Shown piece by piece: positions 1 to 64,000 of a DNA stretch of 64,000 nucleotides. This DNA comes from Gelidibacter japonicus (GTDB taxonomy: Bacteria > Bacteroidota > Bacteroidia > Flavobacteriales > Flavobacteriaceae), in contig NZ_BJKB01000004.1 of the NCBI RefSeq assembly GCF_010725055.1, positions 124,001 to 188,000 of the forward strand, given 5' to 3'. The notes under the pieces are model-generated. The model did not search any database, was not told the DNA's origin, and worked only from the letters and a program-made list of their open reading frames with translations. A program made the translations under genes and the position numbers. The number at the start of each line of letters is the position of its first letter. Position 1 is the first letter of the stretch.

Positions 1-933
1 GTATTCAAATATTTTTGAGGGTACCGATCCATAAATCCGATTTAGCAATGGAATGATGCCTAAATCGTATTTTAGAAGTGATTTGTGCAGCTCCTCTCGA
101 GAAACCTCCCCATGATAGCTAATGGGAAGCTCTGGGTGGGCTTCGATGTAGTTTTCTATGCTGGCCTGTTCTGCACCGGAACCATAAATATGGAATTCAA
201 CATATTTATAGTCGAGTTCTTGACAAAGCCTTAAAATTCCTTGGGCAATTCCCAATAAACCAGCATAGACCATTTTAATTTTATCAGATCCATTCTTGGT
301 CGAAGTACTGATCTCGGGAGAATCAAAATCAGGGTAGTTTCTATATAACAAGGTTTTCTTTTTTGGGAATAGGTCTGTTATATGAGTCAGTATTTCTTCG
401 CTTTGACCTAAAATTAAATTGGCCTTCTTATAATTAGAACGTTCAATCCGCTCTAAAACCCGATAGCTGAAATTCTTTTTTAAAGCGCCTAACTCTAGTC
501 CGGCAATGGGCCACAAATCGCTGACATTGAGAATCAATTGTCGTTTTTTTGAACGTAAAAAAGTGCAGCATGTAAATGCTACCAAAAGTGGCGGCGATTG
601 AACAATAACAGTTTTGGGAATTTTGTGAAAAAGGAAATACCAGACGAGGCTAAAACTGTAGGATACCATTGCAAATAAACGGATAATCTTATTTTTTGAG
701 ACGGTGGCATAAATCCATAGGCGATGGATCGCAATCCCTTTTTCATCAGAGCTATGAGTAAATTTACCTCGGTAGAATTTAAAAATTTTTCCTGTCGGAT
801 AGTTGGGCAATGGTGTGATGACCGAAACCTTAAAGTTTCGATTGTTCAGGCCTTCAGCCAAATGAAAGATCCGATTGGATGCAGCACCAATTTCAGGAGG
901 AAAATAACTTGTAATGATCAGAATCTCCTTCAT
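1..933 (-). CDS. GT4-family glycosyltransferase (3' end cut by window edge)
   Basis: Reading the minus strand from the ATG at 933-931 gives 311 open codons that run off the left edge, so the C-terminus is missing. The N-terminus has the GT4 Rossmann opening (ITSYFPPEIGAASNR) typical of WbuB/WcaI-like enzymes, which transfer a sugar from a nucleotide donor to a growing lipid-linked glycan at the inner face of the inner membrane. Further on, VYAGLLGIAQG and FHIYGSGAE mark the start of the donor-binding domain, and IPLLNRIYGSVPSKIFEY resembles its conserved Glu-containing loop. Its ATG overlaps the stop codon of the 2-epimerase gene (TGATG), so the two are translationally coupled in one polysaccharide operon. 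The sugar and acceptor cannot be told. Confidence 0.88.
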   Translation of the reverse strand, partial: MKEILIITSYFPPEIGAASNRIFHLAEGLNNRNFKVSVITPLPNYPTGKIFKFYRGKFTHSSDEKGIAIHRLWIYATVSKNKIIRLFAMVSYSFSLVWYFLFHKIPKTVIVQSPPLLVAFTCCTFLRSKKRQLILNVSDLWPIAGLELGALKKNFSYRVLERIERSNYKKANLILGQSEEILTHITDLFPKKKTLLYRNYPDFDSPEISTSTKNGSDKIKMVYAGLLGIAQGILRLCQELDYKYVEFHIYGSGAEQASIENYIEAHPELPISYHGEVSREELHKSLLKYDLGIIPLLNRIYGSVPSKIFEY

Positions 934-2027
934 CACAATTTGTAGATATCTACGATATTATCGATGATGCGTTGGGCAGCGTACCCATCCCATAACTCTG
1001 GGATTTCACCCTTTTTCCAATTCCCGGAAAATAATTTTTTGAAAGCCTGAGTGATTTTTTCAGGGTCATTTCCTACCAATACATTGGTTCCTATAGTGCA
1101 AGTCTCCGGTCGCTCAGTGCTGTCTCTTAAAGTGATGCAGGGAACATGCATGACGGTGGTCTCTTCCGTGATGCCTCCAGAATCCGTAAGCACGGCAAAA
1201 GCGTTTTTAACGAGATAATTGAACTCCAAATAACCCAAAGGGGCCACATAATGCAGATTATCAAAATTTAGATTCAAACCTTCCAAAAGCTTTTTGGTTC
1301 TTGGATGAACAGGAAAGATAATAGGATAGTCCTTTGCTAATTGAGCCAACTGTGTTATTAAGGCTTTGAGTTGTTCTTCCTCATCCACGTTGCTAGGCCT
1401 GTGCAAAGTCATGACCATATACTTTTTTTCCTGCAGTTGCAACAATTTCCAGAGTTCAGGTGGTTGGAGTCTGCTCTCATTTTTGCGTAGGGTATCAATC
1501 ATCACATTTCCTACTAAATAAATTTGGTTTTTATCCACTCCAAGGTCTTCGAGGGTTTGTGAAGCCAAAGGCGTGGTGGTGAAAAAATAGTCGGTTAGGC
1601 TATCGGTGACAATTCTATTGATTTCTTCAGGCATATTCATATCGCCTGAACGGATTCCTGCCTCCACGTGTGCGACTTTTATACCTGCTTTTTTTGCGAC
1701 TATAGTACAGGCCATGGTTGAGGTGACATCACCAACCACCATGACTAAATCTGTTGGGTTTTCTGTCAAAACCTTCTCGAACCCAATCATAATCGCTCCG
1801 GTCTGTTCGGCTTGTGTGCCACTTTGCACATTCAAATTGATATCTGGAAACGGAATATTCAGTTCTTCAAAAAAGGTATCACTTAGGTTTTTATCGTAAT
1901 GCTGACCCGTATGGATCAATTGATAATTAATCGGAACACCTTCTGATTGTTTCTGTTTGATAGCCTCAATAATAGGGGCTATTTTCATGAAATTTGGACG
2001 TGCTCCAGCTATAATGGTTATGGTCAT
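933..2027 (-). CDS. wecB: UDP-N-acetylglucosamine 2-epimerase (non-hydrolysing)
   Basis: A 364-residue protein, the normal length for the bacterial non-hydrolysing epimerase, which interconverts UDP-GlcNAc and UDP-ManNAc in the cytosol to supply ManNAc or ManNAcA for surface glycans. It begins with the family opening GARPNFMKIAP and contains HTGQHYD, HVEAGIRSGD, MPEEINRIVTD, TLHRPSNVD and TDSGGITEE, which together form the two Rossmann lobes and the UDP-binding and catalytic sites. The start overlaps the upstream CapK-like gene by 4 nt (ATGA) and the stop overlaps the next glycosyltransferase by 1 nt, so it is the middle gene of a tight operon. A relative acting on another UDP-sugar is possible. 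The family assignment is firm. Confidence 0.95.
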   Translation of the reverse strand: MTITIIAGARPNFMKIAPIIEAIKQKQSEGVPINYQLIHTGQHYDKNLSDTFFEELNIPFPDINLNVQSGTQAEQTGAIMIGFEKVLTENPTDLVMVVGDVTSTMACTIVAKKAGIKVAHVEAGIRSGDMNMPEEINRIVTDSLTDYFFTTTPLASQTLEDLGVDKNQIYLVGNVMIDTLRKNESRLQPPELWKLLQLQEKKYMVMTLHRPSNVDEEEQLKALITQLAQLAKDYPIIFPVHPRTKKLLEGLNLNFDNLHYVAPLGYLEFNYLVKNAFAVLTDSGGITEETTVMHVPCITLRDSTERPETCTIGTNVLVGNDPEKITQAFKKLFSGNWKKGEIPELWDGYAAQRIIDNIVDIYKL

Positions 2028-3346
2028 AGGTTATGTAATAATGATGAAAATTGTTTTAATTTACCTGATTCAGAGCGTTTTAAATACGGTTGACGCTCAA
2101 AGATAATGTTAAGTCCTTTTTCAAGGTAGTTTTCTATTTCTTGAATTATAATTTTCTTTTGTTTATCTGACAATTCCTGCTCGCTGACATAAATAATTTT
2201 GAAGGTTTGTAGATCCAGTTGTTCAATCATAAACTCCTTGACATTGCCATCATCTTCAACAATACTTTTAGTGATATAGTAGAAGGTAAGTCCAGCTGCT
2301 TTTTTCCCACTTGGCAGGATGGCCATATCATTGGTGCGTCCAATTAATTTTTGGAGCAATGGTTTTTTAAGTGTACTATTTTTAGAGAGGATTCCAATAT
2401 CGCCGATATCGTAGCGAATAAAGGGATGGGCCTTATTGAATAACGAGGTGATGACCACACGACCTTCTTGGCCGTAAGGTAGAACCTGATTATTGTCGTC
2501 TATAATTTCCACAAAAAGCGTCTCGCTGTTAACAATCCATTCATCCTTAGGGTTTTGAAAAGCGATTAGATCCAATTCAGAGGCCCCATATTCATTCACT
2601 ACTGGAATGCCAAATTGCTTTTCCATGAGCAGTTTATCGTCTTCAAAAAGCATTTCTGAAGTTACGACACAAGCTTTCAGAGTAGGGCAAACGGTTTTTA
2701 GAATCAAGTTTTTTTTCTCCAAAAACTTTGCAAATTGGACAATAGCACTTGTATAGCCGTTGATATAATCGAAGTTGCTGGTTTTGAACTTTTGTAAATG
2801 CTTTTCAAGCGCATTATCACTTAAGTCATAAACGGAAAAACGAAACCGTCCGCTCAATGTATCTTTAAAACGCTCTTGATAGTAGCCTTTTTTATCTAAT
2901 GGAATTCCGTAAAACCGGGCCTGTTTGGAGCTGTTGAAATTGAGGTTGAACCATCCAAATCGATCCTGGATGACCGCCCAAGTGAGAGCGTGACAAAATT
3001 TATCCTTGGCAAAAACAAAAGGGTCACCAGAAGATCCTGAGGTTTTGTTGATATATACAGTTTTTGATGAAAATCCGTCCGACAATCTATTGACCAAAGG
3101 TTGCTGCAAATCACTTTTGGTCATGATAGGAACAGTATCCCAGGTTGAGAAGGTGGTGTCATTAAAAAGCGATTGGTAAAAGGGGTTGAAGTTGAGGTGA
3201 TGGTTGACAATCTGTGTTTTCTGATTTTCAATATAATTCTTAAACCCAACGTCGTCAAGGTTTTGAATGGCTCTCAACACTGGTCGAGCCTCCTTGATTG
3301 GAAATCCGTTCAATTTTAAAGAAAGATCAAATAAATTCAATGGCAT
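2024..3346 (-). CDS. CapK/PaaK-like adenylate-forming enzyme
   Basis: A 440-residue member of the phenylacetate-CoA ligase-like (CapK) branch of adenylate-forming enzymes. Visible motifs are the phosphate-binding loop KTSGSSGDP near residue 105, NEYGASELD near 250, which corresponds to the AMP-ribose contact, RYDIGDIG near 315 and GRTND near 338. Such proteins occur in capsule and exopolysaccharide loci, where they are thought to activate a carboxylic acid (perhaps an amino or acyl group) that decorates a sugar; the substrate is not known from the sequence. It is the first visible gene of the minus-strand operon and overlaps wecB by 4 nt. The 410-nt gap upstream should hold its promoter. Confidence 0.82.
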   Translation of the reverse strand: MPLNLFDLSLKLNGFPIKEARPVLRAIQNLDDVGFKNYIENQKTQIVNHHLNFNPFYQSLFNDTTFSTWDTVPIMTKSDLQQPLVNRLSDGFSSKTVYINKTSGSSGDPFVFAKDKFCHALTWAVIQDRFGWFNLNFNSSKQARFYGIPLDKKGYYQERFKDTLSGRFRFSVYDLSDNALEKHLQKFKTSNFDYINGYTSAIVQFAKFLEKKNLILKTVCPTLKACVVTSEMLFEDDKLLMEKQFGIPVVNEYGASELDLIAFQNPKDEWIVNSETLFVEIIDDNNQVLPYGQEGRVVITSLFNKAHPFIRYDIGDIGILSKNSTLKKPLLQKLIGRTNDMAILPSGKKAAGLTFYYITKSIVEDDGNVKEFMIEQLDLQTFKIIYVSEQELSDKQKKIIIQEIENYLEKGLNIIFERQPYLKRSESGKLKQFSSLLHNL

Positions 3347-3756
3347 AACTGTTTATGAGAATGTAAAGTAAAGAAATTAATTAAACTCTTATCTAAAATC
3401 AATCTTTAAGATCCAGATTTAATTCCGTTTTTCTCCGATTAAAATTTTTGGGTTTTAAATATCTTCTGAGAAATTGTCTGTAGGCAATGCATCTTCAGAA
3501 TAAAGAGCACCATAGGAGGATAGCAACCTTCGTTTTTATTTTTTGGAAGTTTCGAAATACATCATGATACGGGCTGAGGTTAAATCTCAAAATCTATATT
3601 TTTCAATACTCATCGGTTTAACTTTTGATTCCCTGCTTGCAGGTTGATTCTAATAGTGAAGTGGCCTTGATTCTTTTAACTTATATTCTCGATTATCGTC
3701 AAAAATATTATTGTTTTCAGGGCATAAACTATATTTTTGCACCAAACAACACTAAC
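3347..3756. other. Intergenic region between divergent polysaccharide operon and purD
   Basis: No gene is supported here. The stretch holds a short CCTGC-TT-GCAGG hairpin at 3632-3643, a minimal member of the hairpin family found elsewhere in the window, and the purD promoter at 3711-3739. An open frame continues upstream from purD to 3625, but its codons lack PurD similarity and it spans the promoter, so it is not coding. Confidence 0.7.
3711..3739 (+). promoter_or_regulatory. Bacteroidota housekeeping promoter of purD
   Basis: TTG at 3711-3713, an 18-nt spacer and TATTTTTG at 3732-3739 fit the Bacteroidota primary-sigma consensus TTG-N(17-23)-TAnnTTTG. The -7 element lies 17 nt before the ATG at 3757, giving a very short leader and supporting that start over the longer open frame. 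Confidence 0.75.
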
Positions 3757-5028
3757 ATGACCATTTTAATTCTCGGTTCCGGTGGAAGGGAACATACGTT
3801 TGCTTGGAAAATTGTACAGAGTCCATTATGTCAAAAACTATTCGTTGCCCCAGGTAACTCTGGTACTGCTAAAATAGCTGAAAACATTGATCTTAAAGTC
3901 ACTGATTTTCAAGCCATAAAAAAAGTGGTTCTCGAAAATCAAATTGATATGGTTGTTGTGGGACCTGAAGATCCTTTGGTAGAAGGTATCCATGATTTCT
4001 TCTTGGAGGATGAAGACTTGAAACATGTCGCCGTTATTGGACCACAAAAAGCCGCTGCACAATTGGAGGGCAGTAAGGAGTTTGCCAAAGAATTTTTATT
4101 CCGTCATCATATTCCAACCGCAGCTTATCAGAGTTTTGACGCCACCTCTTTAGAAGCAGGCTATCAGTTTTTGGAAACGTTGAAACCGCCTTATGTCCTA
4201 AAAGCGGATGGCTTGGCAGCAGGAAAAGGTGTGTTGATCTTAAATGATCTCAATGAGGCCAAAGCAGAATTGAGGAGTATGTTGGTGGATGCCAAATTTG
4301 GAAATGCGAGCAACAAAGTTGTCATTGAAGAGTTTTTGGACGGGATTGAACTGAGTTGCTTTGTCCTTACCGACGGCAAAAATTACAAAATTTTGCCAAC
4401 AGCAAAAGATTATAAACGCATTGGCGATGGTGATACAGGATTAAATACTGGAGGTATGGGTGCAATTTCACCAGTCCCTTTTGCCACAACATCTTTTATG
4501 AAGAAGATAGAAGATCGCATTGTTAAACCCACCGTTTCAGGGCTTCAGAAGGATGGATTGCACTATAAAGGCTTTATCTTTATCGGTTTGATAAAAGTGG
4601 GGGATGATCCAAAGGTTATTGAATATAATGTGCGGATGGGAGATCCGGAGACTGAAGTGGTCTTGCCGAGACTAAAAAATGATTTGGTAGAAATTTTTCA
4701 AGCCATAGCCAACCAAACTTTGGACAATATAGAACTTGAAATTGATTCACGTGCGGCTACAACAGTTATGTTGGTTTCTGGAGGCTATCCGGAGGGTTAT
4801 GAAAAAGGGAAAGAAATTACTGGATTGGAAAATCTAACAGACGTCATTCCTTTTCACGCAGGAGCCATATTAAGGGATCATAAAGTCATCACTTCTGGAG
4901 GTCGTGTTATGGCTATTACCGCCTTTGGAGATACGTATCAAGAGGCCATAAAAAAATCTTATCAAAATATAGAAAAACTACATTTTGATAAGATGTATTA
5001 CCGTAGGGATATTGGTTTCGATTTATAA
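3757..5028 (+). CDS. purD: Phosphoribosylamine--glycine ligase
   Basis: A 423-residue ATP-grasp enzyme, the usual PurD length, which joins glycine to 5-phosphoribosylamine with ATP, the second step of purine synthesis, in the cytosol. The start at 3757 gives the canonical N-terminus MTILILGSGGREH. The ATP-grasp core shows KADGLAAGKGV, EEFLDGIELSCF, NTGGMGAISP and the metal-binding stretch EYNVRMGDPETEVVLPR. A promoter ends 17 nt before the start codon. The stop overlaps the convergent small gene at 5023 by 6 nt. No other purine gene is nearby, which is common in flavobacteria. Confidence 0.97.
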   Translation: MTILILGSGGREHTFAWKIVQSPLCQKLFVAPGNSGTAKIAENIDLKVTDFQAIKKVVLENQIDMVVVGPEDPLVEGIHDFFLEDEDLKHVAVIGPQKAAAQLEGSKEFAKEFLFRHHIPTAAYQSFDATSLEAGYQFLETLKPPYVLKADGLAAGKGVLILNDLNEAKAELRSMLVDAKFGNASNKVVIEEFLDGIELSCFVLTDGKNYKILPTAKDYKRIGDGDTGLNTGGMGAISPVPFATTSFMKKIEDRIVKPTVSGLQKDGLHYKGFIFIGLIKVGDDPKVIEYNVRMGDPETEVVLPRLKNDLVEIFQAIANQTLDNIELEIDSRAATTVMLVSGGYPEGYEKGKEITGLENLTDVIPFHAGAILRDHKVITSGGRVMAITAFGDTYQEAIKKSYQNIEKLHFDKMYYRRDIGFDL

Positions 5029-5247
5029 AAACGAATGGGATGAGATGCTCTTATCCTCTTCGTTGTTAGCGTCATGTTCTCTTAATTGGAGCATCCAGTA
5101 CACAAATGCCACAAACGTAATGAGGATAAGTATCCAAGAGAAAATGTTTGCAAGCCACCAATTGCTAAGCTCCAGTTCTCTTAAAGCTTCGAAAGGAATT
5201 AGTAAAAAGTCAAAAAATGCTGCGAAGCCATTCCAAAAATCAGTCAT
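5023..5247 (-). CDS. Small membrane protein, DUF6341-like
   Basis: A 74-residue protein with an amphipathic, aromatic N-terminus (MTDFWNGFAAFFDFLLIPFE) and one transmembrane helix at about residues 32-52, followed by a short acidic tail. I recall a flavobacterial family of this size and neighbourhood under the name DUF6341; that name is from memory. Function is unknown. It is convergent with purD and overlaps its end by 6 nt. The gene next door (DUF6427-like) is transcribed divergently, so both may share the 126-nt gap as a control region. Confidence 0.7.
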   Translation of the reverse strand: MTDFWNGFAAFFDFLLIPFEALRELELSNWWLANIFSWILILITFVAFVYWMLQLREHDANNEEDKSISSHSFL

Positions 5248-5373
5248 GATAATAAATATTATATTTACAACACAAAATTACGTTATTTTTATTTGAAATA
5301 CTCAATAAATTGACCATGAATTTTATTTCCTTGAGAGTAAGGACTTAGTAACAAAAACAGAACACGGCTCTAA

Positions 5374-6297
5374 ATGATTTCAAGTTTTTTTAGTAAAGCA
5401 AAACCCATACATCTTCTGGTGGTAAGCGCCATGCTTTTTGTTGTTTTTGTTATAACTAAAATGACGACACTCACCGAAACTTTTTCTGTTGAAGTTTTTT
5501 TTAAACAGGCTTTTCTTTTTGGGGTGTGCCTAGCATCACTTTTTGTTCTCGATTTCTTTGTCAGTAAAAACAATCTTACGAAAAGGAACAGTTATAAAAT
5601 TTTGATGTTTGGCCTGTTTGTTGCGGTTTTACCAGAAACTTTAGGAAACTCAAAACTACTTGTCGCCAATTTGTTCGTCCTATTGGCATTGAGGCGTATC
5701 ATCAGTTTAAGGTCCAGAAAAGAAATCAAGAAAAAGCTTTTTGATGCGGCATTTTGGATCAGTTTGGCAACTCTCTTGTTTTTCTGGGCGTCCTTATTTT
5801 ATATTTTGATTTTTGTCGCTCTGCTTTTACATTCTATTGTTGATATCAAAAATTGGATTATTCCACTCATTGGTGTTCTGTGCGTTGCAATAATAGCCGC
5901 CTCTTATATGATTGTAACGGGGATTGATATTGAGACCTATCTCCATGGCTTTTTTGATGTGAGTTTTGATTTTACATCCTTAAACTCAAAACGGATGATT
6001 ATTGCTGCTACCTTGCTTCTGTCTTATGGCACTTGGGCATCTTTTTATTTTATGAGAAGTATAAAACAGCAGCTAAAGAGCTATAGACCCTCATTCGTCA
6101 TTGTGATTATGTCGTCGTTAATTGCCTTGATCATCATTTTGGTGTCGCCTTATAAAGATGGAAGTGAATTTATCTTTTTATTGGCGCCATTGTCAATTAT
6201 CATGTCTAATTATTTAGAAATTATCCCTGAAAGATGGTTTAAGGAAGGCCTGATTATGGTCTTGATATTTGCTTCATTATTGAACCTAATTCTGTAG
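5374..6297 (+). CDS. Polytopic membrane protein, DUF6427-like
   Basis: A 307-residue protein with about eight hydrophobic helices and short charged loops (for example SRKEIKKK after the fourth). Flavobacteria usually carry a protein of this type next to upp; I know it as DUF6427 (from memory). Its layout resembles integral membrane enzymes or transporters of the lipid/polysaccharide world, but no catalytic motif is recognisable and no function should be assigned. It overlaps the convergent upp gene by 12 nt, which suggests a stable, long-conserved arrangement rather than chance packing. Confidence 0.75.
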   Translation: MISSFFSKAKPIHLLVVSAMLFVVFVITKMTTLTETFSVEVFFKQAFLFGVCLASLFVLDFFVSKNNLTKRNSYKILMFGLFVAVLPETLGNSKLLVANLFVLLALRRIISLRSRKEIKKKLFDAAFWISLATLLFFWASLFYILIFVALLLHSIVDIKNWIIPLIGVLCVAIIAASYMIVTGIDIETYLHGFFDVSFDFTSLNSKRMIIAATLLLSYGTWASFYFMRSIKQQLKSYRPSFVIVIMSSLIALIIILVSPYKDGSEFIFLLAPLSIIMSNYLEIIPERWFKEGLIMVLIFASLLNLIL

Positions 6298-6945
6298 TTT
6301 CTGGCCAAATGCCAAATCGCCGGCATCGCCTAGCCCAGGAATGATATAGCCTTTTTCATTGAGATCAGGATCTACGGTTGCAATCCATAAATGCGTGTCT
6401 TTATTAAAATGATTGCTGATATAGTCAATACCCTCCTGCGCTCCGATAACGCACGCCAAATGTACTTCCTTGGGTTTTCCAAAAGGTTTTAAGGCTTCAA
6501 AAGTGGCAACGAGAGATTGGCCTGTCGCTAACATAGGATCGGCTAAAATAAGAGTTTTGTTTTCCAGGCTCGGACATGCCGAATACTCAACAACAATCTC
6601 AAAACTATCCGGGTTTTCGTGGTGGTGTCTGTACGCCGAGATAAAGGCGTTTTCTGCATTGTCAAAATAATTCAATAACCCATTGTGCAATGGCACTCCG
6701 GCTCGTAAAATGGAACAAAGCACAATATCACTGTCCATGATGTTCATTTCGCAGGTTCCTAAGGGTGATTCAATTACTGCGGGTTTGTAGTTTAACACCT
6801 TGCTTATTTCGTAACCTAAAACCTCTCCAATGCGTTCAATATTTCTTCGGAAACGCATCTGGTCTTTTTGGATATTTACATCCCTCATTTCTGAAATAAA
6901 TGTGTTTAAAATGGAATTTTTCTCTGTCAAGTTGTGAATATGCAT
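6286..6945 (-). CDS. upp: Uracil phosphoribosyltransferase
   Basis: A 219-residue cytosolic enzyme that makes UMP from uracil and PRPP in pyrimidine salvage. The PRPP-binding loop reads ADPMLATGQS near residue 136, and the uracil-binding C-terminus GYIIPGLGDAGDLAFG is typical. SILRAGVPLHNGL near residue 80 is the flexible loop of the family. It is about ten residues longer at the N-terminus than the E. coli enzyme, as is usual in Bacteroidota. It is convergent with the DUF6427-like gene (12-nt overlap) and divergent from the DUF4254 gene, whose start is 74 nt away. Confidence 0.95.
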   Translation of the reverse strand: MHIHNLTEKNSILNTFISEMRDVNIQKDQMRFRRNIERIGEVLGYEISKVLNYKPAVIESPLGTCEMNIMDSDIVLCSILRAGVPLHNGLLNYFDNAENAFISAYRHHHENPDSFEIVVEYSACPSLENKTLILADPMLATGQSLVATFEALKPFGKPKEVHLACVIGAQEGIDYISNHFNKDTHLWIATVDPDLNEKGYIIPGLGDAGDLAFGQKLQN

Positions 6946-7018
6946 AAGGCGTAAACTCTAATTTGAATGGTAAAGTTAATTAATTAGAAGTATATTTACG
7001 TTTTAAAATCATCAGATT

Positions 7019-7627
7019 ATGTTTACAGCAAAAGCCAATGAAATTTTTCAAAAAGTCATCGATACTTACCACATAAAGAATACGGTTGACCAAACCTTTA
7101 AAAATATTTATGACGAGGACAAGAACTTGATAGAACACCTATTGTACAGAAAATGTTGGATTGATACCGTACAGTGGCATTATGAAGACATCATCAGAGA
7201 TCCGAATATTGATCCTGTGGAAGCCTTAAAACTAAAACGTCAAATTGATGCGTCCAATCAGGACAGAACGGATATGGTGGAGTATATTGACAGTTATTTT
7301 TTAAGTCTTTATGATGATGTTGAGCCTAAACCAAATGCGACGATCAATACCGAAAGTCCTGCTTGGGCTATCGACAGGTTGTCCATTCTTGCCTTAAAAA
7401 TATATCACATGAATGAGGAAGTTGAACGTCCTGATGCCTCTTCATCGCATAAGCTCAATTGCACCACTAAGCTTAATGTGCTCTTGGAACAGCGCAAGGA
7501 CTTGAGCAAGGCTATTGACGATTTGCTTGCAGATATAAAAAATGGTGATAAATACATGAAAGTGTATAAGCAAATGAAAATGTACAATGACGATGAATTA
7601 AATCCTGTATTGCGCGGACAAAAATAA
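7019..7627 (+). CDS. DUF4254 family protein
   Basis: A 202-residue, highly charged, helical and soluble protein with no signal peptide. The conserved core includes NLIEHLLYRKCWIDTVQWHY near residue 40 and SRPAWAIDRLSILALKIYHM-like sequence near 125, which I recognise as the DUF4254 family of Bacteroidota. No function has been established that I know of. It stands 53 nt upstream of a GT9 glycosyltransferase in the same direction, an association seen in many flavobacteria, so a role in lipopolysaccharide or glycan assembly is a reasonable inference but is unproven. A 32-bp palindrome lies in the gap between the two genes. Confidence 0.8.
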   Translation: MFTAKANEIFQKVIDTYHIKNTVDQTFKNIYDEDKNLIEHLLYRKCWIDTVQWHYEDIIRDPNIDPVEALKLKRQIDASNQDRTDMVEYIDSYFLSLYDDVEPKPNATINTESPAWAIDRLSILALKIYHMNEEVERPDASSSHKLNCTTKLNVLLEQRKDLSKAIDDLLADIKNGDKYMKVYKQMKMYNDDELNPVLRGQK

Positions 7628-7636
7628 AACGTACAT

Positions 7637-7668
7637 AACCTGTCAGGTTTTTAAAACCTGACAGGTTT
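7637..7668. repeat. 33-bp palindrome family, copy 1
   Basis: Near-perfect palindrome with arms AACCTGTCAGGTTT and AAACCTGACAGGTTT around a short TTAA centre, lying between the DUF4254 and GT9 genes. The same element recurs at 12519, 26866, 41161 and 41651, with a degenerate copy at 12333. As RNA it would form a hairpin followed here by a T-rich run, so it could reduce read-through into the GT9 gene. Confidence 0.9.
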
Positions 7669-7680
7669 ATTTTTTGCAAA

Positions 7681-8712
7681 ATGTCTAATTCCAAACCCAA
7701 ACCCAAACACATCCTCGTCATCCGTCTTTCTGCCATGGGAGATGTTGCCATGACCATTCCTGTCTTAAGGGCATTCACAGAACAGTATCCAGGAATTAAA
7801 TTGACCGTCTTGACTAGGGGCTTCTTTAAACCCTTTTTTCGTGATTTGGAAAATGTATCGGTATTTGAACCAGATCTAAAAGGAAAACATAAAGGGTTTT
7901 TCGGTCTTTTGGAACTTTCTAAAGAATTGAGGATTTTAGGCATTGATGCCGTAGCCGATTTGCACAATGTCCTCCGAAGCAATATTCTGAAAATCTTCTT
8001 GTTAGATTTGAAGCCCGTTCAAATAGACAAAGGAAGGGCCGAAAAGAAGGCCTTAGTTAATGGAAGGATTTTCGAACAGCTCAAAACCACGCATCAACGC
8101 TATTGTGATGTGTTTGAAAAATTGGGATTTCCCCTTAAAGACTCTGAACCTACTTTTCCTGATCGCGCCGAATTGAATTCCAAAACACTCGAAATTGTAG
8201 GAAAGGATACTAAAAGTTGGATAGGAATTGCGCCATTTGCAGCCCATAAAAGCAAAATGTATCCATTGCAATTGATGGAAGAAGTAATTAAAGAGCTATC
8301 AAAAGACTATAAAATCTTGCTGTTTGGAGGTAAGGAAGATGCTGAATACTTGAATTCGCTTCAAGGTGAAAATGTCACGAGTATCGCTGGAAAGCTAAGT
8401 CTTGATGAAGAGTTGGACGTCATTTCAAATTTGGATATCATGCTTTCTATGGACTCGGGCAATGCGCATATGGCTGCAATGATGGGCATAAAAGTCTTGA
8501 CACTTTGGGGCGTCACCCATCCGTATGCGGGGTTTTACCCATTCCATCAGGACGAAAATAATGCGCTTTTAGCCGATCGCTCAAAATTCCCTAAAATTCC
8601 CACCTCCATTTACGGCAATAAATTTCCTGAAGGATATGAAACTTGCATGGGAACTATCCATCCAAAGGATATCATAGAGAAGATTGAAAACCTCATAAAA
8701 AAACCCTACTAG
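7681..8712 (+). CDS. GT9-family (heptosyltransferase-like) glycosyltransferase
   Basis: A 343-residue GT-B fold enzyme of family GT9, which in Gram-negative bacteria adds heptose to the lipopolysaccharide inner core on the cytoplasmic face of the membrane. The N-terminus ILVIRLSAMGDVAMTIPVLR is the family signature, and the C-terminal lobe contains GIAPFAAHKSKMYPLQLMEE, LLFGGKEDAE and MDSGNAHMAAMMG, which bind the nucleotide sugar. The exact sugar is not predictable; in Bacteroidota GT9 members are often simply called ADP-heptose:LPS heptosyltransferase. It follows DUF4254 and ends with a short hairpin around its stop codon. Confidence 0.92.
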   Translation: MSNSKPKPKHILVIRLSAMGDVAMTIPVLRAFTEQYPGIKLTVLTRGFFKPFFRDLENVSVFEPDLKGKHKGFFGLLELSKELRILGIDAVADLHNVLRSNILKIFLLDLKPVQIDKGRAEKKALVNGRIFEQLKTTHQRYCDVFEKLGFPLKDSEPTFPDRAELNSKTLEIVGKDTKSWIGIAPFAAHKSKMYPLQLMEEVIKELSKDYKILLFGGKEDAEYLNSLQGENVTSIAGKLSLDEELDVISNLDIMLSMDSGNAHMAAMMGIKVLTLWGVTHPYAGFYPFHQDENNALLADRSKFPKIPTSIYGNKFPEGYETCMGTIHPKDIIEKIENLIKKPY

Positions 8713-8723
8713 ATAGCAGGGTT
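8702..8723 (+). terminator. Possible weak terminator after GT9 gene
   Basis: A run of A's leads into the 6-bp stem AACCCT / AGGGTT, which overlaps the stop codon of the GT9 gene; the downstream side is T-rich only after a few bases. The stem is short, so termination strength is doubtful. Confidence 0.35.
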
Positions 8724-8898
8724 ATTAGATTTAATTTTTTGCTAATAGATAATCCTTATAATAACAATCAAATCAAGAATAAAAATATAGCATTCCTAAT
8801 TCTTAACATAATTTTAAGAGAATTACTTGGTTTTTTTCGATGAAATAATTGTTTTTAAGGGTTAACCGTATTGTTTGCTATTGGCATTAAGAGTTTGT

Positions 8899-9954
8899 TT
8901 AAATATCGTCATAATCGATTTTGATATGTGGTGTGAGTGGATGTGCCTGACAGGTTAAAATTAAGCCTTCGGCCACTTCACCATCAGTCAAGATGTTATT
9001 TTGGCGCATTTTCGCTTCACCTTCAATGACACGTGCCAAACAACTACTGCAAATACCGCCTTGGCATGAATATGGTGCGTCTAAATCGTTATCAAGAGCG
9101 GCTTCAAGGATGGTCTGTTTTTGTGACATTTCAAATGTTGTCGTGTCATCGTCCAGAACTATGGAAATTTTGGTCTGTCCATCAGGAAGGGTCACAGTAT
9201 CTCTTTCCGTAGGTTTTGCAGCTTTAAAAAGCTCAAAAAAGACACGATCTTTCGGTATGTCATGTTCAGCAAGGACATCCTTTACAGTATGGATCATCGC
9301 TTCAGGGCCACATAGATAAAAAGCATCAATACTCAAGTCTTTATGTTTGTGCTTCAAGATAAGGTTGACCGTACTTTTTTCGATGCGTCCAAAAATAGAA
9401 TCATCCTCTTGGGCTTGACTAAAAACGAACTGGATGGCCAAACGATCACTGTATTGACGTTGCAGTTCCAATAGTTCGCTTAAAAACATAGTATCATCCG
9501 TAGTCTTATTGCCATATACCAAAACCACATTACTCAAAACTTCCTCTTCAAGAGCACATTTAACAATACTTAAAATAGGGGTAATACCGCTTCCTGCTGC
9601 AAAGGCTGCAATGTGTTTGGTTTTGGAGTCATTGGGTTCAAAAATAAAATGGCCTCTTGGTGGAGCGACTTCCAGCTGATCTCCAACTTTCAACTGCTTA
9701 TTGACGAATGCAGAAAAAGTGCCACCTTTAACTTCTTTAACCGCAACTTTTAAAACGCCGCTTTTGGGCGAAGAGCATAAGGAATAATCACGTCTTATTT
9801 CTGTGCCATTAATGTTCGCTTTTATGGTAATATATTGGCCTGCTTTGAATTTGTAAGCTTCTTTTAGGTCTTGAGGTACTTCAAAGGTGATGGTTACCGA
9901 TTTGGAAGTGACCCTTTCAATATTTTTTATGGTTAGGGTGTGAAAATGTGACAT
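8899..9954 (-). CDS. 2Fe-2S ferredoxin:NAD(P)H oxidoreductase (PaaE/Hmp-like)
   Basis: A 351-residue electron-transfer protein with three domains in order: an FAD-binding barrel (RRDYSLCSSP near residue 53), an NAD(P)-binding domain (FAAGSGITPILSIV near 120; LCGPEAMI near 220), and a C-terminal plant-type ferredoxin domain whose cysteines are spaced as CQGGICSSC plus a later LTCQAH. It resembles PaaE, the reductase of phenylacetyl-CoA epoxidase, but no paa genes are nearby, so it may serve another oxygenase or desaturase. I chose the ATG at 9954 over a TTG six codons upstream because a -7-like TACTTTTG (minus strand) overlaps that TTG at 9970-9977. Confidence 0.88.
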   Translation of the reverse strand: MSHFHTLTIKNIERVTSKSVTITFEVPQDLKEAYKFKAGQYITIKANINGTEIRRDYSLCSSPKSGVLKVAVKEVKGGTFSAFVNKQLKVGDQLEVAPPRGHFIFEPNDSKTKHIAAFAAGSGITPILSIVKCALEEEVLSNVVLVYGNKTTDDTMFLSELLELQRQYSDRLAIQFVFSQAQEDDSIFGRIEKSTVNLILKHKHKDLSIDAFYLCGPEAMIHTVKDVLAEHDIPKDRVFFELFKAAKPTERDTVTLPDGQTKISIVLDDDTTTFEMSQKQTILEAALDNDLDAPYSCQGGICSSCLARVIEGEAKMRQNNILTDGEVAEGLILTCQAHPLTPHIKIDYDDI

Positions 9955-10135
9955 ATCATAAATTTTCCTCAAAAGTAACGAAAGCTTATAATAAATGCCA
10001 CCTCTCTAACAAAATAATAAGAGATGTGGAGTGGGTTTGGAGATAAATATTTTCGGATTTTTTTTTCTTTTTTTAATTTGTTTGTAACAAATAGTGCTTT
10101 AATATTACCAATGTTTAAATCGCAACTAGAACAGT

Positions 10136-11608
10136 ATGATTAAATATTTTATTAGTCTGGAGTGGAAATCCTTTATAAGATCAGCTTCTTTTAAGACCAA
10201 TCTCTTCCTAAAAATAATGATGGTTTTTGGCGCTCTATGGATGATTGCCTCATTTTTACTCTTAGGCTTTGGGGTTTATTTCATCATTGAGGAGCAATTT
10301 AAAATGGAACCTTTCCAAGTAGTCAACCAGGCACTGATCTATTATATGGGAATTGACTTGGTGTTTCGGTATTTTCTTCAAAAAATGCCTGTGATGAACA
10401 TCAAGCCCCTGATGTATCTTCCTATTAAAAGAAAGGCGATTGTCAATTTTGCAATTGGCAAGACAATGATTTCGTTTTTCAATATTCTGCATGCGTTTTT
10501 CTTTATTCCTTTTTCGATTGTCTTAATTATGGAAGGTTTTCCTGTTCTACAGGTGTTGGCTTGGAGTTTTGCAATTTTGGGGTGGATTTATTGCAATAAT
10601 TTCATCAATATCTTTGTCAATAATAAAGATGTGGTTTTTTACGCAGTAATTGGTTCAATTGTAGCGATGATCGGGCTACAGTATTACGGCATTTTTGACA
10701 TCACCCAATTTACCTATCCTATTTTTAACTCCTTTTACGCAATTCCCTACTTGGCTTTTATTCCAGTAGTATTGGCAGTGGTGTTTTATAGGATGGCCTT
10801 TACTTTTTTTAAAAACAACCTGTATTTGGACGCTGGACTTTCCATAAAGCATGACATTGCAGAAACTCAGGATTATACATGGTTGAATCGTTTTGGAAGC
10901 ATGTCCACGTTCCTTAAAAATGACATTAAACTGTTAAGACGCAATAAGCGCTCAAAAACGACCTTGCTCATAAGTGTGCTGTTTATATTTTATGGACTGC
11001 TCTTTTTTACTGGCTCTGTTGAGGCCTATGAAGGTCCCTTCTGGAGAGTCTTTGCTGGGATTTTTATATCTGGTGGGTTCTTATTTACTTTTGGACAATT
11101 TGTACCAAGTTGGGACAGTGCTTATTACCCTTTGATGATGAGTCAGAACATTCGCTATAAAGAGTATATCGCTTCAAAATGGTATTTAATGGTCATTGCC
11201 ACCATAGTCTCAACGGTCATTTCAGTTTTTTATCTGTACTGGGGATGGCAAGCTTATGCCGCGGTTGTGGTTGGAGCCATTTACAATATAGGTGTCAATA
11301 GCCATTTGGTATTATGGGGCGGTGCGTATATCAAAACCCCGATAGATCTGACCACAAGTAAAAAAGCCTTTGGAGATAAACAGGCCTTTAATGCGAAGAC
11401 CTTATTGTTGACCATTCCTAAATTGTTATTGCCGATGGCCATTTATGCGGTTGGACACTTTACGCTTGGAGAAGCTTTCGGTTTTGCTTTGGTGGCCATT
11501 GCTGGATTAGCCGGATTTTTATTCAAGAATAAAGTATTCAACATTATAGAAAAGGTCTATAAATCGGAAAAATACAAAACATTAGCCGCTTACAAACAAA
11601 ACAACTAA
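10136..11608 (+). CDS. DUF5687 family ABC transporter permease
   Basis: A 490-residue inner-membrane protein with roughly 11-12 hydrophobic helices and a cytosolic stretch rich in Arg/Lys (LLRRNKRSKTT near residue 265). It matches the flavobacterial DUF5687 family, which is always paired with an ABC ATPase. Here the ATPase gene begins 2 nt after the stop, so the two form an exporter operon. The substrate is unknown. The arrangement (large permease plus a single short ATPase) resembles ABC-2 type exporters of lipids, polysaccharides or antibiotics. Confidence 0.82.
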   Translation: MIKYFISLEWKSFIRSASFKTNLFLKIMMVFGALWMIASFLLLGFGVYFIIEEQFKMEPFQVVNQALIYYMGIDLVFRYFLQKMPVMNIKPLMYLPIKRKAIVNFAIGKTMISFFNILHAFFFIPFSIVLIMEGFPVLQVLAWSFAILGWIYCNNFINIFVNNKDVVFYAVIGSIVAMIGLQYYGIFDITQFTYPIFNSFYAIPYLAFIPVVLAVVFYRMAFTFFKNNLYLDAGLSIKHDIAETQDYTWLNRFGSMSTFLKNDIKLLRRNKRSKTTLLISVLFIFYGLLFFTGSVEAYEGPFWRVFAGIFISGGFLFTFGQFVPSWDSAYYPLMMSQNIRYKEYIASKWYLMVIATIVSTVISVFYLYWGWQAYAAVVVGAIYNIGVNSHLVLWGGAYIKTPIDLTTSKKAFGDKQAFNAKTLLLTIPKLLLPMAIYAVGHFTLGEAFGFALVAIAGLAGFLFKNKVFNIIEKVYKSEKYKTLAAYKQNN

Positions 11609-11610
11609 TT

Positions 11611-12309
11611 ATGATAACAGTATCCAATCTATCAAAAACATATAATGCAGGCCCGGTTTTAAACATTGACAACCTCGACATTCCAAAAGGTCAGAGCTTT
11701 GGATTGGTAGGTAATAATGGCGCAGGGAAAACGACGTTTTTCAGCTTGCTTTTGGATCTGATCCAACCTACCACCGGATTTATTAAAAGCAAGGACATCC
11801 AAGTCAATGAAAGTGAAGATTGGAAGCCTTTTACTTCGGCCTATATTGACGAAACATTTTTAATTGGCTATTTAACTCCAGAAGAATATTTCTATTTTAT
11901 TGGAGAATTACGTGGTCAAAATAAAGCCGATGTAGATGCTTTATTAAATCAGTTTGAGGATTTTTTCCATGGTGAAATATTGAACCAAAAAAAATATCTG
12001 AGAGATTTGAGTAAGGGCAACCAGAAAAAGGTAGGCATTATAGCCGCCTTGATCGGAAATCCGGAAGTCATCATTCTTGATGAGCCTTTCGCAAATTTAG
12101 ACCCCACAACACAAATCCGATTAAAACAGATTATCAAAAATCTTGCAGGACAACAGGGTGTTACAGTATTGGTATCAAGTCATGACCTCATGCATGTTAC
12201 TGAGGTAAGCGACCGTATTGTCGTTCTGGAAAAAGGAGAAATCATTAAAGATTTGGCCACAAGTGCCGCGACGTTGAAAGAATTGGAAGCGCATTTTGCG
12301 GGGGAATAG
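11611..12309 (+). CDS. ABC transporter ATP-binding protein
   Basis: A 232-residue nucleotide-binding domain. Walker A is GNNGAGKTT near residue 34, the signature-like segment is LSKGNQKKVGI (LSGGQ replaced by LSKGN), Walker B is VIILDEPFANLD, and the switch histidine is in VSSHDLMH. The altered signature LSKGN is common in ABC-2 exporters. It is translated with the DUF5687 permease (2-nt spacing) and would power it from the cytosolic side. The gene is followed by a 405-nt non-coding gap with two copies of the 33-bp palindrome family. Confidence 0.93.
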   Translation: MITVSNLSKTYNAGPVLNIDNLDIPKGQSFGLVGNNGAGKTTFFSLLLDLIQPTTGFIKSKDIQVNESEDWKPFTSAYIDETFLIGYLTPEEYFYFIGELRGQNKADVDALLNQFEDFFHGEILNQKKYLRDLSKGNQKKVGIIAALIGNPEVIILDEPFANLDPTTQIRLKQIIKNLAGQQGVTVLVSSHDLMHVTEVSDRIVVLEKGEIIKDLATSAATLKELEAHFAGE

Positions 12310-12332
12310 CAGTGGTTGTCTTTGGACAAACA

Positions 12333-12365
12333 AGATCTCACAGGTTTCCAAAACCCCTGAGGTCT
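12333..12365. repeat. 33-bp palindrome family, degenerate copy
   Basis: The outer arms AGATCTCACAGGTTT and AACCCCTGAGGTCT keep the spacing of the family, but several pairs are lost. It begins about 24 nt after the ABC ATPase stop codon. Confidence 0.6.
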
Positions 12366-12518
12366 TATCAGCGTCACCTATACGCGAAATAGAACGCTGA
12401 CCTGCATTGTTATTCAGGCGGGTGACATCGTAAAAAACAGAACGTAGATGGCGTTGATTATAGTTGATATTGACTGATTTATTTGGCACGAAGAGTAAAA
12501 TTGGAATTTGGTGCTTTT

Positions 12519-12551
12519 AGACCTGAGAGGTTTTCAAAACCTGTCAGGTCT
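12519..12551. repeat. 33-bp palindrome family, copy 2
   Basis: Left arm AGACCTGAGAGGTTTT, right arm AAAACCTGTCAGGTCT. The two arms carry different sub-types (GAGAGG and TGTCAGG), so the hairpin has mismatches, unlike copies at 26866, 41161 and 41651. Confidence 0.85.
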
Positions 12552-12714
12552 CAACATAATATTCAGCCTTTGCGATTCCGCGACTCTGCGAGAAATACCT
12601 GAGAAGCACCCCAGCGACGCATATCGAAAACTCTACTAATTTTTCCACAATAAATCAAAAAGATGCTTATTTTTACGGCATTGCATAATATTTGCAGCTG
12701 TTTTTAGTTATCTT

Positions 12715-15300
12715 ATGAACCAAATACAACCAACGTTGCACAGTCTTTTTAAATCCATAATGGTTCTGTTTTTCGCGGCACTTATAGTCTCAAGCTGCTC
12801 GCGCAAGAAGGATACTTTCATTAACAGAAACTTTCATGCAATGGGCACAAAATATAACGTTCTCTACAATGGGAATATGGCCCTTGAAAACGGAAGGGAG
12901 GCCGTTGATGATGCTTTTACGGATAACTATTGGGAATTGCTTCCTGTAGAACGTATGGAAACCACAGATGATTTTATGCTGCCGGGCCAATCCAAAAACT
13001 CTGATTTTGAACGCGCCGAAGAAAAAGCCATCAAGGCCGTTCAGACCCATGGTATGAATATTAAAGGAAGAGAACGGAACCCTCAAATTGATGAAGCTTA
13101 TCTCTTGCTTGGAAAAGCACGTTATTTCGACCAACGTTTTATTCCTGCAGTGGAAGCCTTTAACTATATTCTTTACAAATACGCTGCCAGCGATAAAATT
13201 AACGAAGCTAAAATTTGGCGTGAAAAGACCAATATGCGTCTTGAAAACAATGAGCTGGCCATCAAAAACTTAAAACGCTTGCTGCGCTTGGAAAATTTAG
13301 AGGATCAGGATTTAGCTGATGCCACTGCTACTTTGGCGCAAGCCTATATTAATATTGAAGCTAAGGACAGCGCCTTGGCACAATTGGCCATTGCTGCCGC
13401 CCACACCAAGAAAAACAAGGAAAAGGCCCGTTACAACTATATCAGAGGTCAGCTTTATAATGAGTTTGGCTATAAAGACAGTGCCAATATGGCTTTTGAT
13501 AAGGTGATTGATTTGCACAGAAAAGTACCTCGAGCCTATTATATCAATGCACATTTGGCAAAAGCGGCCAACTTTGACCTTGAAACTGGCGATGTTTTGG
13601 CATTTCAGGACTATTTGACCGAGCTCGAAGAAAACCGTGAGAACAGACCCTTTTTGGACAAGATTTATTACCGTATTGCAGAATTCCATAAACAGGCCGA
13701 TCGGGATTCGTTGGCAGTGGTATACTACAATAAATCGTTGAGAGCGTCTTCAGGCGATAAGCACTTACGAGCTCTTGACTACGTTACATTGGGTGATATG
13801 AGCTTTGACAAATCAGAATATAAAACGGCTGGCGCTTATTATGACAGTACACTCACCAATATGGTGGTTGACTCCAAGCCTTACCGAACAATTAAGCGCA
13901 AAAGAGAGAATTTAGATGATGTTATTTATTATGAAAGTGTAGCTCAAGTAAACGATAGTATCTTGAATTTGGTGAATTTATCTGATGCCGATAGAGTTGC
14001 CGTTTTTGAAACCTATATCGAGAAATTGAAGGCGGAAGCTGAACTTTTAAAAGAGCAGGAAGAACTTGCCCAACGCAAGGCCAATGCAGGCATCATTGCT
14101 GCAGATAATGTGGCGAGCAACAGAGGTGTTGGAAATTTTGCAACCAGCGCCGCAAATCCACCGGGAGGGGCAAAATCCACCTTTTATTTTTATAATCCCA
14201 ATACTGTAGCCTACGGAAAAAATGAATTTCTAAAAATCTGGGGCGATCGATCCCTCCAGGACAATTGGCGACTTTCAAGTACACGAAGCAACGAACTTAC
14301 CGTTCAAACAAATGATCTAATAGTTGATGCTTCCGATGAAGAACGTTACGATCCGGAGTTTTATATTTCAAAAATTCCGTCAGATCAGAAAGTGATTGAT
14401 AGTATCATAAAAGATAGAAATTACGCCTATTATCAATTGGGGGTTATCTATAAGGAAAAGTTTCAGGAATACGGACTTGCCAAAGATAAACTCAAAACAT
14501 TAATGGCAAATGAGCCCGAAGATCGGCTGGTTTTGCCTACCAAATACAACTTATACAAACTATACGGTCGTTTGGATGAAACCAATGCTGCCGAACAGAT
14601 GAAGCGCGATATCATCACGAATTACCCAGATTCGAGGTATGCCGCCATCCTTCTAAATCCAAAATCTGAAATGTCCAAGGACGAGAACAGTCCGGAAAGT
14701 ATTTACGAGCGTACCTATGCCAGTTATGAGGCACAAAACTTTCAAGAGGTCATTGATCAGAGTGACAAGTACGTTCTTGAATTTGAAGGCGAACCCATTG
14801 TGCCTAAGTTTGAAATTTTAAAAGCATCGGCGATGGGACGTTTGCACGGATTTGAGGCGTATAAAGAGGGTGTCAATTATATTGCCTTGAATTATCCAAA
14901 TTCTGAAGAAGGCAAGCGGGCTCAGGATATCATGAAAAAGGTTATCCCTGCTTTAGCCGATAAGGAATTTAAAGCGGACTCCATAGGCTCTAAATTTAAT
15001 GTCCTGTATCAGTTTGATAACGCAAATGCTGAAGATGTGGACGCATTTATAAAGACCTTGAAGGATGAGGTCTCGCAAATTAGGTATTTCGATCTTAGCG
15101 TTTCCAAGGATATTTATAACAATAACACTACTTTTGTAGTGGTGCATGGCTTAAAAAGTATTAACGGCGCTAGAGGATTTGCCGATTTGCTTAGAGAGCG
15201 GAAAGCCAATATCACACGACCTTATATTGCCATTTCATCACCTAACTATGAAATTGTGCAAAGACATAAAAACCTCAAAGACTACCTAGAAAACCAATAA
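12715..15300 (+). CDS. sprE: Type IX secretion/gliding lipoprotein SprE (PorW)
   Basis: An 861-residue lipoprotein with a type II signal peptide (hydrophobic stretch then VSSCS, lipidated Cys near residue 28) and many tetratricopeptide repeats between about residues 125 and 390 and again from 580 to 740. The mature N-terminus (RNFHAMGTKYNVLYNGN) and overall layout match SprE/PorW, an outer-membrane-associated periplasmic lipoprotein needed for type IX secretion and gliding in Bacteroidota. It sits directly upstream of bactofilin and the ATP synthase genes, an order I know from other flavobacteria. It begins a same-strand run that continues to atpG. Confidence 0.88.
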   Translation: MNQIQPTLHSLFKSIMVLFFAALIVSSCSRKKDTFINRNFHAMGTKYNVLYNGNMALENGREAVDDAFTDNYWELLPVERMETTDDFMLPGQSKNSDFERAEEKAIKAVQTHGMNIKGRERNPQIDEAYLLLGKARYFDQRFIPAVEAFNYILYKYAASDKINEAKIWREKTNMRLENNELAIKNLKRLLRLENLEDQDLADATATLAQAYINIEAKDSALAQLAIAAAHTKKNKEKARYNYIRGQLYNEFGYKDSANMAFDKVIDLHRKVPRAYYINAHLAKAANFDLETGDVLAFQDYLTELEENRENRPFLDKIYYRIAEFHKQADRDSLAVVYYNKSLRASSGDKHLRALDYVTLGDMSFDKSEYKTAGAYYDSTLTNMVVDSKPYRTIKRKRENLDDVIYYESVAQVNDSILNLVNLSDADRVAVFETYIEKLKAEAELLKEQEELAQRKANAGIIAADNVASNRGVGNFATSAANPPGGAKSTFYFYNPNTVAYGKNEFLKIWGDRSLQDNWRLSSTRSNELTVQTNDLIVDASDEERYDPEFYISKIPSDQKVIDSIIKDRNYAYYQLGVIYKEKFQEYGLAKDKLKTLMANEPEDRLVLPTKYNLYKLYGRLDETNAAEQMKRDIITNYPDSRYAAILLNPKSEMSKDENSPESIYERTYASYEAQNFQEVIDQSDKYVLEFEGEPIVPKFEILKASAMGRLHGFEAYKEGVNYIALNYPNSEEGKRAQDIMKKVIPALADKEFKADSIGSKFNVLYQFDNANAEDVDAFIKTLKDEVSQIRYFDLSVSKDIYNNNTTFVVVHGLKSINGARGFADLLRERKANITRPYIAISSPNYEIVQRHKNLKDYLENQ

Positions 15301-15312
15301 ACCAACAGAATT

Positions 15313-15756
15313 ATGTTTACAGAAAAACCAAAAAAAGGAAAAACAACCTCAGAAGCGGTTAACCAACAAAACACTATTGCAAAAGGCACGACTATTACAG
15401 GAGATATCATTAGTGATGGTGATTTTCGAATTGAAGGCACCATACAGGGCAACGTTAAAACCCCAGGAAAAGTGGTGATTGGAAGAACTGGCATTATCAA
15501 CGGTACACTTAAGGGTGCCAATGCCGACATAGAAGGTAAATTTTCAGGCAAGCTTATCCTTTCAGATACTTTGTCGCTAAAAGCCTCCGCCATCGTTGAG
15601 GGCGAAGTGGAAGTGAGCAAGTTGGCCGTTGAACCTGGAGCTGCGTTTAATGCCACCTGTCTCATGAAAGGAACCCTTAAGGAACTTGGCAATACTAGCA
15701 ATCAAAAAGCACCACAACCCAATGCCAAACCAGCCGAAAAAGGACAACCCGCTTAA
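15313..15756 (+). CDS. Bactofilin (polymer-forming cytoskeletal protein)
   Basis: A 147-residue protein with the bactofilin core: repeated beta-strand units such as TTITGDIISDGDFRIEGTIQ and GTLKGANADIEGKFSG that stack into a right-handed beta-helix and polymerise without nucleotides. Disordered, Lys/Gln/Pro-rich tails flank the core (residues 1-20 and 120-147), also typical. Bactofilins scaffold cell-shape and envelope machines at the inner membrane. It lies 12 nt after sprE, and its 3' end overlaps the atpZ start by 35 nt, so translation of the two is probably linked. Confidence 0.92.
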   Translation: MFTEKPKKGKTTSEAVNQQNTIAKGTTITGDIISDGDFRIEGTIQGNVKTPGKVVIGRTGIINGTLKGANADIEGKFSGKLILSDTLSLKASAIVEGEVEVSKLAVEPGAAFNATCLMKGTLKELGNTSNQKAPQPNAKPAEKGQPA

Positions 15757-15955
15757 TAGCTACGCCAAATATTCAAGTATAGCCATACAAATGTTTGCTA
15801 TTATCGGGATTGGTAGCTTTATCGGTGTCAAGATTGACGACCATTATGGTAACGAAAATAATCTGTGGACCATTATTTTGTCTTTAACCTCCACTATTGT
15901 GGCGGTGGTTTTTGTAATAAGACGTATTATTGCAAATTCAAAAGACGAAAATTAA
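15722..15955 (+). CDS. AtpZ/AtpI family ATP synthase accessory protein
   Basis: A 77-residue protein with two transmembrane helices (about residues 18-37 and 47-66) and the motif SYAKYSSIAIQMFAIIGIGS that marks AtpZ/AtpI proteins, which help assemble the c-ring or supply Mg2+ to the F-type ATP synthase. I chose the ATG at 15722 rather than one 36 nt upstream because the extra residues are Lys/His-rich translation of the bactofilin tail in another frame. It overlaps bactofilin by 35 nt. The next gene encodes another small membrane protein before atpB. Confidence 0.8.
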   Translation: MPNQPKKDNPLNSYAKYSSIAIQMFAIIGIGSFIGVKIDDHYGNENNLWTIILSLTSTIVAVVFVIRRIIANSKDEN

Positions 15956-16026
15956 CTTCAATCAGCCGTTAAGCGAGCGGAAGATTGTAGTTAAATATAA
16001 TATCCAATAATTTTTTTCCTTATTTA

Positions 16027-16428
16027 ATGAATCCAACCTTTCTTAAAAGACAAGTTAATTTTTTACTTCTTATCACGGTTATGAGCTTGGTGCTCTATGG
16101 CATTCATAGTTATTTGCTGACTTATTTTGGAACAGATCTAAAACTGTTTTTCCCAGTCTGGCAGATTTATGTGTTCCATTTTTCAGTCACAACCTTGCTG
16201 TATACGGTAGTAAATTATAAATTTTCAACCGGTAAAACTGATATTTTCGTACTCTTTATGGGAAGTACATTCGTAAAAATGTTTCTTTCCATTTTGTTTC
16301 TTTTACCCATTATTCTATCGGATTTTGAGAAGAAACAACCCGACATTTTCAACTTTTTTATTCCTTATTTTATCTACTTGGCCTTTGAGGTTTATTCCAT
16401 CACAAAATTCCTTCAAAAACCCTCATAA
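16027..16428 (+). CDS. AtpI-like four-helix membrane protein (DUF6168-like)
   Basis: A 133-residue protein with four transmembrane helices (about residues 12-34, 44-62, 72-97 and 106-127). It lies between atpZ and atpB, the place occupied by atpI in other bacteria, and is of AtpI-like size. I recall the flavobacterial family as DUF6168 (name from memory). A chaperone role in ATP synthase assembly is inferred from position only. Confidence 0.72.
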   Translation: MNPTFLKRQVNFLLLITVMSLVLYGIHSYLLTYFGTDLKLFFPVWQIYVFHFSVTTLLYTVVNYKFSTGKTDIFVLFMGSTFVKMFLSILFLLPIILSDFEKKQPDIFNFFIPYFIYLAFEVYSITKFLQKPS

Positions 16429-16460
16429 CAACCTCGGGTTTAATATTGACAAAAAAGTGT

Positions 16461-16490
16461 TTGACATTTAACATAATGTACGTACATTTG
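16461..16490 (+). promoter_or_regulatory. Bacteroidota housekeeping promoter of the atpB operon
   Basis: TTG at 16461-16463, 19-nt spacer, TACATTTG at 16483-16490: an exact match to TTG-N(17-23)-TAnnTTTG. It lies 39 nt before the atpB start, so the core ATP synthase genes have their own promoter in addition to read-through from sprE-bactofilin-atpZ. Confidence 0.82.
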
Positions 16491-16528
16491 CACGGAATTT
16501 ACAGCAAGGTATTTTTAAGCTATTCATA

Positions 16529-17614
16529 ATGACATTAAACACTTTAAGGGCCGTATTGTTTTTGGTTTTTTCTTTAGCAATTGCCAATCCTGGTTTTGCC
16601 GTTCAAGAAAACGATAGTGAAGACAACGGGTTCAATGCCAAGGAAATGATTATGCATCACGTTAAGGATGCCCATGAGTTTCATATTGTAGAATGGAATA
16701 ATAAGCCCATAAGTATTCCGTTGCCAATCATCCTATATACGGATAACGGGCTGGTGACGTTTATGTCAAGTGAGTTTCACCACGACGATTCAGGGACGCA
16801 AATAGTTGAGAAGAACGGAGATCGCTTTGTGAAATACCATGAAAAGATTTACCAATTGAACGCTGGCGTGGATACTCTAACTTTTGATGAGGAGGACCAT
16901 CCTACAAACGCCGTCCTGCCTTTAGATTTCTCCATTACCCGAAACGTATTTATGATGTGGGTAACCATGCTGTTGTTGTTTATCATATTTATCACTTCGG
17001 CCCGTAAATATAAAAAGGCGAACAAATTCGTGCCAAGTGGCATTGCTTCCTTTATGGAGCCGCTTGTGATTTTTATCAGAGATGAGGTGGCCATTCCGAT
17101 GATTGGTGAAAACAAATACCGCAAGTTCATGCCATTTTTATTGAGCGTATTTTTCTTTATCTGGATCAACAATATCTTCGGATTGATACCTGTTTTAAAC
17201 GGTGCCAATGTGAGTGGTAATATTGCCTTTACATTGTCTTTGGCATTGTTTACATTTTTCATTACCATGTTCAGTGGTAACAAAAACTATTGGAAACATA
17301 TTTTTTGGATGCCTGGAGTTCCAGTGCCTATGAAAATATTCCTAGCGCCAATTGAGATCATTGGGATGTTTGTAAAGCCGTTCTCGTTGACAATTCGTTT
17401 ATTTGCGAACATTACGGCTGGGCATATCATCATCTTATCCTTGATGTCCCTAATCTTTATATTTAAGAGTGTATTTATTGCACCGGTATCTGTAGGGTTT
17501 TCATTGTTCATTTTAATCATAGAAATTGTAGTTACTGCAATTCAAGCATATATATTTACCGTGTTGTCCGCTCTCTATATCGGATCGGCAACAGCGGAAG
17601 AAGACAATCATTAA
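16529..17614 (+). CDS. atpB: F-type ATP synthase subunit a
   Basis: A 361-residue subunit a, longer than the E. coli protein because of an N-terminal signal peptide (cut near FAVQ) and a periplasmic extension of about 120 residues, a common trait in Bacteroidota. The membrane part has the conserved helix with the essential Arg (KPFSLTIRLFANITAGH near residue 285) and the half-channel residues in helices near the C-terminus. It conducts protons against the c-ring. It is the first core gene of the operon, preceded by a strong promoter match, and is followed 19 nt later by atpE. Confidence 0.96.
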   Translation: MTLNTLRAVLFLVFSLAIANPGFAVQENDSEDNGFNAKEMIMHHVKDAHEFHIVEWNNKPISIPLPIILYTDNGLVTFMSSEFHHDDSGTQIVEKNGDRFVKYHEKIYQLNAGVDTLTFDEEDHPTNAVLPLDFSITRNVFMMWVTMLLLFIIFITSARKYKKANKFVPSGIASFMEPLVIFIRDEVAIPMIGENKYRKFMPFLLSVFFFIWINNIFGLIPVLNGANVSGNIAFTLSLALFTFFITMFSGNKNYWKHIFWMPGVPVPMKIFLAPIEIIGMFVKPFSLTIRLFANITAGHIIILSLMSLIFIFKSVFIAPVSVGFSLFILIIEIVVTAIQAYIFTVLSALYIGSATAEEDNH

Positions 17615-17633
17615 TTAATTTAAATTTTATATT

Positions 17634-17840
17634 ATGACTATTACAGGAATTGCAGCAATCGGAGCTGGTATCGCAGTTATTGGAGCTGGAATGGGAATTG
17701 GAAAAATCGGTGAGTCAGCTATGAACGCTATGGCTCGTCAACCGGAAATCCAAGGAAAACTTCAGACTTCAGCGCTTATCTTAGCAGCTTTCGTAGAGGC
17801 AGTAGCACTTTTTGGTGTTGTTGCGTCGTTAATCGTTTAA
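17634..17840 (+). CDS. atpE: F-type ATP synthase subunit c
   Basis: A 68-residue hairpin protein of two transmembrane helices. Helix 1 has the glycine packing motif GAGMGIG (Gly17, 19, 21, 23) and the loop RQPE; helix 2 carries the ion-binding Glu55 (AAFVEAVALFG). The Gln and Ser/Thr that complete known Na+ sites are not seen (Ile22 and Ala56 at those places), so proton coupling is more likely. It is immediately downstream of atpB and 84 nt before atpF. Confidence 0.96.
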   Translation: MTITGIAAIGAGIAVIGAGMGIGKIGESAMNAMARQPEIQGKLQTSALILAAFVEAVALFGVVASLIV

Positions 17841-17924
17841 TTAGGATTACAAGATACAGAGGTAACGGTTGGTTGCCTCTGTATTTTAAAATTTAAATTA
17901 TTAAAACTAAAACCTATTTTATAG

Positions 17925-18419
17925 ATGGATTTAATTACACCAGGGTTAGGACTTGTTTTTTGGTCGATCATCACTTTTTTATTTCTTCTTATCGTGTTAA
18001 AAAAGTTTGCATGGAAGCCAATTTTAGGAGCAATAGATGAACGTGAAAATGGCATTAAAAATGCATTGGAAGCCGCTGATAAGGCGCGATTGGAGATGGA
18101 AAATCTTAAGGCAGATAACGAACGTATCCTTAATGAAGCACGTGCTGAGCGTGAAGCTATGTTGAAAGATGCACGTGAGATCAAAAATAAGATGGTCAGT
18201 GATGCCAAAGAAGAAGCCCAAGAACAGGCGACTAAAATGATCACTCAGGCTCAAGAAGCTATTGAGAACGAAAAAAGATCGGCTATGGCTGAGCTTAAAA
18301 ATCACGTGGCAAGTTTATCTATTGAGATTGCTGAAAAAGTGGTTCGTGAAGAGTTATCCAACAAAGGCAGACAATTGGAATTGGTCGAGTCCATGTTAGG
18401 TGATGCAAAATTGAATTAA
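17925..18419 (+). CDS. atpF: F-type ATP synthase subunit b
   Basis: A 164-residue protein: one N-terminal membrane helix (about residues 7-28), then a long charged, alanine-rich coiled coil that forms the peripheral stalk and ends near residue 160. The segment KKFAWKPILGAIDERENGI is the usual b-subunit junction. Only one b gene is visible, so the stalk is a homodimer. The 47-nt gap to atpH contains a GC-rich hairpin placed where a ribosome would land. Confidence 0.95.
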   Translation: MDLITPGLGLVFWSIITFLFLLIVLKKFAWKPILGAIDERENGIKNALEAADKARLEMENLKADNERILNEARAEREAMLKDAREIKNKMVSDAKEEAQEQATKMITQAQEAIENEKRSAMAELKNHVASLSIEIAEKVVREELSNKGRQLELVESMLGDAKLN

Positions 18420-18444
18420 GAGATTAAGTATAATTAAATAAGAT

Positions 18445-18460
18445 CCCTGCCTTCGCAGGG
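18445..18460. repeat. CCTGC-type hairpin abutting atpH start
   Basis: Perfect stem CCCTGC / GCAGGG with tetraloop CTTC. It ends 6 nt before the atpH ATG (18467), inside the essential atp operon, where the ribosome-binding region should be. The same motif lies in this position before three other genes of the window. Confidence 0.9.
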
Positions 18461-18466
18461 AGTAAT

Positions 18467-19003
18467 ATGGCACAAACAAGAACAGCAATTCGTTATGCAA
18501 AAGCAGTTTTAGATCTTGCTAAAGACCAAAAGTCGGCAGAGATTGTCAATGCTGATATGAAATCCATTGCTAATGCTGTAGAAGCCAGTACAGAATTAAA
18601 AGACATGCTTTTAAGTGCTGTAATACCTGTAGCAACAAAAAAGTCGGCGTTATTGGCAATTTTCAAAGACCTAAACAAGTTAAGTTCAGGGTTGATTAAT
18701 ACGTTAATTGAAAATAAACGTATCGACATCTTAGGTGAGGTTGCCCAAAAATTTACAGAGCTTTATAACGAAAGTCAGGGCAAGCAAGTTGCAAAAGTGA
18801 CTTCGGCGGTAGCCTTAACTGATGCGCTTAAAGCGAAGGTATTGGCCAAAGTAAAAGAGCTTACGGGCAAAGAAGCTGATATTGTAAATATCGTAGATGA
18901 ATCCATTTTAGGAGGTTTCATTTTACGGGTCGGAGATATTCAGTACGATGCAAGTATTGCAAACAAATTAAATAAGTTAAAAAGAGAATTTACATTAAAC
19001 TAA
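18467..19003 (+). CDS. atpH: F-type ATP synthase subunit delta
   Basis: A 178-residue delta (OSCP) subunit that ties the peripheral stalk to the top of F1. The N-terminal six-helix domain (RTAIRYAKAVLDLAKDQ) and the C-terminal signature ILGGFILRVGDIQYDASI near residue 148 are clear. Its ATG is only 6 nt beyond the end of a GC-rich hairpin, so its translation may be coupled to atpF or tuned by the hairpin. Confidence 0.95.
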   Translation: MAQTRTAIRYAKAVLDLAKDQKSAEIVNADMKSIANAVEASTELKDMLLSAVIPVATKKSALLAIFKDLNKLSSGLINTLIENKRIDILGEVAQKFTELYNESQGKQVAKVTSAVALTDALKAKVLAKVKELTGKEADIVNIVDESILGGFILRVGDIQYDASIANKLNKLKREFTLN

Positions 19004-19013
19004 AGAGTTGGAA

Positions 19014-19031
19014 ATAGAGGGCTACCCTCTA
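19014..19031. repeat. Hairpin between atpH and atpA
   Basis: Stem TAGAGGG / CCCTCTA with tetraloop GCTA, 28 nt before the atpA ATG and 10 nt after the atpH stop. Short repeats of the type CTAAC/TCTAATA follow it. Confidence 0.75.
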
Positions 19032-19059
19032 ACGTCTAACCTCTAATATCTAATAGAAA

Positions 19060-20640
19060 ATGGCAGAAGTAAAACCAGCTGAAATTTCAGCAATCTTAAA
19101 GCAACAATTGTCAGGATTTGAAGCTAGTGCTTCATTGGACGAAGTAGGAACGGTATTGACTGTTGGAGATGGTATTGCCCGTGTTTACGGCTTGGCAAAC
19201 GTCCAATATGGTGAATTGGTTGAATTTGCAGATGGTCTTGAAGGCATCGTATTGAATCTTGAAGAAGATAACGTCGGTGTTGTATTGTTGGGACCGGCAG
19301 TAGGTATCAGCGAAGGTTCTACCGTAAAACGTACAAAGCGCATTGCCTCCTTAAAAGTGGGTGAAGAAATCGTTGGACGTGTTGTGGATACTTTAGGAAC
19401 TCCGATTGATGGAAAAGGTCCTATTGGTGGAACGCTTTATGAAATGCCATTAGAACGCAAAGCTCCTGGGGTTATTTACCGTGAACCGGTAACTGAGCCA
19501 TTACAAACGGGTATCAAATCTATTGATGCCATGATTCCTGTTGGTAGAGGACAACGTGAGTTGGTTATTGGTGACCGTCAAACCGGTAAAACAGCCGTTT
19601 GTATTGACACCATTATCAATCAGAAAGAATTTTATGATGCAGGTCAACCTGTATATTGTATCTATGTAGCGGTGGGACAAAAAGCGTCAACAGTTGCTTT
19701 GATTGCAAAAACCTTAGAAGAAAAGGGAGCAATGGCGTATACAACGATTGTTGCGGCCAATGCATCCGATCCTGCTGCCATGCAAGTGTATGCACCGTTT
19801 GCTGGCGCTGCAATTGGTGAGTATTTTAGAGATACTGGCCGTCCAGCATTGATTGTTTTTGATGATTTGTCAAAGCAAGCAGTAGCTTACCGTGAAATTT
19901 CATTATTGTTACGTCGTCCACCGGGACGTGAGGCGTATCCTGGTGACGTTTTCTATCTTCACTCAAGATTATTGGAGCGTTCAGCTAAGATTATCGACAA
20001 CGATGATATCGCTAAAGAAATGAACGATTTGCCAGATGTGTTGAAACCAATGGTAAAAGGTGGTGGTTCATTAACGGCATTGCCAATTATTGAAACACAA
20101 GCAGGGGACGTATCGGCATATATTCCTACCAACGTAATTTCAATTACTGATGGACAGATTTTCTTGGATGGTGATTTGTTTAACTCTGGTGTTCGTCCAG
20201 CAATTAACGTAGGTATTTCGGTATCTCGTGTTGGTGGTAACGCCCAGATTAAGTCTATGAAGAAAGTAGCTGGTACCTTAAAATTAGATCAAGCGCAATT
20301 CCGTGAATTGGAAGCGTTCGCTAAGTTTGGCTCTGATCTTGATGCAGTGACCTTAAATGTGATTGAAAAAGGTAGACGTAACGTTGAGATATTGAAACAA
20401 GCTCAAAACGATCCATTTAAAGTTGAAGATCAGATTGCCATCATTTATGCAGGATCTAAAAACTTATTGAGAGATGTACCTGTTGAAAAAGTAAGAGAAT
20501 TTGAACGCGATTATTTAGAGTTCTTAAGAGCTAAGCACAGTGATACATTGGCAGCTTTAAAGGCAGGAAAACTAACTGATGAGATTACTGATACACTGGC
20601 AGCGGTGGCTAAGGAATTATCGGCGAAGTTTCGTAAATAA
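19060..20640 (+). CDS. atpA: F-type ATP synthase subunit alpha
   Basis: A 526-residue alpha subunit, a non-catalytic nucleotide-binding subunit of the F1 hexamer. Visible are the beta-barrel N-domain ([22 protein letters not shown]), the P-loop GDRQTGKTA near residue 170, and the alpha signature [14 protein letters not shown] near 383. The partner beta and epsilon genes (atpD, atpC) are not in this window; Bacteroidota normally keep them in a separate locus. The 152-nt gap to atpG carries inverted repeats. Confidence 0.97.
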
Positions 20641-20644
20641 AACG

Positions 20645-20778
20645 AAGTATTAAGTACAGAGTACCAAGTATTAAGTACAGCGTATGAAGATTGAGAGATA
20701 AAATTTTAGATCTCATTTATAAGGTCAACTATTAGAAAGTATTTTTTTGTTAGTCTTAATACTAACATCTTAATACTT
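20645..20778. repeat. Direct and inverted repeats in the atpA-atpG gap
   Basis: AAGTATTAAGTACAG occurs twice in tandem (20645-20659 and 20666-20680). Its complement CTTAATACTT lies at 20769-20778, just 14 nt before the atpG start, and a separate hairpin GTTAGT / ACTAAC spans 20749-20766. Long-range pairing could fold the whole gap and cover the atpG initiation region. Confidence 0.75.
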
Positions 20779-20792
20779 AATACTAACAAAAA

Positions 20793-21653
20793 ATGGCAAA
20801 CTTAAAAGAAATACGTAACAGAATTACATCGGTGTCTTCCACTATGCAGATCACTAGTGCCATGAAAATGGTATCTGCTGCTAAGCTGAAGAAAGCACAA
20901 GATGCAATTACTGCTATGCGTCCGTATTCTGATAAATTAACGGAATTATTACAAACCTTAAGCGCAACTTTAGATGCCGATTCGGGAAGTGAATTTGCGG
21001 AACAGCGTGAGATCAAAAATGTCACTTTGGTATCCATTACGTCCAACAGAGGTTTGGCCGGAGCATTCAATTCAAATATTATCAAGGAAACCAATCGTTT
21101 AATCAAAGAAGAGTATGCAGGTAAGAATGTCTCTGTTTTTGCAATAGGGAAAAAAACCAGTGATGCTTTCAAGAAAGGCAATCGAGTAATTGCCAACAAA
21201 AGCGATATTTATGACGATTTAACTTTTGACAATGTTGCTGAAATTGCCGATTTGCTGATGGATCATTTCTTGACCCATAGAACGGATAAAATAATTTTGG
21301 TATACAATAAGTTTAAGAATGCGGCGACTCAAGAGATCATGAGCGAGCAGTTTTTGCCGATAGTTCCGATGAAAGGTGCTGAAGAAGTGGACACCGATTA
21401 TATTTTTGAGCCTTCAAAAGCAGAAATTGTCAAGGAATTAATCCCAAAATCTTTAAAGACACAGCTTTATAAAGCTCTTAGAGACTCTTTCGCTTCAGAA
21501 CACGGCGCTCGTATGACTGCGATGCATAAAGCAACAGATAACGCCACAGAATTGAGAGATCAATTGAAATTAACTTATAACAAAGCACGTCAAGCTGCCA
21601 TTACTAATGAAATTTTAGAAATTGTTGGTGGGGCGGAAGCGCTAAATAATTAA
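20793..21653 (+). CDS. atpG: F-type ATP synthase subunit gamma
   Basis: A 286-residue gamma subunit, the rotating central shaft. The N-terminal helix (LKEIRNRITSVSSTMQITSAM) and the C-terminal helix ending in NEILEIVGGAEAL form the coiled coil inside F1; SNRGLAGAFNSN lies in the Rossmann-like domain. It is the last gene of the operon: a CCTGC hairpin starts 10 nt after the stop and a strong intrinsic terminator follows. Confidence 0.96.
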   Translation: MANLKEIRNRITSVSSTMQITSAMKMVSAAKLKKAQDAITAMRPYSDKLTELLQTLSATLDADSGSEFAEQREIKNVTLVSITSNRGLAGAFNSNIIKETNRLIKEEYAGKNVSVFAIGKKTSDAFKKGNRVIANKSDIYDDLTFDNVAEIADLLMDHFLTHRTDKIILVYNKFKNAATQEIMSEQFLPIVPMKGAEEVDTDYIFEPSKAEIVKELIPKSLKTQLYKALRDSFASEHGARMTAMHKATDNATELRDQLKLTYNKARQAAITNEILEIVGGAEALNN

Positions 21654-21662
21654 ACACACGGA

Positions 21663-21680
21663 TTCCTGCGCAGGCAGGAA
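21663..21680. repeat. CCTGC-type hairpin after atpG
   Basis: Stem TTCCTGC / GCAGGAA with loop GCAG, 9 nt after the atpG stop codon and upstream of the terminator. Confidence 0.85.
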
Positions 21681-21691
21681 CCTCGTAATTT

Positions 21692-21726
21692 AAAAGCCTT
21701 ACTTTCCAAAAGTGAGGCTTTTTTTC
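21692..21726 (+). terminator. Intrinsic terminator of the atp operon
   Basis: A 12-bp stem (AAAGCCTTACTT / AAGTGAGGCTTT, one G-T pair), loop TCCA, then a run of T's to 21726. A good rho-independent terminator downstream of atpG. Confidence 0.88.
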
Positions 21727-21805
21727 TTCCATTACCGCCACAGAATTGAGCGTTCAGCTCAAATTCACCTACATCAAAACCTTTTTTCGGCCCAAAAACT
21801 TTTCA

Positions 21806-21833
21806 TGTAACATTTTAATGATTTTGTGTCTAA
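21806..21833 (+). promoter_or_regulatory. ECF-sigma-type promoter of hydrolase/sigma operon
   Basis: TGTAAC at 21806-21811, exactly 16 nt, then GTCTAA at 21828-21833: the classical ECF layout (AAC-type -35, GTCTAA-type -10). It is 25 nt before the hydrolase ATG and differs from the housekeeping TAnnTTTG promoters of the window. Autoregulation by the sigma factor encoded in the same operon is the simplest reading. Confidence 0.6.
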
Positions 21834-21858
21834 AGGTAAAATCAATTAAATATACGTC

Positions 21859-22701
21859 ATGAAAACAATTAAAAACTATGTATTGGCGATTATCAGTCTC
21901 GTCATTTTCTCAGCATCTGGCCAAAACAAAGCATTCGAAGTCAGTATTGTTGGAACAGGTGATCCCATTCTATTCTTTCCTGGATTTACATGCCCCGGAG
22001 AGGTTTGGGAAGATGTGGTTGCTGAGTTATCAAAATCCAACACCTGTCATGTCTTTACCTTCGCTGGATTTGGAACTGTACCAGCCATAGAAAGGCCATG
22101 GTTGCCAAAGATTAAAGAAGGCATCTCCCAATACATCTCAGAAAACCAATTGCAAAATGCGACCATTGTGGGTCATAGTCTGGGCGGCACCTTGGGCCTC
22201 TGGCTGGCTTCTGATGACCTCTTTGATTTTAAAAAGATCATTGTTGTAGATGCATTACCTTCGACAGGTGCATTAATGATCCCTAATTTTGATAGTGAAA
22301 CCATGGTTTATGACAATCCCTTCAATCAAAATTTACTAACTATGGATGATGCCCAATTTGGGATTATGGCAAGCCAAATGGCCTCCGGAATGGTATTGAA
22401 TAAGAACAAACATGAACAAATTAAAAAATGGATTTTGCAAACCGATCGTGAAACCTATGTTTACGGATATACTGATTTGCTTAAATTAGATCTAAGGGAA
22501 GCTGTCGCAAACATTACGGTTCCGGTAACCATTTTAGCAGCAACCCAACCTTATGGCGAGACATCCGTCAAGACCATTTATGAAGAACAGTACAAAAACC
22601 TGAAAGGCTATACCATTAAATATGCTGCTGATGCTGCCCATTTCATCATGTACGATCAACCGGACTGGCTTTTAACGAACATCTCTCAAGCACTTCAATA
22701 A
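21859..22701 (+). CDS. Secreted or periplasmic alpha/beta hydrolase
   Basis: A 280-residue protein with a signal peptide (cleavage near ASGQN) and an alpha/beta-hydrolase fold. The oxyanion region is FFPGFTCPG near residue 38, the nucleophile elbow GHSLGG gives Ser near residue 107, an acid candidate follows in the C-terminal half, and the catalytic His is in AAHFIMYDQPD near 264. The substrate is unknown (ester, lactone or similar). It is the first gene of an operon with an ECF sigma factor (3-nt spacing) and a membrane protein, so it may be part of an envelope-stress response. Confidence 0.85.
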   Translation: MKTIKNYVLAIISLVIFSASGQNKAFEVSIVGTGDPILFFPGFTCPGEVWEDVVAELSKSNTCHVFTFAGFGTVPAIERPWLPKIKEGISQYISENQLQNATIVGHSLGGTLGLWLASDDLFDFKKIIVVDALPSTGALMIPNFDSETMVYDNPFNQNLLTMDDAQFGIMASQMASGMVLNKNKHEQIKKWILQTDRETYVYGYTDLLKLDLREAVANITVPVTILAATQPYGETSVKTIYEEQYKNLKGYTIKYAADAAHFIMYDQPDWLLTNISQALQ

Positions 22702-22704
22702 CCA

Positions 22705-23193
22705 ATGACAACACAAGAGAAAGCGTTTGAAGAGATTTACAGGACCAATTATCCAAAGGTGTTCCGACTTTGCTTAGGTTACACCAATGGCGATGATGCA
22801 TTGTCAAAAGATTTGGCACAGGAAATCTTTATCAAGTGCTGGCAAAATAGGCAGTCGTTCCGAAATGATGCCAAGGTCTCGACATGGATATACAAAATTG
22901 CAGTAAATACCTGTCTTCTTGAATTACGCAAGAAAAAAACAGTGCCAATTACTGATCATCTAAAACATTTGGAGGCATCTGAAGACAGCGCTTCTGTTTC
23001 AAAAGAATTCCAGTTACAGCAATTGTATCAGTGTATCGGGAAATTGAATACCCACAATAAAACCATTATTTTATTGGAATTGGAAGGTTTGCCCCAAAAG
23101 GAGATTGCCGAGATAATGGGACTAAGCCATGAAGCCATTAGAGTAAGAGTCCACAGAATAAAAAATGAATTAACTCAATGTGTTAAAAAATGA
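22705..23193 (+). CDS. ECF-type RNA polymerase sigma factor
   Basis: A 162-residue sigma factor with region 2 (DLAQEIFIKCWQNRQSF near residue 38, binding core polymerase and the -10) and region 4 (LELEGLPQKEIAEIMGLSHEAIRVRVHRIK near 125, a helix-turn-helix for the -35). Regions 1 and 3 are absent, as in all ECF factors. It starts 3 nt after the hydrolase and overlaps the next gene by 4 nt (ATGA), whose membrane product is the likely anti-sigma factor. An ECF-like promoter stands upstream of the operon. Confidence 0.93.
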   Translation: MTTQEKAFEEIYRTNYPKVFRLCLGYTNGDDALSKDLAQEIFIKCWQNRQSFRNDAKVSTWIYKIAVNTCLLELRKKKTVPITDHLKHLEASEDSASVSKEFQLQQLYQCIGKLNTHNKTIILLELEGLPQKEIAEIMGLSHEAIRVRVHRIKNELTQCVKK

Positions 23194-23756
23194 AAACATT
23201 CGAAGATTTGAAATCGCAGTGGGAAGAACAACCACAACCCAAAATACCTCATGATGGTTCTAAGATTATCATGCAAAAAATAAATGCTATTCAAAATAAA
23301 CAACGTATTACCAATGGCGTTCTTTTGACCACAACCATGGTGTTGATAGGCTTTTTCTTTTATATCAACGCCTATTCAAACCTCATTGTGACCTTAGGAC
23401 TGTCCTTAATGATTGGCTCTTTAATTGTAAGGATAATGATTGAATATTTCAGTATTAAAGATCTTAAGCGTATGGATTTCACAAAGAATGCCGTAGCTTT
23501 TAGAACCCATATGATCAGCTACTATAAAAAAAGATTGAACACGCATTATATAGCCACACCCATTATTCTTACGCTTTATGCAATAGGGTTTATCATATTG
23601 TTGCCTTCTTTCAAAGAAAGCTTGTCAAAAGGGTTTTACACCTATATTATAGTCTCAGCAATAGTTATTCTGATCATCATGATATTTTTTATAGGAAAAC
23701 AGATTCAAAAGGAGTTGCGCAGTTTGAAACAAATTAAAAATTCCCAAACAGACTAA
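23190..23756 (+). CDS. Membrane protein, putative anti-sigma factor
   Basis: A 188-residue protein with about 50 soluble N-terminal residues (FEDLKSQWEEQ) followed by four hydrophobic helices (about residues 43-60, 62-83, 120-138 and 148-168). The ATGA overlap with the sigma gene and the cytosolic N-terminus plus membrane domain fit an anti-sigma factor, though no zinc-binding HxxxCxxC motif is present. The assignment rests on position, not on similarity. Confidence 0.6.
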   Translation: MKTFEDLKSQWEEQPQPKIPHDGSKIIMQKINAIQNKQRITNGVLLTTTMVLIGFFFYINAYSNLIVTLGLSLMIGSLIVRIMIEYFSIKDLKRMDFTKNAVAFRTHMISYYKKRLNTHYIATPIILTLYAIGFIILLPSFKESLSKGFYTYIIVSAIVILIIMIFFIGKQIQKELRSLKQIKNSQTD

Positions 23757-23894
23757 AAGAAGAGTCCCAAAATAGTGGAGGCATTGCCGTTGCAATGATG
23801 GTGTTTGATGCAATTTACTTTAAATATAGTGGATTAGTAAAAGCACGATCGGGACGCTCTCGCGAGTGGGAATCATTAGTATTGAAGCCATCAG

Positions 23895-23941
23895 ACCTAA
23901 CAGCTTTCATCCCGATAACTACCGGGACTGTTAGGTTTTTC
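23895..23941 (+). terminator. Probable terminator after the sigma operon
   Basis: Outer stem ACCTAACAG / CTGTTAGGT, an inner CCCG / CGGG stem, then five T's. It lies 139 nt after the last sigma-operon gene and just before the duplicated ABC gene end coming from the other strand. Confidence 0.65.
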
Positions 23942-23966
23942 ATGATTTCCCAAGCATTTTTATACT

Positions 23967-24215
23967 TTAAATCTTCGCCTGATAAGTATATAATTCATAA
24001 TACCGTCCTTCTTTGGAAATCAATTGATCGTGGGTGCCACGTTCTACGATATGCCCAGCTTCAATGACCAAAATTTGATCGGCTTTTCTGATCGTACTTA
24101 AGCGATGCGCAATAACAATAGTCGTTCGGTCTTTAATCAATTCAGCTAAACTTTTCTGAATTAACGCTTCACTTTGGGTGTCTAAACTTGACGTGGCTTC
24201 GTCTAAAATGATGAT
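23967..24215 (-). pseudogene. Duplicated 3' end of the ABC exporter gene
   Basis: These 249 nt repeat the last 82 codons of the ABC exporter at 24949 (from [12 protein letters not shown] to the stop), with about six substitutions. Walker A, the signature motif and the membrane domain are absent, so no working transporter can be made. The open frame runs on into element sequence (GDTIAHQRG), giving an artificial 95-codon ORF. The copy lies on the far side of the RAYT element, which it and the intact gene bracket as direct repeats. Confidence 0.92.
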
Positions 24216-24250
24216 CCCTCGCTGGTGCGCGATTGTATCGCCTTCCAGTG

Positions 24251-24814
24251 TCAACCATAATAACGAAAAACAACAATATCGTCCAATAATCCTTTTTCGT
24301 CAGCATAATCTGCGGCACTGCTATAAGCATAATCTTAAGCTCTATAGACCAATCCGGCCACCACTGGATTCTGGTGTATATACTTTATTTTTTCCCAAAT
24401 AACCGCATTGCTCCATAACTCAATAGGCTTATTGTCGTGTCTCCAAAATTGAAACCTTTTCACATTGGATGCTTTTGCCCCAGCTTTTTCAAATTGCGCC
24501 AAAAGAAACTCCTTGCGACTCTCTATTGAATTTTGCTGAATGGCCTTCACTAGTGCTTTACTTGTAAAGCGTTTAAAATCTCCTAAAAGTAGTGCGGGAT
24601 GCTGACCTTTTATACTTCTAAAAACTAAGTGCATATGATTGGTCATAATGCACCACGCAATTATCTCCATCCCTTTCTCTTTCTGGCAAAATGTAAGGCT
24701 TTGCAATAAAATTTCTTTGTATTCAATTCGGGTAAAAACATGGAGCCATGCCACAACGGCGAAGTTCACAAAATATAAACCTTCAGGATTATGGAATTTA
24801 TAGTTACGGCTCAT
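24251..24814 (-). pseudogene. RAYT transposase with in-frame premature stop
   Basis: From the ATG at 24814 the frame encodes a Y1 HUH transposase of the IS200-like/REP family: the metal-binding HUH pair is HMH in WCIMTNHMHLVF near residue 57, and the family C-terminal motif is IKYIHQNPVVAGLV, containing the catalytic Tyr candidate near residue 147. The frame stops at 24335 (TAA) after 159 residues, but the same frame continues for 27 more codons with clearly homologous sequence ([15 protein letters not shown]) to a TGA at 24251. A single change (GAA to TAA) therefore truncates it. The shortened protein keeps HUH and Tyr and might still work. Otherwise it is a decaying gene. Confidence 0.82.
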
Positions 24815-24885
24815 GTGTTAAAGATAGGTGTTTGGGCATCGGAGTCAAGAAATTGGCGTGCCACGCGATGCAATTGCGCGGGAGC

Positions 24886-24915
24886 GGGGGTATCCCTCGC
24901 TTGCGAGCATCCCCC
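24886..24915. repeat. REP-like hairpin at right end of RAYT element
   Basis: GGGGG ... CTCGC-TT-GCGAG ... CCCCC forms a GC-rich hairpin about 70 nt upstream of the transposase start and 34 nt downstream of the ABC exporter stop codon. RAYTs are known to act on REP hairpins of this kind. Confidence 0.7.
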
Positions 24916-24948
24916 TTGCGACCTCTTTAAAAAACACCTTCTACACTC

Positions 24949-26721
24949 TTAAATTTTCGCCTGATAAGTATATAATTCATAATACCGTCCTTCTTTGGAA
25001 ATCAATTGATCGTGGGTACCACGTTCTACGATATGCCCAGCTTCAATGACCAAGATTTGATCGGCTTTTCTAATCGTACTTAAGCGATGCGCAATAACAA
25101 TAGTCGTTCGGTCTTTAATCAATTCAGCCAAACTCTTCTGAATTAACGCTTCACTTTGAGTGTCTAAACTTGACGTGGCTTCGTCTAAAATGATGATTTT
25201 CGGGTTGGCTAAAATAGCACGGGCAATCGCTAAACGTTGGCGTTGTCCGCCAGAAAGTTTCACGCCTCTTTCTCCAATTAAAGTATCCAAACCTTCATCA
25301 AATCGGTCGGTAAATTCGTTGACATAAGCGGCGTTAACCGCATTCTGTAATTCTTCTTCCGTAGCATTTGGCCTTGGGAATAGGATGTTTTCACGAATAG
25401 TCCCTTCAAACAAAAACTCATCTTGCAACACCACGCCTAAATATTGACGGTAGCTGCTTAATTTGACTTGCGATAAATCTTGATGATCAATAGTAACCTT
25501 CCCTATTTTCGGGGTTAAAAACGTTGCCGAAAGCCCAGCAATAGTCGATTTTCCAGAACCTGAACTGCCCACCAAAGCAGTTACAGAACCAGCTGGCGCT
25601 TTAAAGTTAATGTTGTGCAAAATTTGTTTGCCTTCTTCATAAGAGAATGACACATCAGTGAACTCAATGTCGCCTTTTAGAGTATTCAATGCGATAGTTC
25701 TGTTTTGGTTTTCTTCTTCAGCCGTCATATTCATGAGTTCTTCAGTTCTATCCAAACCAGCCAAGGCCTCAGTTAATTGACTCCCGATATTGCTCATTTG
25801 AACTATGGGAGCGATCATAAATCCAAGGATTAAAGTGAAGAACAAAAAGTCCCCTGTGGTCATTTCACCAATCATCATATAATAACCACCCATCCCCATA
25901 ATGCCCGTGGTGGCTACTCCAATCAAAAATGTTGAAGAACTCGTCATTAGAGCGGTTGCCGTTAAGCTCTTCTTTACATTTTGGTATAACCGCTCGACTC
26001 CTTTTTCGAAAACACTATTTTCTTGTTCCTCGGCATTAAAGGCTTTAATCACTCGAACGCCTGCCAATGTTTCTGTTAAACGACCAGTAACTTCCGCATT
26101 GATTTTACCTCGGGTTCTAAAAATTGGACGAATATATTTAAAGGCTTTTAAGGCTATAAAACCAAATATAGATAGTGGAACAAACACAAAAAGTGTCATC
26201 CAGGCATTTAATTTTATTAAAATGATTAAGGAGACAATTGCTGTAAAAGAACCGCCTACCAATTGCACCAAGCCTGTCCCTATCAAATTTCTAACACCTT
26301 CAACATCCGTCATGATTCTGGATACCAAGGCGCCGGATTTGGAATTGTCAAAAAAGCTGATCGGTAATGACAGCACTTTTTTCTGTACTTGAGATCTCAA
26401 TTCACTGATTAAATATTGGGCTTGTACGCTTAATATTCTGGTCAACAAAAAAGAGGTCGTCGCCTGAATTGTAATGGCACTTATGACGATGACGATTAGA
26501 GTATAGAGTTGGGACATATCCTTATTTGGTACCACCTCATCAAGCAACACCTTGCTCTGCCAAGGTAAAACCAAACCCGACAAACTTCGAAGAACAATCA
26601 GGATTAAACCAATAAAAACTAAATTTCGCCGCGGCCAAATGATCGTTTTGAAGGCCTGTACCATAGTGACTTTTGGCTGTGATCTGTTCTTGTCTTTTGG
26701 TGTGTCTTTATAATGTTGCAT
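24949..26721 (-). CDS. MsbA-like ABC exporter (fused membrane and ATPase domains)
   Basis: A 590-residue half-transporter: six transmembrane helices in residues 20-320, then an ATPase domain with Walker A GSSGSGKST, Q-loop VLQDEFLFEG, signature LSGGQRQR, Walker [11 protein letters not shown] and switch His in IVIAHRLS. It works as a homodimer in the inner membrane, flipping lipids, lipid A precursors or drugs. I place the start at the ATG at 26721; the longer frame begins with GTG and crosses a -7-like element (TATTTTTG on the minus strand at 26754-26747). Its last 249 nt are duplicated beyond a RAYT element. Confidence 0.94.
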   Translation of the reverse strand: MQHYKDTPKDKNRSQPKVTMVQAFKTIIWPRRNLVFIGLILIVLRSLSGLVLPWQSKVLLDEVVPNKDMSQLYTLIVIVISAITIQATTSFLLTRILSVQAQYLISELRSQVQKKVLSLPISFFDNSKSGALVSRIMTDVEGVRNLIGTGLVQLVGGSFTAIVSLIILIKLNAWMTLFVFVPLSIFGFIALKAFKYIRPIFRTRGKINAEVTGRLTETLAGVRVIKAFNAEEQENSVFEKGVERLYQNVKKSLTATALMTSSSTFLIGVATTGIMGMGGYYMMIGEMTTGDFLFFTLILGFMIAPIVQMSNIGSQLTEALAGLDRTEELMNMTAEEENQNRTIALNTLKGDIEFTDVSFSYEEGKQILHNINFKAPAGSVTALVGSSGSGKSTIAGLSATFLTPKIGKVTIDHQDLSQVKLSSYRQYLGVVLQDEFLFEGTIRENILFPRPNATEEELQNAVNAAYVNEFTDRFDEGLDTLIGERGVKLSGGQRQRLAIARAILANPKIIILDEATSSLDTQSEALIQKSLAELIKDRTTIVIAHRLSTIRKADQILVIEAGHIVERGTHDQLISKEGRYYELYTYQAKI

Positions 26722-26865
26722 AGTTACCTGTAAATATGATAGGGGGCAAAAATACGCATTAAAGCAGGGTTTAATTGAATACACTTAATTAAAAGTATGC
26801 ACCCTGAAATTTGAACGCCGCAGGTGTTGGCGTCTCGTCCATGGATCTATCATTGTGAACTTTTC

Positions 26866-26898
26866 AGACCTGACAGGTTTTTAAAACCTGTCAGGTCT
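26866..26898. repeat. 33-bp palindrome family, copy 3
   Basis: Perfect palindrome, arms AGACCTGACAGGTTTT / AAAACCTGTCAGGTCT, between the divergent ABC exporter and dus genes. Confidence 0.92.
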
Positions 26899-26985
26899 TT
26901 CATCATTGCATAGAGTATAAAAACAATTCGTGCACCTGAATGCCGAAAGGTATGTTTTGGGAGAAAAACCCACCTCCAATTGTTC

Positions 26986-26993
26986 TATCTTTG
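26986..26993 (+). promoter_or_regulatory. -7 element of the dus promoter
   Basis: TATCTTTG fits TAnnTTTG and lies 17 nt before the dus ATG. The best TTG upstream is 26 nt away, slightly beyond the usual spacing, so only the -7 part is convincing. It lies inside the longer open frame and supports the later start. Confidence 0.6.
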
Positions 26994-27010
26994 CCGTACT
27001 AAACAATAAG

Positions 27011-27973
27011 ATGGCTCTCACTCTCCTTTCATCCCCTTTACAGGGTTTTACAGATTTCAGATTTCGCAATGCTTTCAATCATTTCTTTGGAGGGATTGAT
27101 ACTTTCTATTCGCCATACATCAGGCTGAATGGAAAACTGAAGATCAAGCAGTCCTATGAAAACGACATCTTACCAGAAGACAACACCAGCTTAGAGATCA
27201 TTCCGCAAATCATTACCAATGATGCCAACGAGTTCATCTATGTGGCCAAATACGTGCAAAGTTTGGGCTATAAAGAATTGAATTGGAATTTGGGTTGCCC
27301 ATATCCTATGGTTGCTAAATCCGGGATGGGTTCTGGATTGATCTGCAATCCTTCTAAAATTGATGAGATTTTACATAGAGCCCACAACGAAACTGACATC
27401 TTGGTGTCCATGAAAATGAGAATGGGCTACGAGAATGCTGAAGAAATTTTAGAGGTTTTTCCTATTTTGGATAACTATCCGCTTAAAAATATTGCTATTC
27501 ACGCCAGAATAGGAAAGCAACTCTACAAAGGCCCTGTAGATTTGGGTGCTTTCGAAAAATGCATCGGCAGTACCAAGCACACCTTGTACTATAACGGCGA
27601 TATCACCAGTATTTCTGCTTTTAAAGCTGTTGAAGAACGCTTTCCATCCCTCGATCATTTTATGATTGGGCGTGGATTGATTGCCGATCCTTTTTTACCC
27701 AGCATGATCAAAAATAACACGACGGAATATCCCAAAAACCGATGGGCTATTTTTTCAGAATTTCACGATACCATTTATCAGCAATACGACGCCTATTTGT
27801 CTGGGCCAACACCCATAAAATTGAAGATGTTAGGTTTTTGGGAGTACTTTTCCCAGTCCACCTCAAATCCCCAAAAAGCATACAAAGCCATTAAAAAAGC
27901 TACCAATCCTATAAAATACAAACAGGCGGTTGCTCAAATTTTAGATAAGGAGATGAAAGCGATGGCACATTGA
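27011..27973 (+). CDS. tRNA-dihydrouridine synthase
   Basis: A 320-residue FMN enzyme that reduces uridine to dihydrouridine in tRNA loops. The N-terminus starts with the family opening LLSSPLQGFTDFRFR. The FMN- and substrate-binding motif NWNLGCPYPMVAKSGMGSGL, with the catalytic Cys, is near residue 97, followed by SMKMRMG and YNGDI and the glycine-rich phosphate site MIGRGLIADP near 220. I chose the ATG at 27011, just after a -7 element, over a frame that begins 81 nt earlier. The exact tRNA positions (DusA, B or C) cannot be told. Confidence 0.93.
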   Translation: MALTLLSSPLQGFTDFRFRNAFNHFFGGIDTFYSPYIRLNGKLKIKQSYENDILPEDNTSLEIIPQIITNDANEFIYVAKYVQSLGYKELNWNLGCPYPMVAKSGMGSGLICNPSKIDEILHRAHNETDILVSMKMRMGYENAEEILEVFPILDNYPLKNIAIHARIGKQLYKGPVDLGAFEKCIGSTKHTLYYNGDITSISAFKAVEERFPSLDHFMIGRGLIADPFLPSMIKNNTTEYPKNRWAIFSEFHDTIYQQYDAYLSGPTPIKLKMLGFWEYFSQSTSNPQKAYKAIKKATNPIKYKQAVAQILDKEMKAMAH

Positions 27974-28168
27974 GTTCTATTCCCAAATCGATTAAAGAAC
28001 AGCCTTCAAACCAGTTATTTAATTATTGAGGCACAAGTGTTGCAATGCAAAAATTCTTCCTTACTGAACGATTGTGCTGCTTTAAGTTTTTTTGAATTAT
28101 AGCCAGTAGCCATTACAGGATTACAATTAAATTCTATCTTAGAGGTGTAAAAGTCAATTGTTCCGGAT

Positions 28169-30355
28169 ATGCGAACCTATTTCTATTTCCTTTTTTTTAT
28201 GCTCATCCTCTCTGCGTGCAAGAATAACAGCGGGACAGATGCCTACACAGATATTGCAGATTTCAAATCGGTACATGTCGATGGTTATGTGGGGGATCCA
28301 CAATGTATTCAATGCCACAAAACAGCTTATCAAGAATGGAAAAGGTCCGACCACGACCTTGCCATGCAAATTGCAAATGATTCTACCGTTTTAGGTAATT
28401 TTAACGATGTGCGAATCACCCTTGATGGAGTTTCTTATTTTTTCTCCAAAAAGAACTCTGATTTTACGGTTCGGATAAAGGAAATTGATGGCTCTGAAAA
28501 GGAATACACTATTGGTTATACCTTTGGGATACATCCGCTGCAGCAGTATTTGGTAGATTTTGAAAACGGTAAAAAACAGGTGCTTAGAGTAACTTGGGAT
28601 GCAGTCGATAAAAAATGGTACCACCAATATGCTGGGAATAAAATGGATCCGCACGATTGGTTGCATTGGACCGAAAGCTCCCAAAATTGGAATACCATGT
28701 GTGCGGAGTGCCACTCTACCAATTTAAAAAAGAATTATAACCATCAGGACGATTCGTTCAAAACTACCTATTCTTCCATAAATGTAAGCTGTGAAAGCTG
28801 TCATGGACCTGCGGAGAAACATATTTTTTGGGCAAATAACAGCGCCGATAAGATAACTATTGCAAACGCTTATATTCTAAAGGGAAACTTACAATTTGAC
28901 CAACTCAATATGTGTGCAACCTGCCATTCTCGACGTACTAAATTGACTGAAAATTATGTGCCTGGAGAGTATTTTGACGATCAATATCTGCTGCAAGTAC
29001 TTGATACTGTCAACTACCATGGCGATGGACAGATAAAAAACGAAGTTTATGTGTACGGCTCCTTTGTGCAAAGCAAGATGTTCCATAACGATGTCAAATG
29101 TACCGATTGCCACAACCCACATACTTTAAAGCTTAAAAAACAGGGTAATAATCTCTGCATGCAGTGCCATGAGCCAAGGTATAATGAACCCTCTCATCAT
29201 TTCCATGCCCTTGGTGCCGAAAGCTCACAATGTGTAAGTTGTCATATGACAGGAGAAACCTATATGGGCATCGACTTTAGAAGAGATCATAGTTTCCGAG
29301 TTCCAAGACCAGACCAAAGCGTGGTTTATGGCACTCCAAACGCCTGCATTGGCTGCCATATGGACAAAAGCGACGCTTGGGCAGCGAAGCAAGTTGAAGA
29401 ATGGTACGGTAACCAAAGAGGAGAACATTTTTCTGATGGTTTGTTGCTAAGCACCAAAAGAGGAATGACTGCAGTAGAGCGAAAAATGCTGGACGATTAT
29501 ATTACCAATCTAAAATATCCAGCTATTGCACGCGCTACGGTAATTGACAACATGAACATGACAAGGATTGAGCAATTTGAGCCAATATTAAACACCTTGA
29601 AAGACACTTCTCCTTTGGTACGTCATAATGCATTGATGAAGTTTAACTTGGTAAATCCTGCGGAACGCGTTTCCATTGCCGCAGAACACATTAAGGACAC
29701 TTCCCGGTTGGTGCGTATCGCCGCAGCACAATTGCTGAATGGCATTCCCAAGGAACAACTTCAAAACCTGGATCAATATGCCCTGGGCAAAGCGCAGGAC
29801 GAATTGCGGACCATGCTTTACACTAATGCAGACTTCTCTACAGGAAGATTGAGTTTAGGCGATTATTTAATTCAAAACAATGATATCGCAGGTGCCATCA
29901 AACAGTATCAAGCGGGCTTAAAAATGGATAGTTTACTACTGCCAATTTATCCAAATCTGGCCACTGCCTACAGTATGAACGGGGATACAGAAGCAGCTTT
30001 TAATACTTTGAATACATTTATAAAAAAAGACCCAAATTCGAGTAGAGCATATTATCTAAGGGGCTTACTCAATTTTGAAGTGAAAAAAGAGGCTTTGGCC
30101 ATCTCCGATTTAAATAAGGCAGTAGCATTAGACCCTACAAATACGCGTGCCAGCTATAATATAGCAACCTTTTACTACCAAAATAAGGAATGGAACAAGG
30201 CAGAAAAAGCCATTAAGACAGCCCTAAATACTGAACCTCAAAACGCGGAGTACCGCTATTTATTGGCACTAATTTATGAAGGACAGGGAAAAACGGTTGA
30301 AAGTGCTGCCCTCATGCAACAATTACAGAGAGAACAAGCGGCGGGGAGAAATTGA
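28169..30355 (+). CDS. Octaheme c-type cytochrome fused to HEAT-like and TPR repeats (lipoprotein)
   Basis: A 728-residue lipoprotein (signal peptide ending LILSACK, lipid anchor at Cys17). Residues 46-396 contain eight CxxCH haem sites (CIQCH, CAECH, CESCH, CATCH, CTDCH, CMQCH, CVSCH, CIGCH), resembling cytochrome c554-like multihaem proteins. Two HEAT-like helical units follow (DTSPLVRHNALMKF, DTSRLVRIAAAQLL), then four to five tetratricopeptide repeats to the C-terminus. It would sit in the periplasm on a membrane and pass electrons to or from an unknown partner held by the repeats. No reductase subunit or cytochrome-maturation gene is adjacent. Substrate unknown. Confidence 0.88.
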   Translation: MRTYFYFLFFMLILSACKNNSGTDAYTDIADFKSVHVDGYVGDPQCIQCHKTAYQEWKRSDHDLAMQIANDSTVLGNFNDVRITLDGVSYFFSKKNSDFTVRIKEIDGSEKEYTIGYTFGIHPLQQYLVDFENGKKQVLRVTWDAVDKKWYHQYAGNKMDPHDWLHWTESSQNWNTMCAECHSTNLKKNYNHQDDSFKTTYSSINVSCESCHGPAEKHIFWANNSADKITIANAYILKGNLQFDQLNMCATCHSRRTKLTENYVPGEYFDDQYLLQVLDTVNYHGDGQIKNEVYVYGSFVQSKMFHNDVKCTDCHNPHTLKLKKQGNNLCMQCHEPRYNEPSHHFHALGAESSQCVSCHMTGETYMGIDFRRDHSFRVPRPDQSVVYGTPNACIGCHMDKSDAWAAKQVEEWYGNQRGEHFSDGLLLSTKRGMTAVERKMLDDYITNLKYPAIARATVIDNMNMTRIEQFEPILNTLKDTSPLVRHNALMKFNLVNPAERVSIAAEHIKDTSRLVRIAAAQLLNGIPKEQLQNLDQYALGKAQDELRTMLYTNADFSTGRLSLGDYLIQNNDIAGAIKQYQAGLKMDSLLLPIYPNLATAYSMNGDTEAAFNTLNTFIKKDPNSSRAYYLRGLLNFEVKKEALAISDLNKAVALDPTNTRASYNIATFYYQNKEWNKAEKAIKTALNTEPQNAEYRYLLALIYEGQGKTVESAALMQQLQREQAAGRN

Positions 30356-30528
30356 TGTTTTGGAAATCTAAAGGTTTTTTATTGGCATCAAGCGGACCTA
30401 TTTTGTTTTAAATGAGCGACATTTACAATTCTAAAGATTCTTTCTGGTTTAAAATATCACTCAAATGGAGCCTATTTTATTTTGTGGAATGTTTTTTGTA
30501 ATCTTTTCTGAATTAATAACTATGCTAT

Positions 30529-31005
30529 ATGAAAACCTTATATCTTTTCTCAACAATCATCATGATGTCAATAAGCGCGTCTAAATGTTCAGAGGCAAAA
30601 AAAATGGATAAAAATGCACCTTCAATTATTGGAGAAGCTTATGTTGAATCCTGGACATCGGAGGATGGCTCAGGCGATTCTGGGTACAATCTATACATTC
30701 CTATGCATTCCCAAGAAAATAAAGACATGCTTTTGGACTCTGTGTATTTTAGAAATCAAATCGTAAAATTGGATAGAAAATCTGAAGACTCTAATATCCT
30801 ATATGTGGGCGTGTTTAAAAATTTTAAAAAATCAAACGACGATATTATCATGAGCAGTAATCCGTTGGTTGAAATGGCGAATAAACTGCCTAATGTTCCA
30901 CAGAAAATTCCATTCAAAATTGAGGATACTGAATGTATCGTGAGTTATAAATTCAAGGGTGATACGAGGTATTTCAAGATTGAAAACATCAAGGAAAAAT
31001 CTTAA
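30529..31005 (+). CDS. Small exported protein of unknown function
   Basis: A 158-residue protein with a signal peptide that may end in a lipobox (SASKC, Cys near 20). The mature part is charged and has no motif I recognise. It stands alone, 174 nt after the octaheme cytochrome on the same strand and before the flippase gene. No function is proposed. Confidence 0.6.
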   Translation: MKTLYLFSTIIMMSISASKCSEAKKMDKNAPSIIGEAYVESWTSEDGSGDSGYNLYIPMHSQENKDMLLDSVYFRNQIVKLDRKSEDSNILYVGVFKNFKKSNDDIIMSSNPLVEMANKLPNVPQKIPFKIEDTECIVSYKFKGDTRYFKIENIKEKS

Positions 31006-31134
31006 TGATATGGTCTGAAGCCATAAGCCGGAAGCCTAGAGTATTTCAAGTGACAAAATTTTAGGGGACACTTCCTCTCAGAATTGGTTAACTCTTAGGG
31101 ATTCCCTACTTTTGACCTCAAATTAAAAACCACC

Positions 31135-32598
31135 TTGAGCGGATTTAAAACCCTTTTTAAGCAGACTTTTATCTACGGTTTAGCAACTGTTTTACCGAGA
31201 ATGTTGAGTTTTCTGTTGGTGCCTTTGTATACTACAAAAGGGGTGCTTTCATCTGTTGGTGAATACGGAAAAGTTTCCATTATCTTTTCATGGTTTGTAA
31301 TTTTCAATGTCATTCTTTCCTATGGCATGGAAACGGCTTTTTTTCGCTACTTCAATAAGGAAGAAGATCAGGATAAAGTGGTCGGGACTTCGGCAATTTC
31401 TTTGATCGTATCGTCGCTGGGCTTTTTTGTGTTAGCCTATCTGTTCAAATCGCATATTTCGGTCCTGACTGATATCAAAGAAGAATACATTTCATTGGTC
31501 ATTTGGATTTTATTGTTGGATGCCTTGGTGGTCATTCCATTTGCTTGGTTACGCGCCAAAGGCAAATCCATGCGGTTTGCTATTTTGAGAATTGTAAGTG
31601 TTGCCATCAATTTGGGGCTCAATATTTTCTTCCTGCTCTATTTAAAAAAATGGGCAGATCATAGTGCAGTGCTCAAATCGATGTACGTTCCTGATTTTGA
31701 GATCAACTATATTTTTATCTCCAATTTAGTAGCCAGCGCGGTCACTTTGGTATTGATGTTCAGCTTTTACTTTCAGATTAAATACCGATTTGATTCTAGA
31801 CTCTTTAAAAAGATGATGCGGTACGCCATTCCAGTATTGATTGCGGGGATTGCGTTTTCGGTTAATGAGACCTTTGACCGTATCCTGTTGGATTATTTAT
31901 TGCCTGAAGATATTGCCGATACCAAGATAGGGATGTACTCTGCCTGTTACAAATTAGCGGTGTTTATGACCTTATTTGCCACAGCTTATCGCTTGGGTAT
32001 AGAGCCTTATTTTTTCAGTCATGCCAACACTGAGAATCCACAAAAGAATTATGCAAAGATTTTAGAGTTTTTTGTTGCATTTGGATCCGTAATGTTACTT
32101 TCTATAGTTGTATTCGCTGATATTTTAAAACCCTATATCGTAAGAAGTGAGGACTATTGGGAGGCTATGTGGATTGTACCTTTAATTTTAATTGCCAACC
32201 TTTGTTTGGGCATTTACCACAATCTTTCGGTATGGTATAAAGTGACGGACAGAACGAAATTTGGAGCCTATATTTCTGTTTTTGGAGCGGTAATTACCTT
32301 GGCACTTAACTTTTGGTTGATCCCGATTATGGAATACAGAGGTTCAGCAATTGCTACCCTGGTAGCTTATGCAAGTATGATGGCAGCGTCTTACTATTAC
32401 GGACAAAAATACTATCCAATCCCGTATAATTTGAAAAAAATGGGACTCTACCTCTTGGTATCCTCTGCATTTTCGGTAATTTCGTTTTATGTGTATCGAG
32501 AAAATTATGTCATAGGAGTCAGCTTACTGACCTTATTCCTGTTTTTGGTAGTGATGCTCGAAAAGAATCAAATTAAACAACTTATAAAAAACAGATAA
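31135..32598 (+). CDS. Polysaccharide flippase (MATE/Wzx-like, MOP superfamily)
   Basis: A 487-residue inner-membrane protein with about 14 transmembrane helices and the N-terminus FKTLFKQTFIYGLATVLPRMLSF-type start of flavobacterial oligosaccharide flippases. It would move lipid-linked glycan units to the periplasm. The start codon is TTG at 31135: upstream codons in the frame contain no ATG, and the residues after TTG (SGFKTLFKQ) match the usual start of the family. It heads a run of same-strand envelope genes (dut, nucleotidyltransferase, TPR, DUF4292, EnvC-like). Confidence 0.9.
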   Translation: MSGFKTLFKQTFIYGLATVLPRMLSFLLVPLYTTKGVLSSVGEYGKVSIIFSWFVIFNVILSYGMETAFFRYFNKEEDQDKVVGTSAISLIVSSLGFFVLAYLFKSHISVLTDIKEEYISLVIWILLLDALVVIPFAWLRAKGKSMRFAILRIVSVAINLGLNIFFLLYLKKWADHSAVLKSMYVPDFEINYIFISNLVASAVTLVLMFSFYFQIKYRFDSRLFKKMMRYAIPVLIAGIAFSVNETFDRILLDYLLPEDIADTKIGMYSACYKLAVFMTLFATAYRLGIEPYFFSHANTENPQKNYAKILEFFVAFGSVMLLSIVVFADILKPYIVRSEDYWEAMWIVPLILIANLCLGIYHNLSVWYKVTDRTKFGAYISVFGAVITLALNFWLIPIMEYRGSAIATLVAYASMMAASYYYGQKYYPIPYNLKKMGLYLLVSSAFSVISFYVYRENYVIGVSLLTLFLFLVVMLEKNQIKQLIKNR

Positions 32599-32691
32599 TT
32601 TGTGTTAAACCATTACATGTACTGTAGTAATAGTTTAAAGAAAAACAACACCATACGATTCTGACAGGATTAAATTAATAAACCTCATGAT

Positions 32692-32707
32692 CCCGATAGC
32701 TATCAGG
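32692..32707. repeat. Short hairpin upstream of dut
   Basis: CCCGATAG / CTATCAGG pair with one mismatch, 26 nt before the dut start. A related hairpin (CCCGATAG / TTATCGGG) lies before scoB. Confidence 0.6.
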
Positions 32708-32732
32708 ACGTGGCAAAAAAAATAAATCAAAC

Positions 32733-33167
32733 ATGAAAATAAAAATCATCAACAAATCCAATCACGCCTTGCCCAACTATGAAACCATAGCATCAGCAGG
32801 AATGGATTTACGGGCTAATTTATCAGAATCAAGAATTTTAAAACCGTTAGAAAGAAGCATCGTAGGCACAGGTTTGTTTATTGAACTTCCCATTGGTGTT
32901 GAAGCACAGGTAAGACCTCGCAGCGGACTTGCAGCAAAAAAAGGGATTACCGTTTTGAATGCACCAGGAACCATTGATGCCGATTACAGAGGTGAGATAG
33001 GGGTGATCTTGATCAACCTTTCCAATGAAGATTTTGAAATTGTCAATGGCGAACGTATTGCACAATTGGTCATTGCCAAACACGAACGCGCAGAATGGGT
33101 TGCTGTTGAAGCGCTTTCTGAAACGGATAGAGGAGAAGGTGGGTTTGGGAGTACTGGCGTAGCCTAA
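32733..33167 (+). CDS. dut: dUTP diphosphatase
   Basis: A 144-residue trimeric dUTPase that hydrolyses dUTP to dUMP and keeps uracil out of DNA. All five family motifs are visible: [39 protein letters not shown] and the C-terminal P-loop-like [10 protein letters not shown]. It lies between the flippase and the sugar nucleotidyltransferase, an order found in other Bacteroidota. A 40-nt perfect hairpin begins right after its stop codon. Confidence 0.96.
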
Positions 33168-33168
33168 A

Positions 33169-33208
33169 TTCCTGCGCCTGCCTGTCGGCAGACAGGAAGG
33201 CGCAGGAA
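33169..33208. repeat. 40-nt CCTGC-type hairpin after dut
   Basis: Outer stem TTCCTGCGCC / GGCGCAGGAA and inner stem CCTGTC / GACAGG with GGCA loop, starting 2 nt after the dut stop. A near copy follows the nucleotidyltransferase gene at 34395. The two copies share about 30 further downstream bases (AAACCTTTAGGTTCA...). Confidence 0.92.
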
Positions 33209-33350
33209 ACCTTTAGGTTCAGCGTAGCTAATCTCATGTTGAAGAAGACGAGGTATCGATATTGCAGCTTTTTATACGGATAACAATAAAAGGTAATAAT
33301 TGGAATTTGAATTACAATAAATTTAGAAAATAAGTTTAACCAAAATAGAT

Positions 33351-33366
33351 ACCTGCCTTCGCAGGT
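33351..33366. repeat. CCTGC-type hairpin abutting nucleotidyltransferase start
   Basis: Stem ACCTGC / GCAGGT with tetraloop CTTC, ending 8 nt before the ATG at 33375. The loop and placement match the hairpin before atpH. Confidence 0.9.
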
Positions 33367-33374
33367 AGTTACAT

Positions 33375-34394
33375 ATGAAAATAATAGTTCCCATGGCAGG
33401 ACGTGGTTCACGTTTGCGCCCACACACATTGACAGTTCCAAAACCATTAATACCGGTAGCGGGTCAACCTATTGTCCATCGTTTAGTGAAAGATATTGCC
33501 AAAGTTTTAAATCAACCTATTGATGAGATTGCCTTTATTCTTGGTGATCCGGCCTTTTTTGGAAATGATGTGGTTAAAAGTTTATCGGAATTGGCCACAG
33601 AACTGGGTGCCAAGGCATCCATCTATCGACAAGATCAACCTTTGGGAACAGGACACGCCATTATGTGCGCCAAGGAATCGCTTTCAGGACCTGCAGTAAT
33701 TGCCTATGCAGACACCTTGATTAGAGCTGATTTTAACTTGGACCCTGAAGCTGATGCCGTGATTTGGGTGAAGCAGGTGGATGAACCAGAAGCTTATGGT
33801 GTGGTCAAATTGAATGACAAAAAAGAAATTGTAGAGCTTGTTGAAAAGCCTAAGGACTTTGTAAGTGATTTAGCTGTTATTGGAATATACTACTTTAAGG
33901 ATGTGAACGTTCTTAAACAGGAGCTGCAAGTTGTTTTGGATAATAATATTGTCCATGGTGGTGAATATCAAATCAATGATGGGATCAAGGGCATGATGGC
34001 TAAAGGCAAAGTGTTTAAAACCGGCGAAGTTGAAGAATGGATGGACTGTGGCAATAAAGCCGTTACCGTGGAAACAAACACCAGAATGTTAGGGTTTTTG
34101 CAAGCTGATGGTGAAGAACAGATGGTGGCAGGTTCGGTAAGCTTAGAAAACTCAAAGATTATTAAGCCCTGTTTTATTGGAGAAAATGTCGTCTTAAAAA
34201 ATGCCACTGTAGGTCCTAATGTGTCCATTGGAAACAATTGCACCATAACGGATGCCACCATAAAAAATAGCTTGATACAAACAAACAGCATCATAAAAAA
34301 TGCTAATTTAGACGAAGCAATGATTGGTAATCATGTGCATTATGATGGTCATTTTAAAACGATTAGTATTGGGGATTATTCTGATCTATCCTAA
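33375..34394 (+). CDS. Sugar-1-phosphate nucleotidyltransferase
   Basis: A 339-residue enzyme that joins a sugar-1-phosphate with an NTP. The N-terminal Rossmann domain opens with the signature IVPMAGRGSRLRPHTLTVPK and contains PLGTGHAIMCA and a VEKPKD motif; the C-terminus from about residue 250 has left-handed beta-helix hexapeptides (CFIGENVVLKNATVGPNVSI). The closest well-known families are RmlA/GlmU-like thymidylyl- or uridylyltransferases, but neither the sugar nor the base is certain. It lies between two near-identical hairpin repeats, in an envelope-gene cluster. Confidence 0.9.
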   Translation: MKIIVPMAGRGSRLRPHTLTVPKPLIPVAGQPIVHRLVKDIAKVLNQPIDEIAFILGDPAFFGNDVVKSLSELATELGAKASIYRQDQPLGTGHAIMCAKESLSGPAVIAYADTLIRADFNLDPEADAVIWVKQVDEPEAYGVVKLNDKKEIVELVEKPKDFVSDLAVIGIYYFKDVNVLKQELQVVLDNNIVHGGEYQINDGIKGMMAKGKVFKTGEVEEWMDCGNKAVTVETNTRMLGFLQADGEEQMVAGSVSLENSKIIKPCFIGENVVLKNATVGPNVSIGNNCTITDATIKNSLIQTNSIIKNANLDEAMIGNHVHYDGHFKTISIGDYSDLS

Positions 34395-34433
34395 TTCCTG
34401 CGCCTGCCTGTCGGCAGACAGGAAAGTAGGAAA
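34395..34433. repeat. CCTGC-type hairpin after nucleotidyltransferase
   Basis: Begins immediately after the stop codon. The inner stem CCTGTC / GACAGG is intact; the outer stem has lost part of its right arm compared with the copy after dut. Confidence 0.88.
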
Positions 34434-34542
34434 CCTTTAGGTTCAACGTAGTTAATCTCGGGTTAAAACGCAAATATTAGTATCAAAAACAATCCCACCA
34501 AACATTAGTGCGCCCGATAATTTTCGCGAAGTAGAAAACAAA

Positions 34543-35901
34543 ATGAAACACAAATTCCACATATTAATGATCCTGTTCGGAATATTTATCATTCCTAAAA
34601 TCACTTATGGTCAAGTCGATTTCAATCAAAGGCCAACTGACGATCTTGGGAATGTTGAAGACCAATTCCAAGAGCATTTTTTTGAAGCTCTGAAACAACA
34701 AGGGATTGAAAATTATCAGCGCGCCATTGATGAGCTTTTAAAATGTCGAAAATTGGATGATAAAGCTGTGGTCTATTATCAACTGGGCAAAAATTACAAT
34801 AAACTCAAAAACTTTGGAGCTGCCGAGGATGCCTTAAAAAGGGCAGTGTCCAAAGAACCTGACAACGAATGGTATTTGGATGAGCTTTATGAAGTTTATA
34901 ATCAACAAGGTGACACCAAAAAAGCCATAAGAACCGTCAAACAATTGGTCAAATATCATCCTGACTACAGACAGGATCTGGCATCATTATATATAAAAAA
35001 CAAAGATTATAAGGACGCTTTAAAACTGTTGGATGAATTGGATAAGGAGTTTGGTATAAGTGCAGATAGAGATTATTTGAGAGACCAAATCTATACACTT
35101 ACCGGACGGGATGGGGCCCGGATTGAGAATCTTGAAGGACGTCTCAACCAAAATCCTGAAAACGAAACCAATTATTTGGCACTTATTTATAGATACAGTG
35201 AAACTGGAGAAACTGAAAAGGCTTATGAAATCGCACAAAAACTTTTGGAAGTCCATCCAGAATCGAAGCTGGTGCATTTAGCTTTGTACAAGTTTTATTT
35301 GGATAAAAATGAAACAGAAAAGGCCATTGCGTCCATGAAAATCGTTTTAACGGCTCCAGAAATTAATGCCGATGCCAAAACCAAAGTGCTCAACGATTTT
35401 GTCAACTTTGTGTCTAAGAACCCCGATTACGAAAAGGATCTTGTCGATGTAACGGCCCTGATTGATGAAAATAAGAGTTTTCAGACTTTGGTAGAATTGG
35501 CCCAATACTATCTAACTCTTGATGACAGACCAAAGGCATTGATGTATTTTGAGGATGCCTTAAAATTGGAGCCAAATAACTTTTCAGTCATAAAAGATGC
35601 GTTATTACTTCAAATTGACTTAAACCAGGAAGAAAAAGCTATTGCCAAAAGTCAGCGGGCCTTAGAATTATTCCCAGCGCAACCTATTTTGTATTTGATC
35701 AATGGTGTAGCCCATAATAATTTGAAACAAGCCAAGAAAGCCATTAGAAGCTTAGAAGCTGGATTGGATTATGTTATTGAAGATCCGAAGATGGAAGCTG
35801 ATTTTTACACGCAACTCAGTCTGGCCTACAAACTCGACAATAATAATTCCAAATCGCAATCGTTTGCAAAAAAGGCAGCCGCTTTAACAAATCAAAATTA
35901 A
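34543..35901 (+). CDS. Exported tetratricopeptide-repeat protein
   Basis: A 452-residue protein with a signal peptide (cut after YGQ) and at least eight helical TPR units. The repeat consensus shows in segments such as AVVYYQLGKNYNKLKNFGAA, AEDALKRAVSKEPDN and ALMYFEDALKLEPNN. It probably works as a periplasmic scaffold. Its stop overlaps the start of the DUF4292 gene by 1 nt (TAATG), which in turn overlaps an EnvC-like gene, so the three make one translation unit. The TPR-DUF4292-M23 order is common in Bacteroidota. Confidence 0.85.
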   Translation: MKHKFHILMILFGIFIIPKITYGQVDFNQRPTDDLGNVEDQFQEHFFEALKQQGIENYQRAIDELLKCRKLDDKAVVYYQLGKNYNKLKNFGAAEDALKRAVSKEPDNEWYLDELYEVYNQQGDTKKAIRTVKQLVKYHPDYRQDLASLYIKNKDYKDALKLLDELDKEFGISADRDYLRDQIYTLTGRDGARIENLEGRLNQNPENETNYLALIYRYSETGETEKAYEIAQKLLEVHPESKLVHLALYKFYLDKNETEKAIASMKIVLTAPEINADAKTKVLNDFVNFVSKNPDYEKDLVDVTALIDENKSFQTLVELAQYYLTLDDRPKALMYFEDALKLEPNNFSVIKDALLLQIDLNQEEKAIAKSQRALELFPAQPILYLINGVAHNNLKQAKKAIRSLEAGLDYVIEDPKMEADFYTQLSLAYKLDNNNSKSQSFAKKAAALTNQN

Positions 35902-36674
35902 TGAGAATTTACAAATTAAGTGTATTACTACTTATATTAGGTTTAAGTGTGGGGTGTAGATCTACCAAAACCCTAACGTCCAGTGCGGTAATTGAGAAAG
36001 GAATGACCGCAAAGCAAATAATCAGGGAGACTACTAAACAGGAGGTTCGGTTTAAAACTTTGCAAGCCAAGGTGCGTATTGATTATACCGAAGGCAGCAC
36101 AGGAAATGGAACTACGGTTACCTTGCGGATGGAAAAGGATAAAGCCATCTGGATGAGTGCACCGCTAGGTGTTGCACGTGTAATGATAACCCAAGACAGT
36201 GTCAAGTTTTACGATAAACTCAACAATCAATATTTTAATGGCGATTTTTCACTACTGACCCGACTTTTGGGCACCGATATTGACTTTGAGAAAATCCAGA
36301 ACATCTTGCTTGGCGAACCTATTTTTGATTTGAAAGCAGACACGTATGTGACAGCTGCCAACGACGAATCCTACGTACTGCATCCCAAAGACCAACGGGC
36401 TTTGTTTGAATTGTTCTTTTTGATCAACCCAGGATTTTTTAAACTGGATTCCCAACAGTTATATCAGCCATTGGAAAAAAGAATGCTGCAGATAGACTAT
36501 AAGAAATATCAAGAGGTGAGCAAGCAAATTTTTCCTGAAAACATTCGTATCATTGCAGTGGAAAAAAATGATGAAATTATCATCGATCTCGATTTTAAAT
36601 CTATACAACTAAATGGCGAGATCCGTTTCCCATTCAACATTCCGTCAGGATATAAAGAAATTGAACTTGAATAA
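35901..36674 (+). CDS. DUF4292 lipoprotein
   Basis: A 257-residue lipoprotein (lipobox LSVGC, Cys19). The mature part is beta-rich and includes FKTLQAKVRIDY, VTLRMEKDKAIWMSAPLGVAR and RMLQIDYKKYQ, which I recognise as DUF4292. The layout recalls LolB/LolA-like lipoprotein carriers with a concave beta sheet, but this is a fold-level impression and has not been tested. It is translationally coupled to both neighbours (1-nt overlaps). Confidence 0.82.
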   Translation: MRIYKLSVLLLILGLSVGCRSTKTLTSSAVIEKGMTAKQIIRETTKQEVRFKTLQAKVRIDYTEGSTGNGTTVTLRMEKDKAIWMSAPLGVARVMITQDSVKFYDKLNNQYFNGDFSLLTRLLGTDIDFEKIQNILLGEPIFDLKADTYVTAANDESYVLHPKDQRALFELFFLINPGFFKLDSQQLYQPLEKRMLQIDYKKYQEVSKQIFPENIRIIAVEKNDEIIIDLDFKSIQLNGEIRFPFNIPSGYKEIELE

Positions 36675-37897
36675 TGCGTAACCATCCTAACATATTCCGT
36701 TTGATCTTACTTTTTAGCTTGTGCACGTTCGCCATGAATGCACAAAGTAAAAAGCAACAGGAATTGGAGGCAAAACGTCAAACTATCCTAAAGGAAATTC
36801 AACAAATTAACAATCTGATCGCTTCTCAAAAAAAGGAAGAAAGATCTATTATTACGACGGTTGAAGATTTAAATTATAAGGTGAATGTACGTAAGAACCT
36901 GATTAAGGTCACCAATGACCAAGCAAATTTATTGACACGTGAAATCAATGCCAATCAAAAACAAATAAGCAGTTTGCGCGACCAATTAAAATATTTGAAG
37001 GAAGATTATGCCGCTATGGTGGTTAAATCCTATAAAAGTAAGTCAGAACAAAGCCGAGTCATGTTTTTACTCTCCTCAGAGAATTTTAAGCAGGCTTACA
37101 AGCGGCTTCAGTACATTAGACAATATACAGACTATCAAAAGGAGCAAGGAGAAGAAATAAGACGTAAAACGGAGAAGCTGCAAGAATTGAATACCACTTT
37201 ACTCCAGCAGAAAAGAGATAAGGATAAATTGGTGGAAGAAAACCGATTGGCCAAGCAAAGATTGGAAGCCGATGTGAAAGAATACGAAAAGCTCATGGCC
37301 TCCGTACGAAAAAACATGAGTACATACGCCTCACAAATCAAAGCCAAACAACAGGAAGCGGATAGAATTGATCGGGAAATTGAAAGGCTGATTAGAGAGG
37401 CCATTGCGGCATCCAATAAAAAAGCAGGCAAATCTGAAAGGGCTTCCAGAGGATTCGCATTGACTCCAGAAGCCAAAGCATTGGAAGCCAAATTTGAATC
37501 CAATAAAGGTAAACTCCCATGGCCGGTGCGTACAGGAGTCATCAAGGTTCGCTATGGAAAACAACGCTCCTCAATTGATAATACGGTTGAAATCAACAGT
37601 AGCGGTATCAGGATTGCAACCGACAAAAACGCGAAGGTTAGAGCGGTATTTAATGGGGAGGTCTTGGCCGTTCAGGGGACTAAAACCGGAAATCCGTGGG
37701 TCTTGATCCAACATGGTAATTATATCACGGTCTATAAAAACCTATCAAAAGTATATGTGGTAAAAGGGGATAGGGTCACCACCAATCAAGATATTGGGGA
37801 GGTGTTTACAGATCCGTCCAATGGCGAATGTTTATTATGGTTCCATATTTATAAAGATTCCAAATTTCAGGATCCTTCGGCTTGGATAGTGAGGTAA
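36674..37897 (+). CDS. EnvC-like coiled-coil protein with degenerate LytM/M23 domain
   Basis: A 407-residue exported protein: signal peptide (cut after NAQS), a long Lys/Glu/Gln-rich coiled coil (residues 25-250) and a C-terminal LytM domain. The zinc ligands are missing: the usual HxxxD is NSSGIRI, and the usual HxH is LLWFHIYKD. The protein is therefore expected to activate a peptidoglycan amidase rather than cut peptidoglycan itself, as EnvC does during daughter-cell separation. It is the last gene of the TPR-DUF4292 unit. Confidence 0.88.
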   Translation: MRNHPNIFRLILLFSLCTFAMNAQSKKQQELEAKRQTILKEIQQINNLIASQKKEERSIITTVEDLNYKVNVRKNLIKVTNDQANLLTREINANQKQISSLRDQLKYLKEDYAAMVVKSYKSKSEQSRVMFLLSSENFKQAYKRLQYIRQYTDYQKEQGEEIRRKTEKLQELNTTLLQQKRDKDKLVEENRLAKQRLEADVKEYEKLMASVRKNMSTYASQIKAKQQEADRIDREIERLIREAIAASNKKAGKSERASRGFALTPEAKALEAKFESNKGKLPWPVRTGVIKVRYGKQRSSIDNTVEINSSGIRIATDKNAKVRAVFNGEVLAVQGTKTGNPWVLIQHGNYITVYKNLSKVYVVKGDRVTTNQDIGEVFTDPSNGECLLWFHIYKDSKFQDPSAWIVR

Positions 37898-38008
37898 TCT
37901 AATAAGAAACAAGCTTTAGACGTTTTGAGGGAAGTCACCTATGCCATTATTAATGTATGACCTCTTTGTTGGCCTTTTCCATCAATAGATTAATCTTTAG
38001 CTCTTTAC

Positions 38009-38518
38009 CTACTGAAACAGAGCCTTCAGCTCGGTAGCTTCGTTTGGCTTCATTTTTCCGGCCAATACCAAACTCAGCTGTTTACGTCTTAGCGCCGCTT
38101 CAAAACGTTCTTTTTCCAAGTCGGTTTCAGGAACAATTTTATCGATTGGGGTTGGACGCCCAGTTTCATCCACAGCAACAAAGGTGTAAATAGCCTCATT
38201 GGCCAAGGATCTTACTCCAGATTCGCGGTCTTCAATCCAGACATCAATATATACTTCCATAGAGGTTTTAAATGCTCTCGAAACCTTAGCTTCAACGGTA
38301 ACAACACTACCTAAGGGAATCACTCTATTGAACGCGACGTGATTTACGGAAGCAGTCACGACAATGCGTCTGCTGTGACGTCTTGCCGCAATACTTGCCG
38401 CTCGATCCATACGTGCCAACAATTCTCCGCCAAATAAATTATTTAGGGGATTGGTTTCACTGGGAAGGACCAAATCGGTCATTATACAGACGGAATCATT
38501 CGGATGTTTGGCTTGCAT
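38009..38518 (-). CDS. Acyl-CoA thioesterase (hot-dog fold)
   Basis: A 169-residue hot-dog thioesterase of the YciA/BFIT type that hydrolyses acyl-CoA. Visible features are MTDLVLPSETNPLNNLFGGELL (catalytic Asn/Asp region near residue 21), RMDRAASIAARRHS, VVTASVNHVAF and VVTVEAKV. I chose the ATG at 38518; the longer frame begins 66 nt earlier across a -7-like TATCTTTG (minus strand, 38551-38544). Substrate chain length is not predictable. Confidence 0.88.
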   Translation of the reverse strand: MQAKHPNDSVCIMTDLVLPSETNPLNNLFGGELLARMDRAASIAARRHSRRIVVTASVNHVAFNRVIPLGSVVTVEAKVSRAFKTSMEVYIDVWIEDRESGVRSLANEAIYTFVAVDETGRPTPIDKIVPETDLEKERFEAALRRKQLSLVLAGKMKPNEATELKALFQ

Positions 38519-38769
38519 TGTTAGTGTTTTTGAATTGAAAGTGCAAAGATAGGTTGGATTTGTGATTTTTTGCCACGAATGCACGAATAATGAGGTCGTA
38601 GTTTGGTCAGTTTAGTCGTTGAGGGTTGTAGTGTTGTTTGTATATGCTAGATACAACACCGCCTATATTCAGAAAAGATAATTAAAGCTACGAAAACCTC
38701 CTTTTGAAAGCACCCAATCGTCACCCGTAAATTTTAGATTGAGCCTGTCGAAATTTAAAAATCGTAAAT

Positions 38770-39717
38770 TTATTGAATTTCCCTAACCAACAACCAAGCC
38801 TCCTTATTGTAGTTCTGTCGAATATCTCGTAGAGCCGCTAGAGCATCGTTGCTATTTTCATAGCTGGAATAGACTACTTCATGTAGACCGTATTTGTTGA
38901 CGCCAATTTTTCGGGCTTTGAATCCGAGTTCCTGGAGTTGTTCAACTTTCTTATCAGAGTTTTCCTCAATTCTAAAAGCACCCGCAATAATATGATATTT
39001 GCCTTGTTGTTTATCAACTTTTAAAGTTGCGGCAGGTAATGGATTTTCAATGACAAACGTAGCTTCTTGAACCTTGACATCCAATTGTTCATTGGCTTCT
39101 TCTTGAGCCATTTGATTATGGGCTTCTATCTGATTATTGTAAAAGCTTGATGCTGCAAAACCACCAACGGTTAATGCAATAAGTGCTACCGCAGCATATT
39201 TAAGATAAGGTCTTGTTTTTGAGCTAGCCCGGCTTTCAGGAGTTATGGAAATTGGAATCACGTCTTCCAAAGATTCTACCTGTTGTTTATAAACTTCACG
39301 ATTGACGTTGGAAGATTTAAACTCTGTAAGTCCGAAAGCTTCTGTTAAGTAATTGCTGTTCTGAGAAGGCTCAAAAACGATCTTACCATCGCTGTTTAAA
39401 ACCAAATCGCCAATGTTGCTAAAACTAAGTGTTTCACCTTCAGATAAGAACGATTTGATCGACTTCACCTGTTTGCTGATTTTCTGAACCGCAACTTCAT
39501 AAGGAATCTTTTCTGAATCAGCTATATAACTAGCCAATAGACCGTCATTATGTTGTAATTGCTCATTAAATGAAATGACCTTTTTAGGCGGAAAAAAGGT
39601 ATGGTTTCTCTCATCAATCTTTGCGGAGACACGTTTGGTCAAAAAAGCCCCAAATTCCGGAATCGTTACGCAGTCGTAACGGTAGAGTAAATCGCTTATG
39701 TAAGTTTCTATATGCAT
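38770..39717 (-). CDS. HU-domain/SPOR protein spanning the inner membrane
   Basis: A 315-residue protein. The N-terminal ~135 residues (YISDLLYRYDCVTIPEFGAFLTK and GETLSFSNIGDLVLN) form the prokaryotic CCDC81-like HU domain pair; a transmembrane helix lies near residues 170-188; the C-terminal ~75 residues are a SPOR domain (KYHIIAGAFRIEENSDKKVEQL), which binds denuded peptidoglycan. The layout could link something in the cytosol, DNA or protein, to septal peptidoglycan. It is divergent from dprA, 103 nt away. Confidence 0.86.
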   Translation of the reverse strand: MHIETYISDLLYRYDCVTIPEFGAFLTKRVSAKIDERNHTFFPPKKVISFNEQLQHNDGLLASYIADSEKIPYEVAVQKISKQVKSIKSFLSEGETLSFSNIGDLVLNSDGKIVFEPSQNSNYLTEAFGLTEFKSSNVNREVYKQQVESLEDVIPISITPESRASSKTRPYLKYAAVALIALTVGGFAASSFYNNQIEAHNQMAQEEANEQLDVKVQEATFVIENPLPAATLKVDKQQGKYHIIAGAFRIEENSDKKVEQLQELGFKARKIGVNKYGLHEVVYSSYENSNDALAALRDIRQNYNKEAWLLVREIQ

Positions 39718-39820
39718 TGAAACAAAGTTATGAATTTTTGATTTTGGTGGAAATTAAACACCTAGTATTTATTAACATTGCTTAAGTTTAGACAGTTTAT
39801 CCTCTAAATCAATCTTATAG

Positions 39821-40924
39821 ATGTCAGATCAGGACTTAATTTATATTCTTGCGCTGCAAAATGTACCAAAAATTGGCGACATTACTGCAAAAAAGCTGAT
39901 TGCTCATTGTGGATCTGCGGAAGCAGTGTTGAAGGAAAAGAGAAATCTTCTTCTCAAAATTGATGGAATTGGTAACAGTATGTTGCAAGATGTTAATAAC
40001 AAAAACCATTTGCTTGCTGCAGAAGAGGAATTGAAATTTATTAGGGAGAATGCTATTTCCTGTTTGTATTTTATGGATAACAATTACCCTGAAAAATTAA
40101 AGCATTGTATTGATGGGCCAATCTTATTATTTCAATCTGGTAACGTAGATCTAAAAAAACAGCGACTCATCAGTATTGTGGGAACGCGTAAGATTACCTC
40201 TTCAGGGGTAGCGTTTTGTGAGCAATTAATCGAACAGTTGGCGGTTTTCAATCCGGTAATTATTTCCGGATTTGCCTACGGAACGGATATCACGGCCCAA
40301 AAGGCGGCCTTGAAGCACAGTTTGCAAACAGTAGGCTGCTTGGCTCATGGATTAAATCAAGTCTATCCAAAAGTGCATAAAAAGTATGTGGCTGAAATTG
40401 AAAAAAACGGTGGTTTCTTGACTGAGTTCTGGAGTAGCTCCAATCCCGAACGAGAAAACTTTTTAAAACGAAATCGTGTTATTGCGGGAATTAGTGAAGC
40501 GACTATTGTAATTGAATCTGCTGAAAGAGGTGGGAGTTTGGTCACTGCTGATATTGCCAATTCTTATAATCGGGATGTTTTTGCCGTTCCTGGGAGAACA
40601 ACAGATTCCCAAAGCACAGGATGCAATAATTTGATAAAATATAATAAAGCACACTTATTGTCAAACCCGATGGACGTGCCTTATATTTTAAACTGGGAAT
40701 TGGAACACGACAAAAAACCGGCCATTCAAAAACAGTTGTTCGTTGAATTGGAAGAGGATGAAAAAGTCATCTATAATTTTCTACAGCCTATCGAGCCACA
40801 ACTATTGGATATTATTGCCTTAGAATGTCAGATGCCTATTTTTAAAGTGGCAAGTGTGCTGTTGAATATGGAGCTAAAAGGGGTCATCAGACCGCTTCCT
40901 GGGAAATTGTTTGAGGTTATTTGA
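39821..40924 (+). CDS. dprA: DNA-processing protein DprA
   Basis: A 367-residue protein that loads RecA on incoming single-stranded DNA during natural transformation. The N-terminal helix-hairpin-helix/SAM-like part (NVPKIGDITAKKLIAHCGS) precedes the Rossmann core with GTRKITSSG, VISGFAYGTDITAQKAAL, ERGGSLVTADIA and FAVPG; the C-terminal ~60 residues are a winged-helix domain. It is monocistronic, and a CCTGC hairpin begins about 4 nt after its stop codon. Confidence 0.95.
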   Translation: MSDQDLIYILALQNVPKIGDITAKKLIAHCGSAEAVLKEKRNLLLKIDGIGNSMLQDVNNKNHLLAAEEELKFIRENAISCLYFMDNNYPEKLKHCIDGPILLFQSGNVDLKKQRLISIVGTRKITSSGVAFCEQLIEQLAVFNPVIISGFAYGTDITAQKAALKHSLQTVGCLAHGLNQVYPKVHKKYVAEIEKNGGFLTEFWSSSNPERENFLKRNRVIAGISEATIVIESAERGGSLVTADIANSYNRDVFAVPGRTTDSQSTGCNNLIKYNKAHLLSNPMDVPYILNWELEHDKKPAIQKQLFVELEEDEKVIYNFLQPIEPQLLDIIALECQMPIFKVASVLLNMELKGVIRPLPGKLFEVI

Positions 40925-40925
40925 C

Positions 40926-41002
40926 AAATTCCTGCGCAGGCAGGTATCTTAGTAATTTCAAGGCCTATCTACAACTTGTATCTACTTTAAATTCATTTTT
41001 AA
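40926..41002. repeat. 77-bp direct repeat, copy A
   Basis: Begins AAATTCCTGCGCAGGCAGG and continues to ATTCATTTTTAA. It matches 41542-41618 at all but about four or five positions with no gap. The first 19 nt contain a CCTGC hairpin. Confidence 0.9.
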
Positions 41003-41027
41003 TGTAGATAGTCTTCTGGATTATGAG

Positions 41028-41047
41028 GTCCCTGCCTTCGCAGGGAC
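41028..41047. repeat. CCTGC-type hairpin
   Basis: GTCCCTGC / GCAGGGAC with tetraloop CTTC, 26 nt after direct repeat A. A half copy (ACTGCGAAGGCAGGAATC) follows about ten nucleotides downstream. Confidence 0.88.
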
Positions 41048-41160
41048 TGGGCTTTATAACTGCGAAGGCAGGAATCTCTTGTTATAATAACATCATGAAT
41101 ATTAAGATGCTCAAAATCAGGATAGGAAACCTTTTAGGTTTATCGGTGATAGTCTAATAC

Positions 41161-41193
41161 AGACCTCTCAGGTTTTTAAAACCTGAGAGGTCT
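41161..41193. repeat. 33-bp palindrome family, copy 4 (covarying arms)
   Basis: Perfect palindrome AGACCTCTCAGGTTTT / AAAACCTGAGAGGTCT. Both arms differ from the other copies at the same paired position (G in CTGTCAGG replaced by C, matched by the complementary change), so the base pair is kept. Confidence 0.92.
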
Positions 41194-41541
41194 CAGTCAT
41201 ATCAGTTACAACTCAAACAATCGCCATTTCTAAACCCAATCCTCCTTTAAAAGGAGGAGAATTTTAGATTTTTTATTTCTCAGAATATGACGACTGTTTT
41301 TTAAATTCCTTCCCTCTCAAGGGAAGGTGGATTTGAGCTCCATAGAGAGCTCAAAGACGGAAGGGTTAAATTAATTCCTGTGATTTCCGTTGAGCTTGTC
41401 AAGATGAGATCAGATTGATTTTAGGTTCTTCAGTGATGGTTTTGGCAAGACTGAATAATTTTTGACGAGGGCACAACCACCTCGACTTCTGCTTCCTTTC
41501 TGAAGCAGAAGCCACTCCTCCTTTGAAAGGAGGAGAAGTTT

Positions 41542-41618
41542 AAATTCCTGCACAGGCAGGTATCTTAGTAATTTCAAAGCCTATCTCCAACTTGTATCTA
41601 CTTTGAATTCATTTTTAA
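41542..41618. repeat. 77-bp direct repeat, copy B
   Basis: Second copy of 40926-41002, same orientation, 616 nt downstream. Small changes (for example GCGCAGG to GCACAGG) weaken its hairpin. Confidence 0.9.
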
Positions 41619-41650
41619 AGATAATCCTGATGTTTAAAACATAACAATTT

Positions 41651-41683
41651 AGACCTGTCAGGTTTTTAAAACCTGACAGGTCT
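41651..41683. repeat. 33-bp palindrome family, copy 5
   Basis: Perfect palindrome AGACCTGTCAGGTTTT / AAAACCTGACAGGTCT, ending 7 nt before the trpS stop codon (minus strand), so it could act as its transcript end. Confidence 0.92.
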
Positions 41684-41689
41684 CAGTAA

Positions 41690-42658
41690 CTAATAACCCA
41701 ACTTTTTGCGAACCCGTGCCAAGACCTCATCAGCGACAATTTTGGCCTTTTCAGCACCAACCGCAAGCGCTTTATCTATCTCTTCTAAATGGGTCATATA
41801 ATAATGATAGCGTTCACGTGGGGTTTCAAATTTTGTAAGAATCAATTCATATAAAGCCTGTTTGGCATGCCCGTAACCATAATTACCTTGCTCATAATTT
41901 TGCTTCATGGTCTGAGTTTCCTCGTCAGAAGCCAATAAACTATAAATTGCAAAACAATTGCAGGTGCTCCAATCTTTTGGGTCTTCTAATGGTGTGCTAT
42001 CCGTTTCAATGGACATAATTTGCTTCCGCAACTGTTTTTCAGGTAAAAATATATTGATAAAATTGCTGTTGCTTTTGCTCATTTTGGTACCATCAGTTCC
42101 GGGAACAAGCATGGTGTTTTCTTGAATTCTGCCTTCAGGCATCACAAATGTTTCGCCCAATTTAGCATGAAAGCGGGACGCCACATCACGGGTCATTTCA
42201 ATATGCTGCAATTGGTCTTTTCCTACCGGAATAATTTCGGCATCATACAATAAAATATCGGCAGCCATTAGCATAGGATAGGTAAATAAACCTGCATTCA
42301 CGTCCTCAAGACGGTCAGCTTTATCCTTAAAACTATGCGCCAGGGTCAGGCGTTGGTACGGAAAGAAGCAGCTTAAATACCATGAGAGTTCTGTGGTTTG
42401 AGGAACATCACTTTGACGGTAAAAGACTACTTTGTCAATATCCAAACCAAATGCCAACCAAGTTGCCGCAACACTGTGGGTATTATTGCGTAGGGTATCA
42501 GCGTCCTTTATTTGTGTCAAGGAATGCATATCTGCAATAAATAGAAATGAATTATTTTTAGTATCATTCGCCATGTCGATTGCCGGCATGATCGCTCCTA
42601 AAATATTTCCTAAATGTGGTGTGCCGGTACTTTGTATGCCTGTGAGTATTCTTGCCAT
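41690..42658 (-). CDS. trpS: Tryptophanyl-tRNA synthetase
   Basis: A 322-residue class I synthetase that charges tRNA-Trp. The HIGH-type motif is TPHLGNILG near residue 14, the KMSKS motif is intact (GTKMSKSNSNF near residue 193), and VGKDQLQHIEMTRDVA is the usual tRNA/ATP contact region. A housekeeping promoter lies 48 nt upstream, and a CCTGC hairpin sits between it and the start codon, 6 nt from the ATG. Confidence 0.96.
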   Translation of the reverse strand: MARILTGIQSTGTPHLGNILGAIMPAIDMANDTKNNSFLFIADMHSLTQIKDADTLRNNTHSVAATWLAFGLDIDKVVFYRQSDVPQTTELSWYLSCFFPYQRLTLAHSFKDKADRLEDVNAGLFTYPMLMAADILLYDAEIIPVGKDQLQHIEMTRDVASRFHAKLGETFVMPEGRIQENTMLVPGTDGTKMSKSNSNFINIFLPEKQLRKQIMSIETDSTPLEDPKDWSTCNCFAIYSLLASDEETQTMKQNYEQGNYGYGHAKQALYELILTKFETPRERYHYYMTHLEEIDKALAVGAEKAKIVADEVLARVRKKLGY

Positions 42659-42664
42659 AACATT

Positions 42665-42680
42665 CCCTGCGCAGGCAGGG
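42665..42680. repeat. CCTGC-type hairpin in trpS leader
   Basis: Stem CCCTGC / GCAGGG with loop GCAG, 6 nt upstream of the trpS ATG (minus strand) and downstream of its promoter, so it is transcribed in the mRNA leader. Confidence 0.9.
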
Positions 42681-42705
42681 ATCTTTTTAATTGTTCAACG
42701 AGTTG

Positions 42706-42736
42706 CAAAGGTAATTTTTTTCAAGCAATAGCTCAA
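42706..42736 (-). promoter_or_regulatory. Housekeeping promoter of trpS
   Basis: On the minus strand, TTG (42736-42734), 20-nt spacer, TACCTTTG (42713-42706): a full match to the Bacteroidota consensus. The transcript would start near 42699 with a leader of about 40 nt. Confidence 0.75.
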
Positions 42737-42759
42737 TTAAATTAATTAGTTTTGAGCCG

Positions 42760-43503
42760 ATGAAATTGTTGAAATACCCTTTTTGGATCCTCTACCGTAT
42801 TTGGTTTTACATTTTAGTAACCTTGCCAATTCTGTTATTGTTTCCTTTTTTAGTGCTCTCTATCTTAAGGGAATCATGGTACCCGTATTTTTTTCGATTG
42901 GCCCAGCTCTGGGCGAAAATCATCTTAGCAGGTATGGGTTTTAGATGGGTCATTAAAAGAGAAGAACCCATAGACCCTTATAAAAGTTATATGTTTATTG
43001 CCAATCACACCTCAATGGCAGACATCATGTTGATGTTGATCAGTGCCAAGAATCCCTTTGTATTTGTAGGGAAGGCAGAATTGGCCAAAATCCCCATTTT
43101 TGGATTTTTCTATAAGCGCACCTGTATTTTGGTAGATAGGGGTTCTGAAAAAAGCAGACGAGCCGTTTTTTTAAGGGCTCAAAAGCGGCTGAAACAAGGT
43201 TTGAGTATCTGCATCTTTCCTGAAGGCGGTGTGCCTGATGATACCTCTACGGTTTTGGATGAGTTCAAGGATGGGGCGTTCAGATTGGCCATCAACCATC
43301 AAATCCCGATTGTACCCATGACTTTTATCGATAATAAAGAACGCTTCTCGTATGTGTTTTTTAGTGGTGGTCCAGGGAAGATGCGCGTTAAAATCCACAA
43401 ATTTTTGAGTACCGAAGGTCTCACGTCAAAGGATGCAAAAGCGTTGAATAATAAAGCAAGGTCTATCATACTTCAACAATTGTTAGAAGCTCATAAAAAT
43501 TAA
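42760..43503 (+). CDS. plsC: 1-acyl-sn-glycerol-3-phosphate acyltransferase
   Basis: A 247-residue inner-membrane enzyme that adds the second acyl chain to make phosphatidic acid. An N-terminal membrane helix (residues 8-30) precedes the catalytic NHTSMADIM (HxxxxD box near residue 86) and the FPEGGVPD glycerol-phosphate-binding motif near 150. It is transcribed divergently from trpS and ends in a strong hairpin terminator. Confidence 0.93.
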   Translation: MKLLKYPFWILYRIWFYILVTLPILLLFPFLVLSILRESWYPYFFRLAQLWAKIILAGMGFRWVIKREEPIDPYKSYMFIANHTSMADIMLMLISAKNPFVFVGKAELAKIPIFGFFYKRTCILVDRGSEKSRRAVFLRAQKRLKQGLSICIFPEGGVPDDTSTVLDEFKDGAFRLAINHQIPIVPMTFIDNKERFSYVFFSGGPGKMRVKIHKFLSTEGLTSKDAKALNNKARSIILQQLLEAHKN

Positions 43504-43534
43504 AAAAGCCGCTCTTGGCACAGAGCAGCTTTTT
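43503..43534. terminator. Bidirectional intrinsic terminator after plsC
   Basis: AAAAAGC-C-GCTCT paired with AGAGC-A-GCTTTTT, one mismatch, loop of 6 nt; A and T runs on both sides allow termination in both directions between convergent plsC and the beta-barrel gene. Confidence 0.85.
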
Positions 43535-43580
43535 CATCATTATTGCACTTCTGCAATAACTACCTAACCAACTAAAAAAT

Positions 43581-45101
43581 CTAAAACTTAAAGCTAAATC
43601 CTGTATAAACTCCAATAAAATAAGGCCTAAAATCGCCAGAGGTATTGGTAAATGTGTTTATTTGATACTTGAACATCGGCTCAAGATTTAGCTTAAGTGT
43701 ATGTGATATGTTATAGTTAAATCCAAGTCCGAAATTGGCACTATAACTCGTGCTATTGATATTATTTGCTTCGCCCAAGAGCGATCTTTCATTATTTAAA
43801 ACAGTATAAACTTCATTGTCATTAAGGAAAAGTGTACTAAATCCTCCAATGACGTTCAGTCCAAATTTGCTATTGATAATGCTGTATTCTACTTCTAAAG
43901 GGACTTCAATATAACCAAACTGCTGTTCCAATGCACCGTTAACGTTGGAGACCATAAACTGTGGTGCCGAGTTTGAATTGATGTTTGAAGTACTCATATA
44001 TGCATCTGCTTTTCGTTGACTCGCAAAATCGATATTCTGTATTTCCTTATTGCCATAGTTTCCATTAAAACTGTTGATGTCACTAAAGGCTATGACCCCA
44101 TCGGTACTATAGCCCAAAGCCACCTTGTTAACCCCGGCTCTAATTTTGATTTTATCATTGATAGCATAACTGCCATTAATGCCATAACTCATATTGACTT
44201 CGCCGCTTTTGCTATTATTTACAAATTGACTGGAAATAGTAGAGCCTTTACCTAAACTGTTAAAATAAACAGGTGCCACATTTGGGGTAATGTTCCACCT
44301 GTTTGGTTGCTCTTTTTTTTCTTCTTCATTTGTCGAATTGGCTTTGGCAATAGCCTCTTCAATACTTTCTTCTTTATTGTTTAAAGCGATGATATCTTTG
44401 TTTTCTTTTATCGCTTCAGTGTCCTTTGCTAAGTTTTGATCAGTAACCTTAGCAATCAGGGATTGATCTTTCTCAGTTTTTAAGATAGCCTTGTTCTTTT
44501 CATTATATAGTTCTGTAGTGTTTTGATTAAGATCAGGTAGATTTGGGGTGTTTTTTGCGACAGTTTCTTCTTTGATGTTTGAAACAGGCGACTTATTATT
44601 TTTAGTGACAGTTACTTCATCTTGAAAATTGGAAGAATTTGTAGTACTTCTTCCAGAGTTCTCGTTAGCTATTTGATTAGCGGTTTTATCGCGATCGTTT
44701 AATTTCTTTTTCTGAAGGTCATTTTCGAAATTGCCACCTTCAGATTGCTCAGTATTTGCTATCGTAGTGGAAGGATCACTTTGACTCGCATTATTTTTAG
44801 TGTCATCAACACCTATTGTTCTGGTAGATTCATCCGAACCACCCGTGTTGTCTGTACCGACTACTTTGTTTTCAGGATTGTTAAATCCTTCACCACTATT
44901 AAAAACATTGCCAACGGTTAACATCAGTACCAACACGGCTGCAACACCAGCTGCAAACCACCATAAAGGAATCACGCGACGTTTGCGCTTGTCTTCATGT
45001 AATGCCTTGTGGATATTTTCCCATACAGCATCATCAGGAGTGGCTTCAAAATTTTTGAATTTCTCCTGAAAAAGGCGGTCTATATGTTTTTTATCATTCA
45101 T
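43581..45101 (-). CDS. Inner-membrane-anchored protein with C-terminal beta barrel
   Basis: A 506-residue protein in three parts. Residues 1-42 are cytosolic, charged and helical (DDAVWENIHKALHEDKRKRR); 43-63 form a transmembrane helix (VIPLWWFAAGVAAVLVLML); 64-270 are a low-complexity linker rich in Asn, Lys, Glu, Ser and Thr; and 270-506 look like an outer-membrane beta barrel that ends in the aromatic residue Phe (FIGVYTGFSFKF). It directly follows an ECF sigma gene (TAAATG, no gap). The N-terminus may act as an anti-sigma domain and the barrel as a sensor, but that is inference. Confidence 0.75.
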   Translation of the reverse strand: MNDKKHIDRLFQEKFKNFEATPDDAVWENIHKALHEDKRKRRVIPLWWFAAGVAAVLVLMLTVGNVFNSGEGFNNPENKVVGTDNTGGSDESTRTIGVDDTKNNASQSDPSTTIANTEQSEGGNFENDLQKKKLNDRDKTANQIANENSGRSTTNSSNFQDEVTVTKNNKSPVSNIKEETVAKNTPNLPDLNQNTTELYNEKNKAILKTEKDQSLIAKVTDQNLAKDTEAIKENKDIIALNNKEESIEEAIAKANSTNEEEKKEQPNRWNITPNVAPVYFNSLGKGSTISSQFVNNSKSGEVNMSYGINGSYAINDKIKIRAGVNKVALGYSTDGVIAFSDINSFNGNYGNKEIQNIDFASQRKADAYMSTSNINSNSAPQFMVSNVNGALEQQFGYIEVPLEVEYSIINSKFGLNVIGGFSTLFLNDNEVYTVLNNERSLLGEANNINSTSYSANFGLGFNYNISHTLKLNLEPMFKYQINTFTNTSGDFRPYFIGVYTGFSFKF

Positions 45102-45644
45102 TTATAAACTTTGCGAGTTGGTTCGCACTTTATATTGTTCTATTTTCTCTTTTAAAATCATTCGCGCTCTTGAGAGGTTTGATTTTGAAGTTCCCGTTGA
45201 AATACCCAGCATATCGGCTATTTCCTGATGTGAATAGTCATCTAGGACGTAAAGGTTAAACACCAGTCTATACCTGTCGGGCAATTCCTGTATGATGCCT
45301 AAAAGAAAATCAAGACTTATTTCATCGTCATCAATTTCAACGGCGACATCTTCTATCTGATCCTCATTGACAATATCAAAAACACCTACACTTCTGTAGC
45401 GCTGAAGCGCCGTGTTGATGGTGATACGTTTCATCCAACCTTCCAAAGAACCTTTATGGCTAAACTGATCAATCTTTTTAAAAATGGTCACAAAAGAGTC
45501 CTGCAGATTATCTTGTGCCTCTGCATAATTTTTGGAATACTTAAGGCAAAGCGAAAATATTTTACCCGAAAAGAGCTTGTATATCTGGCTTTGAGCTTTA
45601 GCATCGTTTTTTTTACAATTGATAATGAGTTGTTCTAAACTCAC
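45102..45644 (-). CDS. ECF-type RNA polymerase sigma factor
   Basis: A 180-residue sigma factor with region 2 (AEAQDNLQDSFVTIFKKIDQF near residue 41) and region 4 (LYVLDDYSHQEIADMLGISTG near 132). No anti-sigma gene of the usual kind is present; the next gene (43581) has a cytosolic helix plus membrane anchor that may play this part. It lies 22 nt after a small lipoprotein gene, and an ECF-like promoter stands before that gene, so the operon probably controls itself. Confidence 0.93.
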   Translation of the reverse strand: MSLEQLIINCKKNDAKAQSQIYKLFSGKIFSLCLKYSKNYAEAQDNLQDSFVTIFKKIDQFSHKGSLEGWMKRITINTALQRYRSVGVFDIVNEDQIEDVAVEIDDDEISLDFLLGIIQELPDRYRLVFNLYVLDDYSHQEIADMLGISTGTSKSNLSRARMILKEKIEQYKVRTNSQSL

Positions 45645-45666
45645 AGTTCTAAGATTAGTGTTTCAT

Positions 45667-46083
45667 TTATGCTTCAGGTTCTACTACAGGCACTTCTACA
45701 ATATAATATAAATCTGTTCCGCTATCATCCTTCCCTTGCCAAAATTTAAAGATATAGGTCCCATTATTGGTTACCTTAAAATTGAAGGTCGCTTCCACTT
45801 CTGCTTCTTCGGCAAGACCACAATTTTGATTTGGATACACCGAATTGACAACCGCAACGGTGCGTTGATTCAATTCGCGAGTGTAGTAAAAATCAAAAAA
45901 GACATAACATCCGGCAGGTCGGATATATTTTACTGTAATAGGGTAAATTTCGCCAAGAACAAATTCTTCTGGAATTACAACGCTTTCTATCGGGAGTATT
46001 TCGTTATAGAAATCATTGGAATCATCAATACTACAAGATGTTAATGACAATATTGCAACACATAATAAAACTAACTTTTTCAT
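45667..46083 (-). CDS. Small lipoprotein, first gene of sigma operon
   Basis: A 138-residue lipoprotein (lipobox LTSCS, Cys17). The mature part is beta-rich (EFVLGEIYPITVKYIRPAGC, TFNFKVTNNGTYIFKFWQG) and looks like an immunoglobulin-like fold; I recognise no family. It is the promoter-proximal gene of the sigma-beta-barrel operon, 42 nt after the ECF-like promoter. Confidence 0.8.
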   Translation of the reverse strand: MKKLVLLCVAILSLTSCSIDDSNDFYNEILPIESVVIPEEFVLGEIYPITVKYIRPAGCYVFFDFYYTRELNQRTVAVVNSVYPNQNCGLAEEAEVEATFNFKVTNNGTYIFKFWQGKDDSGTDLYYIVEVPVVEPEA

Positions 46084-46124
46084 AAAATTTTTGATTTAGG
46101 ATATATTTTCTTTTTCATTATATA

Positions 46125-46152
46125 GATGCGCATTAATCTTAAAGGTTGCGTC
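46125..46152 (-). promoter_or_regulatory. ECF-like promoter of the sigma operon
   Basis: On the minus strand: GACGCAACCTTT, 8 nt, TGCGCATC, then TA. The same 28-nt layout (20 of 28 identical, all differences in the 8-nt core) is found once more, on the plus strand at 47307. The AAC in the upstream block and a fixed distance to a second conserved block are typical of ECF promoters. The lipoprotein ATG is 42 nt downstream. Confidence 0.65.
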
Positions 46153-46161
46153 ATGATATAA

Positions 46162-46189
46162 AAAAAATCCCTTTATCGAGGGATTTTTT
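46162..46189 (-). terminator. Intrinsic terminator of recA
   Basis: Perfect stem AAAAAATCCCT / AGGGATTTTTT with loop TTATCG, 33 nt after the recA stop on the minus strand, with U runs in both orientations. It also isolates the sigma operon from recA read-through. Confidence 0.92.
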
Positions 46190-46222
46190 ATTTAAATAAT
46201 AAAACAAGTCAACCACTTCGGT

Positions 46223-47239
46223 TTAATCATCACTAGAAGTGGCTGCTTTGGCGATGACCCTTACCTTAGCTTCCAATTCATCCATGAGTTCTGGATTGTC
46301 TTTTATTAAAGTTTTTACGGCATCTCTACCTTGACCAAGCTTTGTATCTCCATAACTGAACCAAGATCCACTTTTCTTTATGATTTCATTTTCAACGGCA
46401 ATATCCAAAATCTCGCCCACCTTAGAAATTCCTTCACCATACATAATATCAAACTCAGCCATCTTAAATGGTGGCGCCACTTTATTTTTCACCACTTTAA
46501 CACGCGTTTTGTTACCTGCAACACTGCCGTCTGTTTCCTTAATTTGGGTAGAGCGCCTGATATCCAATCTTACAGAAGCATAGAATTTCAAGGCGTTACC
46601 ACCTGTTGTGGTTTCAGGATTACCAAACATTACTCCAATTTTTTCACGTAATTGGTTAATGAAGATTACTGTACAATTGGTTTTACTGATTGAACCTGTC
46701 AGTTTTCTTAAGGCTTGTGACATCAATCGTGCATGTAGACCCATTTTTGAGTCGCCCATTTCGCCTTCAATTTCACTTTTTGGCGTCAATGCTGCAACAG
46801 AATCTATCACCACAATATCAATGGCACCTGAACGGATTAGGTTGTCGGTAATTTCTAATGCCTGTTCTCCATTATCAGGTTGGGAAATGATCAGGTTTTC
46901 TAAGTCTACACCCAATTTTTCGGCATAAGTTCTGTCAAAAGCATGTTCAGCATCAATAAATGCTGCAATCCCACCAGCCTTTTGAGCTTCGGCGATGGCA
47001 TGCAAGGTCAGGGTTGTTTTACCTGAAGATTCTGGTCCGTATATTTCAATAACCCTTCCGCGCGGATAACCACCCACACCCAATGCAATGTCCAATCCTA
47101 GTGAGCCTGAGGAGATAGCCTCAACATCCACCACGGCCTGATCACTCATTTTCATAACTGTCCCTTTGCCATAGGCTTTATCCAACTTGTCTAAAGTCAG
47201 TTTTAGGGCTTTTAATTTTGCGTCTTTTTCACTACTCAT
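46223..47239 (-). CDS. recA: Recombinase RecA
   Basis: A 338-residue RecA that forms filaments on single-stranded DNA for homologous recombination and induces the SOS response. The P-loop GPESSGKTT is near residue 69, followed by VVIDSVAAL (Walker B) and the L2 loop [18 protein letters not shown]. No LexA box is evident upstream; flavobacteria vary in SOS control. It ends in a perfect terminator. Both flanks carry copies of an ECF-like motif, but neither points at recA itself. Confidence 0.97.
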
Positions 47240-47306
47240 TTGTCGTTCTTTTTCTAATTTTTATTGAAGCTAAAATACGACTTTTTTTCATCTTAGGAAT
47301 TTTTAG

Positions 47307-47334
47307 GACGCAACCTTTTTATAGTTTGCGCATC
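47307..47334 (+). promoter_or_regulatory. Second ECF-like promoter, pointing at small ORF
   Basis: GACGCAACCTTT, 8 nt, TGCGCATC, then TA: same blocks and spacing as the motif before the sigma operon, opposite strand. Transcription would start near 47345 and run into the ORF at 47430. Confidence 0.6.
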
Positions 47335-47429
47335 TACCTAATAGGATTGGAAAATCTTGCTATGAAATGGGTCACTTTATATGAGTGACAACTTTGATCT
47401 GACTTTTAATAAGCTTTAAAATGTAACAG

Positions 47430-47522
47430 ATGAAGTTTTTTAAGAAAATTATTTTTAACAGCGCATTGGGCGTTTCAATTGCTATCTGTCTGAATGGTAA
47501 TTGTAAAGCCGATGGAGGTTAG
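47430..47522 (+). CDS. Candidate 30-residue exported peptide
   Basis: The ORF starts MKFFKKIIFNSALGVSIAIC: a Lys-rich start and a hydrophobic stretch like a signal peptide, then LNGNCKADGG and a stop. A small hairpin follows at once. It lies 95 nt beyond an ECF-like promoter and 17% of the residues are Lys, as in many signal peptides. It may instead be a non-coding RNA or a gene remnant. Confidence 0.3.
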   Translation: MKFFKKIIFNSALGVSIAICLNGNCKADGG

Positions 47523-47795
47523 CTCGTGAGCTATTTTATAAATGGAAATTTAAAAAAATAGTAATAACGAGTTAGTCCTCGAAAAGCACCTGAGATGGAA
47601 TCTTTGGTGCTTTTTTGTTTTGATGTGGAATGAAAAGAGACGAGAATTCAATGAATTTCTCCCAGATTGCAAAGGTTTTCGCAGAAGTCTTAAAAGGAAT
47701 ACTTGTCATCTTTAAAATCGAATAGTAAATTTTGGATTCGTCTAATAATTTTCCACTACTCACTATCCACTCATAACTCTAAACTCTTTTTTCCC

Positions 47796-47803
47796 TATCT
47801 TTG
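47796..47803 (+). promoter_or_regulatory. -7 element of the trhO promoter
   Basis: TATCTTTG fits TAnnTTTG and is 31 nt before the ATG. No TTG is found at the right distance upstream, so the match is half a promoter. Confidence 0.5.
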
Positions 47804-47834
47804 CCCAACTTTAACCTTAAAAAATTAGTATAGC

Positions 47835-48908
47835 ATGCAACTGTACAATAACTTAAGCGCTAAAGAAAGAGCAGAACTCATTGCGCAAGCTGGAAAAGAC
47901 CGCTTGACCCTCTCTTTCTATGCCTATGCCAAAATTGGCAATCCAGAAACTTTTAGAAATCATCTGTTTTTAACTTGGAACGAGCTTGATGTCCTGGGAC
48001 GCATCTATGTGGCCCATGAAGGCATTAATGCCCAATTATCTGTTCCGGCGGATAACTTTGAAGCTTTTAAAGCTCATCTAGACAGTATTTCGTTCTTAGC
48101 TAATGTGCGACTCAATATCGCCATTGAGCATGATAATTTTGCGTTTTTAAAACTGAAAATCAAGGTACGGGATAAGATTGTAGCGGACGGACTGAATGAC
48201 GACACTTTTGATGTGACTGACATTGGCGTTCATGTAAATGCTGAACGATTCAATGAGCTTATTGAAGACGAGAACACTATTTTGGTGGATATGAGAAACC
48301 ATTATGAAAGTGAAATAGGCCATTTTAAAAATGCCGTTACACCAGATGTGGATACGTTTAGGGAGTCTTTGGATATTATTGAAGAAGATTTAAAAGACCA
48401 TAAGGAAGATAAGAATTTGGTGATGTATTGCACTGGGGGTATCCGATGCGAAAAAGCAAGCGCTTACTACAAACATAAAGGTTTTAAAAATGTGTTTCAA
48501 TTGGAAGGTGGCATCATCAATTATGTGAGACAGATCAATGAAAAAGGTCTTGAAAATAAATTTATTGGAAAGAATTTTGTGTTTGATCAGCGTCGGGCAG
48601 AACGAATTTCTGACGATGTGATTGCACATTGCCACCAATGTGGAGCCCCGGCCGATTTGCATACCAACTGTGCCAACGATGCCTGTCATCTGCTCTTTAT
48701 ACAATGTGAGGCGTGCAAAGAAAAAATGGATAATTGTTGCTCGACAACCTGCATGGAAGTTCATCATTTGCCTTATGAGGAGCAAAAGGAACTCAGAAAA
48801 GGTCAAGGGAATAGTAACGATATCTTTAAAAAGGGACGCGCAGACCATTTGTATTATAAAAAGGACTTGAGAAATATATTTGAACATTTTGAATCTCCCA
48901 AATCCTAA
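47835..48908 (+). CDS. trhO: tRNA uridine-5-oxyacetate hydroxylase TrhO (rhodanese)
   Basis: A 357-residue protein of the YceA/TrhO family, which hydroxylates U34 of tRNA to 5-hydroxyuridine using O2. The N-terminal part (LTLSFYAYAKIGNPETFRN) is a ferredoxin-like domain, the central rhodanese domain carries the catalytic Cys in MYCTGGIRCEKAS near residue 198, and the C-terminal 80 residues hold about ten Cys (CHQCGAP, CEACKEKMDNCCSTTC) that probably bind zinc. It lies 6 nt before a U32 peptidase-like gene, the counterpart of the anaerobic route TrhP. Confidence 0.9.
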   Translation: MQLYNNLSAKERAELIAQAGKDRLTLSFYAYAKIGNPETFRNHLFLTWNELDVLGRIYVAHEGINAQLSVPADNFEAFKAHLDSISFLANVRLNIAIEHDNFAFLKLKIKVRDKIVADGLNDDTFDVTDIGVHVNAERFNELIEDENTILVDMRNHYESEIGHFKNAVTPDVDTFRESLDIIEEDLKDHKEDKNLVMYCTGGIRCEKASAYYKHKGFKNVFQLEGGIINYVRQINEKGLENKFIGKNFVFDQRRAERISDDVIAHCHQCGAPADLHTNCANDACHLLFIQCEACKEKMDNCCSTTCMEVHHLPYEEQKELRKGQGNSNDIFKKGRADHLYYKKDLRNIFEHFESPKS

Positions 48909-48914
48909 AATAGA

Positions 48915-50162
48915 ATGATACAATCTATAGAATTAATGGCTCCTGCAGGGAATTTTGAATCTCTACAAGCGGCATTGGATAACGGCACTGATTCCGTATA
49001 TTTTGGAGTGGAACAGCTTAATATGCGAGCACGAGCCACAGTCAATTTCACGGTAGATGACTTACCGGAAATAGCGAGACGGTGTAAAGCGGTCAATGTA
49101 CGGACTTATTTGACCTTAAATACAATCATTTACGATCACGATTTATCCATTGTTAAAACTTTATTGAAAGAGGCCAAAGCGGCAAACATTACAGCTGTTA
49201 TAGCTATGGACCAAGCTGTTATTGCCGCAGCACGCGCTATGGAGATGGAGGTTCATATTTCCACTCAGTTAAATGTGACCAATATCGAAACTGTGAAGTT
49301 TTATGCCATGTTTGCTGATACTATGGTTTTAAGTCGTGAGCTGAGTTTAAGACAAGTCAAGTATATTACAGATCAAATTGAAAAAGAGAACATTACAGGG
49401 CCATCTGGGCGTCTTGTCGAAATTGAAATCTTTGGACATGGAGCCTTGTGCATGGCCGTTTCAGGGAAGTGCTATATGAGTTTACACGCGTACAATTCTT
49501 CAGCGAATAGAGGAGCCTGTAAGCAAAATTGCCGAAAGAAGTATACCGTTATCGATCAGGAAACAGGTTTTGAGATGGAATTGGATAACGAATACATCAT
49601 GTCTCCCAAAGATTTGTGTACGATTGACTTTTTAGATGAAATTATTCAGTCAGGCATTAAAGTCTTGAAAATTGAAGGAAGAGGACGCGCTCCGGAATAT
49701 GTAGCTCATGTTATCAAGGCTTATCGTGATGCTATTGATAGCGTTGCTGATGGAACATATAGCAAAGACAAAGTTGTTGGCTGGATGCGGGAACTTGAAA
49801 AAGTTTACAATCGTGGTTTTTGGAGTGGTTATTATTTGGGCCAAAAACTTGGGGAATGGAGTAAGGGCTCAGGGTCACATGCCACTCAGAAGAAAGTATA
49901 TATTGGAAAAGGCGTACATTATTATCCGAAGGCAAAAATTGGAGAATTTAAAATTGAAGCTTATGATCTTAATGTAGGCGACACCATTTTAATCACAGGA
50001 CCATCTACAGGAGCCAAAGAAATGCAGGTTGATGAAATGATGGTCAACACAGTAAGGGTTGGATCAGGAACAAAAAATGACTTAGTGACTATTCCATTGG
50101 AATTTAGAATTAGGCCTTCTGATAAGTTGTACAAAATTGTTGAAAATAAAGTAGAAGTGTAA
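48915..50162 (+). CDS. trhP: U32-family protein, TrhP/YegQ-like tRNA hydroxylation enzyme
   Basis: A 415-residue member of the peptidase U32 family, whose E. coli homologue TrhP (YegQ) makes 5-hydroxyuridine in tRNA with prephenate instead of O2. The N-terminal barrel opens MAPAGNFESLQAALDNG; the Cys cluster CMAVSGKCYMSLHAYN plus RGACKQNCRKKY near residue 177-200 is the iron-sulfur site; MSPKDLCTIDFLDEI and LKIEGRGRAPEYV are the family core. It is shorter than E. coli TrhP. Its stop overlaps the ferredoxin start by 1 nt. The gene symbol follows homology plus the trhO neighbour. Confidence 0.8.
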   Translation: MIQSIELMAPAGNFESLQAALDNGTDSVYFGVEQLNMRARATVNFTVDDLPEIARRCKAVNVRTYLTLNTIIYDHDLSIVKTLLKEAKAANITAVIAMDQAVIAAARAMEMEVHISTQLNVTNIETVKFYAMFADTMVLSRELSLRQVKYITDQIEKENITGPSGRLVEIEIFGHGALCMAVSGKCYMSLHAYNSSANRGACKQNCRKKYTVIDQETGFEMELDNEYIMSPKDLCTIDFLDEIIQSGIKVLKIEGRGRAPEYVAHVIKAYRDAIDSVADGTYSKDKVVGWMRELEKVYNRGFWSGYYLGQKLGEWSKGSGSHATQKKVYIGKGVHYYPKAKIGEFKIEAYDLNVGDTILITGPSTGAKEMQVDEMMVNTVRVGSGTKNDLVTIPLEFRIRPSDKLYKIVENKVEV

Positions 50163-50395
50163 TGGTCATTGTCACTTTACAGCGCAACAAATGTATTGGG
50201 TGTAATTATTGTGTCGAATTGGCACCGAACCAATTTCAAATGTCAAAAAAAGATGGAAAAACAGTATTGCTCCACGCACATGAGAAGAAAGGATTTTACA
50301 CCTTAAAATCTAACGACCATACTATTCTTGAAGCTTGTGAAAACGCCGCTAAGGCCTGTCCTGTTAAAATTATTAGCGTGAAAGTTAGTAACTAA
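50162..50395 (+). CDS. Small 4Fe-4S ferredoxin
   Basis: A 77-residue ferredoxin with the motif CIGCNYC (Cys11, 14, 17) and a later CP pair (AKACPVK near residue 67), enough for one [4Fe-4S] or [3Fe-4S] cluster. Its ATG overlaps the U32 gene by 1 nt (TAATG), so the two are translated together. It is a plausible electron carrier for the neighbouring iron-sulfur U32 enzyme, which would be a new partnership; this is inferred from position. Confidence 0.88.
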   Translation: MVIVTLQRNKCIGCNYCVELAPNQFQMSKKDGKTVLLHAHEKKGFYTLKSNDHTILEACENAAKACPVKIISVKVSN

Positions 50396-50771
50396 GATTT
50401 TATAGCAGATTGGTTGTGGTGCCAGCTGCATTTGAGTATTGGTATGGGTCACTTTTCAATTTAAGTGATCGCTGATAAAATTCAAACACCTATCTAGTAC
50501 GAAAGATTACATCTGTGCAGGCGTGGTTTAATTAAATCAAAACAATTACTCCTGCGCCTGCGAAAAGTTGAATACAATATCTTATGTTGAACAAGAGATG
50601 TTTTGCCAAGGGGTCATTGCAACATGAATAGTATTTTTAAAAAATTAAATTGGTCTGCATTTGTTTTATAAAAAGACCGGCACACTATTCTTGTGATTAT
50701 AGAACGATATCCGTTTGGGTACAGTCGAAATTGTGGGTTACTTCTCGACTGTACTCGAATGGATCACTGTG
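50396..50771. other. Gap between convergent ferredoxin and M23 genes
   Basis: 376 nt, no gene seen. It contains degenerate CCTGCGCCTGC repeats near 50555-50570 and a 10-bp inverted repeat at 50719-50754. The latter, close to the M23 stop codon, may be its terminator. Confidence 0.6.
50719..50754. repeat. 10-bp inverted repeat near M23 gene end
   Basis: GTACAGTCGA / TCGACTGTAC with a 16-nt loop, 18 nt beyond the stop codon of the M23 gene. No T run follows, so its terminator role is uncertain. Confidence 0.6.
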
Positions 50772-52193
50772 CTATTCTTTGATCAACTTAATGGTTTTTT
50801 GCTCGTTGTTGACGCCTTCCAATCGTAAAAAGTATAAACCTTTTGATAAAGATTCCAGATTGATTTCTTTGATGCTTTCTATATCATTTGTTTTGGTCAT
50901 TACTGTTTTACCGAGGATATCCACCAAGGACACTTTTTTGATATGACTATTGGATTGAATATTGACCACATCATTAAATGGATTAGGATATATGGAAACG
51001 TTATCAAAATTAGAGTCTTCAACACTCAATGTACCCACTGTAAATTTATGGTCTACAATTTGGCCTTGATAGGTTGCCCGCCAAGTCCATTCACCAGGCA
51101 ATGATGGAGCAGTGATGATCCAATACCAATACGAACTCGAGTAATTGTCAACCAAGTTATAATCCCAATCATTATATATAGTTCCATTTGGTCTTAAAAC
51201 TTCGAGATCAATCGTGGTTCCTGCAAGTTGATCTCTTAAATAAACAGCGAGATGGACTTTTTCACCAGGTGCAAAAGCGTTTTTTTCATTTGTCGTTTCC
51301 TGATCTGGACAGGTGGGAAATACCGGAGGTGCCGAATGCGTTAATACCGCATTAATATTTGTGTTTACATACGGTTTTTGATTCTGCCACCAAGAGTCTG
51401 TATTCATATTATTACAATTACCGGCATATGGATCTACCAAAACATCCTGTCCTACGCCATTCAATTCAACCTCTGAATAGACTTCGAAATGTAAGTGTGG
51501 CCCTGTTGAATTGCCAGAACTCCCCACGATGCCAAGATATTCACCGCGTTCTACGGTATCTCCTATATTCTTCGATGTTGGGGAATCTTTTTTCATATGA
51601 CCGTAAAGCGCCACACTTCCGTCGGCATGTTGTACATATACGGCATTCCATGTGTTGCTATTGAAGGTACAGCTTCTATCAAATTGTGTTCTGCCTATCG
51701 CAATAATTTGTCCAGGAGCGGCCGCTACAATCTCCGCCTCATCATTATCCATCATTTTCCAAGAAAATGGCCAGGTATAGATATCGACGCCCATGTGGTT
51801 ATAACCATCATTAGTGTCGTAAGTTTTCGCTCCACAATTATAGTCAAGAAGTTGGTTTGGAAATTCAGGATTATGATCAACATAGTTTGAAATGGCCCAA
51901 ACATCATTGTATGGTGCGCCATCCTTCATTTTTACTGGCCAACTAAATAGGGTTGTAGGCGCTCGTTTTTGTGCCTCATTATGAATCAATCTGTTTTGGG
52001 ATTTTAATAGCGAGATATTTGATTTAATATCGTTGAGGACTTCTTCGCGTTGTTCATCAGTCAAACATTGCGTTCTATTTTCGTTAAAATTATATTCGCC
52101 TCCTACCGCGTTTAAAGAAACCTCTTGGGAAAAGGATTGACTTGAGCATAATAGAAAACTAAATAAAATCAGTTGGGTAAAGTTAATTTTCAT
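50772..52193 (-). CDS. Secreted M23 metallopeptidase with T9SS sorting tail
   Basis: A 473-residue exported protein: signal peptide (cut near SQSFS), a LytM/M23 domain with intact zinc ligands (HMGVD near residue 132 and GPHLHFEVY near residue 232), a beta-rich middle region, and a C-terminal type A sorting domain (NVSIYPNPFNDVVNIQ and GKTVMTKTND through KGLYFLRL) that sends it through the type IX system. It may cut peptidoglycan or Gly-rich peptides of other cells. It is monocistronic and convergent with the trhO cluster. Confidence 0.9.
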   Translation of the reverse strand: MKINFTQLILFSFLLCSSQSFSQEVSLNAVGGEYNFNENRTQCLTDEQREEVLNDIKSNISLLKSQNRLIHNEAQKRAPTTLFSWPVKMKDGAPYNDVWAISNYVDHNPEFPNQLLDYNCGAKTYDTNDGYNHMGVDIYTWPFSWKMMDNDEAEIVAAAPGQIIAIGRTQFDRSCTFNSNTWNAVYVQHADGSVALYGHMKKDSPTSKNIGDTVERGEYLGIVGSSGNSTGPHLHFEVYSEVELNGVGQDVLVDPYAGNCNNMNTDSWWQNQKPYVNTNINAVLTHSAPPVFPTCPDQETTNEKNAFAPGEKVHLAVYLRDQLAGTTIDLEVLRPNGTIYNDWDYNLVDNYSSSYWYWIITAPSLPGEWTWRATYQGQIVDHKFTVGTLSVEDSNFDNVSIYPNPFNDVVNIQSNSHIKKVSLVDILGKTVMTKTNDIESIKEINLESLSKGLYFLRLEGVNNEQKTIKLIKE

Positions 52194-52512
52194 AATGATA
52201 GTGTTTATTGGTTATCTTAAAGAGCATCGGGTTCATGTTAAAATGTGAGCAAAAAAATTGTTGAATTTTTAATATTTGTTTTATAAATGTATAAAACAAT
52301 CTGTAATCTATTGCTATAAAGACGGTTATAATTTTTTAATGGTTTTCAATCAGTAACATGATCTTCAATTACATAACTGAAATAAATAATCTTATCTTTA
52401 CGTTTTAAAATACGATGGCTTGGCAATTTCATAAAAATAAGATTTTTTGGTGTCCAAAGTCATAATTTATTAATCCTCATTCGTTACCAAACGAATTATA
52501 TATATACATAAC
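52194..52512. other. Divergent promoter region of M23 gene and ricT
   Basis: 319 nt, AT-rich, no gene seen. A -7-like TATCTTTA lies near 52391 for the ricT side but misses the last G. I found no strong repeat here. Confidence 0.5.
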
Positions 52513-53778
52513 ATGAGTTGTAACAGTTGCTCAACCGGAAAAGGTGGACAACCAAAAGGATGCAAGAACAATGGTACCTGTGGCACAGATAGCTGCAATA
52601 AATTAACTGTTTTTGATTGGTTGGCCAACATGTCTCTCCCGGAAGGCCAAGAGCCTTTTATTGGTGTTGAAGTGCGTTTTAAAAATGGACGTAAAGAATA
52701 TTTTAGGAATACGGAAAATTTAAGTTTAAGCATAGGTGATGTTGTTGCCACCCAGGCCCAATCTGGCCATGATATTGGTATGGTCACTCTTACCGGAGAA
52801 TTGGTAAGGATCCAAATGAAACGGAAAAACATTAAAATTGACGACGAAGAAAAGGTTTTGAAAATCTACCGAAAAGCATCCCAACGGGATATTGATGTAT
52901 GGTCTGATGCACGCGATAAGGAAGAGCCTATGAAAGTCAAAGCGCGTCAATTTGCCATTGATTTGAATTTGCAGATGAAAATCTCTGATATTGAATATCA
53001 GGGAGATGCCAGTAAAGCCACGTTTTATTATACTGCTGAGGAACGTGTAGATTTTAGGGAGTTAATAAAGTTGTTTGCCAAAGAATTCCGTACCCGAATT
53101 GAAATGAAACAGGTGGGCTTCCGTCAAGAAGCTGCACGTCTTGGTGGTATTGGGTCGTGCGGACGCGAATTATGTTGTTCTACATGGTTGACTGATTTTA
53201 GATCAGTGAGCACCTCAGCGGCACGTTATCAGCAATTGTCCTTGAATCCGTTAAAATTAGCAGGCCAATGTGGTAAATTGAAATGTTGTCTCAACTATGA
53301 GCTGGACTCCTATATGGATGCACTAAAAGACTTTCCTAAAATGGATGTCAAACTTTATACTGAAAAAGGGACTGCAATTTGCCAAAAAACTGATATTTTT
53401 AGAGGGTTCATGTGGTATGCTTATGAGGGCGAATGGATGAATTGGCACAAATTGACCACCGAACAGGCCAACGAAATTATTGCCTTAAATAAGAAAAGAG
53501 AAAAAGTAGCAAGCTTAGAAGAATACGCTTCCGAATTGATTGAAGACGTAAAGTCTGATTTTGGAAATGTAGTTGGACAAGATAGTTTGACTCGCTTTGA
53601 TGCACCAAGACGCAATAAGAGTAAACGCAGAAATCCGAAAAGAAAACCTAAAAGGGCAGAAGTGCAAAAGCAGGGTGGCGAAGCCAAAAAACCGCAAAAT
53701 AAATCGACTCAAAAAACCGGTCAGAAGAAACGCAGAAAACCAAACCCTAATAAATCCAATCCGAACGATGCCAAATAA
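52513..53778 (+). CDS. ricT: RicT/PSP1-domain protein
   Basis: A 421-residue protein with the PSP1 domain of YaaT/RicT. The Cys-rich core RLGGIGSCGRELCCSTW and QCGKLKCCLNYELD (residues 210-265) matches the iron-sulfur-binding site of the Bacillus Ric complex, which controls RNA maturation. The N-terminus has a second Cys-rich stretch (six Cys in the first 30 residues) typical of Bacteroidota versions. The C-terminal 60 residues are Lys/Arg/Gln-rich and could bind RNA. It begins a ricT-gldH-PBP1A operon, overlapping gldH by 11 nt. Confidence 0.88.
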   Translation: MSCNSCSTGKGGQPKGCKNNGTCGTDSCNKLTVFDWLANMSLPEGQEPFIGVEVRFKNGRKEYFRNTENLSLSIGDVVATQAQSGHDIGMVTLTGELVRIQMKRKNIKIDDEEKVLKIYRKASQRDIDVWSDARDKEEPMKVKARQFAIDLNLQMKISDIEYQGDASKATFYYTAEERVDFRELIKLFAKEFRTRIEMKQVGFRQEAARLGGIGSCGRELCCSTWLTDFRSVSTSAARYQQLSLNPLKLAGQCGKLKCCLNYELDSYMDALKDFPKMDVKLYTEKGTAICQKTDIFRGFMWYAYEGEWMNWHKLTTEQANEIIALNKKREKVASLEEYASELIEDVKSDFGNVVGQDSLTRFDAPRRNKSKRRNPKRKPKRAEVQKQGGEAKKPQNKSTQKTGQKKRRKPNPNKSNPNDAK

Positions 53779-54256
53779 ATTTTCTTGGATACTTTTAACG
53801 GCCGTACTTTTGGTGTACAGTTGTGATTCCAATCAAATTTTTGACCAATATAAATCGGTGCCCAATCAATGGAACAAGGATAGCCTAATTTCCTTTCAGG
53901 TGACACCTCCAGATTCGACAAGGCTTTACAACTTATTCATCAACATCAGAAATACCAACGACTATAAATTCAGTAATTTATTTTTGATTACTGAAATAAA
54001 TTTTCCACATGGAAAAACCATTAAGGATACTTTGGAATATCAAATGGCAAAACCTGACGGAACACTTATGGGATCAGGATTTACAGACATTAAGGAAAAT
54101 AAATTATGGTTTAGGGAAGCCGTTAAATTTGATGAGGTTGGAGAATATACCATAACCATTCAGCACGCCATGCGTAATAATGGCGAGGTTAACGGCGTTG
54201 ATAACTTAGAAGGTATTACAGATGTGGGCTTCAGAATTGAACCTGCGACAAATTAA
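53768..54256 (+). CDS. gldH: Gliding motility lipoprotein GldH
   Basis: A 162-residue lipoprotein (lipobox VYSC, Cys19) with the sequence FDQYKSVPNQWNKDSLISF and the beta-rich core of GldH, needed for gliding and associated with type IX secretion in flavobacteria. I place the start at the ATG at 53768 (overlap of 11 nt with ricT), where the signal peptide begins; the longer frame is translation of the ricT tail. It lies 8 nt before the PBP1A gene. Confidence 0.9.
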   Translation: MPNKFSWILLTAVLLVYSCDSNQIFDQYKSVPNQWNKDSLISFQVTPPDSTRLYNLFINIRNTNDYKFSNLFLITEINFPHGKTIKDTLEYQMAKPDGTLMGSGFTDIKENKLWFREAVKFDEVGEYTITIQHAMRNNGEVNGVDNLEGITDVGFRIEPATN

Positions 54257-54264
54257 TTTAGATT

Positions 54265-56583
54265 ATGGCAAAAAAGAAAGCTGACACCCAAGATTTTTCC
54301 AAATATATCAGATGGTTTTGGTTGACCATTGTAGGAGGCGTATTATTAGTTGTTTTTGTTTTTTTATTGGCTTCATGGGGTGTTTTTGGTGAAATGCCAG
54401 ATCATACGCGATTGGAAAATCCGACGACCAATTTGGCTACTGAAATTATTTCTTCAGATGGCGAATTAATTGCAAAAATATATCATAATGATAACCGTAC
54501 TCCAGTAGAATACTCAGACTTGCCCCAGCATTTGGTCGAGGCGTTAATTGCTACTGAAGATGTGAGATATAGAGAGCATTCCGGAATTGATGCTAGAGGC
54601 ACGTTAAGGGCTATATTTACCTTAGGAAAGGGCGGTGGTGCCAGTACGATTTCCCAGCAATTGGCAAAACAATTATTTCATGGCGAAGGCTCAAAGGACA
54701 TTTTGGGTAGAATTACCCAAAAAGTTAAGGAATGGATCATTGCCATCCGTTTGGAACGCCAATACACCAAAGAGGAAATAATTGCCATGTACTTCAATAT
54801 CTATGATTTTGGAAATAATGCTGCCGGGATTCGTAGTGCGGCCAGAATTTATTTTGGGAAAGAGCCTGTGAATTTGGATATTAAGGAATCGGCCATGTTG
54901 GTTGGGATGTTTAAAAACTCATCACTTTATAATCCAAGGCCAGCTTGGAATCCTGTAGGTACCAAGAATCGTAGAAATGTGGTGCTTTATCAAATGGAGA
55001 AGTACGGTTTTATCGATGAAACCGCAAAAGATTCGCTAAGCAAGTTAGATCTAAGCTTGCGTTATTCGCCAGAATCGCATCGTGAAGGTTTGGCCACCTA
55101 TTTCAGGGCTTATCTTACTGAGTTTATGAAAGATTGGATCAAAAACAATCCAAAGCCCGATGGTACCGGACGTTATAGTTTGTATGATGACGGACTGAAA
55201 ATCTATACCACCATTGATTCCCGTATGCAGCAATATGCAGAGGATGCTGTCCACGAACATATGGCTCGTTTACAAGCCGAATTTTTTCATCAAAATACTC
55301 CTGATCGAAACAAAACGGCACCATTTTTAGATTTAAAACCAGATGAAATCTCAAGTCTTCTCAACAGAAGTATGCGTCAATCTGAGCGTTGGCGAAAAAT
55401 GAAAGCTAACGGCAAGAGTGAAAAGGAAATTTTGGCATCATTTGATGTGCCCACACCAATGACCGTGTTCTCATGGAAAGGCGAGATCGATACGATTATG
55501 AAACCCGCAGATTCCATGCGTTATTATAAATCATTCCTACATGCTGGTATGATGTCCATGGAACCCCAAACCGGTCACGTAAAAGCTTGGGTGGGCGGTA
55601 TTAATTACAGACATTTTCAATATGATCATGTAAAACAAGGAAAACGTCAAGTTGGATCTACCTTTAAGCCTTTTGTTTATGCTACGGCCATTGACCAATT
55701 GCATTTGTCGCCTTGTGACACGTTTCCAAATACAAAAATAACTATTGAAGCCGGCAAATATGGCAATCCGTTGCCATGGAGCCCTGATAACTCTGATAGA
55801 AAGTATGGTGGATTCAGAACTTTAAAAAACGCCTTGGCTAACTCAATCAATACCATAACCGCACGACTTATGGATAAGGTGGGTCCACAACCTGTAATTG
55901 ATATGGCAAAAAACTTGGGAATTGAATCCGAAATCCCCCCAGTTCCTGCCATTGGATTGGGAACACCAGATTTGAGTGTTTATGAAATGGTAGCCGCTTA
56001 TGCCACATTTGCCAATAAGGGCGTCTATACTAAGCCGGTGATGGTGATGCGTATAGAAGATAAAAATGGCACCGTCCTCTACCAATTTACTCCAGAAACA
56101 AAAGATGTGCTGAGTGAAGAGGTGGCTTATGTGACCACTAACCTTCTGGAAGGAGTCACCCAATCTGGCTCAGGAGCTCGTTTAAGAACAGTAGGTGCTG
56201 AGAAATGGAACCCTGTGTACAAAGAAATCATGACAGGCTATCCTTATGCGTTTACAAACCCTATTGCCGGAAAGACTGGAACCACCCAAAACCAAAGTGA
56301 CGGATGGTTTATTGGGATGGTACCCAACTTGGTCACAGGCGTTTGGGTTGGAGGCGAGGAACGTGCCACCCGTTTTAGAAGTCTTGCCTACGGACAAGGG
56401 GCCTCGATGGCCTTGCCGATTTGGGGGCTTTATATGAAAAAATGTTATGCCGATAAAAATCTTGATGTGTCCACGGGCGAATTTGAACGTCCTGAAAATC
56501 TTTCCATAAATGTAGATTGCAGTAAGAAGGCTGATGACACGTCATCTGATGCTGACGGCATTGATGATCGTCTGGATTTTTAA
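54265..56583 (+). CDS. Bifunctional penicillin-binding protein 1A
   Basis: A 772-residue class A PBP: an N-terminal transmembrane helix (residues 18-40), a GT51 glycosyltransferase domain (EDVRYREHSGID near residue 100, GASTISQQLAKQLFHG near 130), and a transpeptidase domain with the catalytic Ser in STFKP near residue 464, SxN in ANSIN near 525 and KTGT near 672. It makes and crosslinks peptidoglycan at the inner membrane. It is the third gene of the ricT-gldH operon, ending in a strong terminator. Confidence 0.95.
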   Translation: MAKKKADTQDFSKYIRWFWLTIVGGVLLVVFVFLLASWGVFGEMPDHTRLENPTTNLATEIISSDGELIAKIYHNDNRTPVEYSDLPQHLVEALIATEDVRYREHSGIDARGTLRAIFTLGKGGGASTISQQLAKQLFHGEGSKDILGRITQKVKEWIIAIRLERQYTKEEIIAMYFNIYDFGNNAAGIRSAARIYFGKEPVNLDIKESAMLVGMFKNSSLYNPRPAWNPVGTKNRRNVVLYQMEKYGFIDETAKDSLSKLDLSLRYSPESHREGLATYFRAYLTEFMKDWIKNNPKPDGTGRYSLYDDGLKIYTTIDSRMQQYAEDAVHEHMARLQAEFFHQNTPDRNKTAPFLDLKPDEISSLLNRSMRQSERWRKMKANGKSEKEILASFDVPTPMTVFSWKGEIDTIMKPADSMRYYKSFLHAGMMSMEPQTGHVKAWVGGINYRHFQYDHVKQGKRQVGSTFKPFVYATAIDQLHLSPCDTFPNTKITIEAGKYGNPLPWSPDNSDRKYGGFRTLKNALANSINTITARLMDKVGPQPVIDMAKNLGIESEIPPVPAIGLGTPDLSVYEMVAAYATFANKGVYTKPVMVMRIEDKNGTVLYQFTPETKDVLSEEVAYVTTNLLEGVTQSGSGARLRTVGAEKWNPVYKEIMTGYPYAFTNPIAGKTGTTQNQSDGWFIGMVPNLVTGVWVGGEERATRFRSLAYGQGASMALPIWGLYMKKCYADKNLDVSTGEFERPENLSINVDCSKKADDTSSDADGIDDRLDF

Positions 56584-56610
56584 AACCTTCATGTCATCAT
56601 ATTACAAAAT

Positions 56611-56643
56611 AAAAAACGGTAAGTCTTTCTTGCCGTTTTTTTT
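56611..56643 (+). terminator. Intrinsic terminator after PBP1A
   Basis: 12-bp stem AAAAACGGTAAG / CTTGCCGTTTTT (one G-T pair), loop TCTTT, T run. It closes the ricT-gldH-PBP1A operon. Confidence 0.9.
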
Positions 56644-56789
56644 GTATGTGTCAGAATAGACAAGGCTTACTAAATCAATGACAATTCCCTAAAGGTAAAT
56701 GATTTTGAATAGTCACACCTTGAACCCTCTCAAATCATTTTAGATTGACTATTTAATTTCGTAATTTTAAAACTACAAAAATAAGACTC

Positions 56790-57491
56790 ATGATTAATAA
56801 AAAAGTAGCAAACGTTACGGAAGCCATGCAAGGGGTTAAAGACGGTATGACCCTTATGGTGGGTGGTTTCGGGCTTTGTGGAATTCCTGAAAATGCCATT
56901 AATAACCTCGTGAAAATGAATGTGAAGGGACTCACTTGTATTTCCAATAATGCTGGGGTGGATGATTTTGGTTTGGGTTTGTTATTGCATAAGCGCCAGA
57001 TTAAAAAAATGATTTCTTCTTATGTGGGCGAAAACGACGAGTTTGAACGGCAAATGCTCAGCGGAGAACTAGAAGTGGAGTTGGTGCCACAAGGCACACT
57101 TGTGGAGCGATGTAGAGCGGCGCAATCTGGCTTCCCCGCCTTTTTTACCCCTGCCGGATATGGAACCGAGGTAGCAGAAGGAAAGGAAATCCGCGAGTTT
57201 AACGGAAAAATGTATGTTTTAGAAAAAGCATTTGAGGCAGATTTTGCATTCGTCAAAGCGTGGAAAGGAGATGCCGCTGGCAATTTAATATTTAAAGGGA
57301 CCGCCAGAAATTTTAATCCCTCCATGTGTGGCTCCGCTAAAATCACAGTTGCTGAGGTTGAAGAATTGGTTCCTGTTGGAAGTTTGGATCCCAATCAAAT
57401 CCATATTCCGGGAATATTTGTCCAACGTATTTTTCAAGGTGAAAAATATGAAAAGCGAATTGAACAATTAACGGTTAGAAAGAGGGTATAA
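56790..57491 (+). CDS. scoA: 3-oxoacid CoA-transferase subunit A
   Basis: A 233-residue alpha subunit of the succinyl-CoA:3-oxoacid (or acetoacetate) CoA-transferase. The N-terminal [19 protein letters not shown] is the CoA-binding glycine loop, and [20 protein letters not shown] near residue 116 is a family mark. It acts with the beta subunit in the cytosol, moving CoA between acids in ketone-body or short-chain fatty acid use. The beta gene starts 129 nt later, with a hairpin in the gap. Confidence 0.93.
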
Positions 57492-57570
57492 GTAAAATTG
57501 TTAAGATTTTATCATTCATAAAATATAGCTTTGAATTGAAAAACGAAGAAATATTGCAATAAATTCATGA

Positions 57571-57602
57571 TTCCCTCCCGATAGTTATCGGGATCGCGGG
57601 AA
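57571..57602. repeat. Hairpin between scoA and scoB
   Basis: Outer TTCCC / GGGAA and inner CCCGATAG / TTATCGGG arms. It ends 18 nt before the scoB ATG and resembles the hairpin before dut. Confidence 0.75.
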
Positions 57603-57620
57603 TGAAATAACTTTAAAAAA

Positions 57621-58274
57621 ATGTTAGACAAAATAGGAATTGCAAAGCGCATAGCGCAAGAAGTTCAAGATGGGTATTATGTCAACTTAGGCATAGGCAT
57701 CCCAACTTTGGTTGCCAATTATGTAAGAGACAATATAGAAGTTGAATTCCAAAGTGAAAATGGCGTTTTAGGCATGGGGCCTTTCCCTTATGAAGGAGAA
57801 GAAGATGCAGATCTCATCAACGCAGGTAAACAAACCATCACTACCTTGCCTGGAGCCAGCTTTTTTGACTCCTCATTGAGCTTCTCAATGATTAGGGGAC
57901 AACATGTGGATTTGACGATATTAGGCGCTATGGAGGTGTCTGAAGAAGGTGATATTGCCAATTGGAAGATTCCGGGTAAAATGGTGAAAGGCATGGGAGG
58001 TGCCATGGATTTGGTTGCCAGTGCCAAAAACATCATTGTCGCCATGATGCATACCAATAAAGCAGGGGAATCCAAATTATTGAAAAAATGTAGCTTACCA
58101 CTTACGGGTGTGGGATGTGTAAAAAAGATCGTGACCAATTTGGCTGTTTTGGAGGTTACTGAAGATGGATTTAAACTGTTGGAACGCGCTCCGGGAATAT
58201 CCGTTGAAGATATCAAAAAGGCTACCGAAGGCAAATTGATTGTAGAAGGAGAGATTCCCGAGATGGTCTTATAG
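57621..58274 (+). CDS. scoB: 3-oxoacid CoA-transferase subunit B
   Basis: A 217-residue beta subunit. The catalytic Glu sits in the family motif [12 protein letters not shown] near residue 49, and GLGIPTL-type sequence ([14 protein letters not shown]) near residue 23 opens the CoA site. It forms the heterotetramer with ScoA. An unusual hairpin in the 129-nt gap may set the ratio of the two subunits. Confidence 0.94.
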
Positions 58275-59106
58275 AAGATAGACTACATTTAGGATTTTCA
58301 GCCACGACTACACGAATTCAATCATTATTGGAACTTGTGTACTAGTGGTTTTTTTTATTTTCATAATTGACATTTGATCAAGTAGTTAGGTAGAGATTTT
58401 ATAAAAAAAGGAATTTTTGGGTGCTCTGGGTAGTGTGGTTTAAAGATGTATTGATCAACCATAAGAATCATCAGTTTACGGACATTAATACTTGTAAGAT
58501 TATTCTTAGTAACTATGGTTAAATGTTAAATAAAAATGTATTTCATCGAATAATTATGATTTTAAACTGATTTATTCAAAAAAAGTTACATATTTACAAA
58601 ACCTAATTAAAACAAACCAATTAACCGAATTTACCATAAACCTAACTTATGATTAGCCCCAAATCTACCATAATTTTTGACTTATGAATACCGCTCCAAA
58701 TCTACCAAAACCTACATTATCTGAAAGCAAATTATTTGAGACCTTTCAAAAAACATTAAAATTACTTAAAGGTATTTTAATGCTCACAAAAAAGATATTC
58801 ATGCTTTAACCCAAGCCCCAGGGGCAAAGCATGAATTTTTTGTGAGGAATTTCACACCCTTAGGCTCCAAAGTTATTTTGTGGATCTCACGCAGATCATG
58901 GTATTAAGAGATGACAGAATATTTCCCCACAATTTTGCGAGAGAAATTTGCTACATCCTCTTTAAATTCTTTTTTAAATGTTTGCTACGAAAAGTTTTTT
59001 AGCATCTTAAAATTTGAGCAAATGCTCAAGAGGAATTACAGCATCAATTGACGATTATTATTAGAATACGGTTCTGCGAGAATGAGCCACTTTTACGGGA
59101 GACTAT
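58275..59106. other. Non-coding 832-nt stretch with long hairpin
   Basis: No convincing gene. A short direct repeat (CTTATG...CCAAATCTACCA; 58646 and 58681) is followed by a 42-codon frame (58684-58809) that runs into the left arm of a long hairpin at 58783-58846. A 16-nt palindrome TTGAGCAAATGCTCAA lies at 59014-59029. The stretch may be the remnant of a mobile element. Confidence 0.6.
58783..58846. repeat. Long hairpin, about 21-bp arms
   Basis: CTCACAAAAAA-(GAT)-ATTCATGCTTT pairs with AAAGCATGAATTTTTTGTGAG around an 18-nt loop holding its own CCCC / GGGG pairs. The 3-nt bulge is the only flaw. This is the longest stem in the window. Confidence 0.88.
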
Positions 59107-59820
59107 TCAAATATGTTTAATCTCACTGTTATCCAAAATTGAATCTCCACGCAATCTTAAGAAGATTTGTGCCACTGCAATCGTATCTTTTTCGCAATAG
59201 ACAACGATTCGGTCAATATCATTATCCTCATAATATACTCTTCGTACTTCACTTCCATCTATATCATCCTTAGGTGAGGGAATCCCGAGCACGTTGGTCA
59301 ATAATTTTAATGAGGTATAGTTTTTATAATCGCCAAATTTCCATAAATCCATGGTATCCAAATGCGGAACTTCCCATGGTTTTTTACCAAAGAGATTCAA
59401 TTTATAGGGCAATTCGATATTGTGAATGATCATACGCCTTGCGATATATGGAAAATCAAATTCCTTCCCATTATGGGCGCACAATAAATGTTTGGCTTGA
59501 CTAAAATGAGAAATGACTAAATGTTTAAAATCCTTGAGAATTTTGGTCTCATCACCATAAAATGAGGTTACTCTAAATGTCCTGATATCGCCTTGAAATT
59601 TAAAATATCCTACTGAAATACATATAATTTTTCCAAACTCGGCCCAAATGCCTGCACGTTCATAAAAATCTTCCGCAGAAATATCTGCTCTTTGGTATTT
59701 GGATTTGAGTTCCCAAAGGTCTTGTTTGATTTTGTCTAAATCTGAGAAATGACGGGTTTCTGGAACCGTTTCAATATCCAGGAATAAGATGTCTTCGAGA
59801 TTGAGTTTGCTGATCATCAT
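59107..59820 (-). CDS. 3'-5' exonuclease (PolB-like, RNase H fold)
   Basis: A 237-residue protein of the predicted 3'-5' exonuclease family related to DNA polymerase B proofreading domains. The DEDD acidic residues appear in LFLDIETVPE (D14, E16), HNGKEFDFPYIARR near residue 116 and YCEKDTIAVAQIF near residue 210. It has no polymerase domain. It follows the serine hydrolase by 61 nt on the same strand, and a hairpin lies 3 nt from its start codon. Confidence 0.85.
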   Translation of the reverse strand: MMISKLNLEDILFLDIETVPETRHFSDLDKIKQDLWELKSKYQRADISAEDFYERAGIWAEFGKIICISVGYFKFQGDIRTFRVTSFYGDETKILKDFKHLVISHFSQAKHLLCAHNGKEFDFPYIARRMIIHNIELPYKLNLFGKKPWEVPHLDTMDLWKFGDYKNYTSLKLLTNVLGIPSPKDDIDGSEVRRVYYEDNDIDRIVVYCEKDTIAVAQIFLRLRGDSILDNSEIKHI

Positions 59821-59823
59821 CCC

Positions 59824-59841
59824 TTCCCGCGAAGGCGGGAA
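59824..59841. repeat. GC-rich hairpin abutting exonuclease start
   Basis: Stem TTCCCGC / GCGGGAA with loop GAAG, only 3 nt upstream of the exonuclease ATG (minus strand). It is the closest of the four hairpins placed at start codons. Confidence 0.9.
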
Positions 59842-59881
59842 TCTTTTTAATTAATATGCTTTTTATATTCGTTGTGTCTCT

Positions 59882-61042
59882 CTAATCTTGGTCCATCATC
59901 GCATAAGCCTCATCAATATACGCATAAATATCGTCCGTAAACGGTGGGCCGTCATAATCAACCTTAAGAGACCTATGCCCCAAACGCACGATAATTACGT
60001 TATCATCAGGCTGGACGATGACATACTGACCTAAATGACCACGCATCATAAAAAAGTCTCTTCCATGATAATTTTGAATCAGCCACCATCCGTAACCGTA
60101 CTCTGGGCCATCTGAAAAACGAGGTTTGATGGATTTGGCAACAAAGGCAGAATCTAAAATCTGTTTGCCATTCCATCTTCCGTGATCTTTGAATAGTTTT
60201 CCATAGCGTGCAAAATCCTTGGCATTGCTGGTAATACAGCAATAGGCTTTGACCAAATCATGAGCTTCACTGTCCACTTGCCAAAGGGTTGAATTCTCTG
60301 AACCCAAAGGTTTCCAGAAAGACTCAGATAAATAATCGTACATTTTTTTGCCTGTTGCCTTTTCAATCACCATGGCCAATAATTGAGTATCACCACTGGC
60401 ATATTTGAATTTTTGTCCGGGTTCATCCTCCATTTTCAATCCTAAAATCACCTTGGCTAAATCGTCATCAAAATATGCCCGTGTGGTAATGGATAATGGC
60501 GAGTAGTAAGCTTCATCCCAATTGGTTCCGGAACTCATGGAAGATAGATCACCAACCGTCATTTTTGCGGCTTTTCCTTCGCTAAATTCTGGAAAGAAAT
60601 CGCCAACCGGTTGGTCCAAGCTCTTTATGTGACCTTGTTCAATGGCTTTTTGCATTAATCCCGAGACGTAACTCTTGGCCATAGAAAAGGAGTTGGTCTT
60701 GGAGTTTTCATCAAAGCCGCCATAATAATTTTCAAACCAAATACTATCGTTTTTGATGATGACGTAAGCAATAGTTCCCAAATTAGTATTGATTTTTTGG
60801 AGTGCTTCTGTTTCTTTGACAGAATTGTATGCAGCATGATTTGGCCAGGGTTGAGGTGTGCCATTTGCCACTTCTTCATTATCAAACTCTTTATAGTCTT
60901 CTAAATAGGCCGTCGTATGACCTTTGAGATAAATGGTTCTCACGGCTTTTAATAAGTAATTAGTGTCAGTGATGTACAAAATCGCTACTATGAGCACAAG
61001 TAAGATGATGATCCATTTAAGGAACTTTTTGAGAAATTTCAT
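59882..61042 (-). CDS. Serine hydrolase, class C beta-lactamase family
   Basis: A 386-residue protein with one N-terminal membrane helix (residues 8-24) and a beta-lactamase/esterase domain. The SxxK active site is SMAK near residue 143, the second-motif Tyr is in FKYASGDTQLL near residue 213, and HLGQYV near residue 334 takes the KTG-like place. It may be an esterase or a peptidase of the cell envelope; it is not proof of antibiotic resistance. The hairpin-preceded exonuclease gene follows it. Confidence 0.88.
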   Translation of the reverse strand: MKFLKKFLKWIIILLVLIVAILYITDTNYLLKAVRTIYLKGHTTAYLEDYKEFDNEEVANGTPQPWPNHAAYNSVKETEALQKINTNLGTIAYVIIKNDSIWFENYYGGFDENSKTNSFSMAKSYVSGLMQKAIEQGHIKSLDQPVGDFFPEFSEGKAAKMTVGDLSSMSSGTNWDEAYYSPLSITTRAYFDDDLAKVILGLKMEDEPGQKFKYASGDTQLLAMVIEKATGKKMYDYLSESFWKPLGSENSTLWQVDSEAHDLVKAYCCITSNAKDFARYGKLFKDHGRWNGKQILDSAFVAKSIKPRFSDGPEYGYGWWLIQNYHGRDFFMMRGHLGQYVIVQPDDNVIIVRLGHRSLKVDYDGPPFTDDIYAYIDEAYAMMDQD

Positions 61043-61537
61043 AAGTTGGTGTTTAGAGGACTAAATATAGGGAATTTGTTTATGATAATTCGATGTGCGA
61101 TTGATTCATCATTTTAAAAGGTTGGAATGTTATCACACAGGTATATAAATAATGAGAATCTTTAATGGTAGGGCGTTTCGTTAAATTGATAATCTAACAA
61201 AAAAGCTTAATTCATTATGTCCTCCTATAATCATATAGCTTCGCACTTCCGCAATTTTCTTGTTCAAGTGCAACTTGTACTGTGTCTTTACATTTTTATT
61301 TAAATATCTATTTATTATGATCATCGAATATTATTCACTACTTGACTTAGTAAAATCAAGAGTGTGGTTATAAGGTTATTAGTGTGGAGCGTGCTTATTT
61401 TTTTATTTAGAAACTTCTATGTAACCTTTCATTATGGGTGTTTTGTATGGTAGGTTGAAATAAAAATGATGACATTTTTAAAGTTTAGGGATGTTTATAT
61501 AGCGTTTAGTTAAACAATTTTTAAAACTTTAATTCTT
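61043..61537. other. Divergent gap before large lipoprotein gene
   Basis: 495 nt, AT-rich, with no gene or clear repeat. It must hold promoters for both flanking genes, but no full TTG/TAnnTTTG match was found. Confidence 0.5.
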
Positions 61538-64000
61538 ATGGAAACAATTAGGCACATTTCAATTATTATTTTTCTTATCACATTTGTGACGAGCTGTGAT
61601 AGAGATGACGAACCAAACATTCCGCAAAATAACATTGACGCTCCAACTATAGATGTAAAAGTAATAGTTCCTGATGGCGTCAATTTGGACTTATCCGAAA
61701 CCAGATTAATCTCTTATTTAGAAGAGTTTACGGTTGATAGTAAAGGAAATTCAAATGTAATTTTAAATAAGGGTGGGCATAGCTTAGCAGTTTTAATGGA
61801 CAAAAACAGTTCGATTATAATGATGGGAATGATCTCAGATAACAACACTGAAATTTCTATTAAATCTACTGCTGAGGCTTCGCTATATCTTTCTCTAGGA
61901 AAAGTTTTATCTCCTTATGTTATTCAAAGGAAATTTTTAGATGAAACTGATCAACTTCCGTTGCACGAAAATTTTCAAAATGAAATGGAGACCTTATTTA
62001 AATCGAACACTACTTTTTTTGAATCTCCAGAATTTATGAAGATGCTTAAAAAGCAAACAGATACTATTATAAATAATGGGCAAAAGGTTGAGGTGTACTC
62101 ACAAAGGTTAGTAATGGATGGAGCAGATATCCGTAGTGGTATCCAGTTAGAAGAAAAATCAGGAACTACTTTTGCAGTTGCAAATCAATACCGCAGAAGG
62201 GCACATGGTTTCTTATATAAGACATCAACCGTTGATAAAAATGACAATAAAAATATACTCATTAACGATATTGTTAAAGATAATGTCAATGCAACTCTAG
62301 ATATTCCTATAACTCCAACCAAAGGCTTTACTTCGGTAACTGGTACCGTTGCAGATGTGGGATCTGATTTCTTTAGAACTGTAACAGATGATATACCTTT
62401 AGAACTTGCCGATAATGATAAGGAAACAAATTATAAATTTAGGGTAGTAGGTCCTGCTTTTCAGCTCTTTGGAATCTCTGGAATGACTAAAGCAGAAATA
62501 ACTAAATATCGAGAATTGATTTTAGAAACGTTGACATTTGAAGTAGGATTACCCATCTTTTTAGCAATCGTTGGTAATATTGAGATCATAGACGAATTGG
62601 ATGGAAAAAAGTTAAGTAAATATAAAGATGCCCTGTCTTTATTTTTAGAAACCATTCCTTCTGTAGAAGACGCAATTAAACAAGGTGATTTAAAACTGGC
62701 AGTTAATGAATTTATGAAGGCATTGTATAATAATACACTGGCCTCAGGCATGCAAAATGTAATAGAGGTACTACATGGCGAATTGGCAGCATTTGCAGCG
62801 ACCCAGGGTTCAGACTATTTTGTAAACAATTCGCCTGCTGCAGTTGACTTTGCAGATAGGGCCGCAGCGATATTAAAAGTATTTGATGGCATTATGTTAG
62901 CAAATGACGTTACGGTTAGGCAGTTCAATGCCTTAAAAAATAGTTCCCATTTAGAAGAATGGAATCTAAAAACCACAAAAAGTAATGTGACTTTAGCTCT
63001 TATTGATAAAACTGCCCTCCGTGGTATCAGTGCGAATATGGAGGCCAAAGTAGAAAATTATGAATTGCCAGGAGGAACTTCTTTTGAATACCATTGGTCA
63101 ACAACCGGAAAATATGGTATATTAAAAGATGATAATGGAAAAGAAGGCAAAACTATTGTAACCAGTCGTGATAAAGTGAAATATGTAGTTACAGCGTCTG
63201 ATGATGAGATAACCGACGAATCCTATGATGGTCTGTTACTCGAGGTATTTACAAAAAAAGGACCAACGTTAACAAAGATTAATAGTGACAAAGATACTGT
63301 TCAGGTAAGAACACATGGTTTAAGATTAAAGCCAGATGGAATAACCATTAGCGGTAATACTAACCTGAAAATGTACGTTAGGTATAACGATGGAAGTAAT
63401 ATTATGGGAGCAAACTCTGACAGTGATTATAGGATAGTATGGACTACTTCAGGAACTAATGGATATTTTAGTGAAAGTGGAAGAAGCACAATTACCACTG
63501 TTAATCAAACATCTGTCAATTACAAGTGTACCAACTGGGTAACAGAAAGAAGTTCAGAATCATTTACAGCTCGTGTTTATTCAAAGTTGAAAGGTGAACC
63601 AGACAGCAAATACCGTATTCTTGATGAAGTTAAAGCTACAATTACCATCGAAAATGATGATAACAAAAAAATATTCTATGTGCCTGTAATTCTTAAAGAA
63701 CATTCTTGGTCTAATGGTGATGGATTAAGTTTGGAAAACACCTATGCATTTAAGCCTATTTCTCCTCCAGCAAATAAGGAAATTGTAAACTATAGATTAA
63801 CAATAATGGAAAATTGGCCAGAACCTATTCCTCGTTGTACAGGTTTAAGTAAAACTTGGTATCCAGGAAATGAAGCGAAGGATTTAGATGAAGATGGAGA
63901 ATATGCTCTTATTTGTGGTAGTTCTCAGACTACCAATCCAGAGACTATTGCAAGAATTAGAGCAATAAAAAGAAGGGGCTATGCCAAAGTGGTGGTAACT
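61538..64000 (+). CDS. Large lipoprotein with Ig-like domains (cut by right window edge)
   Basis: From the ATG at 61538 the frame is open for 821 codons to the window end. The N-terminus is a lipobox signal (ITFVTSC, Cys20). Residues 30-480 have no motif I know; from about 490 there are beta-rich Ig/PKD-like units (FEYHWSTTGKYG; YRIVWTTSGTNGYF), repeated at least twice. It is probably a surface or periplasmic adhesin-like protein. No sorting tail can be seen since the end is missing. Confidence 0.75.
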   Translation, partial: METIRHISIIIFLITFVTSCDRDDEPNIPQNNIDAPTIDVKVIVPDGVNLDLSETRLISYLEEFTVDSKGNSNVILNKGGHSLAVLMDKNSSIIMMGMISDNNTEISIKSTAEASLYLSLGKVLSPYVIQRKFLDETDQLPLHENFQNEMETLFKSNTTFFESPEFMKMLKKQTDTIINNGQKVEVYSQRLVMDGADIRSGIQLEEKSGTTFAVANQYRRRAHGFLYKTSTVDKNDNKNILINDIVKDNVNATLDIPITPTKGFTSVTGTVADVGSDFFRTVTDDIPLELADNDKETNYKFRVVGPAFQLFGISGMTKAEITKYRELILETLTFEVGLPIFLAIVGNIEIIDELDGKKLSKYKDALSLFLETIPSVEDAIKQGDLKLAVNEFMKALYNNTLASGMQNVIEVLHGELAAFAATQGSDYFVNNSPAAVDFADRAAAILKVFDGIMLANDVTVRQFNALKNSSHLEEWNLKTTKSNVTLALIDKTALRGISANMEAKVENYELPGGTSFEYHWSTTGKYGILKDDNGKEGKTIVTSRDKVKYVVTASDDEITDESYDGLLLEVFTKKGPTLTKINSDKDTVQVRTHGLRLKPDGITISGNTNLKMYVRYNDGSNIMGANSDSDYRIVWTTSGTNGYFSESGRSTITTVNQTSVNYKCTNWVTERSSESFTARVYSKLKGEPDSKYRILDEVKATITIENDDNKKIFYVPVILKEHSWSNGDGLSLENTYAFKPISPPANKEIVNYRLTIMENWPEPIPRCTGLSKTWYPGNEAKDLDEDGEYALICGSSQTTNPETIARIRAIKRRGYAKVVVT

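Follow-up and report, generated by a model that had tools for sequence, protein, structure and literature searches.

The window analysed here, a 64,000-nt stretch of a Gelidibacter genome (Flavobacteriaceae), carries four GC-rich hairpins that end a few nucleotides before the start codons of four unrelated genes: atpH, a nucleotidyltransferase gene, trpS and a predicted exonuclease gene (Table 1). All four had been pointed out in a first-pass annotation and are present where it placed them. Its 3-nt gap at the exonuclease gene stands, but the other three stems are 1 bp longer than it gave, so that 5, 7 and 5 nt rather than 6, 8 and 6 nt separate them from the ATG. The ATG codons of three Gelidibacter orthologues of the exonuclease gene align with codon 2 of the window ORF, and the true start is therefore likely 59817, which would give a gap of 6 nt there. 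Upstream of trpS lies TACCTTTG, presumably a promoter motif of the Bacteroidota −7 type, and the trpS hairpin would thus fall within the 5′ UTR. Whole-leader folding energies of the window hairpins are unremarkable (z −0.2 to −1.7); in the predicted folds the AUG or the spacer is partly paired at trpS and the exonuclease gene, and the AUG is free at the other two.

Table 1. Hairpins, neighbouring leader segments and genes in the window (position 1 is the first nucleotide of the window).
Feature	Coordinates	Strand	Basis or remark
A-rich segment + AGA, 5′ of atpH hairpin	18432..18443	+	sequence; 57-leader consensus
atpH hairpin TCCCTGC-CTTC-GCAGGGA	18444..18461	+	ATG 18467, gap 5 nt; in MFE and centroid fold; paired changes within genus
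atpH (ATP synthase delta/OSCP)	18467..19003	+	PF00213
Family copy, not start-linked	21663..21680	-	pattern match
Y1_Tnp-like gene	24335-24814	-	
A-rich segment + AGA, 5′ of nucleotidyltransferase hairpin	33338..33349	+	sequence; 57-leader consensus
Nucleotidyltransferase hairpin TACCTGC-CTTC-GCAGGTA	33350..33367	+	ATG 33375, gap 7 nt; predicted fold
NTP-sugar nucleotidyltransferase	33375..34394	+	PF00483
Family copy, not start-linked	40931..40944	-	pattern match
Family copy, not start-linked	41028..41047	+	pattern match
Degenerate family copy, not start-linked	41059..41072	-	pattern match
Degenerate family copy, not start-linked	41547..41560	-	pattern match
trpS (tryptophanyl-tRNA synthetase)	41690..42658	-	PF00579 (class I W and Y synthetases)
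trpS hairpin, sense TCCCTGC-CTGC-GCAGGGA	42664..42681	-	ATG at 42658, gap 5 nt; paired changes; predicted fold
A-rich segment + AGA, 5′ of trpS hairpin	42682..42693	-	sequence; 57-leader consensus
TACCTTTG, promoter-like motif upstream of trpS	42706..42713	-	motif recurs before trpS in relatives
Predicted 3′-5′ exonuclease (DNA_pol_B_exo2)	59107..59820	-	PF10108
Exonuclease hairpin, sense TTCCCGC-CTTC-GCGGGAA	59824..59841	-	gap 3 nt to ATG 59820, 6 nt to ATG 59817; predicted fold
A-rich segment + AGA, 5′ of exonuclease hairpin	59842..59853	-	sequence; 57-leader consensus

The four hairpins belong to one family, of which 4/9 window copies are start-linked, a term we use for a hairpin shortly before an ATG that opens an ORF of at least 80 aa (open frames, not annotation, were used). 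With up to 2 mismatches CCYGCCTTCGCRGG matches the window nine times against 0.37 expected, a count reached in 0 of 100 shuffles, and with up to 1 mismatch it matches the genome 101 times, its backward control 0 times. The family is sparse and clustered, since in 400 kb sampled from round coordinates, which were picked by hand and blind to the matches, 0 family hairpins preceded a start. A general enrichment of hairpins before all genes was rejected: a strong hairpin lies no more than 25 nt from the start in 19 of 348 genes (the window plus the 400 kb), and of these the window's four alone belong to the family. An orthologue survey covered 35 window genes, each with orthologues in three or more of 13 compared genomes; under our own threshold it returned five with a pre-start hairpin in at least two genomes, namely these four and the gene at 43581-45101, which has an unrelated TGCGA stem.

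Across the genome the distances from hairpin to start codon are far from the flat distribution that the first-pass annotation had named as counting against it. Among 100 placed pattern copies, 24 are start-linked in the sense orientation, at 5–12 nt from core end to ATG, and 0 in the antisense, whereas random intergenic placement succeeds in 1.64% of cases, or 1.6 expected of 100 (binomial P about 4e-21). A covariance model built without the start codon, for which 150 of 2442 first-look candidates were scored, gave at least 140 genome matches. Among the 140 listed, 39 lie 3–10 nt before the ATG of an ORF of at least 80 aa (one obgE-like leader, shared by contigs C18 and C20, being counted twice), 29 of them at 5–6 nt, always with the pyrimidine-loop strand in sense and with 0 among the matches listed in the other orientation. 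Forty-five listed matches fall outside the 100 pattern copies; 15 of these are start-linked, most with other stems and one (C9) as a 52-nt match with an insert, and 0 are start-linked in antisense; 5/100 pattern copies are absent among the 140 model matches listed. In a genome of another genus (G168), 13/30 sampled copies precede a start by 5–12 nt, and 0 antisense copies have a start within 12 nt. The hairpin does not simply supply its own ATG, because an ATG is rare at that distance in non-start copies (3/70 at 5–12 nt, against 6, 10 and 11 of 70 in three intervals further off), and a hairpin that carries or targets ATG was rejected on the same count; on the opposite strand of these copies an ATG stands at 5–12 nt in 10/70, none of which begins an ORF of 80 aa or more. 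The first observation was thus real and reaches beyond the window: a small hairpin stands at a fixed distance before dozens of unrelated housekeeping-gene starts in marine flavobacteria.

The general form of these leaders is an A-rich strand ending in AGAU, a GC-rich hairpin of 5–7 bp with a pyrimidine-rich loop, a C-poor spacer and the AUG; in a 57-leader consensus the A-rich segment lies directly 5′ of the hairpin and the spacer 3′. The rows of this consensus and of a 63-row alignment (in which row L230 is misaligned by one base) were mostly picked by patterns in which most of the core is fixed, and loop and core conservation in them is therefore partly by construction. No T-run of the kind expected of an intrinsic terminator follows the core in the 57 leaders, the C-poor spacer and the ATG being found there. 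A Shine–Dalgarno (SD)-like 3′ arm was set aside as the main signal, as the arm sequence is not constant (GCAGGTA, GTGGGAA, GCGGGAA). The upstream A fraction is 0.59 in start-linked and 0.41 in non-start copies (P 1e-7). When the hairpin (18 nt) is removed in silico, the A fraction at −9 to −14 becomes 0.54–0.70, compared with 0–0.35 without removal, and the A peak of 260 other genes reaches 0.57, 0.53 and 0.47 at −11 to −13. The A-rich stretch after removal overlaps this peak but is broad (−9 to −20), and the match to −11 to −13 is therefore not sharp.

Conservation differs from gene to gene. Over 30 loci the trpS hairpin is present in 9/9 Gelidibacter genomes and, outside the genus, clearly in G024 and G028 (two genera) and weakly in G006 (a third). 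Among 12 trpS sequences, a set that leaves out the 18/30 loci without such a GC hairpin, both sides have changed in 4/7 base pairs, and the covariation score is 0.387, whereas slid structures reach 0.201 at most. Eight atpH loci share one stem (left out are two Gelidibacter, one with a second hairpin type and one with none, and all other genera), and among these CCTGC/GCAGG alternates with CCCAC/GTGGG, two pairs having changed on both sides. Covariation was looked for in the nucleotidyltransferase stem and none was found; this gene carries the hairpin in two other genera. The sequences in these three sets were not picked by pattern, but the structure was derived from the sequences themselves. 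The exonuclease hairpin was found in 2/5 genomes and, by our own threshold, the argH hairpin in 5/30 loci (2/9 Gelidibacter lack the argH element) and the leuB hairpin in 3/30 loci, with another pairing in two of the three and an intact core in only 2/9 Gelidibacter. At leuB several species have a competing alternative, in which GAAGGTAGGG, lying upstream, pairs with the 5′ arm. With the atpH loop, CCCAC/GTGGG is rare (13 places in 7/9 genomes); with a TTTC loop it is multi-copy in the genome under study, which makes the paired change weaker as proof of in-place mutation. CCCTGC and CCCGC stems are both common within the repeat family, and the paired changes may reflect replacement by another family copy rather than mutation in place.

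Recurrence at the same genes extends to other genera, where 7/23 start-linked genes match the 30 entries of our genome (one gene entered twice), against a chance expectation of about 0.2 if the genome is assumed to hold some 4000 genes. The shared genes are argH, leuB, an ftsL-like gene, fixH, metF, hisS and thyA, the stem being different in metF, hisS and thyA; most names of start-linked genes are presumed ones, assigned by recognising N-termini. A pattern search of 199 Flavobacteriaceae genomes found the sense pattern before an ATG in 43 and a reversed-loop control in 30, a contrast that is weak alone, the control matches being counted without the ORF criterion and many of them reading GGAATCTCATG. 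Of 30 sense loci, one per genome and with our genome and G168 among them, 22 lead into an ORF of 80 aa or more. The exact pattern has 0 matches in one Gelidibacter genome (G013), yet hairpins with other stems or loops precede its trpS and nucleotidyltransferase genes.

A mobile origin of the family is plausible, as it occurs both as tandem arrays and as dispersed copies sharing one core. In its short palindromes, many dispersed copies, A–T pairs at the stem base and 4–5 nt loops it resembles CGTC-tagged REPs, which, in the accessible text of PMC3733652, occur in Bacteroidetes too and are likewise not found flanking RAYT genes. The likeness ends at the tag and at location. AATGACG occurs in 0/100 and AATGAC in 2/100 of our copies (AATGAC in 4/30 in G168), and the REPs of the genomes treated in that text lie near 3′ ends at variable distances from downstream ORFs, whereas one class here (the 39/140 listed model matches) lies mostly 5–6 nt before starts. 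A REP/RAYT system was rejected, since the seven Y1_Tnp matches of the genome have 0 family hairpins (up to 2 mismatches) in the surrounding 3.2–3.3 kb. A Y1_Tnp-like gene lies in the window. A literature search, mainly of open-access sources, returned no title or abstract on a hairpin leader of this kind in Bacteroidota.

The explanation that we tentatively put first, at somewhat under an even chance, is that the hairpin is a conserved cis-acting translation-initiation leader of Flavobacteriaceae, of the split-ribosome-binding-site type. The proposal in the first-pass annotation that the family was kept as a translation element is in this respect well supported by sequence, through the spacing, the single orientation, the real starts, the paired changes at trpS and atpH and the same genes elsewhere; the action on translation itself we infer. 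On the 30S platform, at its mRNA exit side and roughly where the SD:anti-SD helix sits in other bacteria, the folded hairpin would be looped out, or would stand in for that helix. Looping out would bring the upstream A-rich segment, which lies near −12 in other genes of the clade, to its usual distance from the AUG, where bS1 or the platform might read it. With the hairpin in place, its unfolding would shift that segment by about 18 nt, and selection would therefore preserve pairing in the stem and leave the sequence free to drift or be exchanged.

Known systems offer partial parallels. In phage T4 genes 25 and 38, as described in the available text of PMC3014915, a hairpin cuts the effective spacing from 22 to 5 nt and from 27 to 11 nt and aids initiation. 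Here too a hairpin stands between a putative ribosome-binding determinant and the AUG, the A-rich segment being taken as the determinant on the basis of the part of PMC6847099 at hand. The T4 sites differ in using a Shine–Dalgarno sequence at two single genes, whereas the present leaders, known from sequence, have an A-rich segment and a shared hairpin family at dozens of unrelated genes. In Flavobacterium johnsoniae, A at −3, −6, −12 and −13 favours initiation and bS1 is the proposed reader, according to the accessible portions of PMC6847099 and PMC9976891. Its Kozak-like, weakly structured leaders (PMC6847099) resemble ours in having A at −3 and an upstream A-rich segment, but here a stable hairpin occupies the −12/−13 place. 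The element could raise or lower initiation: in Prevotella, per the available text of PMC3155529, reporter output fell to about one fifth when the SD region carried a hairpin of −5.2 kcal/mol, and the present hairpin could therefore repress.

A distinctly unlikely variant is that the hairpin is a cis-supplied SD-like helix, a gene-portable initiation signal for bacteria without SD recognition that would dock on the 30S platform. The 5′ arm would act as anti-SD and the 3′ arm as SD, in the space freed by the sequestered anti-SD. In Bacteroidota ribosomes the anti-SD is sequestered, and SD sequences are rarely used.

RNA thermometers and protein-operator hairpins likewise place structure at the initiation region, but those cover the start region or are bound by a known factor, whereas the present hairpin stops short of the AUG. 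An RNA operator, in which the hairpin with its AGAU and pyrimidine loop would bind a protein or small RNA that co-controls many biosynthetic genes, is rather unlikely in our view, although the pyrimidine loops recur, AGAT precedes 20/22 start-linked hairpins among the 30 family loci (one per genome), and the genes include arg, leu, trp, his, thyA, metF, folP, trpS and hisS. AGAT is nearly as frequent in non-start (59/76) as in start-linked copies (20/24) among our 100 and is thus not specific to the latter, loop and stem sequences at trpS vary between genomes, and the genes serve mixed functions. In the window no Rfam family attains its gathering score; at E up to 1 there is none at the atpH site and two, far under their gathering scores, at the trpS site.

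We also consider it unlikely that the position reflects a neutral bias, with a palindromic repeat inserting one way before starts, or being tolerated only there, to no benefit. Such a repeat would account for the dispersed copies and tandem arrays with the same core, for the polymorphism at argH and decay at leuB inside Gelidibacter, and for the different hairpin repeat that precedes the nucleotidyltransferase, atpH and thiolase genes in some species; differing stems at one gene could reflect repeated replacement by family copies. The rarity of ATG at the critical distance in non-start copies indicates, however, that the ATG triplet is not an insertion target, these copies are poorer in upstream A, and neutral insertion would not predict a trpS hairpin in 9/9 Gelidibacter genomes and in other genera, or recurrence at the same genes.

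A role at operon junctions in mRNA stability or processing, as an exonuclease shield or endonuclease site whose proximity to starts is a side effect, seems very unlikely. Known REPs shield upstream mRNA, and for 16/24 of our start-linked copies a co-directional open frame (at least 80 codons) ends within 200 nt upstream; the distance from that frame end varies from 26 to 186 nt, however, against mostly 5–6 nt to the start, and a promoter-like motif precedes trpS itself. Chance or coding coincidence is hardly credible, for although short stems are common in any genome and strong ones lie near some starts, as the 348-gene count illustrates, neither the placement statistics nor the one-sided orientation in both pattern copies and listed model matches would be expected of it.

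Present work on start-codon choice in Bacteroidota without SD pairing emphasises A-rich, weakly structured leaders. A hairpin that recurs before dozens of starts with the same spacing fits poorly with the weak-structure part of this view. If the reading as a split ribosome-binding site is true, a dispersed palindrome family would have been recruited as a translation element throughout a bacterial family, and the hairpin would provide a portable part for flavobacterial expression design.

GC-rich tetraloop hairpins, described in the first-pass annotation before atpH, the NTP-sugar nucleotidyltransferase gene, trpS and the exonuclease gene, were all four found in the window, which corresponds to G000:C4:124001-188000 in the genome of G. 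japonicus (G000). The stems are present as described, except that three are each one base pair longer, and the exonuclease start is probably the second ATG, three bases downstream of the first. The window atpH shares 91% identity with its G. gilvus counterpart. The hairpin appears in both the MFE and the centroid structure of six folded leaders. The predicted folds leave the AUG unpaired in the leaders of atpH and the nucleotidyltransferase, and weak helices pair it in part in the trpS and exonuclease leaders; none of the leaders has a remarkable overall folding energy (z -0.2 to -1.7).

Across the genome of G. japonicus the core pattern matches 101 places at ≤1 mismatch (backward control, 0), and the surroundings of 100 were inspected. 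On the strand carrying the CTTC loop, 24 of the 100 copies have the ATG of an open reading frame (ORF) of at least 80 aa 5-12 nt past the core, and on the opposite strand none of the 100 has such a start at that distance; with tandem copies excluded, 24/83 are start-linked in sense versus none in antisense. The flat distribution of hairpin-to-start distances that the first-pass annotation had named as a refutation was not seen. If the element is put at each intergenic position in turn, the expected share is 1.64% (computed on the window together with 400 kb from hand-picked regions). Among non-start copies an ATG at start-like distance occurs in 3/70, compared with 6-11/70 further off, which indicates an association with real start codons rather than ATG triplets. 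For sixteen of the 24 start-linked copies, a co-directional open frame ends no more than 200 nt upstream.

A covariance model trained on 63 leaders (24 from G. japonicus, 39 from other genomes) and ending two bases past the stem, hence without the ATG, matched at least 140 places in the same genome at E up to 1, with 150 of 2442 candidates scored. Among the 140 matches listed, all of which were placed, 39 lie in sense with the stem end 3-10 nt before a start (13 at 5 nt, 16 at 6 nt), and none is start-linked in antisense. These 140 comprise 95 of the pattern copies and 45 new matches; of the new ones listed, 15 are start-linked in sense and none in antisense, with CCCAC/GTGGG stems in five (including thyA, metF and hisG) and CCCAT/GTGGG stems in two. 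Start-linked copies per score block of 20 listed matches number, from the top down, 11, 10, 5, 4, 4, 4 and 1, a concentration that would follow from training the model on copies of this kind. The same obgE-like leader occurs at C18:64897 and C20:31376, through duplication or an assembly effect.

Besides the four window genes, the start-linked set includes hisS, argF, argH, leuB, leuD, trpG, trpB, trpA, hemE, hemH, an ftsL-like gene, thyA, metF, hisG, fixH and obgE, names outside the window proteins being those we take from recognisable N-termini. The compared genome G168, from another genus, holds 39 copies of the exact core; 13 of 30 examined lie 5-12 nt before a start, and in antisense no start was found within 12 nt of the examined copies. 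Seven of 23 start-linked genes in other genera (ftsL-like, argH, leuB, fixH, metF, hisS and thyA) are orthologues of 30 G. japonicus entries from the same scan, where chance would give about 0.2, assuming a genome of some 4000 genes; for metF, hisS and thyA the stem differs. The nucleotidyltransferase hairpin also occurs in two further genera.

Conservation differs between genes. The trpS hairpin is present in 9/9 Gelidibacter and in the compared genomes G024 and G028, and weakly in G006; the other 18 of 30 trpS loci have no such GC hairpin in the leader. In the 12 sequences 92.9% of cells pair and four of seven pairs are altered on both sides; the structure has a covariation score of 0.387, versus ≤0.201 for slid structures. 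The atpH stem has two pairs altered on both sides (six distinct rows), and the nucleotidyltransferase stem is hardly variable and gave no covariation. The atpH stem variant is scarce when it carries its own loop (13 places in 7/9 Gelidibacter), but with a TTTC loop the stem is multi-copy in G. japonicus; the paired changes may therefore reflect either in-place compensation or the exchange of one family copy for another. The hairpin is found by threshold in 5/30 argH loci (missing in 2/9 Gelidibacter) and 3/30 leuB loci (core intact in 2/9 Gelidibacter), and in 2/5 genomes for the exonuclease, a patchiness that counts against a translation element. Several Gelidibacter leuB leaders (L346-L354) carry an upstream GAAGGTAGGG-type stretch that can pair with the 5' arm, giving two competing, attenuator-like hairpins. 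An A.C mismatch near the stem base (GATACC...GGCA), alternating with T-A and C-G, recurs in many leaders of alignment A4 (e.g., L167, L169 and L174).

A second hairpin repeat, of CTTCGGAAAGGATTTAGGATAGG type, occurs at 17 places in 5/9 Gelidibacter (≤3 mismatches; backward control, two matches), and in 6/17 the motif ends 1-6 nt before the ATG of an ORF spanning 60 aa or more. In G199 it precedes the nucleotidyltransferase gene, in G200 atpH and in G205 thiolase. Several of these starts thus retain or reacquire a hairpin of some kind even as one hairpin sequence gives way to another. At loci L269, L270, L272, L276, L279 and L282 it ends in TTAGGRATAGG or GGATAGG, 1-6 nt before these and other genes. 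Further repeats are tabulated below. One window copy of the AGACCTGACAGGTTT-TTA-AAACCTGTCAGGTCT palindrome ends 13 nt ahead of an ORF that starts at 7681, and a genomic copy outside the window (L154) ends 7 nt ahead of an ORF start; the TCCCGATAGTTATCGGGA palindrome sits within an apparent copy of the hairpin element. Tandem-array periods are near 135, 129 and 158 nt (C1, C4 and C13, respectively). The hairpin family, sought at ≤2 mismatches in the surrounding 3.2-3.3 kb, does not flank the Y1_Tnp gene of the window.

Coordinates of other repeats and of the transposase-like gene
Feature	Location	Remark
AGACCTGACAGGTTT-TTA-AAACCTGTCAGGTCT type palindrome	window 7637-7667, 26866-26898, 41161-41193, 41651-41683	
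TCCCGATAGTTATCGGGA palindrome	window 57569-57605	some 15-20 nt before ORF at 57621
Tandem hairpin arrays	G000 C1:86909-87773, C4:61758-62361, C13:85937-86468	
Y1_Tnp (RAYT-like) gene	window 24335-24814 (-)	

The dispersed copies resemble CGTC-tagged REPs. Those reportedly lie near 3' ends without a fixed distance to downstream ORFs; here the CGTC tag is mostly missing. A search of titles and abstracts found no start-locked hairpin family in Bacteroidota. In these bacteria, according to two studies, the ribosomal anti-SD is sequestered on the platform, and adenines at -3, -6, -12 and -13 favour initiation (PMC9976891, PMC6847099). In 37 start-linked leaders, positions -9 to -20 are mainly hairpin with few adenines. 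Removing 18 nt in silico moves an A-rich segment to -9 to -20, where it overlaps the positions at which A peaks in 260 other genes (-11 to -13); the corresponding segment upstream of non-start copies has less A. Such repositioning would be expected of a split site like those described for T4 genes 25 and 38 (PMC3014915). The folded hairpin would lie between the A-rich segment and the AUG, restoring the segment's usual distance, and pairing would be kept because unfolding would misplace that segment. A bolder variant, which sequence cannot tell apart from the split site, is that the hairpin docks as a cis SD helix. A repressive role is also possible, since in Prevotella, by the reporter data of PMC3155529, a -5.2 kcal/mol hairpin in the SD region cut expression to about one fifth and a hairpin at -21 caused no reduction. 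We rate the start-linked hairpin as a variant of the split or structured ribosome-binding site, itself known, with a smaller chance that it may represent a new kind of initiation signal.
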